Assembly (NCBI GenBank): GCA_010024385.1
Contig: RGHD01000007.1
Coordinates: forward strand, 1-45,461
Direction: 5' to 3'
Source: Actinomycetota bacterium
GTDB taxonomy: Bacteria; Actinomycetota; Actinomycetes; Nanopelagicales; Nanopelagicaceae
DNA: 45,461 bases
A program made the translations under genes and the position numbers. Positions 1 through 45,461 of this stretch are shown here, in pieces (within the stretch, counting starts at the first letter, position 1; the number at the start of each line of letters is the position of its first letter). Below the pieces are notes generated by a model, which was not told where the DNA came from, searched no databases, and saw only the letters and a list, made by a program, of their open reading frames with translations.

Positions 1-1
1 A

Positions 2-568
2 GCTTTGTTTGTAAAGCTCAGTGGTGGATATATTCCTTCTAAAGCCTGGCTTGGGATGGTCGTTAGCTTTTCAGGCGTGCTGTTGATTTCGGGGATTGAT
101 TTACAGATCTCTCTGAGGGCATTTTTAGGAGATATTGCTGCACTCATTTCTGCAGCTTTGGCTGCTCTCTACATCATGGTTGGTTCGCGAGCACAGCGCA
201 CAATAGAGACAACTGTTTACACGACAGTTTGCTATTTCGTTTGTGCCATAACCGCGCTACCAATGGCGTTGCTGATGGGCTTTCCAATATTTAATTTTGA
301 TGGGCGTGAATGGTGGATACTTTTAGGTCTAGTTGTTGGGGCACAAATTCTTGGACATTCAATGTTTAATGCCGCTCTTAAGCGCGTATCACCAGCAATA
401 GTTTCACTTATTATCTTTTTTGAAGTGCCTGTAAGTTCTCTACTTGCCATTTGGTGGCTTGGACAAAAACCCCCACTTGGAATTTTGCCTGGAATTGCCT
501 TGATATTAATTGGATGTGTTTTAGTTGTTACTCGCTCAAAATCTGGCTCTGTGGAGCTGGCTCCATGA
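2..568 (+). CDS. EamA/DMT-family membrane transporter (5' partial)
   Basis: C-terminal part of a drug/metabolite-transporter (EamA) permease, predicted to move small metabolites across the cytoplasmic membrane; the substrate cannot be read. The frame is open to the window edge, so the TTG at base 5 is probably internal and the N-terminal half is missing. About 188 residues remain, with five or six hydrophobic segments and the family-typical C-terminal pattern (PAIVSLIIFFEVPVSS, then LGILPGIALILIGCVLV). The stop overlaps the ATG of the next gene (ATGA), suggesting translational coupling to the PHP gene. Confident on family, not on substrate. Confidence 0.85.
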   Translation, partial: ALFVKLSGGYIPSKAWLGMVVSFSGVLLISGIDLQISLRAFLGDIAALISAALAALYIMVGSRAQRTIETTVYTTVCYFVCAITALPMALLMGFPIFNFDGREWWILLGLVVGAQILGHSMFNAALKRVSPAIVSLIIFFEVPVSSLLAIWWLGQKPPLGILPGIALILIGCVLVVTRSKSGSVELAP

Positions 569-1410
569 TTGATTTACATACACATACCAACAAAAGCGAC
601 GGAACAGATACTCCCCGTGAATTAGTAAATAAAGCAATAGTCCAAGGGTTAACGGTTCTGGGTATCAGTGATCACGACACTACTTCTAGTTGGAAAGAGG
701 CCGCTGAAAGCTTACGAGGCAATTTACAACTAGTACTGGGCAGTGAAATATCATGCTTAACCGAAGATGGCATTAGCGTGCATATGTTGGGGCTCCTCTT
801 TGATGGTGCTCATGAGCAGATGCAGGTCATGCTTGAGGAAACGCGCGATGGACGATTACCGCGAATGCGCAAGATGGTTGAAAAGATGCAAGCAGCTGGA
901 ATTGATATTTCAATGGCAGATGTTGAAGCTGCGCGCCCTGAAGGTGCAACTCTAGGTCGCCCTCATTTAGCTGACGCCTTAGTAAACAAGGGAGTGATAA
1001 GCACGCGCGATGAAGCATTTCAAGGCATGCTCAATAATAATTCTGAGTTTTATGTTTCCCATGTAGCACCCACTCCTGCTCAAGCAATTGCAATGATTCG
1101 AAAGGCTGGAGGAGTGGCTGTTATTGCACATCCATTTGCATCACACCGTGGTCAAATTCTTAAGGCAAGTGATTTTCAAGAGTTAGTTACTGCTGGATTA
1201 AACGGAATAGAAGTTGATCACAGGGATCAAAACCCAGAGGAAAGAGCGATGTTGCGCTCAATTGCCACAGAATTAGATTTAGTAATAACTGGCTCCAGTG
1301 ACTATCACGGAAGCGGTAAACTCAATGCACTTGCAGAGTTTCAAACCAGCCCAGCTCAATGGGAAAAACTGGAATCTCTTGCCGATAAACGAAGGGTGGT
1401 AAGGGCATGA
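565..1410 (+). CDS. PHP-domain phosphoesterase (RNase AM / YciV-like)
   Basis: Metal-dependent PHP phosphoesterase of 281 aa, the usual size of the YciV/RNase AM group, which acts on 3',5'-nucleotide bisphosphates or trims RNA 5' ends. Visible metal-site motifs in order: HTHTNKSDGTD near residue 5, SDHDT near 35, GSEISC near 65, AHPF near 190 and SSDYHGSGK near 255. The ORF-track start at 451 adds a 38-residue Trp/Cys-rich tail that overlaps the transporter and lacks family character, so I start at the ATG at 565, which forms ATGA with the upstream stop. It in turn overlaps marC by ATGA, giving a three-gene operon. The exact substrate is inferred from the family only. Confidence 0.88.
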   Translation: MIDLHTHTNKSDGTDTPRELVNKAIVQGLTVLGISDHDTTSSWKEAAESLRGNLQLVLGSEISCLTEDGISVHMLGLLFDGAHEQMQVMLEETRDGRLPRMRKMVEKMQAAGIDISMADVEAARPEGATLGRPHLADALVNKGVISTRDEAFQGMLNNNSEFYVSHVAPTPAQAIAMIRKAGGVAVIAHPFASHRGQILKASDFQELVTAGLNGIEVDHRDQNPEERAMLRSIATELDLVITGSSDYHGSGKLNALAEFQTSPAQWEKLESLADKRRVVRA

Positions 1411-2018
1411 AAGTTAGTGCTTTAACATTTGCCGTCCAATCATTTGTAACTTTATTTGTAATCATGGATCCGCCTGGCGCTACGCCAATTTTCTTAGCCC
1501 TAGTTGCAGATAAATCTGCAAAAGAGCGCAGGATTCTTGCTATTAAAGCTGCTTTAGTTTCTTTGCTTGTGATTTCGATTTTTGCATTATTTGGTCGTTT
1601 TATTTTGAGTTATCTCAATGTGTCAATTGCAGCATTACAAGCTGCCGGCGCACTACTACTTTTACTTATCTCTTTAGATCTTTTAACTGGTGGAAAGGGA
1701 AGCGGACGCGGTGACTCTAAAGATGACAATATTGCACTTGTCCCCCTAGGCACACCTCTACTTGCTGGACCTGGTGCAATCGTTGCAACAATGATTTTCG
1801 TTCAGCAAATCGATAGCCCAAGCATGGCTGTGGGCTTAGTTGGCGCTGTTATAGCTGTTCACGTTGCTATTGCAGCAGCGCTAATGGCTTCTACAACAAT
1901 TATGAAAGTAATTAAGGAAGCTGGAGTGACACTTGTGGCACGCATTGCTGGTCTGTTACTTGCAGCCATTGCAGTTCAGATGTTGGTGGATGCAATTCGA
2001 GTTTTTGTTACTACTTAA
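1407..2018 (+). CDS. MarC family integral membrane protein
   Basis: MarC/UPF0056 family membrane protein of 203 aa, the standard length. It shows about six hydrophobic segments and the family signatures MDPPGATPIFLAL near residue 20 and PLGTPLLAGPGAI near 112. The biochemical role of the family is unsettled; the old link to multiple antibiotic resistance was withdrawn and an amino-acid exporter role has been proposed. Start overlaps the PHP stop by ATGA. Its TAA stop is shared with the opposing helicase gene in a TTAA quartet at 2015-2018. Confidence 0.88.
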   Translation: MKVSALTFAVQSFVTLFVIMDPPGATPIFLALVADKSAKERRILAIKAALVSLLVISIFALFGRFILSYLNVSIAALQAAGALLLLLISLDLLTGGKGSGRGDSKDDNIALVPLGTPLLAGPGAIVATMIFVQQIDSPSMAVGLVGAVIAVHVAIAAALMASTTIMKVIKEAGVTLVARIAGLLLAAIAVQMLVDAIRVFVTT

Positions 2019-3349
2019 CTCTCTTTAAACTTCTTAGTACGTGTGCGAGTTCGCTCAACTTTTGGCTTTGATTCAACCTTCTTGTCAACACGTTTTTCAG
2101 GGGTAGCCTTTTGTTGTATTACAGGCTTGCTCTTAGTGATTCGCCCCGTGGAACCTGCTGGGATATCTAGAACTTCATAGAGGTGTGGGGAAGAGGAATA
2201 AGTCTCTTCTGGTTCAGCTAAACCGAGATCTAGAACCTGGTTAATCATCTTCCATCTTGCTAATTCATCCCAGTCAACGAATGTGACTGCGATTCCATGT
2301 GCTCCAGCACGTGCTGTGCGACCAATACGGTGCACGTAAGTTTTTTCATCTTCAGGGCACTGGTAATTAATTACATGTGTAATTCCATCAATATCAATTC
2401 CACGAGCGGCAACATCTGTTGCAACAAGAACATCTGATTTGCCTGCTTTGAAATCACCCAAAGCTTTTTCACGTGCACTTTGACCAAGATCTCCATGGAT
2501 AGGCGCGGCTTTAAAGCCTCGCTCCATTAAGTCTTCTGCAGTCTTTTGGCAGGTGCGCTTGGTGCGGCAGAAAACCATTGTTGGGCCACGACCTTCGGCC
2601 TGCAAGATACGAGCAAGCATTTCAATCTTATCCATGGCATGAGCGCGTAGAACATGCTGCTTGATACGTGTGACCACAGCTCCTTCATCTTCTGAATCTT
2701 GAGTTCGAATATGAATAGGTTGATTCATAAAGCGACGGGCAAGAGCGATGATGTCTCCAGGCATAGTTGCTGAGAACAACATAGTTTGCATGCGATTTGG
2801 TGTGTTTGCCAAGATCTTTTCAACATCTGGCAAGAAACCAAGATCTAACATCTCATCTGCTTCATCTAGGACTAAGCGTGAAACTTGCTTTAACCGAAGT
2901 TGTCCTTGGCGAGAAAGATCTAGCAAGCGACCTGGTGTTCCAACAACGATTTCAATTCCAGCTTGTAGAGCCTCAATTTGCGGTTCGAATGCGCGTCCAC
3001 CATAAACAGCTAAAGTTCTAATTCCACGGTTACTTGCTAACTCTTCAATGTCTTTTGTGACCTGAGTACAAAGTTCGCGAGTTGGAACCACTATGAGAAC
3101 CTGCGGCATTCCCTTATGGTCAAACTCTGCCCACTCTGTGTCATTTGGCGCAATAACTCTCTCGATAACTGGGACGCCGAAAGCTAGAGTCTTTCCGGTA
3201 CCTGTTTTAGCCTGACCAATAACATCACCATCACTGAGTGCAATGGGCAAAACCATCTCTTGAATAGCAAATGGAGCGATGAAGCCATGTGAATGAAGTG
3301 CCTCAATGGTTTCAGGTCGTAATGGGAGTTCTGCGAAAGTTTTCGACAC
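2015..3349 (-). CDS. DEAD-box ATP-dependent RNA helicase (RhlE-like)
   Basis: Cytoplasmic ATP-dependent RNA helicase of 444 aa, expected to remodel structured RNA in ribosome assembly or mRNA decay. Motifs in order: Q-motif region (FAIQEMVLPIA, residues 27-37), Walker A AKTGTGKT (47-54), PTRELC (89-94), GTPGR (137-141), DEAD (162-165), SAT (193-195) and HRIGRTARAG in the second RecA domain. A short basic tail (TRTRTKKFKES) is probably for RNA contact. Start codon is GTG. A helicase, a TetR regulator and MoeZ in this neighbourhood match Rv3211, Rv3208 and Rv3206c of M. tuberculosis, so it is probably the RhlE equivalent. The 3' end overlaps marC by 4 bp. Confidence 0.93.
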   Translation of the reverse strand: MSKTFAELPLRPETIEALHSHGFIAPFAIQEMVLPIALSDGDVIGQAKTGTGKTLAFGVPVIERVIAPNDTEWAEFDHKGMPQVLIVVPTRELCTQVTKDIEELASNRGIRTLAVYGGRAFEPQIEALQAGIEIVVGTPGRLLDLSRQGQLRLKQVSRLVLDEADEMLDLGFLPDVEKILANTPNRMQTMLFSATMPGDIIALARRFMNQPIHIRTQDSEDEGAVVTRIKQHVLRAHAMDKIEMLARILQAEGRGPTMVFCRTKRTCQKTAEDLMERGFKAAPIHGDLGQSAREKALGDFKAGKSDVLVATDVAARGIDIDGITHVINYQCPEDEKTYVHRIGRTARAGAHGIAVTFVDWDELARWKMINQVLDLGLAEPEETYSSSPHLYEVLDIPAGSTGRITKSKPVIQQKATPEKRVDKKVESKPKVERTRTRTKKFKES

Positions 3350-3408
3350 GTTAAGCGGCGCCAGAAATTTGTTTATTAGTGGAGCTCATAGAAGTAATCC
3401 TATCGGAG

Positions 3409-4020
3409 TTAATTGCGAGGGAAACCCGAAATTCCTCGCCACATGAGGTTGTTGACCAATTCAACTGCCTGTTCACGCGTTAATGTACTGTCTCGATCTA
3501 ACCAATGTCGTGCTGTTACTTGGGCATAGCCAATCATTCCAACACCTAAGAGCATTGAAGCTTCTTTTGGAAGTCCTGTATCAATAGAAATTACGGCACT
3601 AGCAGCAGCTGCGCAGTCATAAGTCATACGATTAAGGCGCTCACGCACAGATGGCTCAACACTCATATCACTCTCAAAGAGAAGTCTGAATGCTTCACCC
3701 TCTTTTTCGATAAAAGCAAAATATGCATTAACAGTGGCATACACGCGATTAGCGTTGTCAGGAGTCGAGGCTATAGCTCTCTGAATTTCAAAAACTAATG
3801 AGTCAATATGTAAATCAAGAACTGCAAGATAAAGCTCTAACTTTGACGGAAAGTGCTGATACAAAACTGGCTTGCTAACATTTGCGCGATCTGCGATTTC
3901 ATCCATTGCCGCAGAGTGATAACCAGCAGCAGTAAAAACCTCTAGGGCTGCTGAGAGCAAAAGTGCGCGACGCTCGTCACGAGGCAAACGCGGCTTATTT
4001 GATGAATCAATTGTGCTCAT
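3409..4020 (-). CDS. TetR family transcriptional regulator
   Basis: DNA-binding regulator of 203 aa. The N-terminal TetR helix-turn-helix spans roughly residues 18-65, with the recognition-helix signature NVSKPVLYQHFPSK; the C-terminal half is the ligand/dimer domain. It is divergent from moeZ with 82 bp between starts, and lies in the position of Rv3208 of Mycobacterium. The small DUF3107 gene that usually accompanies this regulator is not present. A -10 hexamer TACGAT ends 7 bp before the ATG, so the mRNA is probably leaderless; a small palindrome sits just upstream of it. Ligand and targets cannot be read from sequence. Confidence 0.88.
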   Translation of the reverse strand: MSTIDSSNKPRLPRDERRALLLSAALEVFTAAGYHSAAMDEIADRANVSKPVLYQHFPSKLELYLAVLDLHIDSLVFEIQRAIASTPDNANRVYATVNAYFAFIEKEGEAFRLLFESDMSVEPSVRERLNRMTYDCAAAASAVISIDTGLPKEASMLLGVGMIGYAQVTARHWLDRDSTLTREQAVELVNNLMWRGISGFPRN

Positions 4021-4027
4021 TGGTGTA

Positions 4028-4033
4028 ATCGTA
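4028..4033 (-). promoter_or_regulatory. -10 box of leaderless tetR promoter
   Basis: TACGAT read on the minus strand, followed by 7 nt (tacacca) and then the ATG at 4020. This matches the TANNNT -10 pattern at leaderless distance seen repeatedly in this window. Confidence 0.6.
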
Positions 4034-4042
4034 GAGGCTCTA
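4032..4042. promoter_or_regulatory. Palindrome at the tetR/moeZ divergent promoter
   Basis: TAGAGGCTCTA, 5-bp arms around a single central base, immediately upstream of and touching the tetR -10 box. It could be an autoregulatory TetR operator half-site, but it is short for that family and may be chance. Confidence 0.3.
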
Positions 4043-4102
4043 TAGGTGAATGCGCTAATAGTTGTAGCAACACATGCGTGAATACGGCAGAATTGACCTC
4101 CT

Positions 4103-5236
4103 ATGAAAATACCACCGCTTGTAAATCCTGGCCCAGCACTCAGTGCGCAGCAAGCGCGTCGGTATAGTCGCCAGATTGTTATTCCACAGATTCAGGCAAG
4201 TGGTCAAGAGCGCATTCGAAATGCAAAGGTTTTGTGTATCGGTGCAGGTGGTCTTGGTTCTCCTGCGCTAATTTATTTAGCAGCAGCCGGAGTTGGAACT
4301 ATTGGAATAGTTGATTTCGATACTGTTGATGAAACCAATCTGCACCGTCAAGTCCTTTATGGCCAGTCCGATATCGGAAAAAAGAAAGTTGATGTTGCTA
4401 AATCAAAAATTGAAGAAAGAAATCCATTAGTTGAAATCAATGTTTATCCAGTAAGAATCAACCCCTCAAATGTTTTTGAAATTATGGCAGACTACGACAT
4501 AGTCATTGATGCCACAGATAATTTTGCAACGCGCTACTTGATTAACGATGCTGCAGTGTTACTCAAAAAACCTTATGTGTGGGGTTCAGTAAATCGCTTT
4601 GATGGGCAAGCTGCAGTTTTTTGGAGCACCCTCGGTCCGTGCTATCGCTGTCTGCATCCAGAACCTCCTGCACCAGGGTCAGTCCAAAGCTGTGCAGATG
4701 CAGGTGTGTTTGGTGTGTTGTGCGCTTCAGTTGCTTCGATTCAAGTTAATGAAGTAATTAAAGCCATCACTGGCATAGGCGAGCTTCAAATTGGAAAGCT
4801 CATGATCTATGAAGCGTTGGAGGCAGAGCATTCAAAGATTAATATTCATAAAAATCCACAGTGTGTAATTTGTGGTCAGAACCCAACTCAGCTCAACCTC
4901 TTAGAGAACTATGAAAGTTTTTGCGGCGTAGCTTCAGTACCGGAAATTTCTGTTGAAGATCTAAAGAAGAAGTTTGCGGCTAGTGATGACTTTATTCTCA
5001 TTGATGTTAGAGAACCTGATGAATTTGCTAGCTCTAGAATCCCTGGTTCGGTATTGATTCCAAAGGCTGGTTTTTTCGATGGAACGGCTTTAGAGCTACT
5101 ACCCAGAGATAAAGAGATTATTCTTCACTGTCGCTCTGGGGTTAGATCAGCACATTGTCTCGCCATCATTCAAGGGGCAGGCTTTATAAATTCACGCCAC
5201 CTTGGCGGGGGAATACTTGCATGGGAGAAACAGTGA
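4103..5236 (+). CDS. moeZ: MoeZ-type adenylyltransferase/sulfurtransferase
   Basis: Two-domain protein of 377 aa that activates the C-terminal glycine of ubiquitin-like sulfur carriers (MoaD, ThiS or CysO type) by adenylation and then thiolates it. The ThiF/MoeB domain (about 15-250) has the nucleotide loop GAGGLGSPA (47-55), the TVDETNLHRQ stretch, a CYRC zinc pair near 181 and a CVIC pair near 255. The rhodanese domain (about 278-377) has the active loop HCRSGVRS with Cys343. Mycobacterial MoeZ has the same fusion and neighbourhood. Divergent from tetR; the stop overlaps the mshB start region, so the two are probably co-transcribed. Likely feeds molybdopterin, cysteine or thiazole sulfur supply. 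Confidence 0.92.
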   Translation: MKIPPLVNPGPALSAQQARRYSRQIVIPQIQASGQERIRNAKVLCIGAGGLGSPALIYLAAAGVGTIGIVDFDTVDETNLHRQVLYGQSDIGKKKVDVAKSKIEERNPLVEINVYPVRINPSNVFEIMADYDIVIDATDNFATRYLINDAAVLLKKPYVWGSVNRFDGQAAVFWSTLGPCYRCLHPEPPAPGSVQSCADAGVFGVLCASVASIQVNEVIKAITGIGELQIGKLMIYEALEAEHSKINIHKNPQCVICGQNPTQLNLLENYESFCGVASVPEISVEDLKKKFAASDDFILIDVREPDEFASSRIPGSVLIPKAGFFDGTALELLPRDKEIILHCRSGVRSAHCLAIIQGAGFINSRHLGGGILAWEKQ

Positions 5237-6087
5237 AAAATTCTTATCAGGGCTATCGAATTCTGCTTGTGCATGCACATCCAGATGATGAAACTATCAA
5301 TAACGGTGCAACTATGGCTCTTTATGCATCACTCGGCGCACAAGTAACTTTAGTGACGTGCACTCGTGGTGAAGAGGGAGAAGTTTTAGTCCCATCACTT
5401 TCTCATCTAGCTAGCAGCGAAAAAGATGAATTAGGAAAGCACCGCGAAATTGAATTAGCACTGGCTATGAAAGCTCTTGGCATTACAGACTTTAGATTCT
5501 TAGGAAACTATCGAGATAGTGGAATGATGGGAACGGAACCTAATAATCGCCCTGATGTTTTTTGGCAAGCAGATTTGGATTCGGCAGCCGGTGAGTTAGT
5601 CAAAATCATTGAAGAGGTAAAGCCGCATGTTTTGATTACTTATGATGAAATCGGTGGCTATGGACATCCAGATCATATTAAAGCGCATTTAGTTGCTATG
5701 AGGGCAAGTGAGCTAGCAACGTGGCAAATCCAAAAGATTTATTGGAACACGGTTCCTAAATCAGTTATCGCGCAAGGGATGGAGGCCATGAAAGAGATTG
5801 GCTCTGATTTCTTTGGGGCAGAAAGCATTGATGATCTACCATTTGCAAAAGATGATTCATTTGTAACTACTTTAATTGATGGTAATGATTTTGTTGATGC
5901 CAAAATGGCAGCTATGAAGGCTCATGAAACACAGATTGCATTAGATGGGCCATTTTTTGCCCTTTCAAATAACTTAGGTTTACAAGTTTGGGGCCATGAG
6001 TACTACACATTAGTTAAAGGGCCAAAGAGTGCGCCTTTTGATGAACAAGGCCGTGAAAGTGACTTAACTTCCGGAGTTGTCCTGTAA
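5221..6087 (+). CDS. mshB: MshB-like N-acetyl-GlcN-inositol deacetylase (LmbE family)
   Basis: Zinc-dependent deacetylase of about 288 aa, the size of mycobacterial MshB, which removes acetate from GlcNAc-Ins in mycothiol synthesis. Metal ligands are visible as AHPDDE (residues 19-24) and GYGHPDHIKAH (about 147-157). The track start at 5155 adds unrelated residues; real options are ATG 5221 or GTG 5233, the latter giving a GTGA overlap with the moeZ stop. I prefer ATG 5221 but this is a close call. The following DUF6113-like gene also accompanies mshB in other actinobacteria, which favours MshB over the Mca amidase or other LmbE proteins. Confidence 0.85.
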   Translation: MGETVKNSYQGYRILLVHAHPDDETINNGATMALYASLGAQVTLVTCTRGEEGEVLVPSLSHLASSEKDELGKHREIELALAMKALGITDFRFLGNYRDSGMMGTEPNNRPDVFWQADLDSAAGELVKIIEEVKPHVLITYDEIGGYGHPDHIKAHLVAMRASELATWQIQKIYWNTVPKSVIAQGMEAMKEIGSDFFGAESIDDLPFAKDDSFVTTLIDGNDFVDAKMAAMKAHETQIALDGPFFALSNNLGLQVWGHEYYTLVKGPKSAPFDEQGRESDLTSGVVL

Positions 6088-6398
6088 TGCGAAAAATCTA
6101 TGCAATTGTGATTGGTGCTGGACTCGGGGCGGGTTCAGTTTTTCTGCATGCATCATTAGTTCCATTTGGTTTAATCTTTGTTCTTCTTGCAACCTTGGTC
6201 GGTATTTGGAGTATTGGTCGCTTGTGGGGCGAGCGAACTCTAAAAGTATTGGCCGCAGCAGCCTGGACCTTCGTAGTGTTACGAGCAGGCTTTCCAGGCA
6301 TCAATCAGGAGTACTTAATTGAAGGTACTTCTGTTGGGATATCACTCATCAATATTGGATTTCTAGCTTTAGTAGTTGCTGTTTTGCTTCCTGTTTAA
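6087..6398 (+). CDS. Small integral membrane protein, DUF6113-like
   Basis: Protein of 103 aa with four hydrophobic segments and no soluble domain. I recognise it as the DUF6113-type membrane protein often found directly after mshB in actinobacteria; its function is unknown. Translation is coupled to mshB through TAATG (stop and start share one base). Its TAA stop is shared with the opposing cysS gene in the TTAA quartet at 6395-6398. The family name is from position and overall look, not a profile match. Confidence 0.7.
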   Translation: MRKIYAIVIGAGLGAGSVFLHASLVPFGLIFVLLATLVGIWSIGRLWGERTLKVLAAAAWTFVVLRAGFPGINQEYLIEGTSVGISLINIGFLALVVAVLLPV

Positions 6399-7753
6399 CG
6401 CCAATTCCAAGTTTGCCCATCAGGACCATCCATAATTTCAAGGCCACTCTGCTCTAGTTTTACTCTTAACTCGTCACTGTCTGCCCATCGCTTTTCATTT
6501 CTTGCAATCTGGCGCAGTTTAAGAATTTCTTCTTGTTCTAAGGATAAAGCGCTAATGACTTCTTCTCTGGCAAGATCAAGCCCCAATATCTGATCTGCAA
6601 ATAGAAAGAGCGCTGCGCGATTATTGATATTTTCATTCTTTTCCAACGCGCGCAGATACTGAATGGCTTTTGGTGTATCCAAATCGTTATCAAGAAATTC
6701 CAAGAACTCTGCATCTTTCACAGGAATCTGTATTCCCCATGTCCTTATCTTCTTACGCCAACGTTTCAACGTTGAGTCAGCAGCCTCAATTGAGGCCCAC
6801 GTTAAGTCCATTTGAGATCGATAACGGTTCTCTAGAAAACAAAGTCTGACGGCAAGGGGATCAAAGCCGCGATCTATAACATCTTTAAGAAGCACAACAT
6901 TTCCAGCACTTTTTGACATCTTGCGGCCTTCAAAAAGCAGATGCTCTCCATGAAGCCATAGATCCACACTTTCATTTCCAGTAATGGCATTTGATTGAGC
7001 TCGCTCGTTTTCATGATGAGGAAAACGCAGATCAATTCCTCCAACATGGAGATTGATATGAGAATTCAAGAAATGAAGTGACATTGCTGAACATTCAATA
7101 TGCCAACCAGGAAAACCTGGACCCCATGGTGAATCCCAAATCATTTCTTTGCGACCACCAGCGTTCTTCCAGAGCGCCCAGTCAGCGTGAAAACGTTTAG
7201 CGCCATCTTCACTGTATTCATAGCGATGACCAGGCTTGAGTGCATCTAAACGATTACCACTTATCGCGCCGTAACTTGGAAATGCTTGAGCAGAGAAGTA
7301 GACCGTGTCATCCTCACCCACATATGCAAATTCCTTAGAGATGAGTTGCTCAATCATTGCAAGCATTAACTCAATTGATTCGCTAGCTCTTGGATAAGCA
7401 TCTGCCTTTTCAATATTCAGACGTGCTAAGTCTGTATGAAAACCTGCCTCATATTTTCGTGCCACCGAGAATGGATCTATGGATTCAGCTTTAGCTTGAG
7501 CAAGCATTTTGTCTTCACTCTCAATATCTTCAGACATGTGCCCAACATCAGTAATGTTTTGAATAAGTTTCACATTAATGCCATTGACTATTAGGACTCG
7601 GCGTACCAAATCTGAAAGTAGGAAAGTTCTTAAATTTCCAACGTGTGCATCCCGATAAACGGTGGGTCCACAGCAATACATTGTTGTGGTTCCATTAGTG
7701 GAAGTGACAGGTGCAAGCTTTCTGGTAGCTGTGTCATAGAGTCGAAGGCTCAC
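6395..7753 (-). CDS. cysS: Cysteinyl-tRNA synthetase
   Basis: Class I aminoacyl-tRNA synthetase of 452 aa that charges tRNA-Cys. Visible features: zinc-ligand region YCCGPTVY with Cys28, HIGH-type motif HVGN (37-40), second zinc Cys in GWHIECSAMS, zinc histidines in FPHHENERAQS and the KMSKS loop. The full-length C-terminal helical/anticodon region separates it from MshC, the shorter mycothiol ligase paralogue. Start ATG overlaps the upstream 66-aa gene by 4 bp, so the two form one operon. It follows mshB convergently, but no mshC is present in the window. Confidence 0.93.
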   Translation of the reverse strand: MSLRLYDTATRKLAPVTSTNGTTTMYCCGPTVYRDAHVGNLRTFLLSDLVRRVLIVNGINVKLIQNITDVGHMSEDIESEDKMLAQAKAESIDPFSVARKYEAGFHTDLARLNIEKADAYPRASESIELMLAMIEQLISKEFAYVGEDDTVYFSAQAFPSYGAISGNRLDALKPGHRYEYSEDGAKRFHADWALWKNAGGRKEMIWDSPWGPGFPGWHIECSAMSLHFLNSHINLHVGGIDLRFPHHENERAQSNAITGNESVDLWLHGEHLLFEGRKMSKSAGNVVLLKDVIDRGFDPLAVRLCFLENRYRSQMDLTWASIEAADSTLKRWRKKIRTWGIQIPVKDAEFLEFLDNDLDTPKAIQYLRALEKNENINNRAALFLFADQILGLDLAREEVISALSLEQEEILKLRQIARNEKRWADSDELRVKLEQSGLEIMDGPDGQTWNWR

Positions 7754-7950
7754 TTTTTTTCAACCACTTCTTTCCAGAGAGCAATCTTGTCGTAGGAAAA
7801 TTCGATGAGCTTTCCATGTCGATTGCGAAGGGTGATGGGGGACTCGAGATGGCCCACTATGTCACGAAATCCACCCTCGGGATCATGCAAGCGGATGGTG
7901 ACTCGCTTTCCGATGAGGGCGCTAAATGTGGCCTCTAGACCCTGATTCAT
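7750..7950 (-). CDS. 66-aa SH3-like protein (possible stand-alone GNAT N-terminal domain)
   Basis: Small protein of 66 aa with alternating beta-type hydrophobicity: GKRVTIRLHDPEGGFRDIVGHL, then ITLRNRHGKLIEFSYDKIALWKEV. This resembles the SH3-like N-terminal domain that precedes GNAT acetyltransferase domains in an actinobacterial family encoded beside ferredoxin and dapC, here also the next genes. No acetyltransferase domain follows; the frame stops and cysS begins. It could be a domain remnant or a functional minimal form. A leaderless promoter (TATCGT, 6 nt before ATG) and ATGA coupling to cysS argue that it is a real gene. The homology is inference. Confidence 0.7.
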   Translation of the reverse strand: MNQGLEATFSALIGKRVTIRLHDPEGGFRDIVGHLESPITLRNRHGKLIEFSYDKIALWKEVVEKK

Positions 7951-7956
7951 GGCTCA

Positions 7957-7962
7957 ACGATA
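7957..7962 (-). promoter_or_regulatory. -10 box of leaderless 66-aa gene/cysS promoter
   Basis: TATCGT on the minus strand, then tgagcc (6 nt), then the ATG at 7950. The same hexamer and spacing recur before the gene at 39832. Confidence 0.6.
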
Positions 7963-8048
7963 AACCTTAACTTCAAATATCGCTCCAGGAGAGCCGATAC
8001 GATTAGAATCTGAGAGTTGGTAACTAATATTTCTTACGGAGGCAAGTC

Positions 8049-8369
8049 GTGACTTATGTGATCGCCGAACCATGTATCGATGTGAAAGATAAATCATGCA
8101 TCGCTGAATGTCCTGTGGACTGCATTTATGAAGGCGACCGCATGCTCTATATCCAAGCTGATGAATGTGTTGACTGCGGCGCTTGTGAGCCTGTGTGTCC
8201 CGTTGAGGCTATTTACTATGAAGATGATGTCCCACCGCAGTGGAAGCAATTTGGAAAAATTAACACTGAATTTTTTGTTGAAATCGGTTCACCAGGTGGC
8301 GCAAGCAAAGTCGGAGCAACTGGCACCGACCACGAACTAGTAAAAGCTCTTCCTCCTAAGAGCGAGTAG
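8049..8369 (+). CDS. 7Fe ferredoxin (3Fe-4S/4Fe-4S), FdxA/FdxC type
   Basis: Electron carrier of 106 aa. Cysteines fall at 9, 17, 21, 25, 40, 43, 46 and 50 in the classic seven-iron arrangement; by analogy with Azotobacter FdI, 9/17/50 hold the 3Fe-4S cluster, 21/40/43/46 the 4Fe-4S cluster, and 25 is free. Start is GTG at 8049, supported by a good ribosome binding site (ACGGAGG) 7 bp upstream. It is 6 bp from dapC, the same pairing as fdxC-dapC (Rv1177-Rv1178) in M. tuberculosis. The redox partner is unknown. Confidence 0.95.
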   Translation: MTYVIAEPCIDVKDKSCIAECPVDCIYEGDRMLYIQADECVDCGACEPVCPVEAIYYEDDVPPQWKQFGKINTEFFVEIGSPGGASKVGATGTDHELVKALPPKSE

Positions 8370-8375
8370 TTTTTC

Positions 8376-9440
8376 TTGCGCTCCTCACTCCCAGATTTCC
8401 CCTGGGATGCTCTTGCCCCCTATGGAGTTAAGGCTCGCGCTCACCCTGGTGGGATTATTGATCTCTCCGTTGGAACTCCTGTAGATCCCACACCTGAATT
8501 TATTCAAAAAGCCTTACGCGATGCCTCTAACTCACCCAGTTACCCAGTAACGGCTGGCACATCTGAACTCCGTGCTGCGATAACCGCTTGGGCTAAATCT
8601 CGTTTAGGTGCCAAGGGTGACTTTGATGTTTTACCTGTCATTGGTTCGAAAGAGTTAGTTGCATGGTTACCTACTATTTTGGAGAGTAAGAAAGTTCTCA
8701 TTCCAGAGATTGCCTATCCGACCTATCACGTTGGTGCATTGATTGCACAGGCACAGTCAGTACCTGTTCCAATTAGCGCACAGAGCTGGCCGAACGCTGA
8801 TTTAGCCTGGTTGAACTCACCATCAAATCCAACTGGACGAGTTCATAGTGTTGAAGAAATCAAGGAGTGCATTGCATGGTCACGTGCCAATGATGCAGTC
8901 CTGATATCAGATGAGTGCTATTTAGAGTTTGAGCACAATGCCGCACCAACTTCAATCATGGCTTTAACTCAAGGCGATAACAAGAATATTTTGGCGCTTC
9001 ACTCATTATCTAAGCGCTCATCAATGGCTGGATATCGTGCTGCATTTATGATTGGTGATTCTTCGCTCATCGCAAAAATTCGTGAACTTCGAAAGCATGC
9101 AGGCATGATGGTTTCTTTGCCGGTACAAAAAGCAATGACAGTTGCACTAGGTGATGACTCACATGTTGCCGAGCAACGCGCACGATATAACGCAAGGCGT
9201 GATGCTCTTAAACCGGCACTTGAAGCCTGCGGATTTCGAATTGAGTTTAGCAACGCAGGTCTCTACATCTGGTGCACACGTGGTGAAGATGCTTGGACAA
9301 GTATTGACTGGTTAGCAGAGCGCGGAATCCTGGCAACTCCAGGTAGCTTCTATGGCGAAAAAGGTAAGAACCATATTCGCATCGCAATGACAGTGACCGA
9401 TGCAGCCATAAAAGATGCAGTTAACCGCTTAAAGGCTTAG
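8376..9440 (+). CDS. dapC: N-succinyldiaminopimelate aminotransferase DapC
   Basis: PLP-dependent fold-type I aminotransferase of 354 aa, predicted to make N-succinyl-LL-2,6-diaminopimelate from the keto precursor in lysine/peptidoglycan synthesis. Signatures: DLSVGTPVDPTP near residue 28, LNSPSNPTGR for substrate/PLP binding, and HSLSKRSSMAGYR carrying the Schiff-base lysine. Starts with TTG at 8376, six bases after the ferredoxin stop; no better start lies downstream that keeps the conserved N-terminus. The ferredoxin-DapC pair is a conserved actinobacterial arrangement, which supports DapC over other class I aminotransferases. Confidence 0.87.
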   Translation: MRSSLPDFPWDALAPYGVKARAHPGGIIDLSVGTPVDPTPEFIQKALRDASNSPSYPVTAGTSELRAAITAWAKSRLGAKGDFDVLPVIGSKELVAWLPTILESKKVLIPEIAYPTYHVGALIAQAQSVPVPISAQSWPNADLAWLNSPSNPTGRVHSVEEIKECIAWSRANDAVLISDECYLEFEHNAAPTSIMALTQGDNKNILALHSLSKRSSMAGYRAAFMIGDSSLIAKIRELRKHAGMMVSLPVQKAMTVALGDDSHVAEQRARYNARRDALKPALEACGFRIEFSNAGLYIWCTRGEDAWTSIDWLAERGILATPGSFYGEKGKNHIRIAMTVTDAAIKDAVNRLKA

Positions 9441-9443
9441 CAA

Positions 9444-10451
9444 ATGGCCGTTGGAATCCTTCTAGTTGGTGGCTTTGGCACACGTCTCATGCCACTTACT
9501 AAAAACACACCAAAACCGATGCTCACAGTTGCTGGTTTGCCTGTAACAGAGCATCAGCTAGCTATGGCAAAAAGAGCAGGAATTACAACAGTGGTTCTTG
9601 CGACTTCATATCTATCTGAAGTATTCATCCCTTATTTTGGAGATGGATCTAAATGGGGAATGAAACTGCTTTACGCTGTCGAAAAAGAGCCTTTGGGCAC
9701 AGGCGGTGCCATTAGAAATGCCGCAAAATTATTGTCTGGAGATGAAACTGTTGTTGTCTTTAATGGAGATGTCTTAAGTTCACACAAATTAGCACTTCAA
9801 ATTCAAGAGCATGAAGCAAATGATGCCGATGTGACTTTGCATTTAACTGCAGTTGAGGATGCTCGTGCTTATGGCTGTGTCCCTACAGATTCACAAGGTC
9901 GTGTCACAGCTTTTCTAGAAAAAATGGAAAATCCCGTAACAAATACTATCAACGCTGGGTGCTATGTTTTTAAATCTTCAGTGATTCAATCAATTGAGCC
10001 GGATCGAGTTGTTAGTGTTGAAAGAGAAATTTTCCCAAATCTAGTTTCTAACCATGGCAAAGTTTTTGGTTTCATTGATGATTCCTACTGGCTAGATATC
10101 GGCACACCACAAGCACTTCTTAAAGGCTCACGGGACTTAGTAGCAGGAAAAGCTGATTCTTCAGCCTTAACTTCCAGGTTGGTAGAGCGTGCAGGCAAAG
10201 ATTATTTGATCATGAAGGGCGCACAGGTAGACCCATCTGCCCACGTTGATGGCGCTAGCTCTATCTCCAGTCGGGCGATAGTTGGCGCCGATGCTCATAT
10301 CTCTGGATCGATTATTGAATCTGGGGCTCACGTGGGAGCAGGTGCAAGAATTATTAATTCATTTATCGCATCTGGGGCAGAAGTGGCTGATTTCGCTAAA
10401 ATCTCGGCATCTTTTGTGACAAATACAGAAATAATTGAAATCCCAGCCTGA
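9444..10451 (+). CDS. Sugar-1-phosphate nucleotidyltransferase (probable mannose-1-P guanylyltransferase)
   Basis: Nucleotidyltransferase of 335 aa. The N-terminal domain begins with GGFGTRLMPLTKNTPKPML (residues 9-27), and FNGDVLS near 112 gives the metal-binding Asp. The C-terminal ~90 residues are a left-handed beta-helix of hexapeptide repeats (AHVDGASSISSRAIVGADAH). It lies just before whiB2 and ahead of a phosphomannomutase, like Rv3264c near the Mycobacterium whiB2-manB region, so GDP-mannose synthesis is the best guess; glucose-1-P thymidylyl- or uridylyltransferase is possible from sequence alone. It starts 4 bp after dapC and is probably in the same operon. Confidence 0.85.
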   Translation: MAVGILLVGGFGTRLMPLTKNTPKPMLTVAGLPVTEHQLAMAKRAGITTVVLATSYLSEVFIPYFGDGSKWGMKLLYAVEKEPLGTGGAIRNAAKLLSGDETVVVFNGDVLSSHKLALQIQEHEANDADVTLHLTAVEDARAYGCVPTDSQGRVTAFLEKMENPVTNTINAGCYVFKSSVIQSIEPDRVVSVEREIFPNLVSNHGKVFGFIDDSYWLDIGTPQALLKGSRDLVAGKADSSALTSRLVERAGKDYLIMKGAQVDPSAHVDGASSISSRAIVGADAHISGSIIESGAHVGAGARIINSFIASGAEVADFAKISASFVTNTEIIEIPA

Positions 10452-10490
10452 CTTAAGCGTAAATCACCTCGAATAAGGGCTCGTCTCGGC

Positions 10491-10519
10491 TTGACTTATT
10501 AGACTTACACGCGTGTAAT
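10491..10519 (+). promoter_or_regulatory. whiB2 promoter
   Basis: TTGACT (-35, 10491-10496), 17-bp spacer, TGTAAT (-10, 10514-10519). It is the best sigma-70-like promoter in the window by eye. It leaves a leader of about 55 nt before whiB2, which has a strong AAGGAGAA ribosome binding site at 10568-10575. Confidence 0.65.
10505..10518. promoter_or_regulatory. 14-bp perfect palindrome over the whiB2 -10 box
   Basis: TTACACGCGTGTAA is a perfect inverted repeat covering most of the -10 hexamer and the end of the spacer. A dimeric regulator bound here would block RNA polymerase. An outer pair, GACTTAC (10502-10508) and GTAAGTC (10530-10536), adds further dyad symmetry. Confidence 0.55.
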
Positions 10520-10581
10520 TCACTCTTAAGTAAGTCTTTTCCAAGAGGGATGAGACCAAAAGTTTTCAAGGAGAATCGACT

Positions 10582-10881
10582 ATGCCGATTAAACCTGAAG
10601 CCACGAACTCCCCAACCCCCACGACTGGCCCAAAAATCACACTAGCGACCGGCGAGAGTATTGAACTCTCTTGGCAAGAACGCGCACTATGTGCTCAAAC
10701 AGATCCAGAAGCTTTCTTCCCTGAAAAAGGCGGCTCAACTCGCGAAGCAAAGCGTGTTTGCCTTTCCTGCGATGTTCGTTCAGAGTGTTTGGAATATGCA
10801 CTTGCACATGACGAACGTTTTGGAATTTGGGGCGGACTATCAGAGCGCGAACGCCGTCGCTTAAAACGCCGTTCTGCGTAA
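10582..10881 (+). CDS. whiB2: WhiB family Fe-S regulator, WhiB2/WhmD type
   Basis: Iron-sulfur transcription factor of 99 aa that controls septation and cell division in actinobacteria. The four cluster cysteines are at 37, 60, 63 and 69 (C-X22-C-X2-C-X5-C). They are followed by the turn GIWGG (81-85) and the basic DNA-binding tail RERRRLKRRSA. The position between the sugar nucleotidyltransferase and the large glycosyltransferase matches WhiB2 in Mycobacterium and WhiB in Streptomyces. It has its own promoter with an overlapping palindrome and a strong ribosome binding site, so it is probably regulated independently of the upstream metabolic operon. Confidence 0.93.
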   Translation: MPIKPEATNSPTPTTGPKITLATGESIELSWQERALCAQTDPEAFFPEKGGSTREAKRVCLSCDVRSECLEYALAHDERFGIWGGLSERERRRLKRRSA

Positions 10882-10920
10882 GCTTTTAATCCCAACTCTT
10901 TAAGAGATGGTGGTTTAGTT

Positions 10921-13900
10921 GTGGCAATAACCGATAGACATTTAGTCACCGCAATTGTTGTTACACATGACGGTGAAACTTGGTTGCCGGCAGTTGTCGC
11001 AGCATTAGCTTCTCAAACTAGACCTGCAGATCAAATTGTTGCAGTTGATACAGCATCTAATGATTCATCTACGAAACTCATTAAAGCTGCCCGCATTCCT
11101 TTAATTTCTGCAGATCGTGATTGCGGATTTGGTGATGCTGTTGCGCTCGCAGTTGCGAAAATGCCAAAACGCATTGAGGGCAACAGCGAATGGATTTGGT
11201 TAATCCATGATGACTGTGCGCCAACACCTACTGCCCTTGAAAAACTCTTAGAGTCAATTGACGATCGACCTCAAGTTGCAATGGTCGGTCCAAAACTTCT
11301 TGGTTGGCATGATCGCACTCACATACTCGAAGCTGGAATAAGTATTGCTGGTAACGGGGCTCGTTGGACCGGACTTGAAACCGATGAATATGACCAAGGT
11401 CAACATGATGGTGTCCATGATGTTTTATCAGTTAGTACTGCAGGTGCACTAATACGCCGAGACATATTCGAAGAACTAGGTGGCTTTGATTCAAACCTTT
11501 CCTTGTTTCGCGATGATATTGATTTTGGCTGGAGGGCAAGAGTTGCCGGTCATGGAGTTATCGCAACGACAGCTGCTGTTGCTCACCATGCTCAGGCTTC
11601 GGCCTCAGAGCGACGTAGTGTGGATGTCAATGGCGCCTTTTTACACCGACCATTACTTTTAGATCGCCGTAATGCAGCATATGTTTTATTAGCTAACTCA
11701 TCGTGGTGGATGATTCCATGGCTATCAATTCAGTTACTCGCATCTGCGATGGCACGTTCAATTGGATATTTACTTGCAAAACTGCCTGGGTATGCAGCAG
11801 ATGAACTTTTGGCTGTAGCGACATTGATTGTTAAGCCAGCTGAAATAGTTAAAGCGAGAAAATTCAGAAAAACAAAGCGGTTAGTTTCTGCTCGGGTCAT
11901 CTCTTCTTACATTCCACCACGATGGTCACAGATTCGATTATCGACAGCGCGTGTTACTGAAGTCATCAGAGCCAAAATTCTTCCCGTCCCAGAGAGTTCA
12001 TCCTCATCTGTTTTAAGTTCACTCGAGGATGAGGATTTATTAGTACCAACCCAAGGCTTCCAGATTAGTAAAGTCTTAAAGAACCCAGCAGTTTTTGGAT
12101 ATCTCCTGCTGGCAATAATCACACTTATTCAATCTCGAAATCGCTTTGGAGCTTTAAATGGCGGCGCACTTGCTGCTTCGCCAAGTGGTGCCCGGGATCT
12201 ATGGGGCTTCTATTTTGAATCGTGGCACCAAGTTGGGATGGGTAGTTCACATGCATCACCAGCATGGATCGCAGTTGTGGCATTAGCCTCCACTTTATTT
12301 CTGGGCAAGGCACCGCTTCTCATAACAGTGTTCTTTTTAGCTGCACCTTTACTCATCATGTGGTCGGCCCACACATTCCTACGAAAGCTCTCTAATAATC
12401 AATTCATAACAATCCCAGCTAGCTTCCTTTACGCACTCTCACCTGTGGCTCTAGCTTCAGTGAACTCAGGGCGACTAGCAACTCTTATGGCATTAATAAT
12501 TGCACCGCAAATTCCGATGATTATTCGCAATTGGAAGCAAGTAGAGAGCAGCAACTGGCGTCGCATCTATGCTTTAAGTATTTTGCTAGCTGTCTTAACT
12601 TCATTTACGTTGATAACAACTCTTGTGAGTTTAGGAGTTATTGGATTTGCAATTTTTAGTGACTACAACGAGAAATTGGAGAAGCAATTATTTCTGGCAA
12701 GGCTTTACAAGCGTTTAACGTTGCTGATATTCCCATTTATTTTGGTGGCTCCATATTCATTTGAAGCACTCGTTCACCCTGCACGCTTTCTTGCTGAACC
12801 AGGTTTAAACCTTGCTGGCGGTCCTAGCGCAATGGTTCTCTCAGGTAACCCTGGAGGCGCTGGATCTCTTCCTTGGTGGGTAATCAGTCCGATTCTACTT
12901 CTCTTACTTGTCGCTCTCTTTTCATCCTCCAATGCGCGCTCTTTCGCACAAGTTGGTATCTCATTTTTGTCTGCAGCAGTTTTGTTCTCATCTATCTCAA
13001 TCACAGTGCATGGCAATAGCGCTGGGACTAGAACTTGGGTTGGAACTTTCTTAGTTGGAGCAACTCTTGCATCGGTGGCAGCCGGTGTTGTCATTTTGGA
13101 CCGTTTACGAACTGTGCTCATTGCCAGCAATATTCACTATCGTCATATTTTGGCAGGCCTGCTTTTAATTATTACCGCGCTTTATTCCATCACTAGTGTT
13201 GGCTGGTCTATTACCGCTGGTGCAGATTCACCTGTGCAGAGCAACATGAAGGGAGTAATGCCAGCTTTTCTCACTGCTGAGGCTGATACTAAAACTTTAG
13301 TCTTACGTGAAGTTGGTGCTGAGAACTCAAAATCAATTCAGTACTACATTTCACGGGGTAAAGATATTTCACTGGGTGAACCAGATGTGGCACCTGGGCA
13401 AGTACGAGCAATTGAACTAGCAGCTCAAGAACTCATTGATGGCTCTGGAATCGGCAGCAGTCAAGTCTTTTCTTCATATGGAATCAAATATGTCTTTGTT
13501 AAAAATCCATTTAGTCGCAATGTTATTCGAACCATCGATGGTATTGGTGGATTTGCTCGCACATCAGCGACTTCGGCTGGCGTTGTTTGGAGAGTCATTG
13601 GAGTTACTGGGAGAATTATTTTCACTGCAAAAGATGGAACACGTTCAGTTTTAGAAGCTGGCGAAGTCGGAGCTCGCACCACTGTTAACGGTCCAGGCTC
13701 AATTACGTTGACAGAAACTTTTGATCGATCATGGCAAGTTTTGCAAAATGGATATCGATTAGATCGTGCTAAAGATGAACAGTCGTTGCCACAGTTCCAG
13801 GTAAAGGAAGCTGGCGAAATATCTTTGCTTCACGATGGAACGATAAGGAGAGCATGGCTATCACTTCAGCTAATCGCATGGACTTTGGCAATTATCTTGG

Positions 13901-13953
13901 CCGCGCCAGCTGGTCGTAGAAAACGAGAAATTTCAGAAAAGGAGTTGGCATGA
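10921..13953 (+). CDS. Large membrane glycosyltransferase (family 2 N-terminal domain)
   Basis: Protein of 1010 aa joining a GT-A family 2 glycosyltransferase (about 8-250; TAIVVTHDGETW, metal motif HDDCAP near 97, acceptor region FRDDIDFGWRARVAGHG) to many membrane segments (about 385-770), an exported domain (about 780-975) and a last helix with a basic tail. This is the large whiB2-linked glycosyltransferase of actinobacteria, presumably adding sugar to a lipid or wall polymer; its product is unknown. GTG start, with only a weak AAGAGA upstream. The DUF5719-like gene overlaps its stop by ATGA, suggesting the two proteins work together at the membrane. Confidence 0.88.
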   Translation: MAITDRHLVTAIVVTHDGETWLPAVVAALASQTRPADQIVAVDTASNDSSTKLIKAARIPLISADRDCGFGDAVALAVAKMPKRIEGNSEWIWLIHDDCAPTPTALEKLLESIDDRPQVAMVGPKLLGWHDRTHILEAGISIAGNGARWTGLETDEYDQGQHDGVHDVLSVSTAGALIRRDIFEELGGFDSNLSLFRDDIDFGWRARVAGHGVIATTAAVAHHAQASASERRSVDVNGAFLHRPLLLDRRNAAYVLLANSSWWMIPWLSIQLLASAMARSIGYLLAKLPGYAADELLAVATLIVKPAEIVKARKFRKTKRLVSARVISSYIPPRWSQIRLSTARVTEVIRAKILPVPESSSSSVLSSLEDEDLLVPTQGFQISKVLKNPAVFGYLLLAIITLIQSRNRFGALNGGALAASPSGARDLWGFYFESWHQVGMGSSHASPAWIAVVALASTLFLGKAPLLITVFFLAAPLLIMWSAHTFLRKLSNNQFITIPASFLYALSPVALASVNSGRLATLMALIIAPQIPMIIRNWKQVESSNWRRIYALSILLAVLTSFTLITTLVSLGVIGFAIFSDYNEKLEKQLFLARLYKRLTLLIFPFILVAPYSFEALVHPARFLAEPGLNLAGGPSAMVLSGNPGGAGSLPWWVISPILLLLLVALFSSSNARSFAQVGISFLSAAVLFSSISITVHGNSAGTRTWVGTFLVGATLASVAAGVVILDRLRTVLIASNIHYRHILAGLLLIITALYSITSVGWSITAGADSPVQSNMKGVMPAFLTAEADTKTLVLREVGAENSKSIQYYISRGKDISLGEPDVAPGQVRAIELAAQELIDGSGIGSSQVFSSYGIKYVFVKNPFSRNVIRTIDGIGGFARTSATSAGVVWRVIGVTGRIIFTAKDGTRSVLEAGEVGARTTVNGPGSITLTETFDRSWQVLQNGYRLDRAKDEQSLPQFQVKEAGEISLLHDGTIRRAWLSLQLIAWTLAIILAAPAGRRKREISEKELA

Positions 13954-15260
13954 AATTCGAGAAGCCTTTTCTTTTCTTATCTGCACTTATTGCATCTTTC
14001 GTGATTGCATCAGGGGTAACAACAGTCTCGAAGCCAAGCAATTACTCTGAAAGCTACCCAGTGGTGGTTTGCCCGCCTACGCTCAATGGATTAGCCTCAC
14101 AGATTTCAATCTCGTCACGTAAGACGCAATACCAACGATTGGAAAATCGAAGCAGCAAGACTGTGCCTTTTAAGGCACTTCGCTTTCCTGTAACAAAAGA
14201 TTCCCTAGTTATTTCAGCCCAAGGAACTACTCCACTTATTTGGCAAAGTAGAGCAGGAAGTTGGGCGGGGGGAACATTGTGTTCTGGTCCTAACTCTGAA
14301 GCATGGTTTGTAGGTGGCACCGCAAATGTCACAAGCAGAGGACGATTAATTCTTATTAACAGTGGATTGAGCGATTCTATTGTGGATGTTCAGAGTTATA
14401 CCGAGAATGCAAAACAGCCAATCAAATCTGTGAATTTGAAATCGAAGAGCTATATTCAACTCTCACTTGACTCACTTGCACCAGGTGATAAATCTTTAGC
14501 AGTCCAAGTGACTCCACGATCTGGGCGCGTAAATGCATTCATGATTGATGAACAAGGTGCTGGATTAAAGGCTCTCGGTGGAGATTTTGTAAACTCTTAT
14601 CCAAATGCATCCAAGGAGCTTGTAATCCCAGCTATTCCCAACCAGCTACCTAAAGCGGGGCAAAAAACTTCAGCCTCACATACGCTACGAATCCTAACAC
14701 CAGGAGATGTCAACACAACATTTACCTTAGAAGTTTTATCTGCTGACGGAAAGTTCATACCTGTTGGCATGAGCTCGCGTTCAATTGAAGCAGGAGTTGT
14801 CTCTGAGTTTTCTTTTGAGCCAAGAATCTCAGCAAGTGCATTTGCGGTTCGAGTTACATCGCCCGAACCAATTGTCGCTTCAGTTTCCTCATCTGTGACA
14901 ATCAGTCGCCACAAGGACTTTGTTTGGAGCACGGCAACACCATCCCTAACACCAATGAGTATTGCTGTGACTGGACTATCACCGCTCATCGCATTTGCTG
15001 GAGAATCAATCTCTGTGAATGTCAAAGCTACATTAGTAAATGGTAAAACCGTTAGTTCAACAATTAAAGGTAGCGATATTGCTACATGGCGTGTTCCCGA
15101 AAATGCGCGATCAATCACCATTGTTTCCAGCAGTAAAGGGGTCTTTGCTGGCGCACTCATAGCCTCAACTAATGGTTATGGATTTATCCCGATTGTGAAC
15201 GGTAGTGCTCTGACCCGAGTGGAAGTTCCAAATTCAAACATTCGCGTTCTAAATCCCTAA
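13950..15260 (+). CDS. Exported DUF5719-like protein
   Basis: Protein of 436 aa with an N-terminal signal or anchor (FLFLSALIASFVIASGV, about 7-23) followed by a beta-rich extracytoplasmic region with repeated Ser/Thr/Val strands, and no catalytic motif that I recognise. Only two Cys are seen, near 41 and 110, possibly forming a disulfide. A DUF5719-type protein follows the large glycosyltransferase in many actinobacteria; my assignment relies on that order and on overall character. Start forms ATGA with the glycosyltransferase stop and has a strong AAAGGAG site, so it is coupled to it. Probably a partner or chaperone of the glycosyltransferase. Confidence 0.78.
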   Translation: MKFEKPFLFLSALIASFVIASGVTTVSKPSNYSESYPVVVCPPTLNGLASQISISSRKTQYQRLENRSSKTVPFKALRFPVTKDSLVISAQGTTPLIWQSRAGSWAGGTLCSGPNSEAWFVGGTANVTSRGRLILINSGLSDSIVDVQSYTENAKQPIKSVNLKSKSYIQLSLDSLAPGDKSLAVQVTPRSGRVNAFMIDEQGAGLKALGGDFVNSYPNASKELVIPAIPNQLPKAGQKTSASHTLRILTPGDVNTTFTLEVLSADGKFIPVGMSSRSIEAGVVSEFSFEPRISASAFAVRVTSPEPIVASVSSSVTISRHKDFVWSTATPSLTPMSIAVTGLSPLIAFAGESISVNVKATLVNGKTVSSTIKGSDIATWRVPENARSITIVSSSKGVFAGALIASTNGYGFIPIVNGSALTRVEVPNSNIRVLNP

Positions 15261-15289
15261 CAATCCCGAAAAATTGGCACACAGGCCAC

Positions 15290-15295
15290 TAATGT
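15290..15295 (+). promoter_or_regulatory. -10 box of leaderless DUF3499 promoter
   Basis: TAATGT followed by tctaacc (7 nt) and then the ATG at 15303. No ribosome binding site precedes the ATG. Confidence 0.6.
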
Positions 15296-15302
15296 TCTAA
15301 CC

Positions 15303-15674
15303 ATGAAGTCACCAGCACAGGTCGGACGCGCTTGCTCTCGCGTGGGCTGCCGTGCTATCGCAACAATGACTCTTACATATATCTATGCTGAATCAACTGC
15401 TGTAGTGGGACCACTTGCTACGTATTCAGAACCACATGCATATGATCTTTGCGCAACTCATGGAGAGCGTCTGAAGGTTCCACATGGCTGGAATGTGATT
15501 AAACAAGAGTTGACAGGAAATGAACCTGGTCCTTCAGATGATGACTTGATGGCTATTGCAGATGCAGTGCGTGAAGTTGCAAAGCGCACTGAAGAAACTC
15601 CTACAGAATCAAGTGAAGATAATTCACATGCCTCCATCGGACGTCGAGGTCATTTACGAGCCGTTCCATCTTAA
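15303..15674 (+). CDS. DUF3499 family protein
   Basis: Small actinobacterial protein of 123 aa. The conserved core is CSRVGCRAIATMTLTYIY (about 11-28), then AYDLCATHGERLKVPHGW; the Cys/His pattern (Cys11, Cys16, then CATH) suggests a zinc-binding fold. The C-terminal third is acidic and probably disordered. The gene sits between the glycosyltransferase pair and phosphomannomutase as in other actinobacteria. Function is unknown. It probably begins a new leaderless transcript. Confidence 0.88.
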   Translation: MKSPAQVGRACSRVGCRAIATMTLTYIYAESTAVVGPLATYSEPHAYDLCATHGERLKVPHGWNVIKQELTGNEPGPSDDDLMAIADAVREVAKRTEETPTESSEDNSHASIGRRGHLRAVPS

Positions 15675-15684
15675 GGATTGATGA

Positions 15685-17046
15685 ATGTCGCAAGAGATAG
15701 CAAATATTTTTAAAGCCTATGACATTCGAGGACTCGTTGATGAAGAGATAACTCCTGACTTCACTTTTGCTACAGGCGTTGCCTTTGCACACTTTCTACA
15801 ACAGCAACGTGAACCAGGAACAGTTGTGATTGGTGAAGATATGCGACCATCCTCAATTCCTCTGGCAGATGCATTTTCTGCTGGAGTTACTTCCTTAGGG
15901 ATGGATGTTATTCGAATTGGTTTAGCATCAACAGATATGTTGTATTTTGCTTCGGGCAAACTTAATTTACCGGGTGCGATGTTTACCGCAAGCCATAATC
16001 CTGCTGAATACAACGGTATAAAACTCTGCTTAAGTCAGGCTCGCCCAATTGGTAAGGAATCTGGGTTACTAACAATCGAAAACTTTGTTCGACGAGGTTC
16101 TCCACTTGAGCTTCGATCAGTTGGGGTTGAAACACAACGGAACATGCTTGAAGAGTATGTAGATCACCTTTTAAGCCTTGTGGACCTTTCCAATATTCGC
16201 CGGCTTAAAATCGTTGTGGACGCAGGAAATGGTATGGCTGGACACACGGTTCCTGCCATATTTGCACGTCTAAACTGTGAATTAATCCCGATGTACTTTG
16301 AACTTGATGGAACTTTTCCTAATCATGAGGCAAATCCTATAGATGAAGAAAATTTGAGAGATCTTCAACAGGCAGTTCTGGAACATGAAGCTGATTTGGG
16401 TTTAGCTTTTGATGGCGATGCTGATCGATGCTTTTTAGTTGACGAGAAAGCCAATTCAATCAATCCATCCGACTTAACATCATTGATTGCACAGCGCGAG
16501 CTCAAGAAAAATCCTGGAGCTAAGATTATTTATAATTTAATCTCATCGAGGGCTGTATTGGAAGTCATTGAGGAAAATGGTGGTGTTGGACTTCGCTCAC
16601 GAGTTGGTCATTCTTATATTAAGAAAATGATGGCGGAGAGTAAAGCGATATTTGGCGGAGAACATTCAGGGCACTTTTACTTTGATGATTTCTGGAGAGC
16701 AGATTCTGGGGCACTTGCTGCTCTTCATGCGATTGCAGCTTTGGGAGAATCTGACAAATCGATGTCACAGATTTTAAAGCCATATCAGCGATATTTCCTT
16801 AGTGGTGAGATCAACTCAAAAGTTGCTGATACAACTGCAGCAACTGCATTAGTCGAAGCCACATTTAGTTCAATGGCTGGGGTGACAACGGATCATCTTG
16901 ATGGACTCACAGTTAACGGGGACACATGGTGGTTTAATCTGCGGCCCTCCAACACAGAGCCACTACTAAGACTTAACGTTGAGGCAAAGGAGCCAGAGCG
17001 TATGCACGCACTACGTGACGAGGTTCTCGCCCTTATTCGCGGCTAG
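15685..17046 (+). CDS. manB: Phosphomannomutase/phosphoglucomutase
   Basis: Alpha-D-phosphohexomutase of 453 aa interconverting mannose-6-P and mannose-1-P (and probably the glucose phosphates). Catalytic phosphoserine loop TASHNPAEYNG with Ser103, metal loop DGDADRC, sugar loop GGEHSGHFYF and the C-terminal phosphate-binding RPSNTEP are all present. Length is typical. Matches Rv3257c (pmmA/manB) in the conserved block; together with the nucleotidyltransferase upstream it would supply GDP-mannose for envelope glycans. The SIS/Trm112-type and manA genes that normally follow are absent. Start ATG 15685 is preceded by AAGGA. Confidence 0.93.
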   Translation: MSQEIANIFKAYDIRGLVDEEITPDFTFATGVAFAHFLQQQREPGTVVIGEDMRPSSIPLADAFSAGVTSLGMDVIRIGLASTDMLYFASGKLNLPGAMFTASHNPAEYNGIKLCLSQARPIGKESGLLTIENFVRRGSPLELRSVGVETQRNMLEEYVDHLLSLVDLSNIRRLKIVVDAGNGMAGHTVPAIFARLNCELIPMYFELDGTFPNHEANPIDEENLRDLQQAVLEHEADLGLAFDGDADRCFLVDEKANSINPSDLTSLIAQRELKKNPGAKIIYNLISSRAVLEVIEENGGVGLRSRVGHSYIKKMMAESKAIFGGEHSGHFYFDDFWRADSGALAALHAIAALGESDKSMSQILKPYQRYFLSGEINSKVADTTAATALVEATFSSMAGVTTDHLDGLTVNGDTWWFNLRPSNTEPLLRLNVEAKEPERMHALRDEVLALIRG

Positions 17047-17082
17047 AAGCGCTTTCATTACTCGCTTTAGGCGTGGGGGCAG

Positions 17083-17088
17083 TAACCT
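17083..17088 (+). promoter_or_regulatory. Candidate sahH -10 box
   Basis: TAACCT in the context GGGGGCAGTAACCTAGCC, giving a leader of about 30 nt before sahH with a good AAGGAG site at 17112-17117. The block GGGCAG..TAACCTAGCC recurs upstream of the PatB-like gene at 32174-32190. Confidence 0.5.
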
Positions 17089-17123
17089 AGCCTCCTGGCC
17101 GCAGTCGATAAAAGGAGCTTTTC

Positions 17124-18410
17124 GTGAACGTACCTGTAACTTCCACTCTTCCAAAGCACGATATTGCAGATGCATCTCTTGCTGCACAAGGACGCAAGCG
17201 TATTGAATGGGCAGAGCGCAATATGCCTGTTCTTTCTCAAATCCGTGCACGTTTTGAAAAGTCACAACCTTTCGCTGGTGTTCGCATCTCTGCATGCATG
17301 CACGTAACAACTGAGACAGCTGTCTTAATGCGCGTTCTAAAAGCTGGCGGCGCTGAAATCGCTCTATGTGCATCAAATCCACTTTCAACTCAAGATGACA
17401 CTGCAGCAGCTTTGGTCTACGAGTATGGAATCTCAGTTTTTGCTCGCAACGCTGTTGATCGTGATGGCTACTACAAGCACATTAACGCTTCTCTTGATAT
17501 TGAACCACACCAAGTTTTCGATGATGGTTGCGACCTCGTCAACACTCTTCACACAACACGTAAAGAGTTAATTCCAAATATTGCTGGTGGCTGCGAAGAA
17601 ACCACAACAGGAGTTATCCGTCTGAACCAGATGGCAAAAGATGGAGCACTTCAGTTCCCAATGATTGCCGTGAATGACACAGACACGAAGCATATGTTTG
17701 ATAATCGTTATGGAACAGGTCAATCAACTCTGGATGCAGTATTTCGTGCAACTAACTTCCTACTAGCAGGACGCATTCTTGTTGTTGCTGGATTTGGTTA
17801 CTGCGGTAAGGGTGTTGCAGAGCGCGCTAAGGGAATGGGCGCTGATGTAATCGTTACTGAAATCGATCCAACTAAGGCATTGGATGCAATGATGCAGGGC
17901 TTCCGCGTTATGCCAATGGCAGAGGCTGCAAAGCTTGGCGATGTTTTCATCACTGTTACAGGTAACCGTGATGTATTGCGCGATGAGCACTTTGCAGTAA
18001 TGAAGGATGGCGCAATTATGGCCAACTCAGGCCACTTTGATATTGAAATCGACGTTGCTTGGCTAGAACAACATGCAGCAAAAAAGAATGCAAAGATGCG
18101 CCACCAAACTGATGAATATGTAATGGCTGATGGTCGCCGTTTGCTCCTTATTGCTGAGGGTCGCCTTGTTAACTTAGGAGCAGCAGAAGGTCACCCAGCA
18201 TCAGTTATGGATATGTCATTTTCTGATCAAGCGTTAACCGCTGAATACCTTGTTAAGGAAGCTAAGAACTTAAAGCCTGGCGTTCACAACGTTCCTACTT
18301 ATATCGACAAGGAAGTTGCTAGCTTGAAGTTGAAGAGCATGGGCGGTCACATTGACACACTCACTCCAGCACAAGATATGTACTTGAACTCTTGGGAGCA
18401 CGGTAGCTAA
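17124..18410 (+). CDS. ahcY: S-adenosylhomocysteine hydrolase (short form)
   Basis: NAD-dependent enzyme of 428 aa splitting S-adenosylhomocysteine into adenosine and homocysteine, which clears product inhibition of methyltransferases. Substrate motifs [13 protein letters not shown] and HTTRKELIP and the NAD loop [17 protein letters not shown] are visible. It is about 60-70 residues shorter than the ~490-aa SahH of mycobacteria and Streptomyces, lacks the usual insertion, and ends in NSWEHGS without the KPxHYRY tail, so it belongs to the short archaeal/Thermotoga-like class. GTG start with AAGGAG. It keeps the sahH position just before mtrA and shares one base with the mtrA start (TAATG). Confidence 0.92.
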
Positions 18411-19096
18411 TGACATTGGTTATGGTCGTCGATGACGACCAGGACCTTGCCGAAATGCTCGGCATAGTTTTAACCGGTGCAGGTATTGATGTAGACCTTG
18501 TAAGTCGTGGGGATGAAGTTCTCGATGTATTTCGAAACAATCCACCAGATTTAGTTCTGTTGGATGTTATGTTGCCTGGACTTGATGGGATTGAAGTTTG
18601 CAAGTTAATTCGTGCTGAATCAATGGTTCCAATCATTATGTTGACGGCAAAAGGTGATTCCCATGATGTCGTGCGGGGCCTTGAAGCCGGTGCAGATGAT
18701 TACATGGTTAAACCTTTTAGACACCCATCTGAGTTAATTGCCCGTATCCGCACACGTTTGCGTCGGACAAATGTTGATATCTCAGGTTTGTTAACTATTG
18801 GTGATTTAGCAATTGATGTTCAAGCACACCAAGTTTTGCGAGCAGGTAAACAGATTTCATTAACTCGTCTGGAATTTGATTTATTGGTAGCCCTTGCCAA
18901 AGAACCAGGCCGTGTATTCACCCGTGATGCATTGCTCAGTGAAGTTTGGGGGTATCGCCACTCCACTGATACACGCCTGGTGAATGTCCATGTCCAACGA
19001 CTTCGTTCAAAGATCGAACATGATCCAGAGAGACCTGAAATTGTTGTGACTGTGCGTGGAGTTGGTTATAAAGCTGGAGTGATGGGCGGTTCCTAG
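18410..19096 (+). CDS. mtrA: Response regulator MtrA
   Basis: OmpR/PhoB-type response regulator of 228 aa, the essential partner of MtrB controlling cell-wall and division genes. Receiver domain 1-118 with acidic pocket VVDDD (6-10), phospho-acceptor Asp52 in LLDVMLPG and Lys101 in MVKPF. The winged-helix domain (about 130-226) ends in the family VRGVGYKAG. The sahH-mtrA-mtrB order is the conserved actinobacterial arrangement (Rv3248c-Rv3246c-Rv3245c). Translationally coupled to sahH through TAATG; mtrB follows after 3 bp. Confidence 0.95.
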   Translation: MTLVMVVDDDQDLAEMLGIVLTGAGIDVDLVSRGDEVLDVFRNNPPDLVLLDVMLPGLDGIEVCKLIRAESMVPIIMLTAKGDSHDVVRGLEAGADDYMVKPFRHPSELIARIRTRLRRTNVDISGLLTIGDLAIDVQAHQVLRAGKQISLTRLEFDLLVALAKEPGRVFTRDALLSEVWGYRHSTDTRLVNVHVQRLRSKIEHDPERPEIVVTVRGVGYKAGVMGGS

Positions 19097-19099
19097 ATT

Positions 19100-20650
19100 A
19101 TGAACCGTATCTTCATACGTCTTCGTAAGTCTCTTGCAACGAGAGTCATTATCTCAACAGTTCTGCTTTCCCTAGGTGTTATCTACTTAACGGGATCGGC
19201 ACTTAACTCGCAGTTGGCCACTGGTATTAAGAAGGTAAACTTAGAATCATCACGAATCGAGGCGCGCTCAACGATATTTTCAGCTGAATATCGCTTCTTG
19301 TTGGCTGAAGGTGAAAAAGAGGAAGCTGTACTTAAGGTTGTCAACGACATCATAAGTTCGGCAACATCCCTGACAACAAATGAAAATGCTAGAGAAGTTG
19401 TTTTTATTCGAAGCCCTGGCAATACTCGAATTCAGAACTATGAAATAACTTCTAATCAAGTTGACCCAAAGTCAATTCCAGAGAGTTTAAGTAAGCTTGT
19501 CCGTAAGAATGCAGATTTAGTATCATCAAATATCACAATCCAATACACAGGCGGTTTAAGAATTCCTGGATTGGCTTTTGGTCAAAAAGTTCAGATACCT
19601 GGTGCCGGCCAGTATGAAATGTATATGCTTTTTTCTCTTGCTAATCAAAATGCAACCTTAGATCTTATTCAACGACTGTTGGCTCTAACGGGTCTAGCTC
19701 TAGTTCTATTAATTTCTTTGATTGTTTGGCTGGTGGTGCGCCAAGTCGTTCGACCTGTGCGAGAGGCTGCAGCCATTGCAATGGAGTTCACATCTGGAGA
19801 TTTCCGCCAGCGAATGAAGGTAGTGTCACAAGATGAAATTGCCACTTTGGGAACCGCATTTAATGAAATGGCAGAGTCTTTAGAGAAACAGATAGCACGT
19901 CTAGAAAATCTTTCTCGAGTTCAGCAACGTTTTGTTTCAGATGTTTCCCACGAACTTCGCACACCATTGACTACTCTGCGTATGGCCTCTGAAGTAATTA
20001 ACGCATCTCGGGATGGTTTTGATCCAGTCGTAGCTAGAAGTACAGAACTTCTAGTGGCACAACTAGATCGATTTGAACGATTACTAGAGGATTTACTTGA
20101 AGTAAGTCGCTTTGATGCCGAAGTTGCAGTCATCGAAGCTGTTGATTTCGACATTGTTTTGTTAGCAAAACGTTGTGCAGAAGATTTGAGGTTAGTAGCA
20201 AAAGAACGATCTACAGATCTTCGTATTTATAGCATTTCAGAAAGCATCACAGTGAAAGCCGATATACGCAGAGTTGAGCGCATTCTGCGCAACTTGTTCT
20301 CTAATGCCATTGATCATGCCGAAGAGAAACCGATTGCAATCACAATTGTGGCAAGTGAGCATGATGTGGCAGTTGGTGTGAGAGATTATGGAATTGGATT
20401 AGATGAAAATGCCCTCACCCGAGTTTTTGACCGATTCTGGCGAGCTGATCCCTCACGAGCACGAACACGTGGCGGCACGGGCTTAGGGCTTTCAATCGCA
20501 CTAGAAGATGCCCGTTTACATAATGGTGAGCTTGAAGCATGGGGAAGACCAGGTAAGGGTGCCCACTTTGTTTTAACACTACCTCGTCAAACTAGACAAG
20601 GAATTGAATCAAGATTGATTAAGTTAATTCCAGATGATGTTCAAGCCTAG
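19100..20650 (+). CDS. mtrB: Sensor histidine kinase MtrB
   Basis: Membrane histidine kinase of 516 aa. First membrane segment about 15-32, extracytoplasmic sensor about 33-188, second segment about 191-214, HAMP about 214-266, dimerisation box VSHELRTPL with phospho-acceptor His284, then the HATPase domain with N box (NLFSNAIDHAEE), DYGIGLDE and GGTGLGLSI. Phosphorylates MtrA. Somewhat shorter than the ~567 aa of M. tuberculosis. The lipoprotein LpqB, normally next and known to bind the MtrB sensor domain, is missing; only 48 bp separate mtrB from comF. Confidence 0.94.
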   Translation: MNRIFIRLRKSLATRVIISTVLLSLGVIYLTGSALNSQLATGIKKVNLESSRIEARSTIFSAEYRFLLAEGEKEEAVLKVVNDIISSATSLTTNENAREVVFIRSPGNTRIQNYEITSNQVDPKSIPESLSKLVRKNADLVSSNITIQYTGGLRIPGLAFGQKVQIPGAGQYEMYMLFSLANQNATLDLIQRLLALTGLALVLLISLIVWLVVRQVVRPVREAAAIAMEFTSGDFRQRMKVVSQDEIATLGTAFNEMAESLEKQIARLENLSRVQQRFVSDVSHELRTPLTTLRMASEVINASRDGFDPVVARSTELLVAQLDRFERLLEDLLEVSRFDAEVAVIEAVDFDIVLLAKRCAEDLRLVAKERSTDLRIYSISESITVKADIRRVERILRNLFSNAIDHAEEKPIAITIVASEHDVAVGVRDYGIGLDENALTRVFDRFWRADPSRARTRGGTGLGLSIALEDARLHNGELEAWGRPGKGAHFVLTLPRQTRQGIESRLIKLIPDDVQA

Positions 20651-20686
20651 TTTCCACAAGTAGGTTCAACGTAATTCTTTTCACGA

Positions 20687-20692
20687 TAACTT
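20687..20692 (+). promoter_or_regulatory. -10 box of leaderless comF promoter
   Basis: TAACTT followed by ggcatc (6 nt) and then the ATG at 20699; there is no ribosome binding site. Confidence 0.55.
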
Positions 20693-20698
20693 GGCATC

Positions 20699-21334
20699 AT
20701 GCAGATTTTTTCGGAACTGAGTCAACTCCTATTTCCTACTCGCTGCTTTGGCTGTAATGCTATTGGAATCTCTATTTGTTCAAACTGCAGGAGAGAATGG
20801 CACCCCCATTATTACCTTACACACATTGGTAGTTTGCGAATTAATTCAGCGGTCCTGTATTCACCAACTGCTAGCAAGATAATTCTTGCCGCTAAAGAAC
20901 GTGGATTAAAGGGGGCGGATGAGTTAATCATCGATGCAATTGTTCACGTACTGAGCAAGACGAATTTTGATAAATACAATGTTCGTCTCGTGCCGATTCC
21001 TTCGTCGGCAATAAACAGACGAAAAAGGGGTAGAAGTTTTATTCCCGATATTTGTGATGAAATTTCTGAGAGAACTTCTATTCCTGTAGTTCCAGCGTTA
21101 AGAATTCTTCGAAAAGTAAAAGATCAAAGTATGCTTAGTGCGCCGGCTAGGTCTAAGAATATGCATGGTGCATTTGGGATAGCTGAAAAGATTTATCCTC
21201 GGGGTGACTTAATTCTCATTGATGATGTAGTCACCACAGGAGCAACCGTCTGTGAGGCGGCCAGAGCTCTAAATTCACAAGGATTTGCCGTCTTGGGCTC
21301 GGTTACCGCTTGTGTGGCTCAGCCTCTAAGATAG
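20699..21334 (+). CDS. ComF family phosphoribosyltransferase-like protein
   Basis: Cytoplasmic protein of 211 aa. An N-terminal zinc motif CFGCNAIGISICSNC (about 17-31) is followed by a type I phosphoribosyltransferase fold with the PRPP loop LILIDDVVTTGATV near 180. ComF assists DNA uptake in competent bacteria, but many actinobacteria carry it in this cluster (Rv3242c) without known competence, so its role here is open. In the standard cluster hpf follows; here secA follows directly after 52 bp. Confidence 0.88.
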   Translation: MQIFSELSQLLFPTRCFGCNAIGISICSNCRREWHPHYYLTHIGSLRINSAVLYSPTASKIILAAKERGLKGADELIIDAIVHVLSKTNFDKYNVRLVPIPSSAINRRKRGRSFIPDICDEISERTSIPVVPALRILRKVKDQSMLSAPARSKNMHGAFGIAEKIYPRGDLILIDDVVTTGATVCEAARALNSQGFAVLGSVTACVAQPLR

Positions 21335-21386
21335 GAGACCGGTACGAGAGATTAGATCAGTTCGTGAGCTTTGAAAGGTTGCATTG

Positions 21387-24059
21387 ATGCCAGCGTTTTT
21401 TGACAAGCTTATGCGTGCAGGCGAGGGTCGCATCCTTCGTGAACTGAGCAAGATTGTTGTTGACGTAAATGCACATGAAACTCGCATTGTTGCAATGTCT
21501 GATTCAGAGCTTCGTCAACAAACAGAGCTATTTAAAGACCGCTTTTCTAAAGGCGAAACTTTAGATGATTTGTTGCCAGAGGCTTTCGCTGTAGTTCGTG
21601 AAGCAGCAAAACGAACTTTGGGACAGCGTCATTATGACGTTCAGATTATGGGTGGCGCCGCTCTACATAAAGGCAATATCGCCGAAATGCGTACTGGTGA
21701 AGGTAAAACTTTAGTTGCCACATTGCCATCTTATTTAAATGCTCTAGCTGGTCGTGGAGTTCATGTTGTTACAACAAATGACTATTTAGCAGAGCGTGAC
21801 AGTGAGTGGATGGGTCGTATTCACCGCTTCCTCGGTTTAAAGGTTGGCGTGATTTTGGCCAACATGACTCCAGCAGAGCGTCGCGAAGCATACCTTGCTG
21901 ACATTACATATGGCACAAATAATGAATTTGGTTTTGATTACTTGCGCGATAACATGGCGTGGTCGCTTGAAGAGTGTGTACAACGTGATCACTTCTTTGC
22001 TGTAGTTGACGAAGTAGACTCGATTTTAATTGATGAAGCACGTACACCATTAATCATTAGTGGACCTGCTGATAAAGCAACTAAGTGGTATGTTGAATTT
22101 GCAAACCTTGTCGGTAAATTACAGCGCGATGTTCACTATGAAATTGACGAGAAGAAGCGCACTATTGGGATTCTTGAAGATGGTGTAACGAAGGTGGAAG
22201 AGCTTCTTCAAATCGGAAACCTCTATGAGGCTGCAAATACACCCATGATTGGTTACCTCAATAACGCAGTGCGTGCGAAAGAGCTCTTCAAGCGCGATAA
22301 GGATTACGTAGTAATGAATGGTGAACTGCTTATCGTTGATGAGCACACCGGTCGCATGTTGGCTGGTCGTCGTTATAGCGAGGGTCTACACCAGGCTCTA
22401 GAGGCAAAAGAGCGGATCGAAATTAAGGATGAAAACCAAACTCTTGCAACTATTACCCTGCAAAACTATTTCCGCCTCTACGAGAAACTCTCAGGCATGA
22501 CTGGTACAGCCATGACAGAGGCTTCAGAATTTCACCAGATTTACAAGCTAGGTGTTGTACCAATTCCAACAAACCGCAGCATGATCCGTATCGATCAACC
22601 TGACCTTGTCTATAAAACAGAAGCTGGAAAGTTCATTGCTGTAACTGCAGACATTGTTGAAAAGCACCGCAAGGGCCAACCAGTTCTAGTTGGCACAGTC
22701 AGTGTTGAAAAATCAGAAGAGCTCTCTAGTTTCTTACGCAAAGCTGGAGTCCCACATGAAGTTCTAAACGCCAAGCATCATGAGCGCGAGGCAGCAATCA
22801 TTGCTCGCGCAGGTGTTAAAGGCGCTGTAACTGTTGCCACAAATATGGCTGGTCGTGGTACCGACATTATGCTTGGCGGAAACCCTGAGTTCATGGCAGA
22901 TTTCGAATTACAGCGTCGAGGAATTTCACCAGTAGATGATGCAGAGCAATATGAAAAAGCTTGGCCAGAGGAAATCACTCGCCAAAAGGCAGCGGTTGCA
23001 CGTGGACATGAAGAAGTAATTGCACTCGGTGGTCTCTATGTATTAGGTACTGAGCGACATGAGTCTCGACGCATCGATAATCAGTTACGTGGTCGTTCTG
23101 GTCGCCAAGGTGATCCAGGCGAATCACGTTTCTACCTTTCACTCCAAGATGAGTTAATGCGTCGATTTAACTCAGGAATGGTTGAGCGTTTCTTAACAGC
23201 TGCAGGCATTCCAGAAGATGCTCCGATTGAATCCAAAATGGTTAGTAATGCAATTCGTTCAGCACAAACCCAGGTTGAGTCCCAGAACTTTGAAATGCGC
23301 AAAAATGTTTTAAAGTATGACGATGTCATGAATCGCCAGCGCCAAGTGGTTTATGGTGAGCGTCGAATGGTTCTAGAAGGTGCAGATATTAAGGATCAGG
23401 TAGCCACTTTTGTTAGTGACACGCTAACGGCCTATGTCAGCATGGCTACCTCTGAAGGTTATTCAGAGGATTGGGATCTAGATACCTTGTGGAAGGCTCT
23501 TAAAACTATTTATCCAATCTCATTTACTATTGATGAACTTATTGCTCGTGTTGGTTCGCGCGCTGGACTTGATAAAGAGTTCTTAACGGCTGCAGTTATT
23601 GAAGATTGCAAGGCAGCTTATGCAAAGCGCGAAGAGTCACTTGGATCCGAGGCTATGCGCGAACTTGAGCGCAAAGTCTTGCTCTCGGTTCTCGATCGTA
23701 AATGGCGAGAGCACCTCTATGAGATGGACTATTTGCAAGAGGGAATTGGCCTACGTGCGATGGCACAGCGTGATCCACTCGTAGAGTATCAACGCGAAGG
23801 TTTTGATTTGTTCTCAGCGATGATGGATGCAATCAAAGAAGAAATTGCTGGATTCCTGTTCAATATCGAAGTAACTGTTGAGCCTTCAGGCAAGGAAGTA
23901 AGTGGTGCAGGTCTTGAAGCTAAGCCGCTATCTGCTAGCGGACTGCAATACACGGCAGCAGATGAGTCTGGTGTGAAAACTACTGGGGATGTTTCTCGTA
24001 ATGCACAATGTCCATGTGGGTCAGGTAAGAAGTACAAGCGTTGTCACGGTGCTGCTTAA
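21387..24059 (+). CDS. secA: Preprotein translocase ATPase SecA
   Basis: SecA motor of 890 aa driving export through SecYEG. Walker A MRTGEGKT near 101, DEVDS near 210, [13 protein letters not shown], and the Q-G-R motif region [19 protein letters not shown] are present. The C-terminal zinc hook [14 protein letters not shown], which binds SecB-type partners or ribosomes, is intact. The track start at 21384 is a TTG one codon upstream; ATG 21387 with AAAGG 8 bp before is more likely. This is the housekeeping SecA1 (Rv3240c position). Its TAA stop shares TTAA with the opposing gene. Confidence 0.96.
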
Positions 24060-24622
24060 AGCAAAGTAAGTGCAGTACATAACCATCTCTTATCAATACC
24101 TTCAAATCGCACAAGCATCGCACGTAGGCGATTCTCATATCGGATAGTAATTGTTGCTTCACAGATTCCATCTAGTGGTTCTTGAATGTGTATTTTACGA
24201 ATATGTCCAATAGCTTTCTGTGAACCTGATTGTCTAACTAACTCAGAAAAAATCTTATGATGACACAAAGCTTCCACTTGCCGTGGAGATCTTCGCCCAG
24301 CCCAAATTTCAACAATTGAATGTGCAAAGCGCTCAGTCCACGCTTGTAGTTCAGGAAGATCTCTGGCAGATGTTGGTTCCGGTGCAAAATCTGGATCAAA
24401 CTCATCATCAAATCCAGATGGAACGAGGTAAAGCTTGCTGGGCTTGACTGTTTGGGGCTGCTCTTGTGGTCTGAAAATTTCCAGTAGCGGATGCTGCCAA
24501 TCAACATTTGTGGCACTTGTTAGTTTCTCAATGCGAAAACTGCTAATAGAAATCTCTTCTACTACTCGGTTAGTGGTCATGAGTGAAGGGTGCAACTTTC
24601 CGTACTCACTTTGCTCAACCAT
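24056..24622 (-). CDS. Rv3235 family protein (DUF6459-like)
   Basis: Protein of 188 aa without membrane segments. The conserved C-terminal half begins at [31 protein letters not shown] and ends in [23 protein letters not shown], the pattern of the actinobacterial Rv3235 family encoded near secA1. The N-terminal ~80 residues are low in conservation and probably flexible. An internal ATG (MTTNRVV, 14 codons in) is a possible alternative start. Function is unknown. The 3' end overlaps secA by 4 bp. Confidence 0.8.
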
Positions 24623-24702
24623 TAGGTGGATTTACTCTCATCACAAAGGATGAGTGTGGATAAGGCTTTTAGTCTTGTCCGCCTTTGCAATTAGGTGCAC
24701 TC

Positions 24703-25302
24703 ATGAGAAAACCACGGTCAAGTAGTCGATCCAGAATGCCACTGGCAATTTCCCTTATTGCCGCCTCCTTTCTTTCAGCGTTCTTTTTAGCCACATTTTC
24801 CCAATCAACGACACAGTATTGGGTTGCAAATATTGATTTGCAGAGTGGACATCAAATCTCATTTGGGGATATCTCTTTAGTGGACATGGATTTGGCAGCT
24901 AGTTCAATAAATTATCTATCTAAAGATCTAGACCCACTGGGACAAGTTGTCATTAAGAACATCGTTGCCGGGGAAGTAATGAGTGTTAATTCAGTGAGCA
25001 CCACCGCTAAAACCATGGCAAGCAGCGCAGTCCCTATAAGTATTCGAACTGTTGACCTTGCATCTGGAATCTATGTTGGTGCATTAGTGGATATCTACTG
25101 GGTGATTGATAGTCTCAATGGCGAATCTCCACAGGAACCAATTCTCATTCTGGGCAGCGTTCCAATAATTAGCGCAGATGTGAAGAATAAGAACTTTGGC
25201 ACAGATACTGCGATTACTGTTTCAGTGGAGCAAACTCAAGTTCTTCGACTACTAAGTGCCACAACTATGGGACGCCTGGTGGTGATTAGTTCTAATGTCT
25301 AA
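24703..25302 (+). CDS. SAF-domain protein (CpaB-like)
   Basis: Protein of about 199 aa with one N-terminal membrane segment (ISLIAASFLSAFFLATF, about 16-32) and an exported SAF domain (DLQSGHQISFGDISLVDMDL... through VIKNIVAGEVMS), as in CpaB/RcpC pilus-assembly and FlgA-type proteins. The track start at 24685 is a TTG; I use ATG 24703. It overlaps the following ATPase gene by 8 bp, so the two are co-translated. SAF-CpaE pairs belong to Flp/Tad pilus loci, but no CpaF, TadB/C or pilin gene is visible here, so a different envelope role is possible. Confidence 0.78.
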   Translation: MRKPRSSSRSRMPLAISLIAASFLSAFFLATFSQSTTQYWVANIDLQSGHQISFGDISLVDMDLAASSINYLSKDLDPLGQVVIKNIVAGEVMSVNSVSTTAKTMASSAVPISIRTVDLASGIYVGALVDIYWVIDSLNGESPQEPILILGSVPIISADVKNKNFGTDTAITVSVEQTQVLRLLSATTMGRLVVISSNV

Positions 25303-26389
25303 TCAAGAATTACCTGTTGTAATTACTGCAATTTCAGATGCCCAGTTTGAAGGTTTTGTCTCAGGAACACTATTTGCCCAAGGGTGGAGTGTGGTGTTTA
25401 GGGCTATAGATACTGAGGCGATTGAAAGATTTTGCTCAAATAATCTGGAACAGGCTGCTAGTTCACTTCTTATCTATTCACCAGATTTGCCTGGAATAAC
25501 ACTTGATGTGGTTAAGCAACTGAGCACAAAGGTTAAACAAGTCGTTGGCTTTTCAACTCAGACAAACACAGAGTTTGTGGACTTACATCCCATTCCAGCC
25601 ACTGCCACAGATTTGGTGAGTATTGTTCGTGGCTTTGTGCGTGCCCCAATGCTGCGCCAGGTTAGTACAATCAATCGAGCAAATCGTAAAGCTCATGTGT
25701 TAGCAATTGGCTCTGCAGGTAGTGACACAGGCTGCTCAACAATTGCACTCAATCTAGCTATGGAATTGAGTGTTTTAGGTAAATCAACACTTCTCGTTGA
25801 TGCAAACTTTCGCGCACCATCTATTGCTGCCCTTATTTCAATTCGTAATGTGAAATCAGAATCTGGATGGAGAACTATTGCCCCTCAACTTGCCATAGCT
25901 GAGATTACTCAGCAAGAAGCAGGAAATATTGATGAGTTAATGGAGAGTGCAACGCAGAATTTTGACAATATTGTCATTGATTTAGGATCCATCTCTGGGC
26001 TTTCAAATCGCTTAACCGATAGACGCTGGACTTCAACTATGACCACATGGAGTTGCGACCAAGGAGATGAGCTTATGGTTATTGCTCGTCCTGACTTACT
26101 TGGAATTCACCGATTAGAACAAGTGTGTTCCTTGCTTGAAAAGACCTCTATTAGATCTGCACTTAGTTTTACACTCAACATGCGATCTCAAGGCAAGAAA
26201 GGTGCAGATGAAGAAGCCCAGTTCTTGGCGATTACTACGAGATTAAGACCTTTGTGTGTTCGAACCATTAGCCGTGACCTTCGGGCAGCATCTAAGGCTC
26301 TGGAGGAGAAAGCCACACTCATCGAGGTCAATATGCGCTCTTCGCTGCGTAAATCAATTGCAACAATGGCCAGTGAGCTCAAGCGCTAA
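25295..26389 (+). CDS. CpaE/Ssd-like MinD/ParA-family protein with degenerate P-loop
   Basis: Protein of 364 aa. The N-terminal ~120 residues look like a divergent receiver-type domain (CpaE style); the rest is a MinD/ParA-family fold. The P-loop reads GSAGSDTGCST (139-149), so the catalytic Walker A lysine is Cys and the deviant upstream lysine is absent. LLVDANFR (166-173) and NIVIDLGS mark the later strands. Actinobacterial septum-site/TadZ-like relatives (Rv3660c group) often also lack the lysine. Likely a polar or septal localisation factor, perhaps without ATPase activity. Overlaps the SAF gene by 8 bp. Confidence 0.8.
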   Translation: MSNQELPVVITAISDAQFEGFVSGTLFAQGWSVVFRAIDTEAIERFCSNNLEQAASSLLIYSPDLPGITLDVVKQLSTKVKQVVGFSTQTNTEFVDLHPIPATATDLVSIVRGFVRAPMLRQVSTINRANRKAHVLAIGSAGSDTGCSTIALNLAMELSVLGKSTLLVDANFRAPSIAALISIRNVKSESGWRTIAPQLAIAEITQQEAGNIDELMESATQNFDNIVIDLGSISGLSNRLTDRRWTSTMTTWSCDQGDELMVIARPDLLGIHRLEQVCSLLEKTSIRSALSFTLNMRSQGKKGADEEAQFLAITTRLRPLCVRTISRDLRAASKALEEKATLIEVNMRSSLRKSIATMASELKR

Positions 26390-26396
26390 CTTCTAA

Positions 26397-26402
26397 TACT
26401 AT
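26397..26402 (+). promoter_or_regulatory. -10 box of leaderless DUF6912-like/pdtaS promoter
   Basis: TACTAT followed by taaggc (6 nt) and then the ATG at 26409. It lies just after the stop of the CpaE-like gene. Confidence 0.6.
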
Positions 26403-26408
26403 TAAGGC

Positions 26409-26795
26409 ATGCGAGCCTATCTTCCAATTTCTCATGATGAGCTTGCTGCCTTCCTAAATTCTGGAAGCAAAGAACTGGAATCAATTTTGGCCCCCACACC
26501 TTTTTATGTTGGGGAGAATGAAGATTTAGGTGAAGAAGAGATTGAATATCTCTTATCTCTTGAGGCGGCACAATCTGCACTCGAACTTCGTTCATCAAAT
26601 AAGGCCCCAGGAATTGTTTTAGCTATTGAATTAGAGCCCAAGCAAGTAAATACAGTCAATGATGATTCGGTAACCTTGAACTCAGCAATCACATGGGAAC
26701 AGGTGCAATGCGCACTTCTCCTCCTTCCTGAGGAAGAAGAGCTCATCTGGTTTGCTACCCAAGAGATTGAGATCAATATGGGGGAGTGGAAATAA
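26409..26795 (+). CDS. Conserved actinobacterial protein, DUF6912-like
   Basis: Acidic soluble protein of 128 aa starting MRAYLPISHDELAAFL and ending in a strand/helix with EEELIWFATQEIEI. The opening and length match a conserved actinobacterial family that I recall as DUF6912; function is unknown. It lies one base before the PdtaS kinase start region and probably shares its transcript, starting from a leaderless promoter. The family assignment is tentative. Confidence 0.72.
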   Translation: MRAYLPISHDELAAFLNSGSKELESILAPTPFYVGENEDLGEEEIEYLLSLEAAQSALELRSSNKAPGIVLAIELEPKQVNTVNDDSVTLNSAITWEQVQCALLLLPEEEELIWFATQEIEINMGEWK

Positions 26796-26796
26796 C

Positions 26797-28266
26797 ATGC
26801 CCCAGTTTGAAACATTGATCCATAGCCGTAGCTCAGTAACAATCGATCAGGCTCACAAACTGCGAGAATTAGTTGCTGATTGGCAACTGCTTTCAGATCT
26901 CTCCTTTGCCGATCTTATTCTTTGGGTTCCTATTCGCAAAGATATGAAGATGTGGCCTACGGGCCATGTGGCTGTGGCACATATTCGCCCAACAACTGCA
27001 GCAACTGTTTTTACCAATGATGTTATTGGTGATGAAGTGATGTGGGGGAGTCGTCCACGAATTGACTCTGCTTTATCTAGCGGTGAAATTGTTCGTGATT
27101 CAGAGGCTGAAAAAGTCGGCGAACTAATGATTAAAGAAGAAGCGATCCCTGTTGTTTTTGATGGGCAAGTAATTGCTGTAATAACCCGCCACCGTAATGC
27201 TGAGTTAATGCGCTCACCCAGCCGACTTGAATTAAATTATCGCGAGATTGCACATAGCCTTTATCGGATGGTGGCCCAAGGCAGCTTTCCGTATCCTGAT
27301 GCAAGTTCACTCTTTGAACCAGTGCCACGCGTGGGAGATGGTTTGATTCGACTGGATGTTAATGGCGTTATTTCATATGCAAGTCCCAACGCTCGATCTG
27401 CATTTAGTCGAATGGGTTGGAAGAGTGAGATTGAAAACAATAAATTAGGTGAAGTAGCTGAAGCAGTAGCTAAGAATTCACCTAATCCTCATGAAGAAGG
27501 AATTCGCACACGACTTAATGGAAAGACCTTGCGCCGTGTTGATATTGATAACCAAGGCGCAACTATTGACTTACTGGTGCTCCCATTGTTGCAAGGTGAA
27601 GATCGCATAGGTGCCATTGTTTTGCTTCAAAATGTGACTGAACTTCGTAGACGCGACAGAGAGCTTGTTACCAAAGATGCAACTATTAGAGAAATTCATC
27701 ATCGTGTTAAAAACAATCTCCAGACTGTTTCAGCTCTTCTTCGCTTACAGGCGCGCAGAATTGAAGACCCGAGTGCATCATCGGCCCTTAATGAAGCGGT
27801 GCGCAGAATCGCCTCTATTGCACTTGTTCATGACACGCTTTCTACAAGTAGTGAAAATGAAGTTGCATTTGATGAAGTGCTTACAAGTTTGATTACTCAT
27901 GCACTTGAGTTAAGTCCTCGCATGGGCGAACTAAGAATTGAGAGAAAAGGTGAGTTGGGTTCTCTTGAATCAAGGCTGGCAACGCCACTCTCACTTGTTG
28001 TTACAGAGTTAATGCACAACGCCCTAGAGCATGGTTTAGCCGAGCAGGGCTCAGTTCTTACTATTGAATTGTCTCGCTATAGCAATGAATGTGTCATCAA
28101 TATTACAGATGATGGAGTCGGTCTACCAAAGGATTTTGATTTAGCTACATCTTCAAATCTAGGGCTTCAGATTGTTCGAACCTTGACAGAGAATGAGCTT
28201 AAAGGTGTGTTGAAATTGCAATCAACTGATTCGGGAACTCAAGCTAACTTACGATTCCCACTTTAG
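26797..28266 (+). CDS. pdtaS: PdtaS-type sensor histidine kinase (HisKA_2)
   Basis: Soluble histidine kinase of 489 aa. GAF-like domain about 20-160, PAS-like domain about 180-285, HisKA_2 dimerisation box EIHHRVKNNLQTVSALL (phospho-acceptor His301/302), then an HWE/HATPase domain with N box ELMHNALEHGL and DDGVGLP. Mycobacterial PdtaS (Rv3220c, ~501 aa) phosphorylates the RNA-binding antiterminator PdtaR. It is convergent with whiB1 exactly as here. The track start adds 15 unrelated residues; ATG 26797 has a GGGGAG site 8 bp upstream and follows the DUF6912-like stop by one base. No PdtaR is in the window. Confidence 0.92.
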   Translation: MPQFETLIHSRSSVTIDQAHKLRELVADWQLLSDLSFADLILWVPIRKDMKMWPTGHVAVAHIRPTTAATVFTNDVIGDEVMWGSRPRIDSALSSGEIVRDSEAEKVGELMIKEEAIPVVFDGQVIAVITRHRNAELMRSPSRLELNYREIAHSLYRMVAQGSFPYPDASSLFEPVPRVGDGLIRLDVNGVISYASPNARSAFSRMGWKSEIENNKLGEVAEAVAKNSPNPHEEGIRTRLNGKTLRRVDIDNQGATIDLLVLPLLQGEDRIGAIVLLQNVTELRRRDRELVTKDATIREIHHRVKNNLQTVSALLRLQARRIEDPSASSALNEAVRRIASIALVHDTLSTSSENEVAFDEVLTSLITHALELSPRMGELRIERKGELGSLESRLATPLSLVVTELMHNALEHGLAEQGSVLTIELSRYSNECVINITDDGVGLPKDFDLATSSNLGLQIVRTLTENELKGVLKLQSTDSGTQANLRFPL

Positions 28267-28532
28267 AATTGGTTCTGTTGCTCCATTAAACGAGCACGAT
28301 TACGTGCAGCACGACGCTTAAGTGCACGACGCTCATCTTCTGAAAGTCCGCCCCAAACGCCAGCATCTTGTCCGCTCTCTAGCGCCCATGCAAGGCATTG
28401 TTCTTTAACGATGCAACGATTACAAACCTTTTTAGCCTCTTCAATTTGGGTAATTGCCGGTCCAGTATTTCCAACCGGGAAGAAGAGTTCAGGATCTTCA
28501 TCACGACAGGCTGATTGATGTCGCCAATCCAT
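28263..28532 (-). CDS. whiB1: WhiB family Fe-S regulator WhiB1
   Basis: Iron-sulfur regulator of 89 aa, close in sequence to the essential, nitric-oxide-sensitive WhiB1 of mycobacteria, which binds the primary sigma factor. Start MDWRHQSACRDEDPELFFPVG is the family N-terminus; the track's 29 extra residues are leader translation. Cluster cysteines at 9, 37, 40 and 46; GVWGG turn 58-62; basic DERRALKRR tail. ATG 28532 has a GAAGGGGG site upstream. The leader holds two inverted repeats. The 3' end overlaps pdtaS by 4 bp (TTAG). Confidence 0.95.
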   Translation of the reverse strand: MDWRHQSACRDEDPELFFPVGNTGPAITQIEEAKKVCNRCIVKEQCLAWALESGQDAGVWGGLSEDERRALKRRAARNRARLMEQQNQF

Positions 28533-28555
28533 GGGAGGACCCCCTTCACATAAAG

Positions 28556-28575
28556 GATTTGGGCATACCCAAATC
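28556..28575. promoter_or_regulatory. Perfect inverted repeat in the whiB1 leader
   Basis: GATTTGGG-CATA-CCCAAATC: 8-bp arms around a 4-base spacer, lying 24-43 bp upstream of the whiB1 ATG. It could be a regulator site at the promoter or an RNA hairpin close to the ribosome binding site. Confidence 0.55.
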
Positions 28576-28632
28576 ACATAAATTCTTTCGGTGGATATAC
28601 GCACACCAATGTTGCGCAAGATGGTAATTCTC

Positions 28633-28657
28633 CCTTGTTATGCAGTGATAAACAAGG
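28633..28657. promoter_or_regulatory. Second inverted repeat upstream of whiB1
   Basis: CCTTGTT, 11-nt spacer, AACAAGG. It lies between the tRNA-Arg 3' end and whiB1, both read on the minus strand. No T-run follows on the minus strand, so it is more likely an operator or processing hairpin than a terminator. Confidence 0.4.
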
Positions 28658-28705
28658 ATGAATCGAAAAAGATTGTGAAAAATAGGGTGATATGCATCAA
28701 GTGAG

Positions 28706-28777
28706 TGCCCCCGACAGGAATCGAACCTGTGCACCCGCCTCCGGAGGGCGGTGCTCTATCCCCTGAGCTACGGGGGC
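28706..28777 (-). tRNA. tRNA-Arg (anticodon CCG)
   Basis: 72-nt cloverleaf on the minus strand: acceptor GCCCCCG/CGGGGGC with discriminator A; D arm GCTC/GAGC; anticodon stem CCGCC/GGCGG around loop CTCCGGA, giving anticodon CCG (codon CGG, Arg); T arm ACAGG/CCTGT with TTCGAAT loop. The 3' CCA is not encoded (the genome continues CTC), so it must be added by CCA transferase. Confidence 0.97.
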
Positions 28778-28840
28778 TCATGAGCATGAGTAGGTTATCA
28801 GCGGGTGCAGTTATCTCGCCTTACTGTCAGAATGAGACCT

Positions 28841-29368
28841 ATGAGTTCAATCGCATATTTTGCAACAGGTTGCTTTTGGGGTGCTGAGCGCCGCTTTTGG
28901 CAGTTGGATGGAGTGAAGCAAACTTCAGTTGGCTATATGGGTGGTACGCGTCCAAACCCATCATATGAACAAGTGTGCACAGGAGTAACTGGTCACGCTG
29001 AAATGGTTGCAGTCACATTTGATGAGTCAAAGGTGAGTTATCAGCGATTGCTAGAAGAGTTTTGGACAATGCATGATCCAACATCTTTAAATCAACAAGG
29101 TGGCGATATTGGAACCCAATATAGAAGTGCCATTTACACAACCACACCTGAGCAATATGTAATAGCTGTTAATTCACGTAATGTGTATCAAAATGCTTTA
29201 ACTTCTGCAGGTTTAGATGAGATTGTGACAGAGATCAAGAGTGCTGAAGGAGTTCCATACTACTTAGCTGAGGAATATCACCAGAAGTATTTGCTAAAAA
29301 ACCCTAATGGTTATGACTGCCACTCAAGCACAGGCATCGCATACCCAAACGCTGGAATACATGCATGA
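28841..29368 (+). CDS. msrA: Peptide methionine sulfoxide reductase MsrA
   Basis: Reduces the S-form of methionine sulfoxide in proteins. About 175 aa. The catalytic motif GCFWG sits at residues 10-14 from this start, with the conserved YMGG, EQV.TGVTGHAE and EYHQKYL stretches. Candidate starts are ATG 28832 and ATG 28841; a TACTGT hexamer at 28822-28827 would place transcription start near 28834, favouring 28841. Start overlap (ATGA) couples it to msrB. The Msr pair fits the sulfur/redox theme of the window. Confidence 0.95.
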   Translation: MSSIAYFATGCFWGAERRFWQLDGVKQTSVGYMGGTRPNPSYEQVCTGVTGHAEMVAVTFDESKVSYQRLLEEFWTMHDPTSLNQQGGDIGTQYRSAIYTTTPEQYVIAVNSRNVYQNALTSAGLDEIVTEIKSAEGVPYYLAEEYHQKYLLKNPNGYDCHSSTGIAYPNAGIHA

Positions 29369-29778
29369 GTGAGAAAAACTATCCTGTTCAGATAGATGAA
29401 GCTGCTCTAAAGGCAAAATTAGACCCACTTTCATATGAAGTCTTACGCAACGCTGCTACTGAACGACCATTTACTGGTGAATACACAGACACTGACAAAG
29501 TGGGTGTCTACAAGTGCAAAGCGTGCAACGCCCAACTTTTCCGTAGTGAAACTAAGTTTCACTCTGGATGCGGATGGCCATCCTTCTATGCTCCAACTTC
29601 AGATGATGCTGTTGAACTCATTGAAGATCGTTCACTATTTCCACGGGTCAGAACTGAAGTGCGATGTGCTGCCTGTGGTTCGCACCTAGGTCATATCTTT
29701 AAAGGTGAGGGTTATGACGTCCCAACGGATGAGCGCTGGTGCATTAACTCTGTCTCATTAATCCTTGAGGATATTTAG
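29365..29778 (+). CDS. msrB: Peptide methionine sulfoxide reductase MsrB
   Basis: Reduces the R-form of methionine sulfoxide, complementing MsrA. 137 aa. Two zinc CXXC pairs (CKACN near 50 and CAACG near 97), FHSGCGWPSFY, GHIFKGEG and the catalytic cysteine in RWCINS near 128 are present. Start overlaps the msrA stop by ATGA. The TAG stop shares the TTAG quartet with the opposing glycosylase gene. Confidence 0.96.
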   Translation: MSEKNYPVQIDEAALKAKLDPLSYEVLRNAATERPFTGEYTDTDKVGVYKCKACNAQLFRSETKFHSGCGWPSFYAPTSDDAVELIEDRSLFPRVRTEVRCAACGSHLGHIFKGEGYDVPTDERWCINSVSLILEDI

Positions 29779-30419
29779 TAGTCCAGCCCGCGGCTTTCAT
29801 GAACTGCTTGATAGCAATACCAGGCAACAACACTTCGGTATGGATGCAGTTTCTCACCCTTTACATCTAATTCCTTCGCCAGAGTTTCTTCCTTGTTCTT
29901 ATGGACCAAGTCCCAACCCCGGCGCACAGCTAAATCTCCAGTGGGCCAAACATTCAAACGCCCCAATTGAAACATCATAAACATCTCAACAGTCCAGCGC
30001 CCTATGCCCCATAGTGAAGTTAACTTCTCATAAATCTCCTGATCATCATGGATTTCATCGATGGTATCTATGGCAATTGATTTATCGGCAACAGCTCCAG
30101 CTAAGCCCTTTAATGTGCGAGCTTTTGCACCGGATACACCTATTTCTCGAAGTGCAATCTCATCTAGTTTGATCAGTTTATTTGCATTTATCGTTCCCTT
30201 ACAAAGATCAATCAAGCGCCCATGAATAGTCTCAGCAGCCTTTACAGCTAATTGTTGGGAGATAACTGAACTAACCAAAGATTCAAAATGAGACTCTGTT
30301 GGAGTACTTCGGCCGATTGTGCACAGGGGGCGACGAGCAATCAGTGGTGCAAATTTGCGATCCATCTCTGCAACTTCGGCAACTATACGTCGCATCTTTT
30401 GTGCAGAGTGGACCGCCAT
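29775..30419 (-). CDS. DNA-3-methyladenine glycosylase II (AlkA-like, HhH-GPD)
   Basis: Base-excision repair glycosylase of 214 aa removing alkylated bases. The HhH-GPD core is visible: helix-hairpin-helix LTSLWGIGRWTVEMFMMF and the loop VWPTGDLAVRRG with the catalytic Asp. Preceding SSVISQQLAVKAAETI is also family-typical. It lacks the N-terminal beta domain of E. coli AlkA, as in the short actinobacterial and yeast Mag1-like forms. It starts 3 bp after the DUF4389 stop and is probably co-transcribed with it. Confidence 0.9.
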   Translation of the reverse strand: MAVHSAQKMRRIVAEVAEMDRKFAPLIARRPLCTIGRSTPTESHFESLVSSVISQQLAVKAAETIHGRLIDLCKGTINANKLIKLDEIALREIGVSGAKARTLKGLAGAVADKSIAIDTIDEIHDDQEIYEKLTSLWGIGRWTVEMFMMFQLGRLNVWPTGDLAVRRGWDLVHKNKEETLAKELDVKGEKLHPYRSVVAWYCYQAVHESRGLDY

Positions 30420-30422
30420 AGA

Positions 30423-31016
30423 TTAAAGGGAGAAAGTTGGGTATTCGTCAGTAACCATTAGTAGGGCATAACCGACAATTCGATTCCAGTAAGCAATAGT
30501 TCCGACTACACCTTCTGCACACCACTCAGGATAGTTTCCTGTTAGGACAACACTTACCCAAGCAAAAATTGTAAGAAAAAAGGCGTAGATAGCATAAATC
30601 AGACCAACGATGTAGAGAGGAATCGCCAAGAACCACTTCACTAGAGGCAAGTAACGGTTAAGGGTTTTTGGATCTACTTCTGGGAAAGTCACACTCACGA
30701 CATCATTTTCTTCTAATGAAGGATATTCATCTGTTAAGACGAGCAGATAAGCATCAACTCGTGTTGAAAGAGATAGGAAAGCCTCATTGAAAGCCAATAA
30801 ATATGATGGATATGCCTGGCGGAAAACAATTGACAGAGCTACAGGCAGAACAAAAAACCCTGCTGCCCATGACATGTTGCCGGAATCAAACTGCTGTGGA
30901 GCAAAAGATAAAATGTAAATCGCTATTGGCGCGATAAGGATGAGGCGAAAAAATGCAGTTGTGCGATTTCGCTCGGTCAGGGACACATCAATCTGGGTTT
31001 CAATTTGATTACTCAT
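30423..31016 (-). CDS. DUF4389 membrane protein
   Basis: Membrane protein of 197 aa with about four hydrophobic segments. DUF4389 signatures: VKWFLAIPLYIVGLIYAIYAFF, LTGNYPEW, and the repeated TDEYP (TDEYPSLEEND and TDEYPTFSL), which reflects an internal duplication typical of the family. Function is unknown. The track start is a TTG at 31025; ATG 31016 is better because TAAATT ends 7 bp before it, giving a leaderless promoter. Confidence 0.87.
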   Translation of the reverse strand: MSNQIETQIDVSLTERNRTTAFFRLILIAPIAIYILSFAPQQFDSGNMSWAAGFFVLPVALSIVFRQAYPSYLLAFNEAFLSLSTRVDAYLLVLTDEYPSLEENDVVSVTFPEVDPKTLNRYLPLVKWFLAIPLYIVGLIYAIYAFFLTIFAWVSVVLTGNYPEWCAEGVVGTIAYWNRIVGYALLMVTDEYPTFSL

Positions 31017-31023
31017 AGTGGTC

Positions 31024-31029
31024 AATTTA
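31024..31029 (-). promoter_or_regulatory. -10 box of leaderless DUF4389/alkA promoter
   Basis: TAAATT on the minus strand, then gaccact (7 nt), then the ATG at 31016. It decides the start codon over the upstream TTG. Confidence 0.6.
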
Positions 31030-31088
31030 GTCCTAAATGAGTGCGAGGTATTGCCAATTGCAGTGTTAATGCCCTATTTTGCAGTCTC

Positions 31089-31117
31089 TTGCGGAACTAT
31101 TTGCAGGTTTTTACAGT
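31089..31117 (+). promoter_or_regulatory. Promoter of lacI-type gene with direct repeats
   Basis: TTGCGG (31089-31094), 17-bp spacer, TACAGT (31112-31117). It is flanked by near-identical direct repeats CTATTTTGCAG (31074-31084) and CTATTTGCAG (31097-31106), about two helical turns apart, which may bind the regulator itself. Confidence 0.5.
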
Positions 31118-31132
31118 ATGCGGGGGCAGTTG

Positions 31133-32146
31133 ATGGCTGGCATTAAGGAAGTTGCGGAGGAAGCGGGAGTCTCCACGGCAACTGTTTCACGCGCTCTTCG
31201 AGGCCTGCATCATGTAAATGATTCCACTCGCGCAAAGATCATTGCAGCTGCTGAGAAATTAAGTTATCCGCTCACACCCTCGAAGGCAAATACTGCCTCT
31301 GGACGGACAAATAGCGTTGGAGTTGTAGCACCATATATCTCGCGTTGGTATTTCTCTCAAGTTATTAGCGGTGCCGAACAAGCTTTGCGCGAAGCTGGAC
31401 TTGATCTTCTTCTTTATAACTTCAGTCAAATGAAGGGCCGCGAAAGGTTATTTCAACATCAACTACTAAAGGGACGCGTTGATGCACTTATTGTTATAAG
31501 TTTGCCACCCACAGTTGAAGAGTTTGATTCAATGCTTAGCCTTGGAATCCCAATCGCACTTGTAGGAATGGAACATGAAAAATGCGCTTCAGTAAAAATC
31601 GATGATATCGCTGGAGCGCGCTCAGCAACTCAACACTTAGTTAATCAAGGGCACAAGAAAATCGGATTAATGTCAGGACGCCCTGATGATCCATTTAACT
31701 TTAGTGTTCCCCAAGATCGTCGAAAAGGATTCATGCAAGTACTGGCAGAAAATGGCCTTGAATGGTTACCGCAACGCGAAGTCCACGGCGATTTCACAAT
31801 GCACACTGCTGCCCGCGCCATGGATGATTTATTAGCCCGACCAAATCGCCCCACCGCAATTTTTTGTGAATCAGATGAGATGGCCTTGGGCGCGATACAA
31901 GCACTTCGTCGGCATGGACTTAAAGCTCCAGATGATATTTCTATTGTTGGCTTTGATGGCCATGAGATGGCAGAGTTTTCAGAGTTAACAACAATTGAGC
32001 AACCAGTGCAATTGATGGGTGAAATGGCAGCGTGGTCGATTATGGAGAGATTGCGCAAACCAAATATTGATCCACCTTCACTCGTACTTCCAACAACTTT
32101 AGTTGTGCGAAATTCAACAAGGCGTATTAGCCCAGAAGAAGCCTAG
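31133..32146 (+). CDS. LacI family transcriptional regulator
   Basis: Regulator of 337 aa. The N-terminal LacI helix-turn-helix IKEVAEEAGVSTATVSRALRG spans about residues 3-23, followed by a periplasmic-binding-protein-like effector domain with VGVVAPYISRWYFS, IGLMSGRPDDPF and ISIVGFDGHEMAEF. The track start lies 18 codons upstream, inside the promoter; ATG 31133 gives the standard N-terminus and length. It is followed by a MalY/PatB-type lyase, an arrangement reminiscent of E. coli malI-malXY. Effector unknown: a sugar, or a sulfur amino-acid signal given the neighbours. Confidence 0.9.
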   Translation: MAGIKEVAEEAGVSTATVSRALRGLHHVNDSTRAKIIAAAEKLSYPLTPSKANTASGRTNSVGVVAPYISRWYFSQVISGAEQALREAGLDLLLYNFSQMKGRERLFQHQLLKGRVDALIVISLPPTVEEFDSMLSLGIPIALVGMEHEKCASVKIDDIAGARSATQHLVNQGHKKIGLMSGRPDDPFNFSVPQDRRKGFMQVLAENGLEWLPQREVHGDFTMHTAARAMDDLLARPNRPTAIFCESDEMALGAIQALRRHGLKAPDDISIVGFDGHEMAEFSELTTIEQPVQLMGEMAAWSIMERLRKPNIDPPSLVLPTTLVVRNSTRRISPEEA

Positions 32147-32180
32147 TTTTAGCCTCTTTCACTAATTGAGCTGGGCAGGG

Positions 32181-32186
32181 TAACCT
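32181..32186 (+). promoter_or_regulatory. -10 box of leaderless patB-like promoter
   Basis: TAACCT followed by agccgct (7 nt) and then the ATG at 32194. The surrounding GGGCAGGGTAACCTAGCC resembles the sahH upstream element. Confidence 0.6.
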
Positions 32187-32193
32187 AGCCGCT

Positions 32194-33363
32194 ATGTCGG
32201 ATAACAATGTTGTCGCACCTTCGCTCAGTGAACTTCTCACCCACAGCTCAGAAAAATGGCGAGGATTTGCAGCTGATGTTCTGCCGCTTCCAGTTATGGA
32301 AATGGACTTTCCGATAGCGCAACCAATCCGTGATGTTTTGATCGAAATGGTGAATCACTCAGACCTTGGTTATTTAGGACCAGTTCCTGAACTAGCCGAT
32401 GGCTTTGCTGCATTCTGTGCAAAGCGTTGGAGCTGGGAAATAGATAAGTCGCAGGTAAGAATTGCAGCAGATGTTGGAGTTGGTTGTGTAGAAGTTTTGC
32501 GTGTCTTCACGAAGCCAGGTGATCGCATTCTTATCAATTCTCCTGTCTATCAAAATTTCTACAACTGGATCAACGAAGTAAAGTTAGAAAAGGTTGATGT
32601 TCCTTTCGTGAACTCTGGATTACAAAATGACAATGTAAATCCATGGAGTTTGGATCTTGACGAAGTTGAAAAAGTTTATGCCTCTGGCATCAAGGCGCAC
32701 CTTCTTTGCTCTCCACATAATCCATTGGGCCGCATCTACTCCCGAGAAGAACTCACTCGAATTGCAGACATGGCCAAGAAGTATGGTGTCACAGTTATAA
32801 GCGATGAGATCCACTCGCCATTAGTTTTTAAATCACATGAATTTGTACCATTCTTGGCAATTAGTGACACAGCCCGTGAAGTTGGTGTTGTAGTAACTTC
32901 TGCCTCTAAAGGTTGGAATATTGCTGGGCTCAAGTCAGCTTTAATCGTTTCCCAAAATGCGAAAATTGATGAAGTACTCGCGTTGATGCCGTTAGCAGTT
33001 AAATTTCGATCCTCAATTCTAGGAGCTTTTGCCTCGGCCGCCGCTTTTAAAGATGGCGGGGTCTGGCTGGATTCAGTTCTGAAAACTCTTGAAGAGAATT
33101 CAATAATGGTTCGCGATTTACTTAGCGCCAAACTGCCATCAGTGAAGACCCATTTACCCCAGTCCAGCTATGTTTCTTGGCTAGATTTAACTTCCTTGAA
33201 TTTAGGTGAGAACCCAGCACAAACACTATTGGAGCGCGGCAAAGTGGCTTTTAATGCGGGACATATGTACGGACCACAAAGTTCACAGTTCGTGCGTTTA
33301 AATTACGCAACAAGCCCAACAATTTTGACTGAAGCGATTGATCGAATTGTGAAATCTTTGTAG
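32194..33363 (+). CDS. MalY/PatB-family C-S lyase (cystathionine beta-lyase-like)
   Basis: PLP-dependent fold-type I enzyme of 389 aa in the MalY/PatB group, which cleaves C-S bonds of cystathionine or cysteine conjugates to give pyruvate, ammonia and a thiol. Diagnostic stretches: PLPVMEMDFPIAQPI at the N-terminus, SPHNPLGRIYSREEL, VISDEIHSPLVF and the PLP lysine in SASKGWNIAGLKSA. Followed without a gap by the FAD oxidoreductase (TAGTGA) and then a cystathionine synthase/lyase-type enzyme, suggesting sulfur amino-acid turnover. Substrate not provable from sequence. Confidence 0.88.
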   Translation: MSDNNVVAPSLSELLTHSSEKWRGFAADVLPLPVMEMDFPIAQPIRDVLIEMVNHSDLGYLGPVPELADGFAAFCAKRWSWEIDKSQVRIAADVGVGCVEVLRVFTKPGDRILINSPVYQNFYNWINEVKLEKVDVPFVNSGLQNDNVNPWSLDLDEVEKVYASGIKAHLLCSPHNPLGRIYSREELTRIADMAKKYGVTVISDEIHSPLVFKSHEFVPFLAISDTAREVGVVVTSASKGWNIAGLKSALIVSQNAKIDEVLALMPLAVKFRSSILGAFASAAAFKDGGVWLDSVLKTLEENSIMVRDLLSAKLPSVKTHLPQSSYVSWLDLTSLNLGENPAQTLLERGKVAFNAGHMYGPQSSQFVRLNYATSPTILTEAIDRIVKSL

Positions 33364-34877
33364 TGAAGCAATATGACGTTGCGGTTATTGGCGGGGGCCA
33401 TAACGGTCTCGTTGCAGCAACATATTTAGCTAAAGCTGGAAAGACCGTAGTCATTCTTGAAGCTAATGCCGAGGTGGGTGGAGCAACTACAAGTGTTAGA
33501 GCATTTCCCGAATATGACGCCATGCTCTCGCGTTACTCCTATTTGATTTCACTATTACCTGATCAAATAGTCAGTGAACTAGGGTTAGATTTTGAGTGTA
33601 TTTCAAGAACAGTTTCTAGTTACACCCCATATTCTCGAAACGGAAAAGATTCTGGACTTTATGTGGCACGCCAATGGGACACAGAAACTGAAGCCTCCTT
33701 TATTGAGTTAGATCCAAGCGGTGCAGAGTGGGCGGCTTGGCAGGATTTCTATAATGAGATAGCCGAGTTTGCAGTAAAAATCGCCCCATCTATGCTGCAG
33801 CCTTTAAAGAGTAGAAGTGAGTTAAAAGCAGAGATTAATATGCCAGAAGTATGGAATTACTTGATTGAGCGCCCAATCGGTGAGGTAATTGAAGAACGAT
33901 TCAAGGATGATCTAGTTCGCGGTGTTATATTGACCGATGCGCTGATTGGGACCTTTTCCTCAGCATATGAAATGCAAGCAAATATCTGCTTTTTGTATCA
34001 CTTGATTGGTAATGGAACTGGCGAGTGGAAGGTTCCACGCGGTGGAATGGGCGCACTGGTTAAAGAGTTAGTGCGGGTGGCCACTGCTGCTGGAGTTGAG
34101 ATAAAAGTTAACGCTCGAGTTAAATCTGTTGCTACAGATAAAGAAAATGCAATTTTGACATTAGAAGATGGATCCTCAGTTACATCTAGCTTTGTATTGA
34201 GTAATGCTGCACCTCAAGTTTTAGCTCGATTACGTGGAAAGACACCACCGGTAAGTCTTGAAGGTTCGCAGATGAAGATCAATATCTTGTTGAAGTCTCT
34301 TCCTCAATTAAAATCTGGAATAGACCCACGGTTAGCTTTTGCTGGAACTTTTCATGCTTTTGAATCTTTTGCTCAGTGTGAATCAACATATCTGCAAGCT
34401 AAGGGTGGTGCTATGCCAGAAATGCTTCCTGTTGAAATGTATTGCCACACGCTCACTGATCCATCAATTCTTAGTGCTGATCTGCAGGCGCAGGGATATC
34501 AAACACTGACACTTTTTGGATTGCACACACCAGCTGCACTCTTTAATACTGATAATGAAGGGGCGAAAGCTGCCGCACTCAAAGCTGCTCTAGCCTCACT
34601 CAATCAATATTTAGTAGAGCCACTTGAGAATGTTATTGCAGCAATTGAAGTTAAGTCACCGCTAGATATCGAGAGCGATGTTGGCCTACCGCGAGGCAAT
34701 ATCTTCCATAAGGATTTGAGTTTTCCATTTCGTGAAGATAGCCAGCAAACACGCTGGGGAGTAGAAACTGATGATCCACGTATCTTTATCTGCGGCGCTG
34801 GAGCAATCCGTGGCGGTGGAGTCAGTGGCATTCCAGGACACAACGCTGCAATGGCAGTGCTTGAAGCATCAGCATAG
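33363..34877 (+). CDS. FAD-dependent oxidoreductase (phytoene-desaturase/PYROXD2-like)
   Basis: Flavoprotein of 504 aa. Rossmann FAD loop VAVIGGGHNGLVAATYLAKAG (6-26) followed by EANAEVGGATTS, a mid-region GGMGALVKELVRVA typical of CrtI/PYROXD2 proteins, and the C-terminal FAD signature GAGAIRGGGVSGIPGHNAA. Carotenoid desaturation is possible, but no crtB or other carotenoid gene is nearby; the PYROXD2-like branch has no fixed substrate. GTG start shares one base with the upstream stop. The context between two C-S bond enzymes hints at oxidation of a sulfur or amine metabolite, which is inference only. Confidence 0.85.
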   Translation: MKQYDVAVIGGGHNGLVAATYLAKAGKTVVILEANAEVGGATTSVRAFPEYDAMLSRYSYLISLLPDQIVSELGLDFECISRTVSSYTPYSRNGKDSGLYVARQWDTETEASFIELDPSGAEWAAWQDFYNEIAEFAVKIAPSMLQPLKSRSELKAEINMPEVWNYLIERPIGEVIEERFKDDLVRGVILTDALIGTFSSAYEMQANICFLYHLIGNGTGEWKVPRGGMGALVKELVRVATAAGVEIKVNARVKSVATDKENAILTLEDGSSVTSSFVLSNAAPQVLARLRGKTPPVSLEGSQMKINILLKSLPQLKSGIDPRLAFAGTFHAFESFAQCESTYLQAKGGAMPEMLPVEMYCHTLTDPSILSADLQAQGYQTLTLFGLHTPAALFNTDNEGAKAAALKAALASLNQYLVEPLENVIAAIEVKSPLDIESDVGLPRGNIFHKDLSFPFREDSQQTRWGVETDDPRIFICGAGAIRGGGVSGIPGHNAAMAVLEASA

Positions 34878-34880
34878 GAT
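34875..34880 (+). promoter_or_regulatory. Possible leaderless -10 box before the CGS-type gene
   Basis: TAGGAT overlaps the stop codon of the upstream gene; tagcag (6 nt) then the ATG at 34887. It could alternatively act as a weak AGGA ribosome binding site, so this is less certain than the others. Confidence 0.4.
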
Positions 34881-34886
34881 TAGCAG

Positions 34887-35942
34887 ATGAGCAAAAAGAT
34901 TGAAACCAGCGCAATTACTGCCGGACGTCCAGCAGTCACACCAGATGCACCACTTAATCCTTCAATTGATTTAACGTCAACTTTTCACTCAGGTGGTCCG
35001 ATTGGTTATGGCCGTTATGGAAACCAAACATGGACATCGCTAGAAGATGCAATAAGTGAGTTAGAGGGTGGACAGACTCTTACTTTTTCTTCTGGCATGG
35101 CAGCAATTAGTGCGGTTTTTTCAATTCTTCCAGTAGGTGCACCTATCGTTGCATCAAATCAAGGCTATAGCGGTGTGATGAGTTTGTTGAATTCTTTTCA
35201 CACAAGCGGTCGTCTGGAAGTTAGATTCGTAGATGTAGTAAATACTCAAGAGGTAATTGATGCGATGAAAGGTGCAGCTCTGGTTTGGCTAGAGTCGCCA
35301 ACAAATCCATGTTTAGATGTGGCTGATCTTCCTGCTTTGATTAGCGCAGCAAAAAAGCTAGGAATAGGTGTTGCAGTCGATAACACCTTCGCAACTCCAC
35401 TTGTGCAAAATCCGCTGGCAATGGGCGCTGACATTGTGATGCACTCTGTTACTAAGTTCTTATCTGGCCATAGTGATGTTTTGATGGGATCACTCTCAAT
35501 TAGTGATCCAGCATTATTTAAGCGTCTGCATGATTCACGTAGCTTTAACGGCTCTATTCCAGGTCCATTTGAGGCTTGGCTTGCACTGCGTGGATTGCGC
35601 ACATTCCCGCTGCGCTTTAACAAGTCACAAGAAAACGCTAAGGAGTTAGTAAAACGACTCACGAGCCATCCAAAAATCTCACGTGTTCGCTATCCAGGTT
35701 TTGGAGCCATCGTTTCTTTTGAAGTTGATGGAACTGCAGAACAAACCCAAAAAGTCTGTGAATCATCAACAATGATTGCTCATGCCACATCATTGGGTGG
35801 AGTTGAGTCACTATGGGAGCGCAGACGCCGCTGGCCAATTGAATCTCCAACCGTTCCAGAGCAGCTCATTCGTCTATCAGTGGGCTGTGAGCACGTTGAT
35901 GATATTTGGGACGACATCACTAGAGCTCTAAACGCCATCTAG
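34887..35942 (+). CDS. Trans-sulfuration PLP enzyme (cystathionine gamma-synthase/lyase family)
   Basis: Cys/Met-metabolism PLP enzyme of 351 aa. It has YGRYGNQTWTSLEDAISELEGG for cofactor contacts, FSSGMAAISAV, WLESPTNP, VDNTFATP and the Schiff-base Lys190 in SVTKFLSGHSDV. It is about 30 residues shorter than typical MetB/MetC. Whether it synthesises cystathionine (MetB), cleaves it (MetC/CTH) or acts as a methionine gamma-lyase cannot be told. It follows the FAD enzyme and the PatB-like lyase in one direction, giving a sulfur amino-acid cluster. Confidence 0.88.
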   Translation: MSKKIETSAITAGRPAVTPDAPLNPSIDLTSTFHSGGPIGYGRYGNQTWTSLEDAISELEGGQTLTFSSGMAAISAVFSILPVGAPIVASNQGYSGVMSLLNSFHTSGRLEVRFVDVVNTQEVIDAMKGAALVWLESPTNPCLDVADLPALISAAKKLGIGVAVDNTFATPLVQNPLAMGADIVMHSVTKFLSGHSDVLMGSLSISDPALFKRLHDSRSFNGSIPGPFEAWLALRGLRTFPLRFNKSQENAKELVKRLTSHPKISRVRYPGFGAIVSFEVDGTAEQTQKVCESSTMIAHATSLGGVESLWERRRRWPIESPTVPEQLIRLSVGCEHVDDIWDDITRALNAI

Positions 35943-35964
35943 GGCGGGAATTCGCAATAGAGAG

Positions 35965-35970
35965 TATTTT
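35965..35970 (+). promoter_or_regulatory. -10 box of leaderless 49-aa gene promoter
   Basis: TATTTT followed by tgtctc (6 nt) and then the ATG at 35977. Confidence 0.5.
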
Positions 35971-35976
35971 TGTCTC

Positions 35977-36126
35977 ATGATTAAAGCCCTTCGCCGGACC
36001 ATTGCAGCAGTAACTGTTGCTGTGTTGGCTTTTCGCGCCGTGGGCTCATTCCTTTCATGGATAGAACACCAAGAAGATACTGCGGCAGATACGTGGATTG
36101 ATGAAGATGAGTTTGAGGATGTCTGA
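35977..36126 (+). CDS. 49-aa single-pass membrane microprotein
   Basis: Short ORF below the track cutoff, encoding 49 aa: a basic start (MIKALRR), one hydrophobic helix (TIAAVTVAVLAFRAVGSFLSW, about 8-28) and an acidic tail (DTWIDEDEFEDV). The positive-inside N-terminus and acidic outside tail are what a real bitopic microprotein would show. A leaderless -10 box precedes the ATG, and its stop lies inside the start of the next membrane gene (8-bp overlap), which suggests coupling. I do not recognise a family. Confidence 0.6.
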   Translation: MIKALRRTIAAVTVAVLAFRAVGSFLSWIEHQEDTAADTWIDEDEFEDV

Positions 36127-36502
36127 TTCAACCTACATAGCAGGAACATGCAACATTGGACAAAAAGAGATTCGTAGAAGGCAATTTGTTGCCCTCGTTG
36201 GTCTATTTCTTTCCATATCATCTTTAATTGGAATGATTTCAGTTAGTGCTCCAACTGGTGCACGCGTGGGAATATTTCTACCTTTAATGGTGGCATCGGT
36301 GGGCTTTGTTCAGTCACGCAGTAAGTTCTGTTTGGCTTATGGTTTTGCTGGCACGTTCAATTTCGGCAAACTTGGCGATCTTTCCCGGGTGAGTGACCCA
36401 CAAGACAAAGCAGCAGATCGAGCTACAGCGTTAAAAATTCTTGGAAAATCTTTTCTCCTTGCTTTTATAGCAACATTGGTGGTTCTAGTACTACCCTTTT
36501 AA
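36119..36502 (+). CDS. Small two-helix membrane protein with conserved Cys
   Basis: Protein of 127 aa. It has an N-terminal GTCNIGQKEIRRRQ, a central hairpin of two membrane segments (FVALVGLFLSISSLIGMIS and GIFLPLMVASVGFV), then QSRSKFCLAYGFAG and a third C-terminal hydrophobic segment. The CNIG..E..RR and FxQxRxKxC pattern recurs in small uncharacterised bacterial membrane proteins. The track start at 36098 lies inside the microprotein gene; ATG 36119 is the likely start. Two bases separate it from hpf. Function unknown. Confidence 0.68.
   Translation: MSDSTYIAGTCNIGQKEIRRRQFVALVGLFLSISSLIGMISVSAPTGARVGIFLPLMVASVGFVQSRSKFCLAYGFAGTFNFGKLGDLSRVSDPQDKAADRATALKILGKSFLLAFIATLVVLVLPF
36492..36497 (+). 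promoter_or_regulatory. -10 box of leaderless hpf promoter
   Basis: TACCCT followed by tttaaac (7 nt) and then the ATG at 36505; it lies inside the end of the upstream gene. Confidence 0.55.
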
Positions 36503-36504
36503 AC

Positions 36505-36843
36505 ATGAAAATTCAAATTCATGCCCGTAATGCCGAACTTGCTGAAGACTTTAGAGAAATCGCAGAAGAAAAATTAAATTCTATGGAGCGTTTTGGTGTC
36601 GTTATAGACCGCGTTGAAATAGAAATACTCCATGAATCTAATCCACGTCTAGGTAAACATTCACACCGAGTGATTCTGACATCTCATGGCTCAGGGCCGC
36701 TGCTTCGTGCAGAGGCAAGTGAATTTAATGATCTTGCCGCTTTTGATGCTGCGATGAAGAGCTTTGATATTCAAATCCGTAGGATTCATGAAAAAAGTAA
36801 AGACTATAGTCGAGAAACAGTAAGGACTAAAGATATTAATTAA
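36505..36843 (+). CDS. Short ribosome hibernation factor (HPF/RaiA family)
   Basis: Ribosome-binding protein of 112 aa. The S30AE fold is visible: MKIQIHARNAELAEDFREIAEEKLNSMERF, then VEIEILHESNPRLG and ASEFNDLAAFDAAMKSFDIQIRR. It would bind the small subunit in stationary phase or stress. Actinobacteria normally carry a long HPF (over 200 aa with a C-terminal dimerisation domain) between comF and secA; here that site is empty and this short form sits about 12 kb beyond secA. Its stop shares TTAA with terC. A leaderless promoter fits rapid stress expression, which is inference. Confidence 0.85.
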   Translation: MKIQIHARNAELAEDFREIAEEKLNSMERFGVVIDRVEIEILHESNPRLGKHSHRVILTSHGSGPLLRAEASEFNDLAAFDAAMKSFDIQIRRIHEKSKDYSRETVRTKDIN

Positions 36844-37745
36844 ATTATCTCACTGCCATCTTTCCTAGTTGCAGTAAGGCTGGCTACTGTGGTGATCGCT
36901 AAGCTGCCAATAATTACGCCTAAACTAAGTTCTAGACTGACCTCTGGGATGTGGACACCGGCAATGTCATGAATACCGATGCCATGAAAAGCTTCCATAA
37001 TCATTTTTGTTCCTATAAATCCCAAGATAAATGAGAGTCCTTTAGAGAGAAATACCAAGCGAGTTAAAAGGCCCTCGAGCAAGAAGTAGAGCTGACGTAA
37101 ACCCATGAGGGCAAAGACGTTAGCAGTAGTAACTATGTAAGGATCTTTGGTTAAACCAAAAATCGCAGGAATTGAATCGAGAGAGAAGACCAAGTTTGTG
37201 AGTCCCAACGCGACTAGTGCAATTGCAAAAGTACTAAATCCACGCTTTTTCAATACTCCAACTACTTTGCCCTCCTTCCACTCTTCTTCTTCATTTCCTT
37301 TAGCCAACTGCCAGGCTGTATAGATGAGAAATATTCCAAAGAGAAAGAAGATGCTAGCGAAGCGGGAAATTAGTGCAGCGCCAAGTGGGATCAATAGAGC
37401 ACGAATTGCAATCGTGAGCATAATTCCAAGTAGGAGAACTAACTGCTGTGCTTCTTTTTGGACTTTTAAGCTAGCTAAAATAATGATAAATACAAAAATA
37501 TTATCTACTGAGAGCGCATATTCGGTCAGCCATCCGGCAAAAAATTCTTTCTGGCCTTCATTACTTACCCAGTGGGGAAGTAATGCACCAAAGACGAGAG
37601 CAGTTGCAATGTAGAAAACAGTCCAGAAAGATGCTTCGAGCATTGACGTTGCTTTTTTGCGTCGAATAACCGCAATCCCCAAGTCAAAGAGAATGACTAC
37701 AGCTAGTACTGCAATTGTGATTACCCAGGTAGTGGTTGTTTCCAT
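36840..37745 (-). CDS. TerC family integral membrane protein
   Basis: Membrane protein of 301 aa with about nine hydrophobic segments. TerC/Alx signatures: EYALSVDNIFVFIIIL near residue 75 and the second repeat LVFSLDSIPAIFGLTKDPYIV near 185, with acidic residues inside the helices that bind metal. Relatives export manganese, including to metalate exported proteins; the tellurium name is historical. It starts 17 bp after the glucosidase stop and may share its transcript. The 3' end overlaps hpf by 4 bp. Confidence 0.92.
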   Translation of the reverse strand: METTTTWVITIAVLAVVILFDLGIAVIRRKKATSMLEASFWTVFYIATALVFGALLPHWVSNEGQKEFFAGWLTEYALSVDNIFVFIIILASLKVQKEAQQLVLLLGIMLTIAIRALLIPLGAALISRFASIFFLFGIFLIYTAWQLAKGNEEEEWKEGKVVGVLKKRGFSTFAIALVALGLTNLVFSLDSIPAIFGLTKDPYIVTTANVFALMGLRQLYFLLEGLLTRLVFLSKGLSFILGFIGTKMIMEAFHGIGIHDIAGVHIPEVSLELSLGVIIGSLAITTVASLTATRKDGSEII

Positions 37746-37761
37746 AGGAGAAGTCTGTCAG

Positions 37762-39369
37762 TTAAGCCAAGAACCAAGCTGTTGAACGTGCTGGAATGAC
37801 CTTTTTTCCATCTCGAGCATCAACTGTGCCTCCACTCACGATTATTAATTTGCCTTCAGCGTCACATTCTTTAGCAGAATCTGAAAGATTCATGACCACG
37901 GTGATAGCTCCTCTGGAATATGAGAGTAATGATTCGCCCTTACTCCCGTGATAACAAGACTCGAGCCAGGTTATTCCACCTGCTCCAACTAAAAATTCTT
38001 TGCGAAGTTCCAAGGCATTTCTATACAAATGAAGTGAACTCTTTGGATCAGCCAATTCACTCTCAACAGTTAGATCTTTCCAACTCTGTGAAATTGGTAG
38101 CCAAGGTTTTCCAGTGCTAAATCCAAAAGGAGTTGTATTTCCACTCCATGGCAATGGCACACGTGCACCATCTCTGCCCTTGATTTGCCCATTGGTTCTA
38201 AAAAATGTTGGGTCTTGTCTATCTGAGTCCTCAATCTGTCCATCAGGTAATCCTAATTCCTGACCAGCAAAAACATAGGCAGAGCCAGGCAGACCAAAAA
38301 CAAATAGCGCAAGTGCGCGTGCTTGCTCATCACCTATTCGGGTAGCAACACGTGGTGAATCATGATTACTCAATGCCCAGGTTGGCAGGGCATTTACTGT
38401 GGCATTGAGGGAAATAGATCTTTCAATGACATCAAATAGGACTTTAGAATCAAATTCAGCAGTTAGTAAATCGAAATTAAAGACTTGATGGAGTTCATCT
38501 GCGCGGACATAGCGTGTGGCATTTACTGGTGGATGAACCCAAGCTTCTGCAACTGCCATTATTTCACGCTCTCCATATGAATCAAAAAGCTTTCGCCATT
38601 TCCTATAAATCTCATGCACGCCTTGGCGATCAAAATATGGCACTGTAAGCAAAAGTGCGTTACGTACTTCAGCATCCATTGCCACATCAAGGCGCAAGGC
38701 GTTACTCAACCCTTGTGGGTCAGAGTGATTTATCAATACGTCTTCTTTAATTAAACCGTGGGCTACATCAATTCTGAATCCATCAACACCTAAATCAATC
38801 CAAAAACGCAGAGTCTTCTCAAAGTCAGCATTTACTTCAGGATTTTCCCAATTCAAATCTGGTTGCGAAGAATCAAAGAGGTGTAAGTAGAACTGTCCAT
38901 CTGCTACTTGGGTCCAGGATGGACCACCAAAGAGTGAGATCCAGTTGTTTGGCGGAGTTCCATCGGGATTTGCATCATAGAAATGGAATCGCTCACGCTC
39001 TTTAGAACCTCGACCGGCTTTCAAGGCTGCTTGGAACCATTCATGTTGATCGGAGAAATGATTAGGAACAATGTCTGCAATTACTCGCAAATTGCGCCTA
39101 TGAGCTTGTGCTATTAATTCTTTTGCGTCATCAAGATTTCCAAATCGAGGGTCAACATCGCGGGGATTAGCAACGTCATAACCACCATCTTTGTTGGGGG
39201 ATGTATAGAAAGGGCTCAACCAAATTGCATCCACACCCAAATTTTTCACATAGTCCAGTTGGCTAGTAACTCCAGGTAGATCTCCCTCACCATCGCCATT
39301 GCTATCAAAGAATGAGCGTGGATAGATCTGATAAATCGTGGCTTCTTTCCACCACGGCGCAGAATTCAT
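37762..39369 (-). CDS. GH13 alpha-glucosidase (oligo-1,6-glucosidase type)
   Basis: Alpha-amylase family enzyme of 535 aa hydrolysing alpha-glucosidic linkages of short maltooligo- or isomaltooligosaccharides. WWKEATIYQIYPRSF and NGDGEGDLPGV at the start, IADIVPNHFS, nucleophile Asp in GFRIDVAHGL, acid/base Glu in MAVAEAWV, and the third Asp in LSNHDSPR are all visible. No signal peptide is seen, so it acts in the cytoplasm on imported sugars. TAAGTT lies 6 nt before the ATG (leaderless). Sucrose or trehalose preference cannot be excluded. Confidence 0.92.
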   Translation of the reverse strand: MNSAPWWKEATIYQIYPRSFFDSNGDGEGDLPGVTSQLDYVKNLGVDAIWLSPFYTSPNKDGGYDVANPRDVDPRFGNLDDAKELIAQAHRRNLRVIADIVPNHFSDQHEWFQAALKAGRGSKERERFHFYDANPDGTPPNNWISLFGGPSWTQVADGQFYLHLFDSSQPDLNWENPEVNADFEKTLRFWIDLGVDGFRIDVAHGLIKEDVLINHSDPQGLSNALRLDVAMDAEVRNALLLTVPYFDRQGVHEIYRKWRKLFDSYGEREIMAVAEAWVHPPVNATRYVRADELHQVFNFDLLTAEFDSKVLFDVIERSISLNATVNALPTWALSNHDSPRVATRIGDEQARALALFVFGLPGSAYVFAGQELGLPDGQIEDSDRQDPTFFRTNGQIKGRDGARVPLPWSGNTTPFGFSTGKPWLPISQSWKDLTVESELADPKSSLHLYRNALELRKEFLVGAGGITWLESCYHGSKGESLLSYSRGAITVVMNLSDSAKECDAEGKLIIVSGGTVDARDGKKVIPARSTAWFLA

Positions 39370-39375
39370 GAGGTG

Positions 39376-39381
39376 AACTTA
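39376..39381 (-). promoter_or_regulatory. -10 box of leaderless GH13 promoter
   Basis: TAAGTT on the minus strand, then cacctc (6 nt), then the ATG at 39369. Confidence 0.6.
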
Positions 39382-39454
39382 TTCGAGAGTGTTGAACACA
39401 GGCAATGCAAGAACTCTGAAACTGAGGTTAGCAAGGTCTCGCTTTTATAACGAT

Positions 39455-39832
39455 TTAACTCTTAAGTCGAGCCTCAACATCGTGCATTAATTTATGCATG
39501 TCTTTAGTCAATTGGTGGAGTTCAGTTACTTCTTTGTGAGCTAAGTCTCTAGCTTCTTTGGCTAGTTCGAATTCAGCAAGCGTAGCGACGTGGGTCTGAT
39601 TGATGGTTTCTTCAACACTTTGTGATTGTACTTTTTGGCCAACCATAATTATTGAGAGTAAAACTAGTTGTAGGAAAGTTTGTGCCACCCAAGAAACGAT
39701 GATAATTGAATCACCGGATTGAATTGCTTTAGGAAGTGAAATAAGAGCGATACCTGCAAACAGATATGCACACCACATCGTTGCAACACCAGTAGTTACT
39801 TTTTGAGCTAGCCATAAGTTAAATTTCTTCAC
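39455..39832 (-). CDS. Two-helix membrane protein with coiled-coil tail (DUF1003-like)
   Basis: Protein of 125 aa. Two membrane segments (about 16-34 and 42-64) are followed by a C-terminal helical coiled coil (about 75-122; LAEFELAKEARDLAHKEVTELHQL). The hairpin ending in LLSIIMVGQKVQSQSVEE resembles DUF1003-type proteins, but the match is loose. It starts with GTG, fixed by a TATCGT box 6 nt upstream. It lies alone between the glucosidase and a secreted protein on the same strand. Function unknown. Confidence 0.62.
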   Translation of the reverse strand: MKKFNLWLAQKVTTGVATMWCAYLFAGIALISLPKAIQSGDSIIIVSWVAQTFLQLVLLSIIMVGQKVQSQSVEETINQTHVATLAEFELAKEARDLAHKEVTELHQLTKDMHKLMHDVEARLKS

Positions 39833-39838
39833 GTACTA

Positions 39839-39844
39839 ACGATA
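39839..39844 (-). promoter_or_regulatory. -10 box of leaderless promoter for the 125-aa gene
   Basis: TATCGT on the minus strand, then tagtac (6 nt), then GTG at 39832. Supports the GTG start. Confidence 0.6.
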
Positions 39845-39857
39845 GTCAATAATTTCC

Positions 39858-40307
39858 CTATTTGGTTGGAGAAGGTGAAGATTTCTTATTTTTCATTTTG
39901 TTTAGGATAGCCACCTCAACTGGCTTAATTGGCTTTACGGGTGGAGTAGGAAGAGAACCCAACGCAGCTATGGCGGCATCGCGGGCAACGCTTGCCGCGG
40001 TCACTGCAATCTTTTGATTAGTGAGAATCTCATTTTTGGATGCAGCTGTTTTTGCTAATTTCATCGCTGTGCGAGCTTCACGGTTTGCAGTTTCGACTGC
40101 AGCCATAAATATTCGATTTATTTGAGATCGCGCTTTTTCACGATTTTGAACTAATAGTCGGTATTGATCCAAATCAAATTTGTACTGATTCATTAGCATT
40201 TGATAATCCGGAGATGGCGAAGGAGAGTCATCGGCTGAAGCATGAAAGGAGGTAGAAAGGAGAAAGGTCATCACCATGACAATTAGTGCCAGCCCTCTGA
40301 TTCTCAT
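39858..40307 (-). CDS. Small secreted Ala/Lys-rich helical protein
   Basis: Protein of about 149 aa with a signal peptide (MRIRGLALIVMVMTFLLSTSFHASA) and probable cleavage after HASA. The mature part opens with a Ser-Pro stretch, continues as a long charged helix (EKARSQINRIFMAAVETANREARTAMK), and ends in a Pro/Lys-rich tail (PTPPVKPIKP, KKSSPSPTK) that could contact the wall. Starts at 40322 or 40367 are possible; I choose the ATG giving a clean signal peptide. Divergent from the second two-component system with 99 bp between, so it may be a target or a sensor accessory. No family recognised. Confidence 0.6.
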   Translation of the reverse strand: MRIRGLALIVMVMTFLLSTSFHASADDSPSPSPDYQMLMNQYKFDLDQYRLLVQNREKARSQINRIFMAAVETANREARTAMKLAKTAASKNEILTNQKIAVTAASVARDAAIAALGSLPTPPVKPIKPVEVAILNKMKNKKSSPSPTK

Positions 40308-40406
40308 GGCTACATGATGCATGTAAGTGTTGTGATTTTTCTGTGAAATGCCTTCAGAAAGTGACAAATTATTGGATTTACTGCTTCATCATGCAAGAGT
40401 GGCCCC

Positions 40407-41093
40407 ATGGCACAGCTGATCATGATCGTTGACGATGAGCCGGGGGTCCGTGCCCTTCTTAATGACACTTTGCGCATCGCCGGCTTTGAGACTGTGGAAG
40501 CCACAGATGGAATGTCTGCATTAACTCTATTGCGAACCCATAAGCCTGATCTTCTGGTTATCGATATCAATATGCCTCTCATGGATGGTTTTGAATTAGT
40601 GGAGCGATTGCGAAGCTCTAATGACTTAACACCAGTGCTCATGCTCACTGCACGTGAAGATAGGGAAGACATCACCCGTGGATTAAAAATTGGTGCAGAT
40701 GACTATGTTATTAAGCCGCTCAAATCTAATGAAGAGTTGATTTTGCGTATTAAAGCGATTCTACGTCGCTCAACCAAAAATACTGAGACTCCTACACTGC
40801 TCTCATGTGGACCAATTTCAATCGATGATGATCAACACCAAGTCACTTTTAATGGAGAGGAAGTAGATCTTTCACCAACCGAGTACCGCCTTCTACAGAT
40901 TTTGATTGAGAAGAAGGGGAAAGTGCTCAGCAAGAATCTTTTGCTAGATGAAGTTTGGGGTATTACTTTTGAATCTGAAAGTACCGTTGTGGACACCTAC
41001 ATCTCATATCTACGAAAGAAACTGCACCGAGATGGATTTGAAGGCATCAAGACAATTCGAGGTGTTGGATTTCAAATCCAGGAGCCTAAATAA
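40407..41093 (+). CDS. OmpR-type response regulator
   Basis: Response regulator of 228 aa. Receiver domain about 1-120 with VDDE (8-11), phospho-acceptor Asp53 in LVIDINMPLMDG and Lys103 in YVIKPL. The winged-helix effector domain (about 135-226) ends in IRGVGFQIQ. It pairs with the kinase 5 bp downstream. Its targets are not shown by sequence; the divergent secreted-protein gene is a natural candidate. Distinct from MtrA elsewhere in the window. Confidence 0.93.
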   Translation: MAQLIMIVDDEPGVRALLNDTLRIAGFETVEATDGMSALTLLRTHKPDLLVIDINMPLMDGFELVERLRSSNDLTPVLMLTAREDREDITRGLKIGADDYVIKPLKSNEELILRIKAILRRSTKNTETPTLLSCGPISIDDDQHQVTFNGEEVDLSPTEYRLLQILIEKKGKVLSKNLLLDEVWGITFESESTVVDTYISYLRKKLHRDGFEGIKTIRGVGFQIQEPK

Positions 41094-41098
41094 GTCTA

Positions 41099-42247
41099 AT
41101 GAAGAATAGAACTCGTCAACTAATTTCCACTGCTCTTATTACTTCAATTCTCTCCATTTTTATTGGTGGCTTTGCAGTTGTGAACACATATCGCAGTGAA
41201 ATTGCGATGATTGATAAGCGTCTTAATCAAGTTGAAAGTGATATTCGAGTAAATCCAATGGATGCCGTCAGTATCGCCCTGCTGAGTATTGAACAAAACA
41301 ATTTTGATTTTACTTTAGGTTTTGCAACTCCTTCAGGAGAAGTAACTATTTTACGTGAATCCATTGGCACACCTTTGGAGGGACCGGACCTTCGTCTTCG
41401 CATTATTCCAATCCCTGAAGGCGATAAGTTAATAGTCGTTGCATCACTAGCTGATATCAATAGAGAATTAGCCATCAATCTTTGGAAGCTACTCATTTTC
41501 ATTATTTTTGCAAACGTCCTGGCGTCAATTGCAACAACACTGCTTTCTCGCTCTGGAGCATTAGCTCAAGAGCGATTGCAAAGGCAGAAGATGCAAGAGT
41601 TCATAGGTGATGCCGCTCATGAACTGCGCACACCTATGACCGTTGTGAAGGGCTATGCCGAACTTCTCAAAGGTAAGCAGTTAGATCCTGAGCGAGAGAG
41701 CGCAGCATTTGAGCGACTTAACAGCGAGTTAAAGCGAATGGATTTCCTGATTTCTGATTTATTGATGTTGGCCCAGCTTGGGGAAGAAGGAAATATTGAG
41801 TTTGAGAGCATTGATATTGCCCAGTTAGTGCGTGAGAACATCTCTGACTTTAAAGAAATAGCACCTACTCATCCGGTCACCACTCAGATTGATGAGAGTG
41901 CCAAATTAGTTGGCTCTGAAAAGTATTTACAGCGCTTTATCCAAAATGCACTAACTAATATCCGCTTACACACACCCGCAAACACCTCAGTGCGAGTAAG
42001 CGTTAAGGCCGAAAAACAGATAACAATCATTATTGAAGACAGTGGCCCAGGCTTACCTCCTGAATCTTATGGAGAGAAAATTCGAGGACTTAAGCGCTTT
42101 GATAGATCTCGCTCCCGAGATAAGGGCGGCACGGGACTGGGTATGAGCATCATGAATGCAGTTATTGAAAGACATAAGGGGACATTTACTCTTCGCAAGA
42201 GCGAACTTGGCGGCTTGGCAATTGAAGTTCACCTGCCTCGCACTTAG
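41099..42247 (+). CDS. Sensor histidine kinase
   Basis: Histidine kinase of 382 aa. Membrane segments about 8-29 and 128-148 enclose a ~98-residue extracytoplasmic sensor. There is no clear HAMP; only ~25 residues separate the second segment from the dimerisation box GDAAHELRTPMTVVKGYAELL (His174). The HATPase domain has N box IQNALTNIRLH, EDSGPGLPPE and GGTGLGMSIM. Partner of the preceding regulator. The signal sensed is unknown. Its stop codon is embedded in the -10 box of the next gene. Confidence 0.92.
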   Translation: MKNRTRQLISTALITSILSIFIGGFAVVNTYRSEIAMIDKRLNQVESDIRVNPMDAVSIALLSIEQNNFDFTLGFATPSGEVTILRESIGTPLEGPDLRLRIIPIPEGDKLIVVASLADINRELAINLWKLLIFIIFANVLASIATTLLSRSGALAQERLQRQKMQEFIGDAAHELRTPMTVVKGYAELLKGKQLDPERESAAFERLNSELKRMDFLISDLLMLAQLGEEGNIEFESIDIAQLVRENISDFKEIAPTHPVTTQIDESAKLVGSEKYLQRFIQNALTNIRLHTPANTSVRVSVKAEKQITIIIEDSGPGLPPESYGEKIRGLKRFDRSRSRDKGGTGLGMSIMNAVIERHKGTFTLRKSELGGLAIEVHLPRT

Positions 42248-42250
42248 ACT
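42245..42250 (+). promoter_or_regulatory. -10 box of leaderless methyltransferase promoter
   Basis: TAGACT overlaps the kinase TAG stop; tacttg (6 nt) follows, then GTG at 42257. The identical hexamer sits before argG. It favours GTG 42257 over the TTG at 42254. Confidence 0.5.
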
Positions 42251-42256
42251 TACTTG

Positions 42257-43012
42257 GTGAAATCCCTCTCGCTGCTAATACTAATCATCATTGCACTAGG
42301 TCTTGCCTATTGCATCCGTTTACTACGTAATCTGCATCAAAAGGTCAGTGCACGTTCTGAGCGAACTTCACGAGAGATTGCTGCATCCACCAAGGAGTTA
42401 AAAGCCGAAGTCTGGCAGTCCTATCGCCAGAGTGAAGCAATGCAGCAGTTGTTAACACTTTTAAAATTTAGTGCACCAGTTCCACCAACTCGCAGCTGGG
42501 CAGCCTCTCCAGATCTTTTACTAACTCTGGCTCAGCTAGTTCGCAAGCATAATCCAAAATTAGTTGTTGAACTTGGCTCAGGAGTTTCCACATTAGTAGT
42601 TGCTAAAGCTGGGGCAAAGAAAGTTATCAGTATTGATCACTCAGGCGAGTTTGCAGATATAACTCGTGGAGTATTAAAAGAGCACAAGGTACGTGGTGTT
42701 GAGATTAGGGTTGCACAACTTAAAGCCCATATCTCAGGTGTTGATTGGTATGACACCGCAGTCTTGAAAGATTTGAAGCGCATTGATTTACTCATTGTTG
42801 ATGGTCCACCAGGTTCTAAAAACCCAGAGGCACGCATGCCAGCCCGCGCTGAGTTCATCGCCAAACTCTCACCTAAAGCCATCATTGTTATAGATGATGT
42901 CAATCGTGAGGGAGAGCGTAAGTTGGCAGAGAGTTTTGCTAAAGCTCTTCCTAATCACTTTTTAACCATTTACCCACACGAAAAGGGCACAGCGGTAATT
43001 TCGCCTAAATAA
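42257..43012 (+). CDS. Membrane-anchored SAM-dependent methyltransferase-like protein
   Basis: Protein of about 251 aa. An N-terminal membrane helix (SLLILIIIALGLAYCI) and a short basic/coiled stretch lead to a class I methyltransferase fold: VVELGSGVSTLVVAKAG (SAM loop), ISIDHS, then LLIVDGPPGSKNPEARMPAR and AIIVIDDVNREGER. The VDGPPG motif resembles O-methyltransferase and FkbM-neighbour proteins encoded in glycan loci. Substrate unknown. It probably has its own leaderless promoter and is followed by another methyltransferase after 3 bp. Confidence 0.75.
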   Translation: MKSLSLLILIIIALGLAYCIRLLRNLHQKVSARSERTSREIAASTKELKAEVWQSYRQSEAMQQLLTLLKFSAPVPPTRSWAASPDLLLTLAQLVRKHNPKLVVELGSGVSTLVVAKAGAKKVISIDHSGEFADITRGVLKEHKVRGVEIRVAQLKAHISGVDWYDTAVLKDLKRIDLLIVDGPPGSKNPEARMPARAEFIAKLSPKAIIVIDDVNREGERKLAESFAKALPNHFLTIYPHEKGTAVISPK

Positions 43013-43015
43013 CAC

Positions 43016-44206
43016 ATGCCTCAATCCATAGAACAAGCTCTAGAGAAAGCATGCGCGCTCATCCTTGATACCAAAACCTTAGTTCGCGTTGTTCTCTCTG
43101 GTCGAAGGCGCAATATGCAGGTAGAGCATGAGCGAATTGATATACGACCCGTTGAAATAAAGGGCTCTATTGTTTTACAACTCACCTATAACGATGGCAA
43201 GGCAACAACTACAAAAAACATTCCTGCAGATAAATCTCATGTGCTAGAGCTGCTTTGTAGCGGCTATGCAAATATCACTATAGATAACGTGGGGGGCTCA
43301 ACAAGTATTCGTATTACCAAGAGTGGCGAGGCTCAGGTTCACTTTGAAAACAAAACCCTTGAACAGAATCTTTCTCACGATAAGAAGAAAGAACGCTTGC
43401 TAGATCCAGCTGACCCTTTTCTCCGTGAAGTTGGAATTGCAGATCATAAGGGCCAAATTAAGCCGTCTAAGAATGATAAATACAAACAGGTAGAAGAGTT
43501 TCTACGCTTACTCATTCCAACACTTAACTCAGCAATTGAAGCTGGTCAGATTGCAAAGCCTGGTAAAGATAAGCCACTATCAATAGTTGATTTGGGTTGT
43601 GGTCATGCCTATCTAACTTTTGCAGCCCACCAGTATTTAAGAAGCGTAGGAATTCCTGTTCAGGTCACTGGAATTGATGTTCGCCCAGCATCACGTGATC
43701 GAAACAATGAGATAGCTGCAAAGCTTGAAATCACAGACACAATTACCTTTAAAGCAGAAGAGATTGCTTCAACAACTGTCAACAAGGTCGATGTTGCAAT
43801 CGCACTTCATGCCTGTGACACAGCTACAGATGATGCAATTGCCTGGGCAGTAAATGGCGGAGCCAAACTACTTTTAATAGCTCCTTGTTGCCATCACGAT
43901 ATTCAAAAGCAGATGGATCAAAGCCCAGAGCCATGGGGAGCGATCACTAAGTTTGGTGTGATGAAAGAGCGGATGGGCGATTTACTTACAGATGCACTTC
44001 GTGCACAGATATTGCGCATCGTTGGTTATCGCGTTGAGATTATTGAATTTATCGGGGGTGAACACACACCTAGAAACATCATGATTCGTGCAGTAAAGAC
44101 TGGGGCACAACCTGATGCGCTAGATATCGACAGATATCGCGAAATCACCACGCAGTGGGGCGTAGTGCCAGCCCTTTCAAAGAAAATTTCCACCTTCACT
44201 ATCGGT

Positions 44207-44209
<3 letters not shown>
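43016..44209 (+). CDS. SAM-dependent methyltransferase (METTL25/RRNAD1-like)
   Basis: Protein of 397 aa. The N-terminal ~130 residues have no familiar domain. Then come KKERLLDPADPFLREVGIAD and PSKNDKYKQVEEFLRLL, followed by the methyltransferase core IVDLGCGHAYLTFAAHQYL, GIDVRP, ALHACDTATDDAI and APCCHHDIQKQM. The KYKQ, LHACDT and CCHH stretches are characteristic of the METTL25/RRNAD1-type family, whose bacterial substrate is unknown, possibly RNA. Closely follows the preceding gene. The annotation is by motif recall, not a profile search. Confidence 0.8.

Positions 44210-45461
<1,252 letters not shown>

Follow-up and report, generated by a model that had tools for sequence, protein, structure and literature searches.

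Converging genes in a compact Nanopelagicaceae lineage often share a 4-bp double stop, a recurrent and labile arrangement that probably reflects genome compaction

How tightly can two converging genes be packed, and is a bacterial lineage bound to one such arrangement? The question is raised by a contig of a Nanopelagicaceae bacterium (RGHD01000007.1; "the window" is the whole 45,461-nucleotide stretch that was analyzed; G+C, 44%; genome size, ~1.33 Mb). An independent dicodon-based gene caller placed exactly six convergent junctions across the window, all with a spacing of −4, meaning that the two genes overlap by 4 bp. Each overlap is a YTAR quartet that contains both stop codons, TTAA in four cases and TTAG in two. 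A sequence-only reading of this DNA had reported the same six quartets and had stated that every tail-to-tail pair in the window is of this kind; both statements were borne out by the sequence and by the independent gene calls. The G+C and genome size are compatible with the acI/Nanopelagicales placement guessed at in that reading. The junctions, with the basis of each assignment, are as follows:

2015..2018, TTAA double stop: marC-like gene (+, 1407-2018) and DEAD-box helicase gene (−, 2015-3349); sequence, Pfam MarC and DEAD; also −4 in the relative G015
6395..6398, TTAA double stop: gene for a 103-aa protein without a Pfam match (+, 6087-6398) and gene for a cysteinyl-tRNA synthetase class enzyme (−, 6395-7753); sequence, Pfam, orthologs
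24056..24059, TTAA double stop: secA (+, 21384-24059) and DUF6459, Rv3235-like gene (−, 24056-24622); sequence, Pfam, orthologs
28263..28266, TTAG double stop: pdtaS histidine kinase gene (+, 26797-28266) and whiB1-like gene (−, 28263-28532); sequence, Pfam, orthologs
29775..29778, TTAG double stop: msrB (SelR) (+, 29365-29778) and HhH-GPD DNA glycosylase gene (−, 29775-30419); sequence, Pfam, orthologs
36840..36843, TTAA double stop: short hpf-like gene, Ribosomal_S30AE (+, 36505-36843), and terC (−, 36840-37745); sequence, Pfam, orthologs

Eleven of the 12 flanking genes had Pfam matches (MarC, DEAD helicase, cysteinyl-tRNA synthetase class, SecA, DUF6459, PdtaS, WhiB, SelR, HhH-GPD, S30AE, and TerC). 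The gene that had earlier been called Rv3235 is a match to DUF6459 (PF20060). The exception, the 103-aa open reading frame at 6087-6398, is conserved beside the synthetase gene in relatives, and we judged it to be real from this conservation and its coding score only. The last gene of the contig, at 44219, lies on the forward strand, so no seventh junction is hidden at the contig end. The six junctions belong to a published class, the length-4 convergent stop overlap: they join real genes, the overlap is a 4-bp YTAR quartet with both stops, and the register is in excess genome-wide (see below).

Genes were called by dicodon (hexamer-based) log-odds scores followed by dynamic programming. The caller was trained on G015, which is the closest complete relative of the window (~93% DNA identity over most of its length). 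In three 50-kb stretches of Escherichia coli K-12 (L336, L337, and L339), nearly all convergent junctions agreed with RefSeq stop for stop, and a few small genes, such as rmf, were missed. For comparison we used samples of 220 kb from G014 and 400 kb from G041 (another genus of the same family) and samples of 400 kb each from E. coli K-12 and from a 5.5-Mb actinobacterium with 69% G+C.

In G015, 54 of the 162 convergent junctions were at −4 (33%; 95% interval, 26 to 41), 46 had longer overlaps, 37 were spaced by 0 to 20 bp, and 25 were spaced by more than 20 bp. The share was similar in G014 (10/33, 30%) and G041 (14/47, 30%). By comparison, E. coli K-12 had 4/49 (8%) and the 5.5-Mb actinobacterium had 0/55 (Fisher P = 4e−10), a contrast drawn from few genomes that differ in GC and stop usage. 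Part of the difference from the 69% G+C genome may reflect stop usage because TGA cannot join a quartet, and TGA-rich, high-GC genomes can hardly form one. The sequence-only reading had named a sharp 4-bp peak across genomes as its test, and G015 has such a peak: within ±30 bp, the −4 register held 54 junctions versus ~1.3 for each other register. More than half of all convergent overlaps in G015 (54/100) were of this length, and among overlaps in the same frame, 54 had length 4 and only 3 were longer.

The perfect score of the window is another matter. At a share of one-third, six out of six has a probability of 0.0014 if the window had been chosen beforehand, but a run of at least six consecutive −4 junctions appeared somewhere in 12% of shuffled G015 genomes. 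Clustering of −4 junctions was considered and rejected, as the longest run in G015 (five junctions) was unremarkable against the shuffles. The earlier claim that the pattern exceeds chance thus stands for the genome-wide peak and falls for the six junctions themselves, which are a lucky run and not a fixed rule.

Why the peak lies at 4 bp follows from the stop codons. On the forward strand, a stop starts with T and has A or G as its last base; read as its reverse complement, a stop starts with T or C and its last base is A. Two converging genes consequently cannot overlap by 1, 2, 3, or 5 bp, which makes 4 bp the minimum; none of the 162 junctions in G015 had a forbidden length. In a YTAR quartet the central TA is common to both stops, while each outer base both closes one stop and takes the wobble position in the final sense codon of the partner gene. 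Because of this wobble position, two genes that end in TAA or TAG after a Y-ending codon can merge without any change in protein.

The 54 quartets of G015 consisted of 29 TTAA, 20 CTAA or TTAG, and 5 CTAG, against 29.8, 20.6, and 3.6 expected from independent TAA and TAG frequencies (P = 0.73). The self-complementary TTAA had been proposed as a driver of the pattern; its count is what stop usage predicts, and we rejected a palindrome effect. As a separate observation, TGA was depleted at G015 convergent ends in every spacing class (0 to 14%), even where no quartet is formed, versus 33% at close tandem genes; widely spaced tandem genes were also low in TGA (9 to 13%).

Orthologous junctions varied widely in spacing. 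The junction between the 103-aa protein gene and the cysS-like gene was at −4 in 13 of 26 loci and between −26 and +7 in the rest; that of secA and the DUF6459 gene was at −4 in 11 of 30 loci, with most others at +1 to +19; and that of pdtaS and whiB1 was at −4 in 21 of 32 loci, with the others at 0 to +17 and mostly with the same C-termini. The msrB/HhH-GPD junction was at −4 in both relatives read. For hpf and terC, 2 of 10 loci (the window's own included) were at −4 and 8 were at +4 to +15. The differences went both ways: −4 junctions of G015 have partners in G014 or G041 at 0, −14, and −46, and G015 junctions at 0, +1, −11, and −38 have −4 partners there. Judged from these sequences, the −4 state is common, recurrent, and reversible and is not conserved for given gene pairs.

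The protein ends at these loci suggest how the state may be reached. PdtaS ends in RFPL and WhiB ends in QF or SF alike at spacings of −4, +5, +7, +14, +16, and +17, and across the pdtaS/whiB1 orthologs the wobble bases and the spacer vary while the C-termini stay. Similarly, the SecA C-terminus CHGAA is kept at both −4 and +4. In one relative (L165), PdtaS continues for six residues beyond FPL, and its stop again lies exactly at −4. These series contain both packing with unchanged C-termini (at two junctions) and one case of run-on.

We therefore consider it probable that the quartets are an outcome of compaction, the tightest packing of converging genes attained through silent spacer deletion and stop-loss run-on, and not a regulatory device. 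The lineage would keep losing spacer DNA, so that junctions slide into the YTAR state. A spacer might be deleted with both C-termini left intact; alternatively, a stop might be lost or a frame shifted, and the gene would run on to the ready-made antisense stop that its neighbor's stop codon supplies at ~45% of gene ends. Deeper overlaps would be weeded out afterward. The force behind the −4 state, whether selective or mutational, is one that we infer. An origin of the 4-bp overlaps in compaction, which the sequence-only reading had suggested in the form of deletion bias, is thus supported.

The same reading had called the arrangement a rule. In its strict form, the lineage would require a 4-bp stop quartet at every convergent pair, by way of deletion bias and the self-complementary TTAA, and the six junctions of the window would fit this, together with a stretch of five −4 junctions in a row where G015 is syntenic with it. 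However, two-thirds of the convergent junctions in G015 are not at −4, this genome-wide distribution and the shares of 30% in G014 and G041 refute a requirement, the same gene pairs occur in relatives at many other spacings, TTAA is no commoner than expected, and shuffled genomes yield such runs often enough; we give the rule practically no credence. Purely neutral run-on after stop loss, in which antisense YTAR stops and the purging of long overlaps produce the peak and −4 has no special value, has more in its favor, and we still regard it as improbable. YTAR forms 44.9% of all G015 gene ends, published run-on models agree with the convergent phases (PMC2174442), and the extended PdtaS of L165 is what run-on would produce. 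Given that frequency of YTAR ends, neutral run-on in a random frame predicts 15% of overlaps at length 4. Adding an exponential length penalty, fitted only on overlaps longer than 4 bp (best scale, 26 bp), raises the prediction to 37%, compared to the 54% observed; the excess has a P value of 0.0004 at the best fit and of 0.05 to 0.13 at steeper penalties. The near absence of longer overlaps in the same frame also speaks against run-on alone, as do the conserved C-termini of PdtaS, WhiB, and SecA, which show packing without run-on. Run-on by itself underpredicts the −4 class in this genome, and silent packing would supply the difference.

Nor is silent packing the sole route. Genes ending in K, E, Q, M, or W have no Y-ending last codon, but such residues were not enriched at the unpacked junctions of G015 spaced by 0 to 20 bp (51% versus 49% expected), so that a substantial share of the −4 junctions must come from run-on or from some other alteration at the last residue. 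A block by these residues was accordingly rejected as the cause of unpacked junctions. Convergent ends overall are poor in K/E/Q/M/W last residues.

The other consequence raised by the sequence-only reading, that such junctions leave no room for hairpin terminators, agrees with predicted hairpin energies in G015. We scanned for the best 30-nt hairpin within −15 to +75 of each stop. At the 25 convergent gaps of more than 20 bp, hairpins had a median of −12.2 and a mean of −12.9 kcal/mol, with 58% at or below −10. The −4 junctions showed no hairpin excess (median, −6.55 versus −6.8 to −6.9 kcal/mol in gene interiors), and neither did the longer overlaps or the spacings of 0 to 20 bp. Hairpins hidden inside the opposing gene were rejected as an explanation, as none rose above background at −4 junctions. 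Intrinsic termination thus persists at a minority of sites, where room allows, while ~85% of G015 convergent junctions are spaced at ≤20 bp and are without hairpin excess. The genome encodes Rho (660 bits versus TIGR00767). Downstream of the junctions, C-rich, rut-like stretches did not exceed a matched antisense control, and we rejected a rut-like downstream signal on this ground. RNAs at −4 junctions would be expected to end by Rho, by collision, or by read-through. More tentatively, most convergent junctions (the ~85%) could have lost their hairpin terminators, with these modes as the standard ending and with lineage-wide antisense 3′ ends over core genes, secA and whiB1 among them.

Such endings could themselves be under selection if merged stops were kept because read-through or colliding transcription regulates the partner gene, in the manner of an excludon. 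The lack of hairpin excess at −4 junctions and the presence of Rho would suit this, and there are precedents: in the reduced genome of Rickettsia prowazekii, converging genes without effective terminators produce antisense RNA (PMC3027695), and overlapping 3′ untranslated regions and head-on collisions are documented elsewhere (PMC7154746, on the excludon concept, and PMC13082048, in which head-on transcription collisions in E. coli are described and cited). The likeness to R. prowazekii and to excludons lies in convergent genes that lack effective terminators; theirs is known from RNA measurements, whereas ours is read from the DNA arrangement. Yet junctions at 0 to 20 bp and at overlaps longer than 4 bp lack hairpins equally, so that the absence of hairpins does not set −4 apart. 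Moreover, the −4 state is not kept for given pairs, and no downstream excess of rut-like C was found. We consider selection for transcriptional coupling very unlikely, and compaction remains the reading that we prefer.

The pattern has been described before. Lillo and Krakauer (2007) reported that convergent overlaps jump in number at length 4, where they are formed by the tetramers CTAA, TTAA, CTAG, and TTAG; they attributed short overlaps to compression and noted that the hairpin terminators of such pairs must sit within coding sequence (PMC2174442). The length, the four tetramers, and the attribution to compression are the same here, and we therefore regard this lineage as a strong example of an established pattern and not as a new phenomenon. 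The proportions differ: in their pooled set of 58 prokaryotic species, overlaps longer than 4 bp made up 1,218 of 1,890, whereas here over half of overlaps, and a third of all junctions, are at −4. Kingsford, Delcher, and Salzberg (2007, Mol Biol Evol), as described in PMC2784483 and PMC4161906, derived preferred convergent offsets from the positions of reverse-complement stops; compared with their model as presented there, spacer deletion with unchanged proteins seems also to be needed here. Our literature search, in a limited collection and thus weak evidence, found no report of the −4 share in acI genomes. The frequency of −4, its lability, and the lack of hairpins in this lineage are useful additions. 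They put numbers on the extent of gene packing in a highly compact bacterium, in which tail-to-tail genes most often meet in the shortest overlap permitted by the genetic code, a state reached repeatedly in different lineages, and they raise the question of how converging operons end where a terminator would not fit.

Two further observations concern individual loci. Within the otherwise collinear, ~93% identical G015, terC (36840-37745) and a small open reading frame (39455-39832) appear to be missing; at the hpf locus there, hpf abuts an amylase gene with a spacing of 0. G091, too, has amylase, terC, and hpf in this order and the terC/hpf junction at −4, which makes loss of terC in G015 the simpler reading. 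In a SAR11 sample, 21 of 52 junctions were at −4, a count that is not a fair genome sample because a single orthologous pair, located near the 16S gene, accounts for 40 of the 52. That pair (from loci among L213-L292) was at −4 in 18 of the 40 loci, and the remaining loci had many different spacings, so that it behaves as junctions in the window's lineage do, with a recurrent and labile −4 state.
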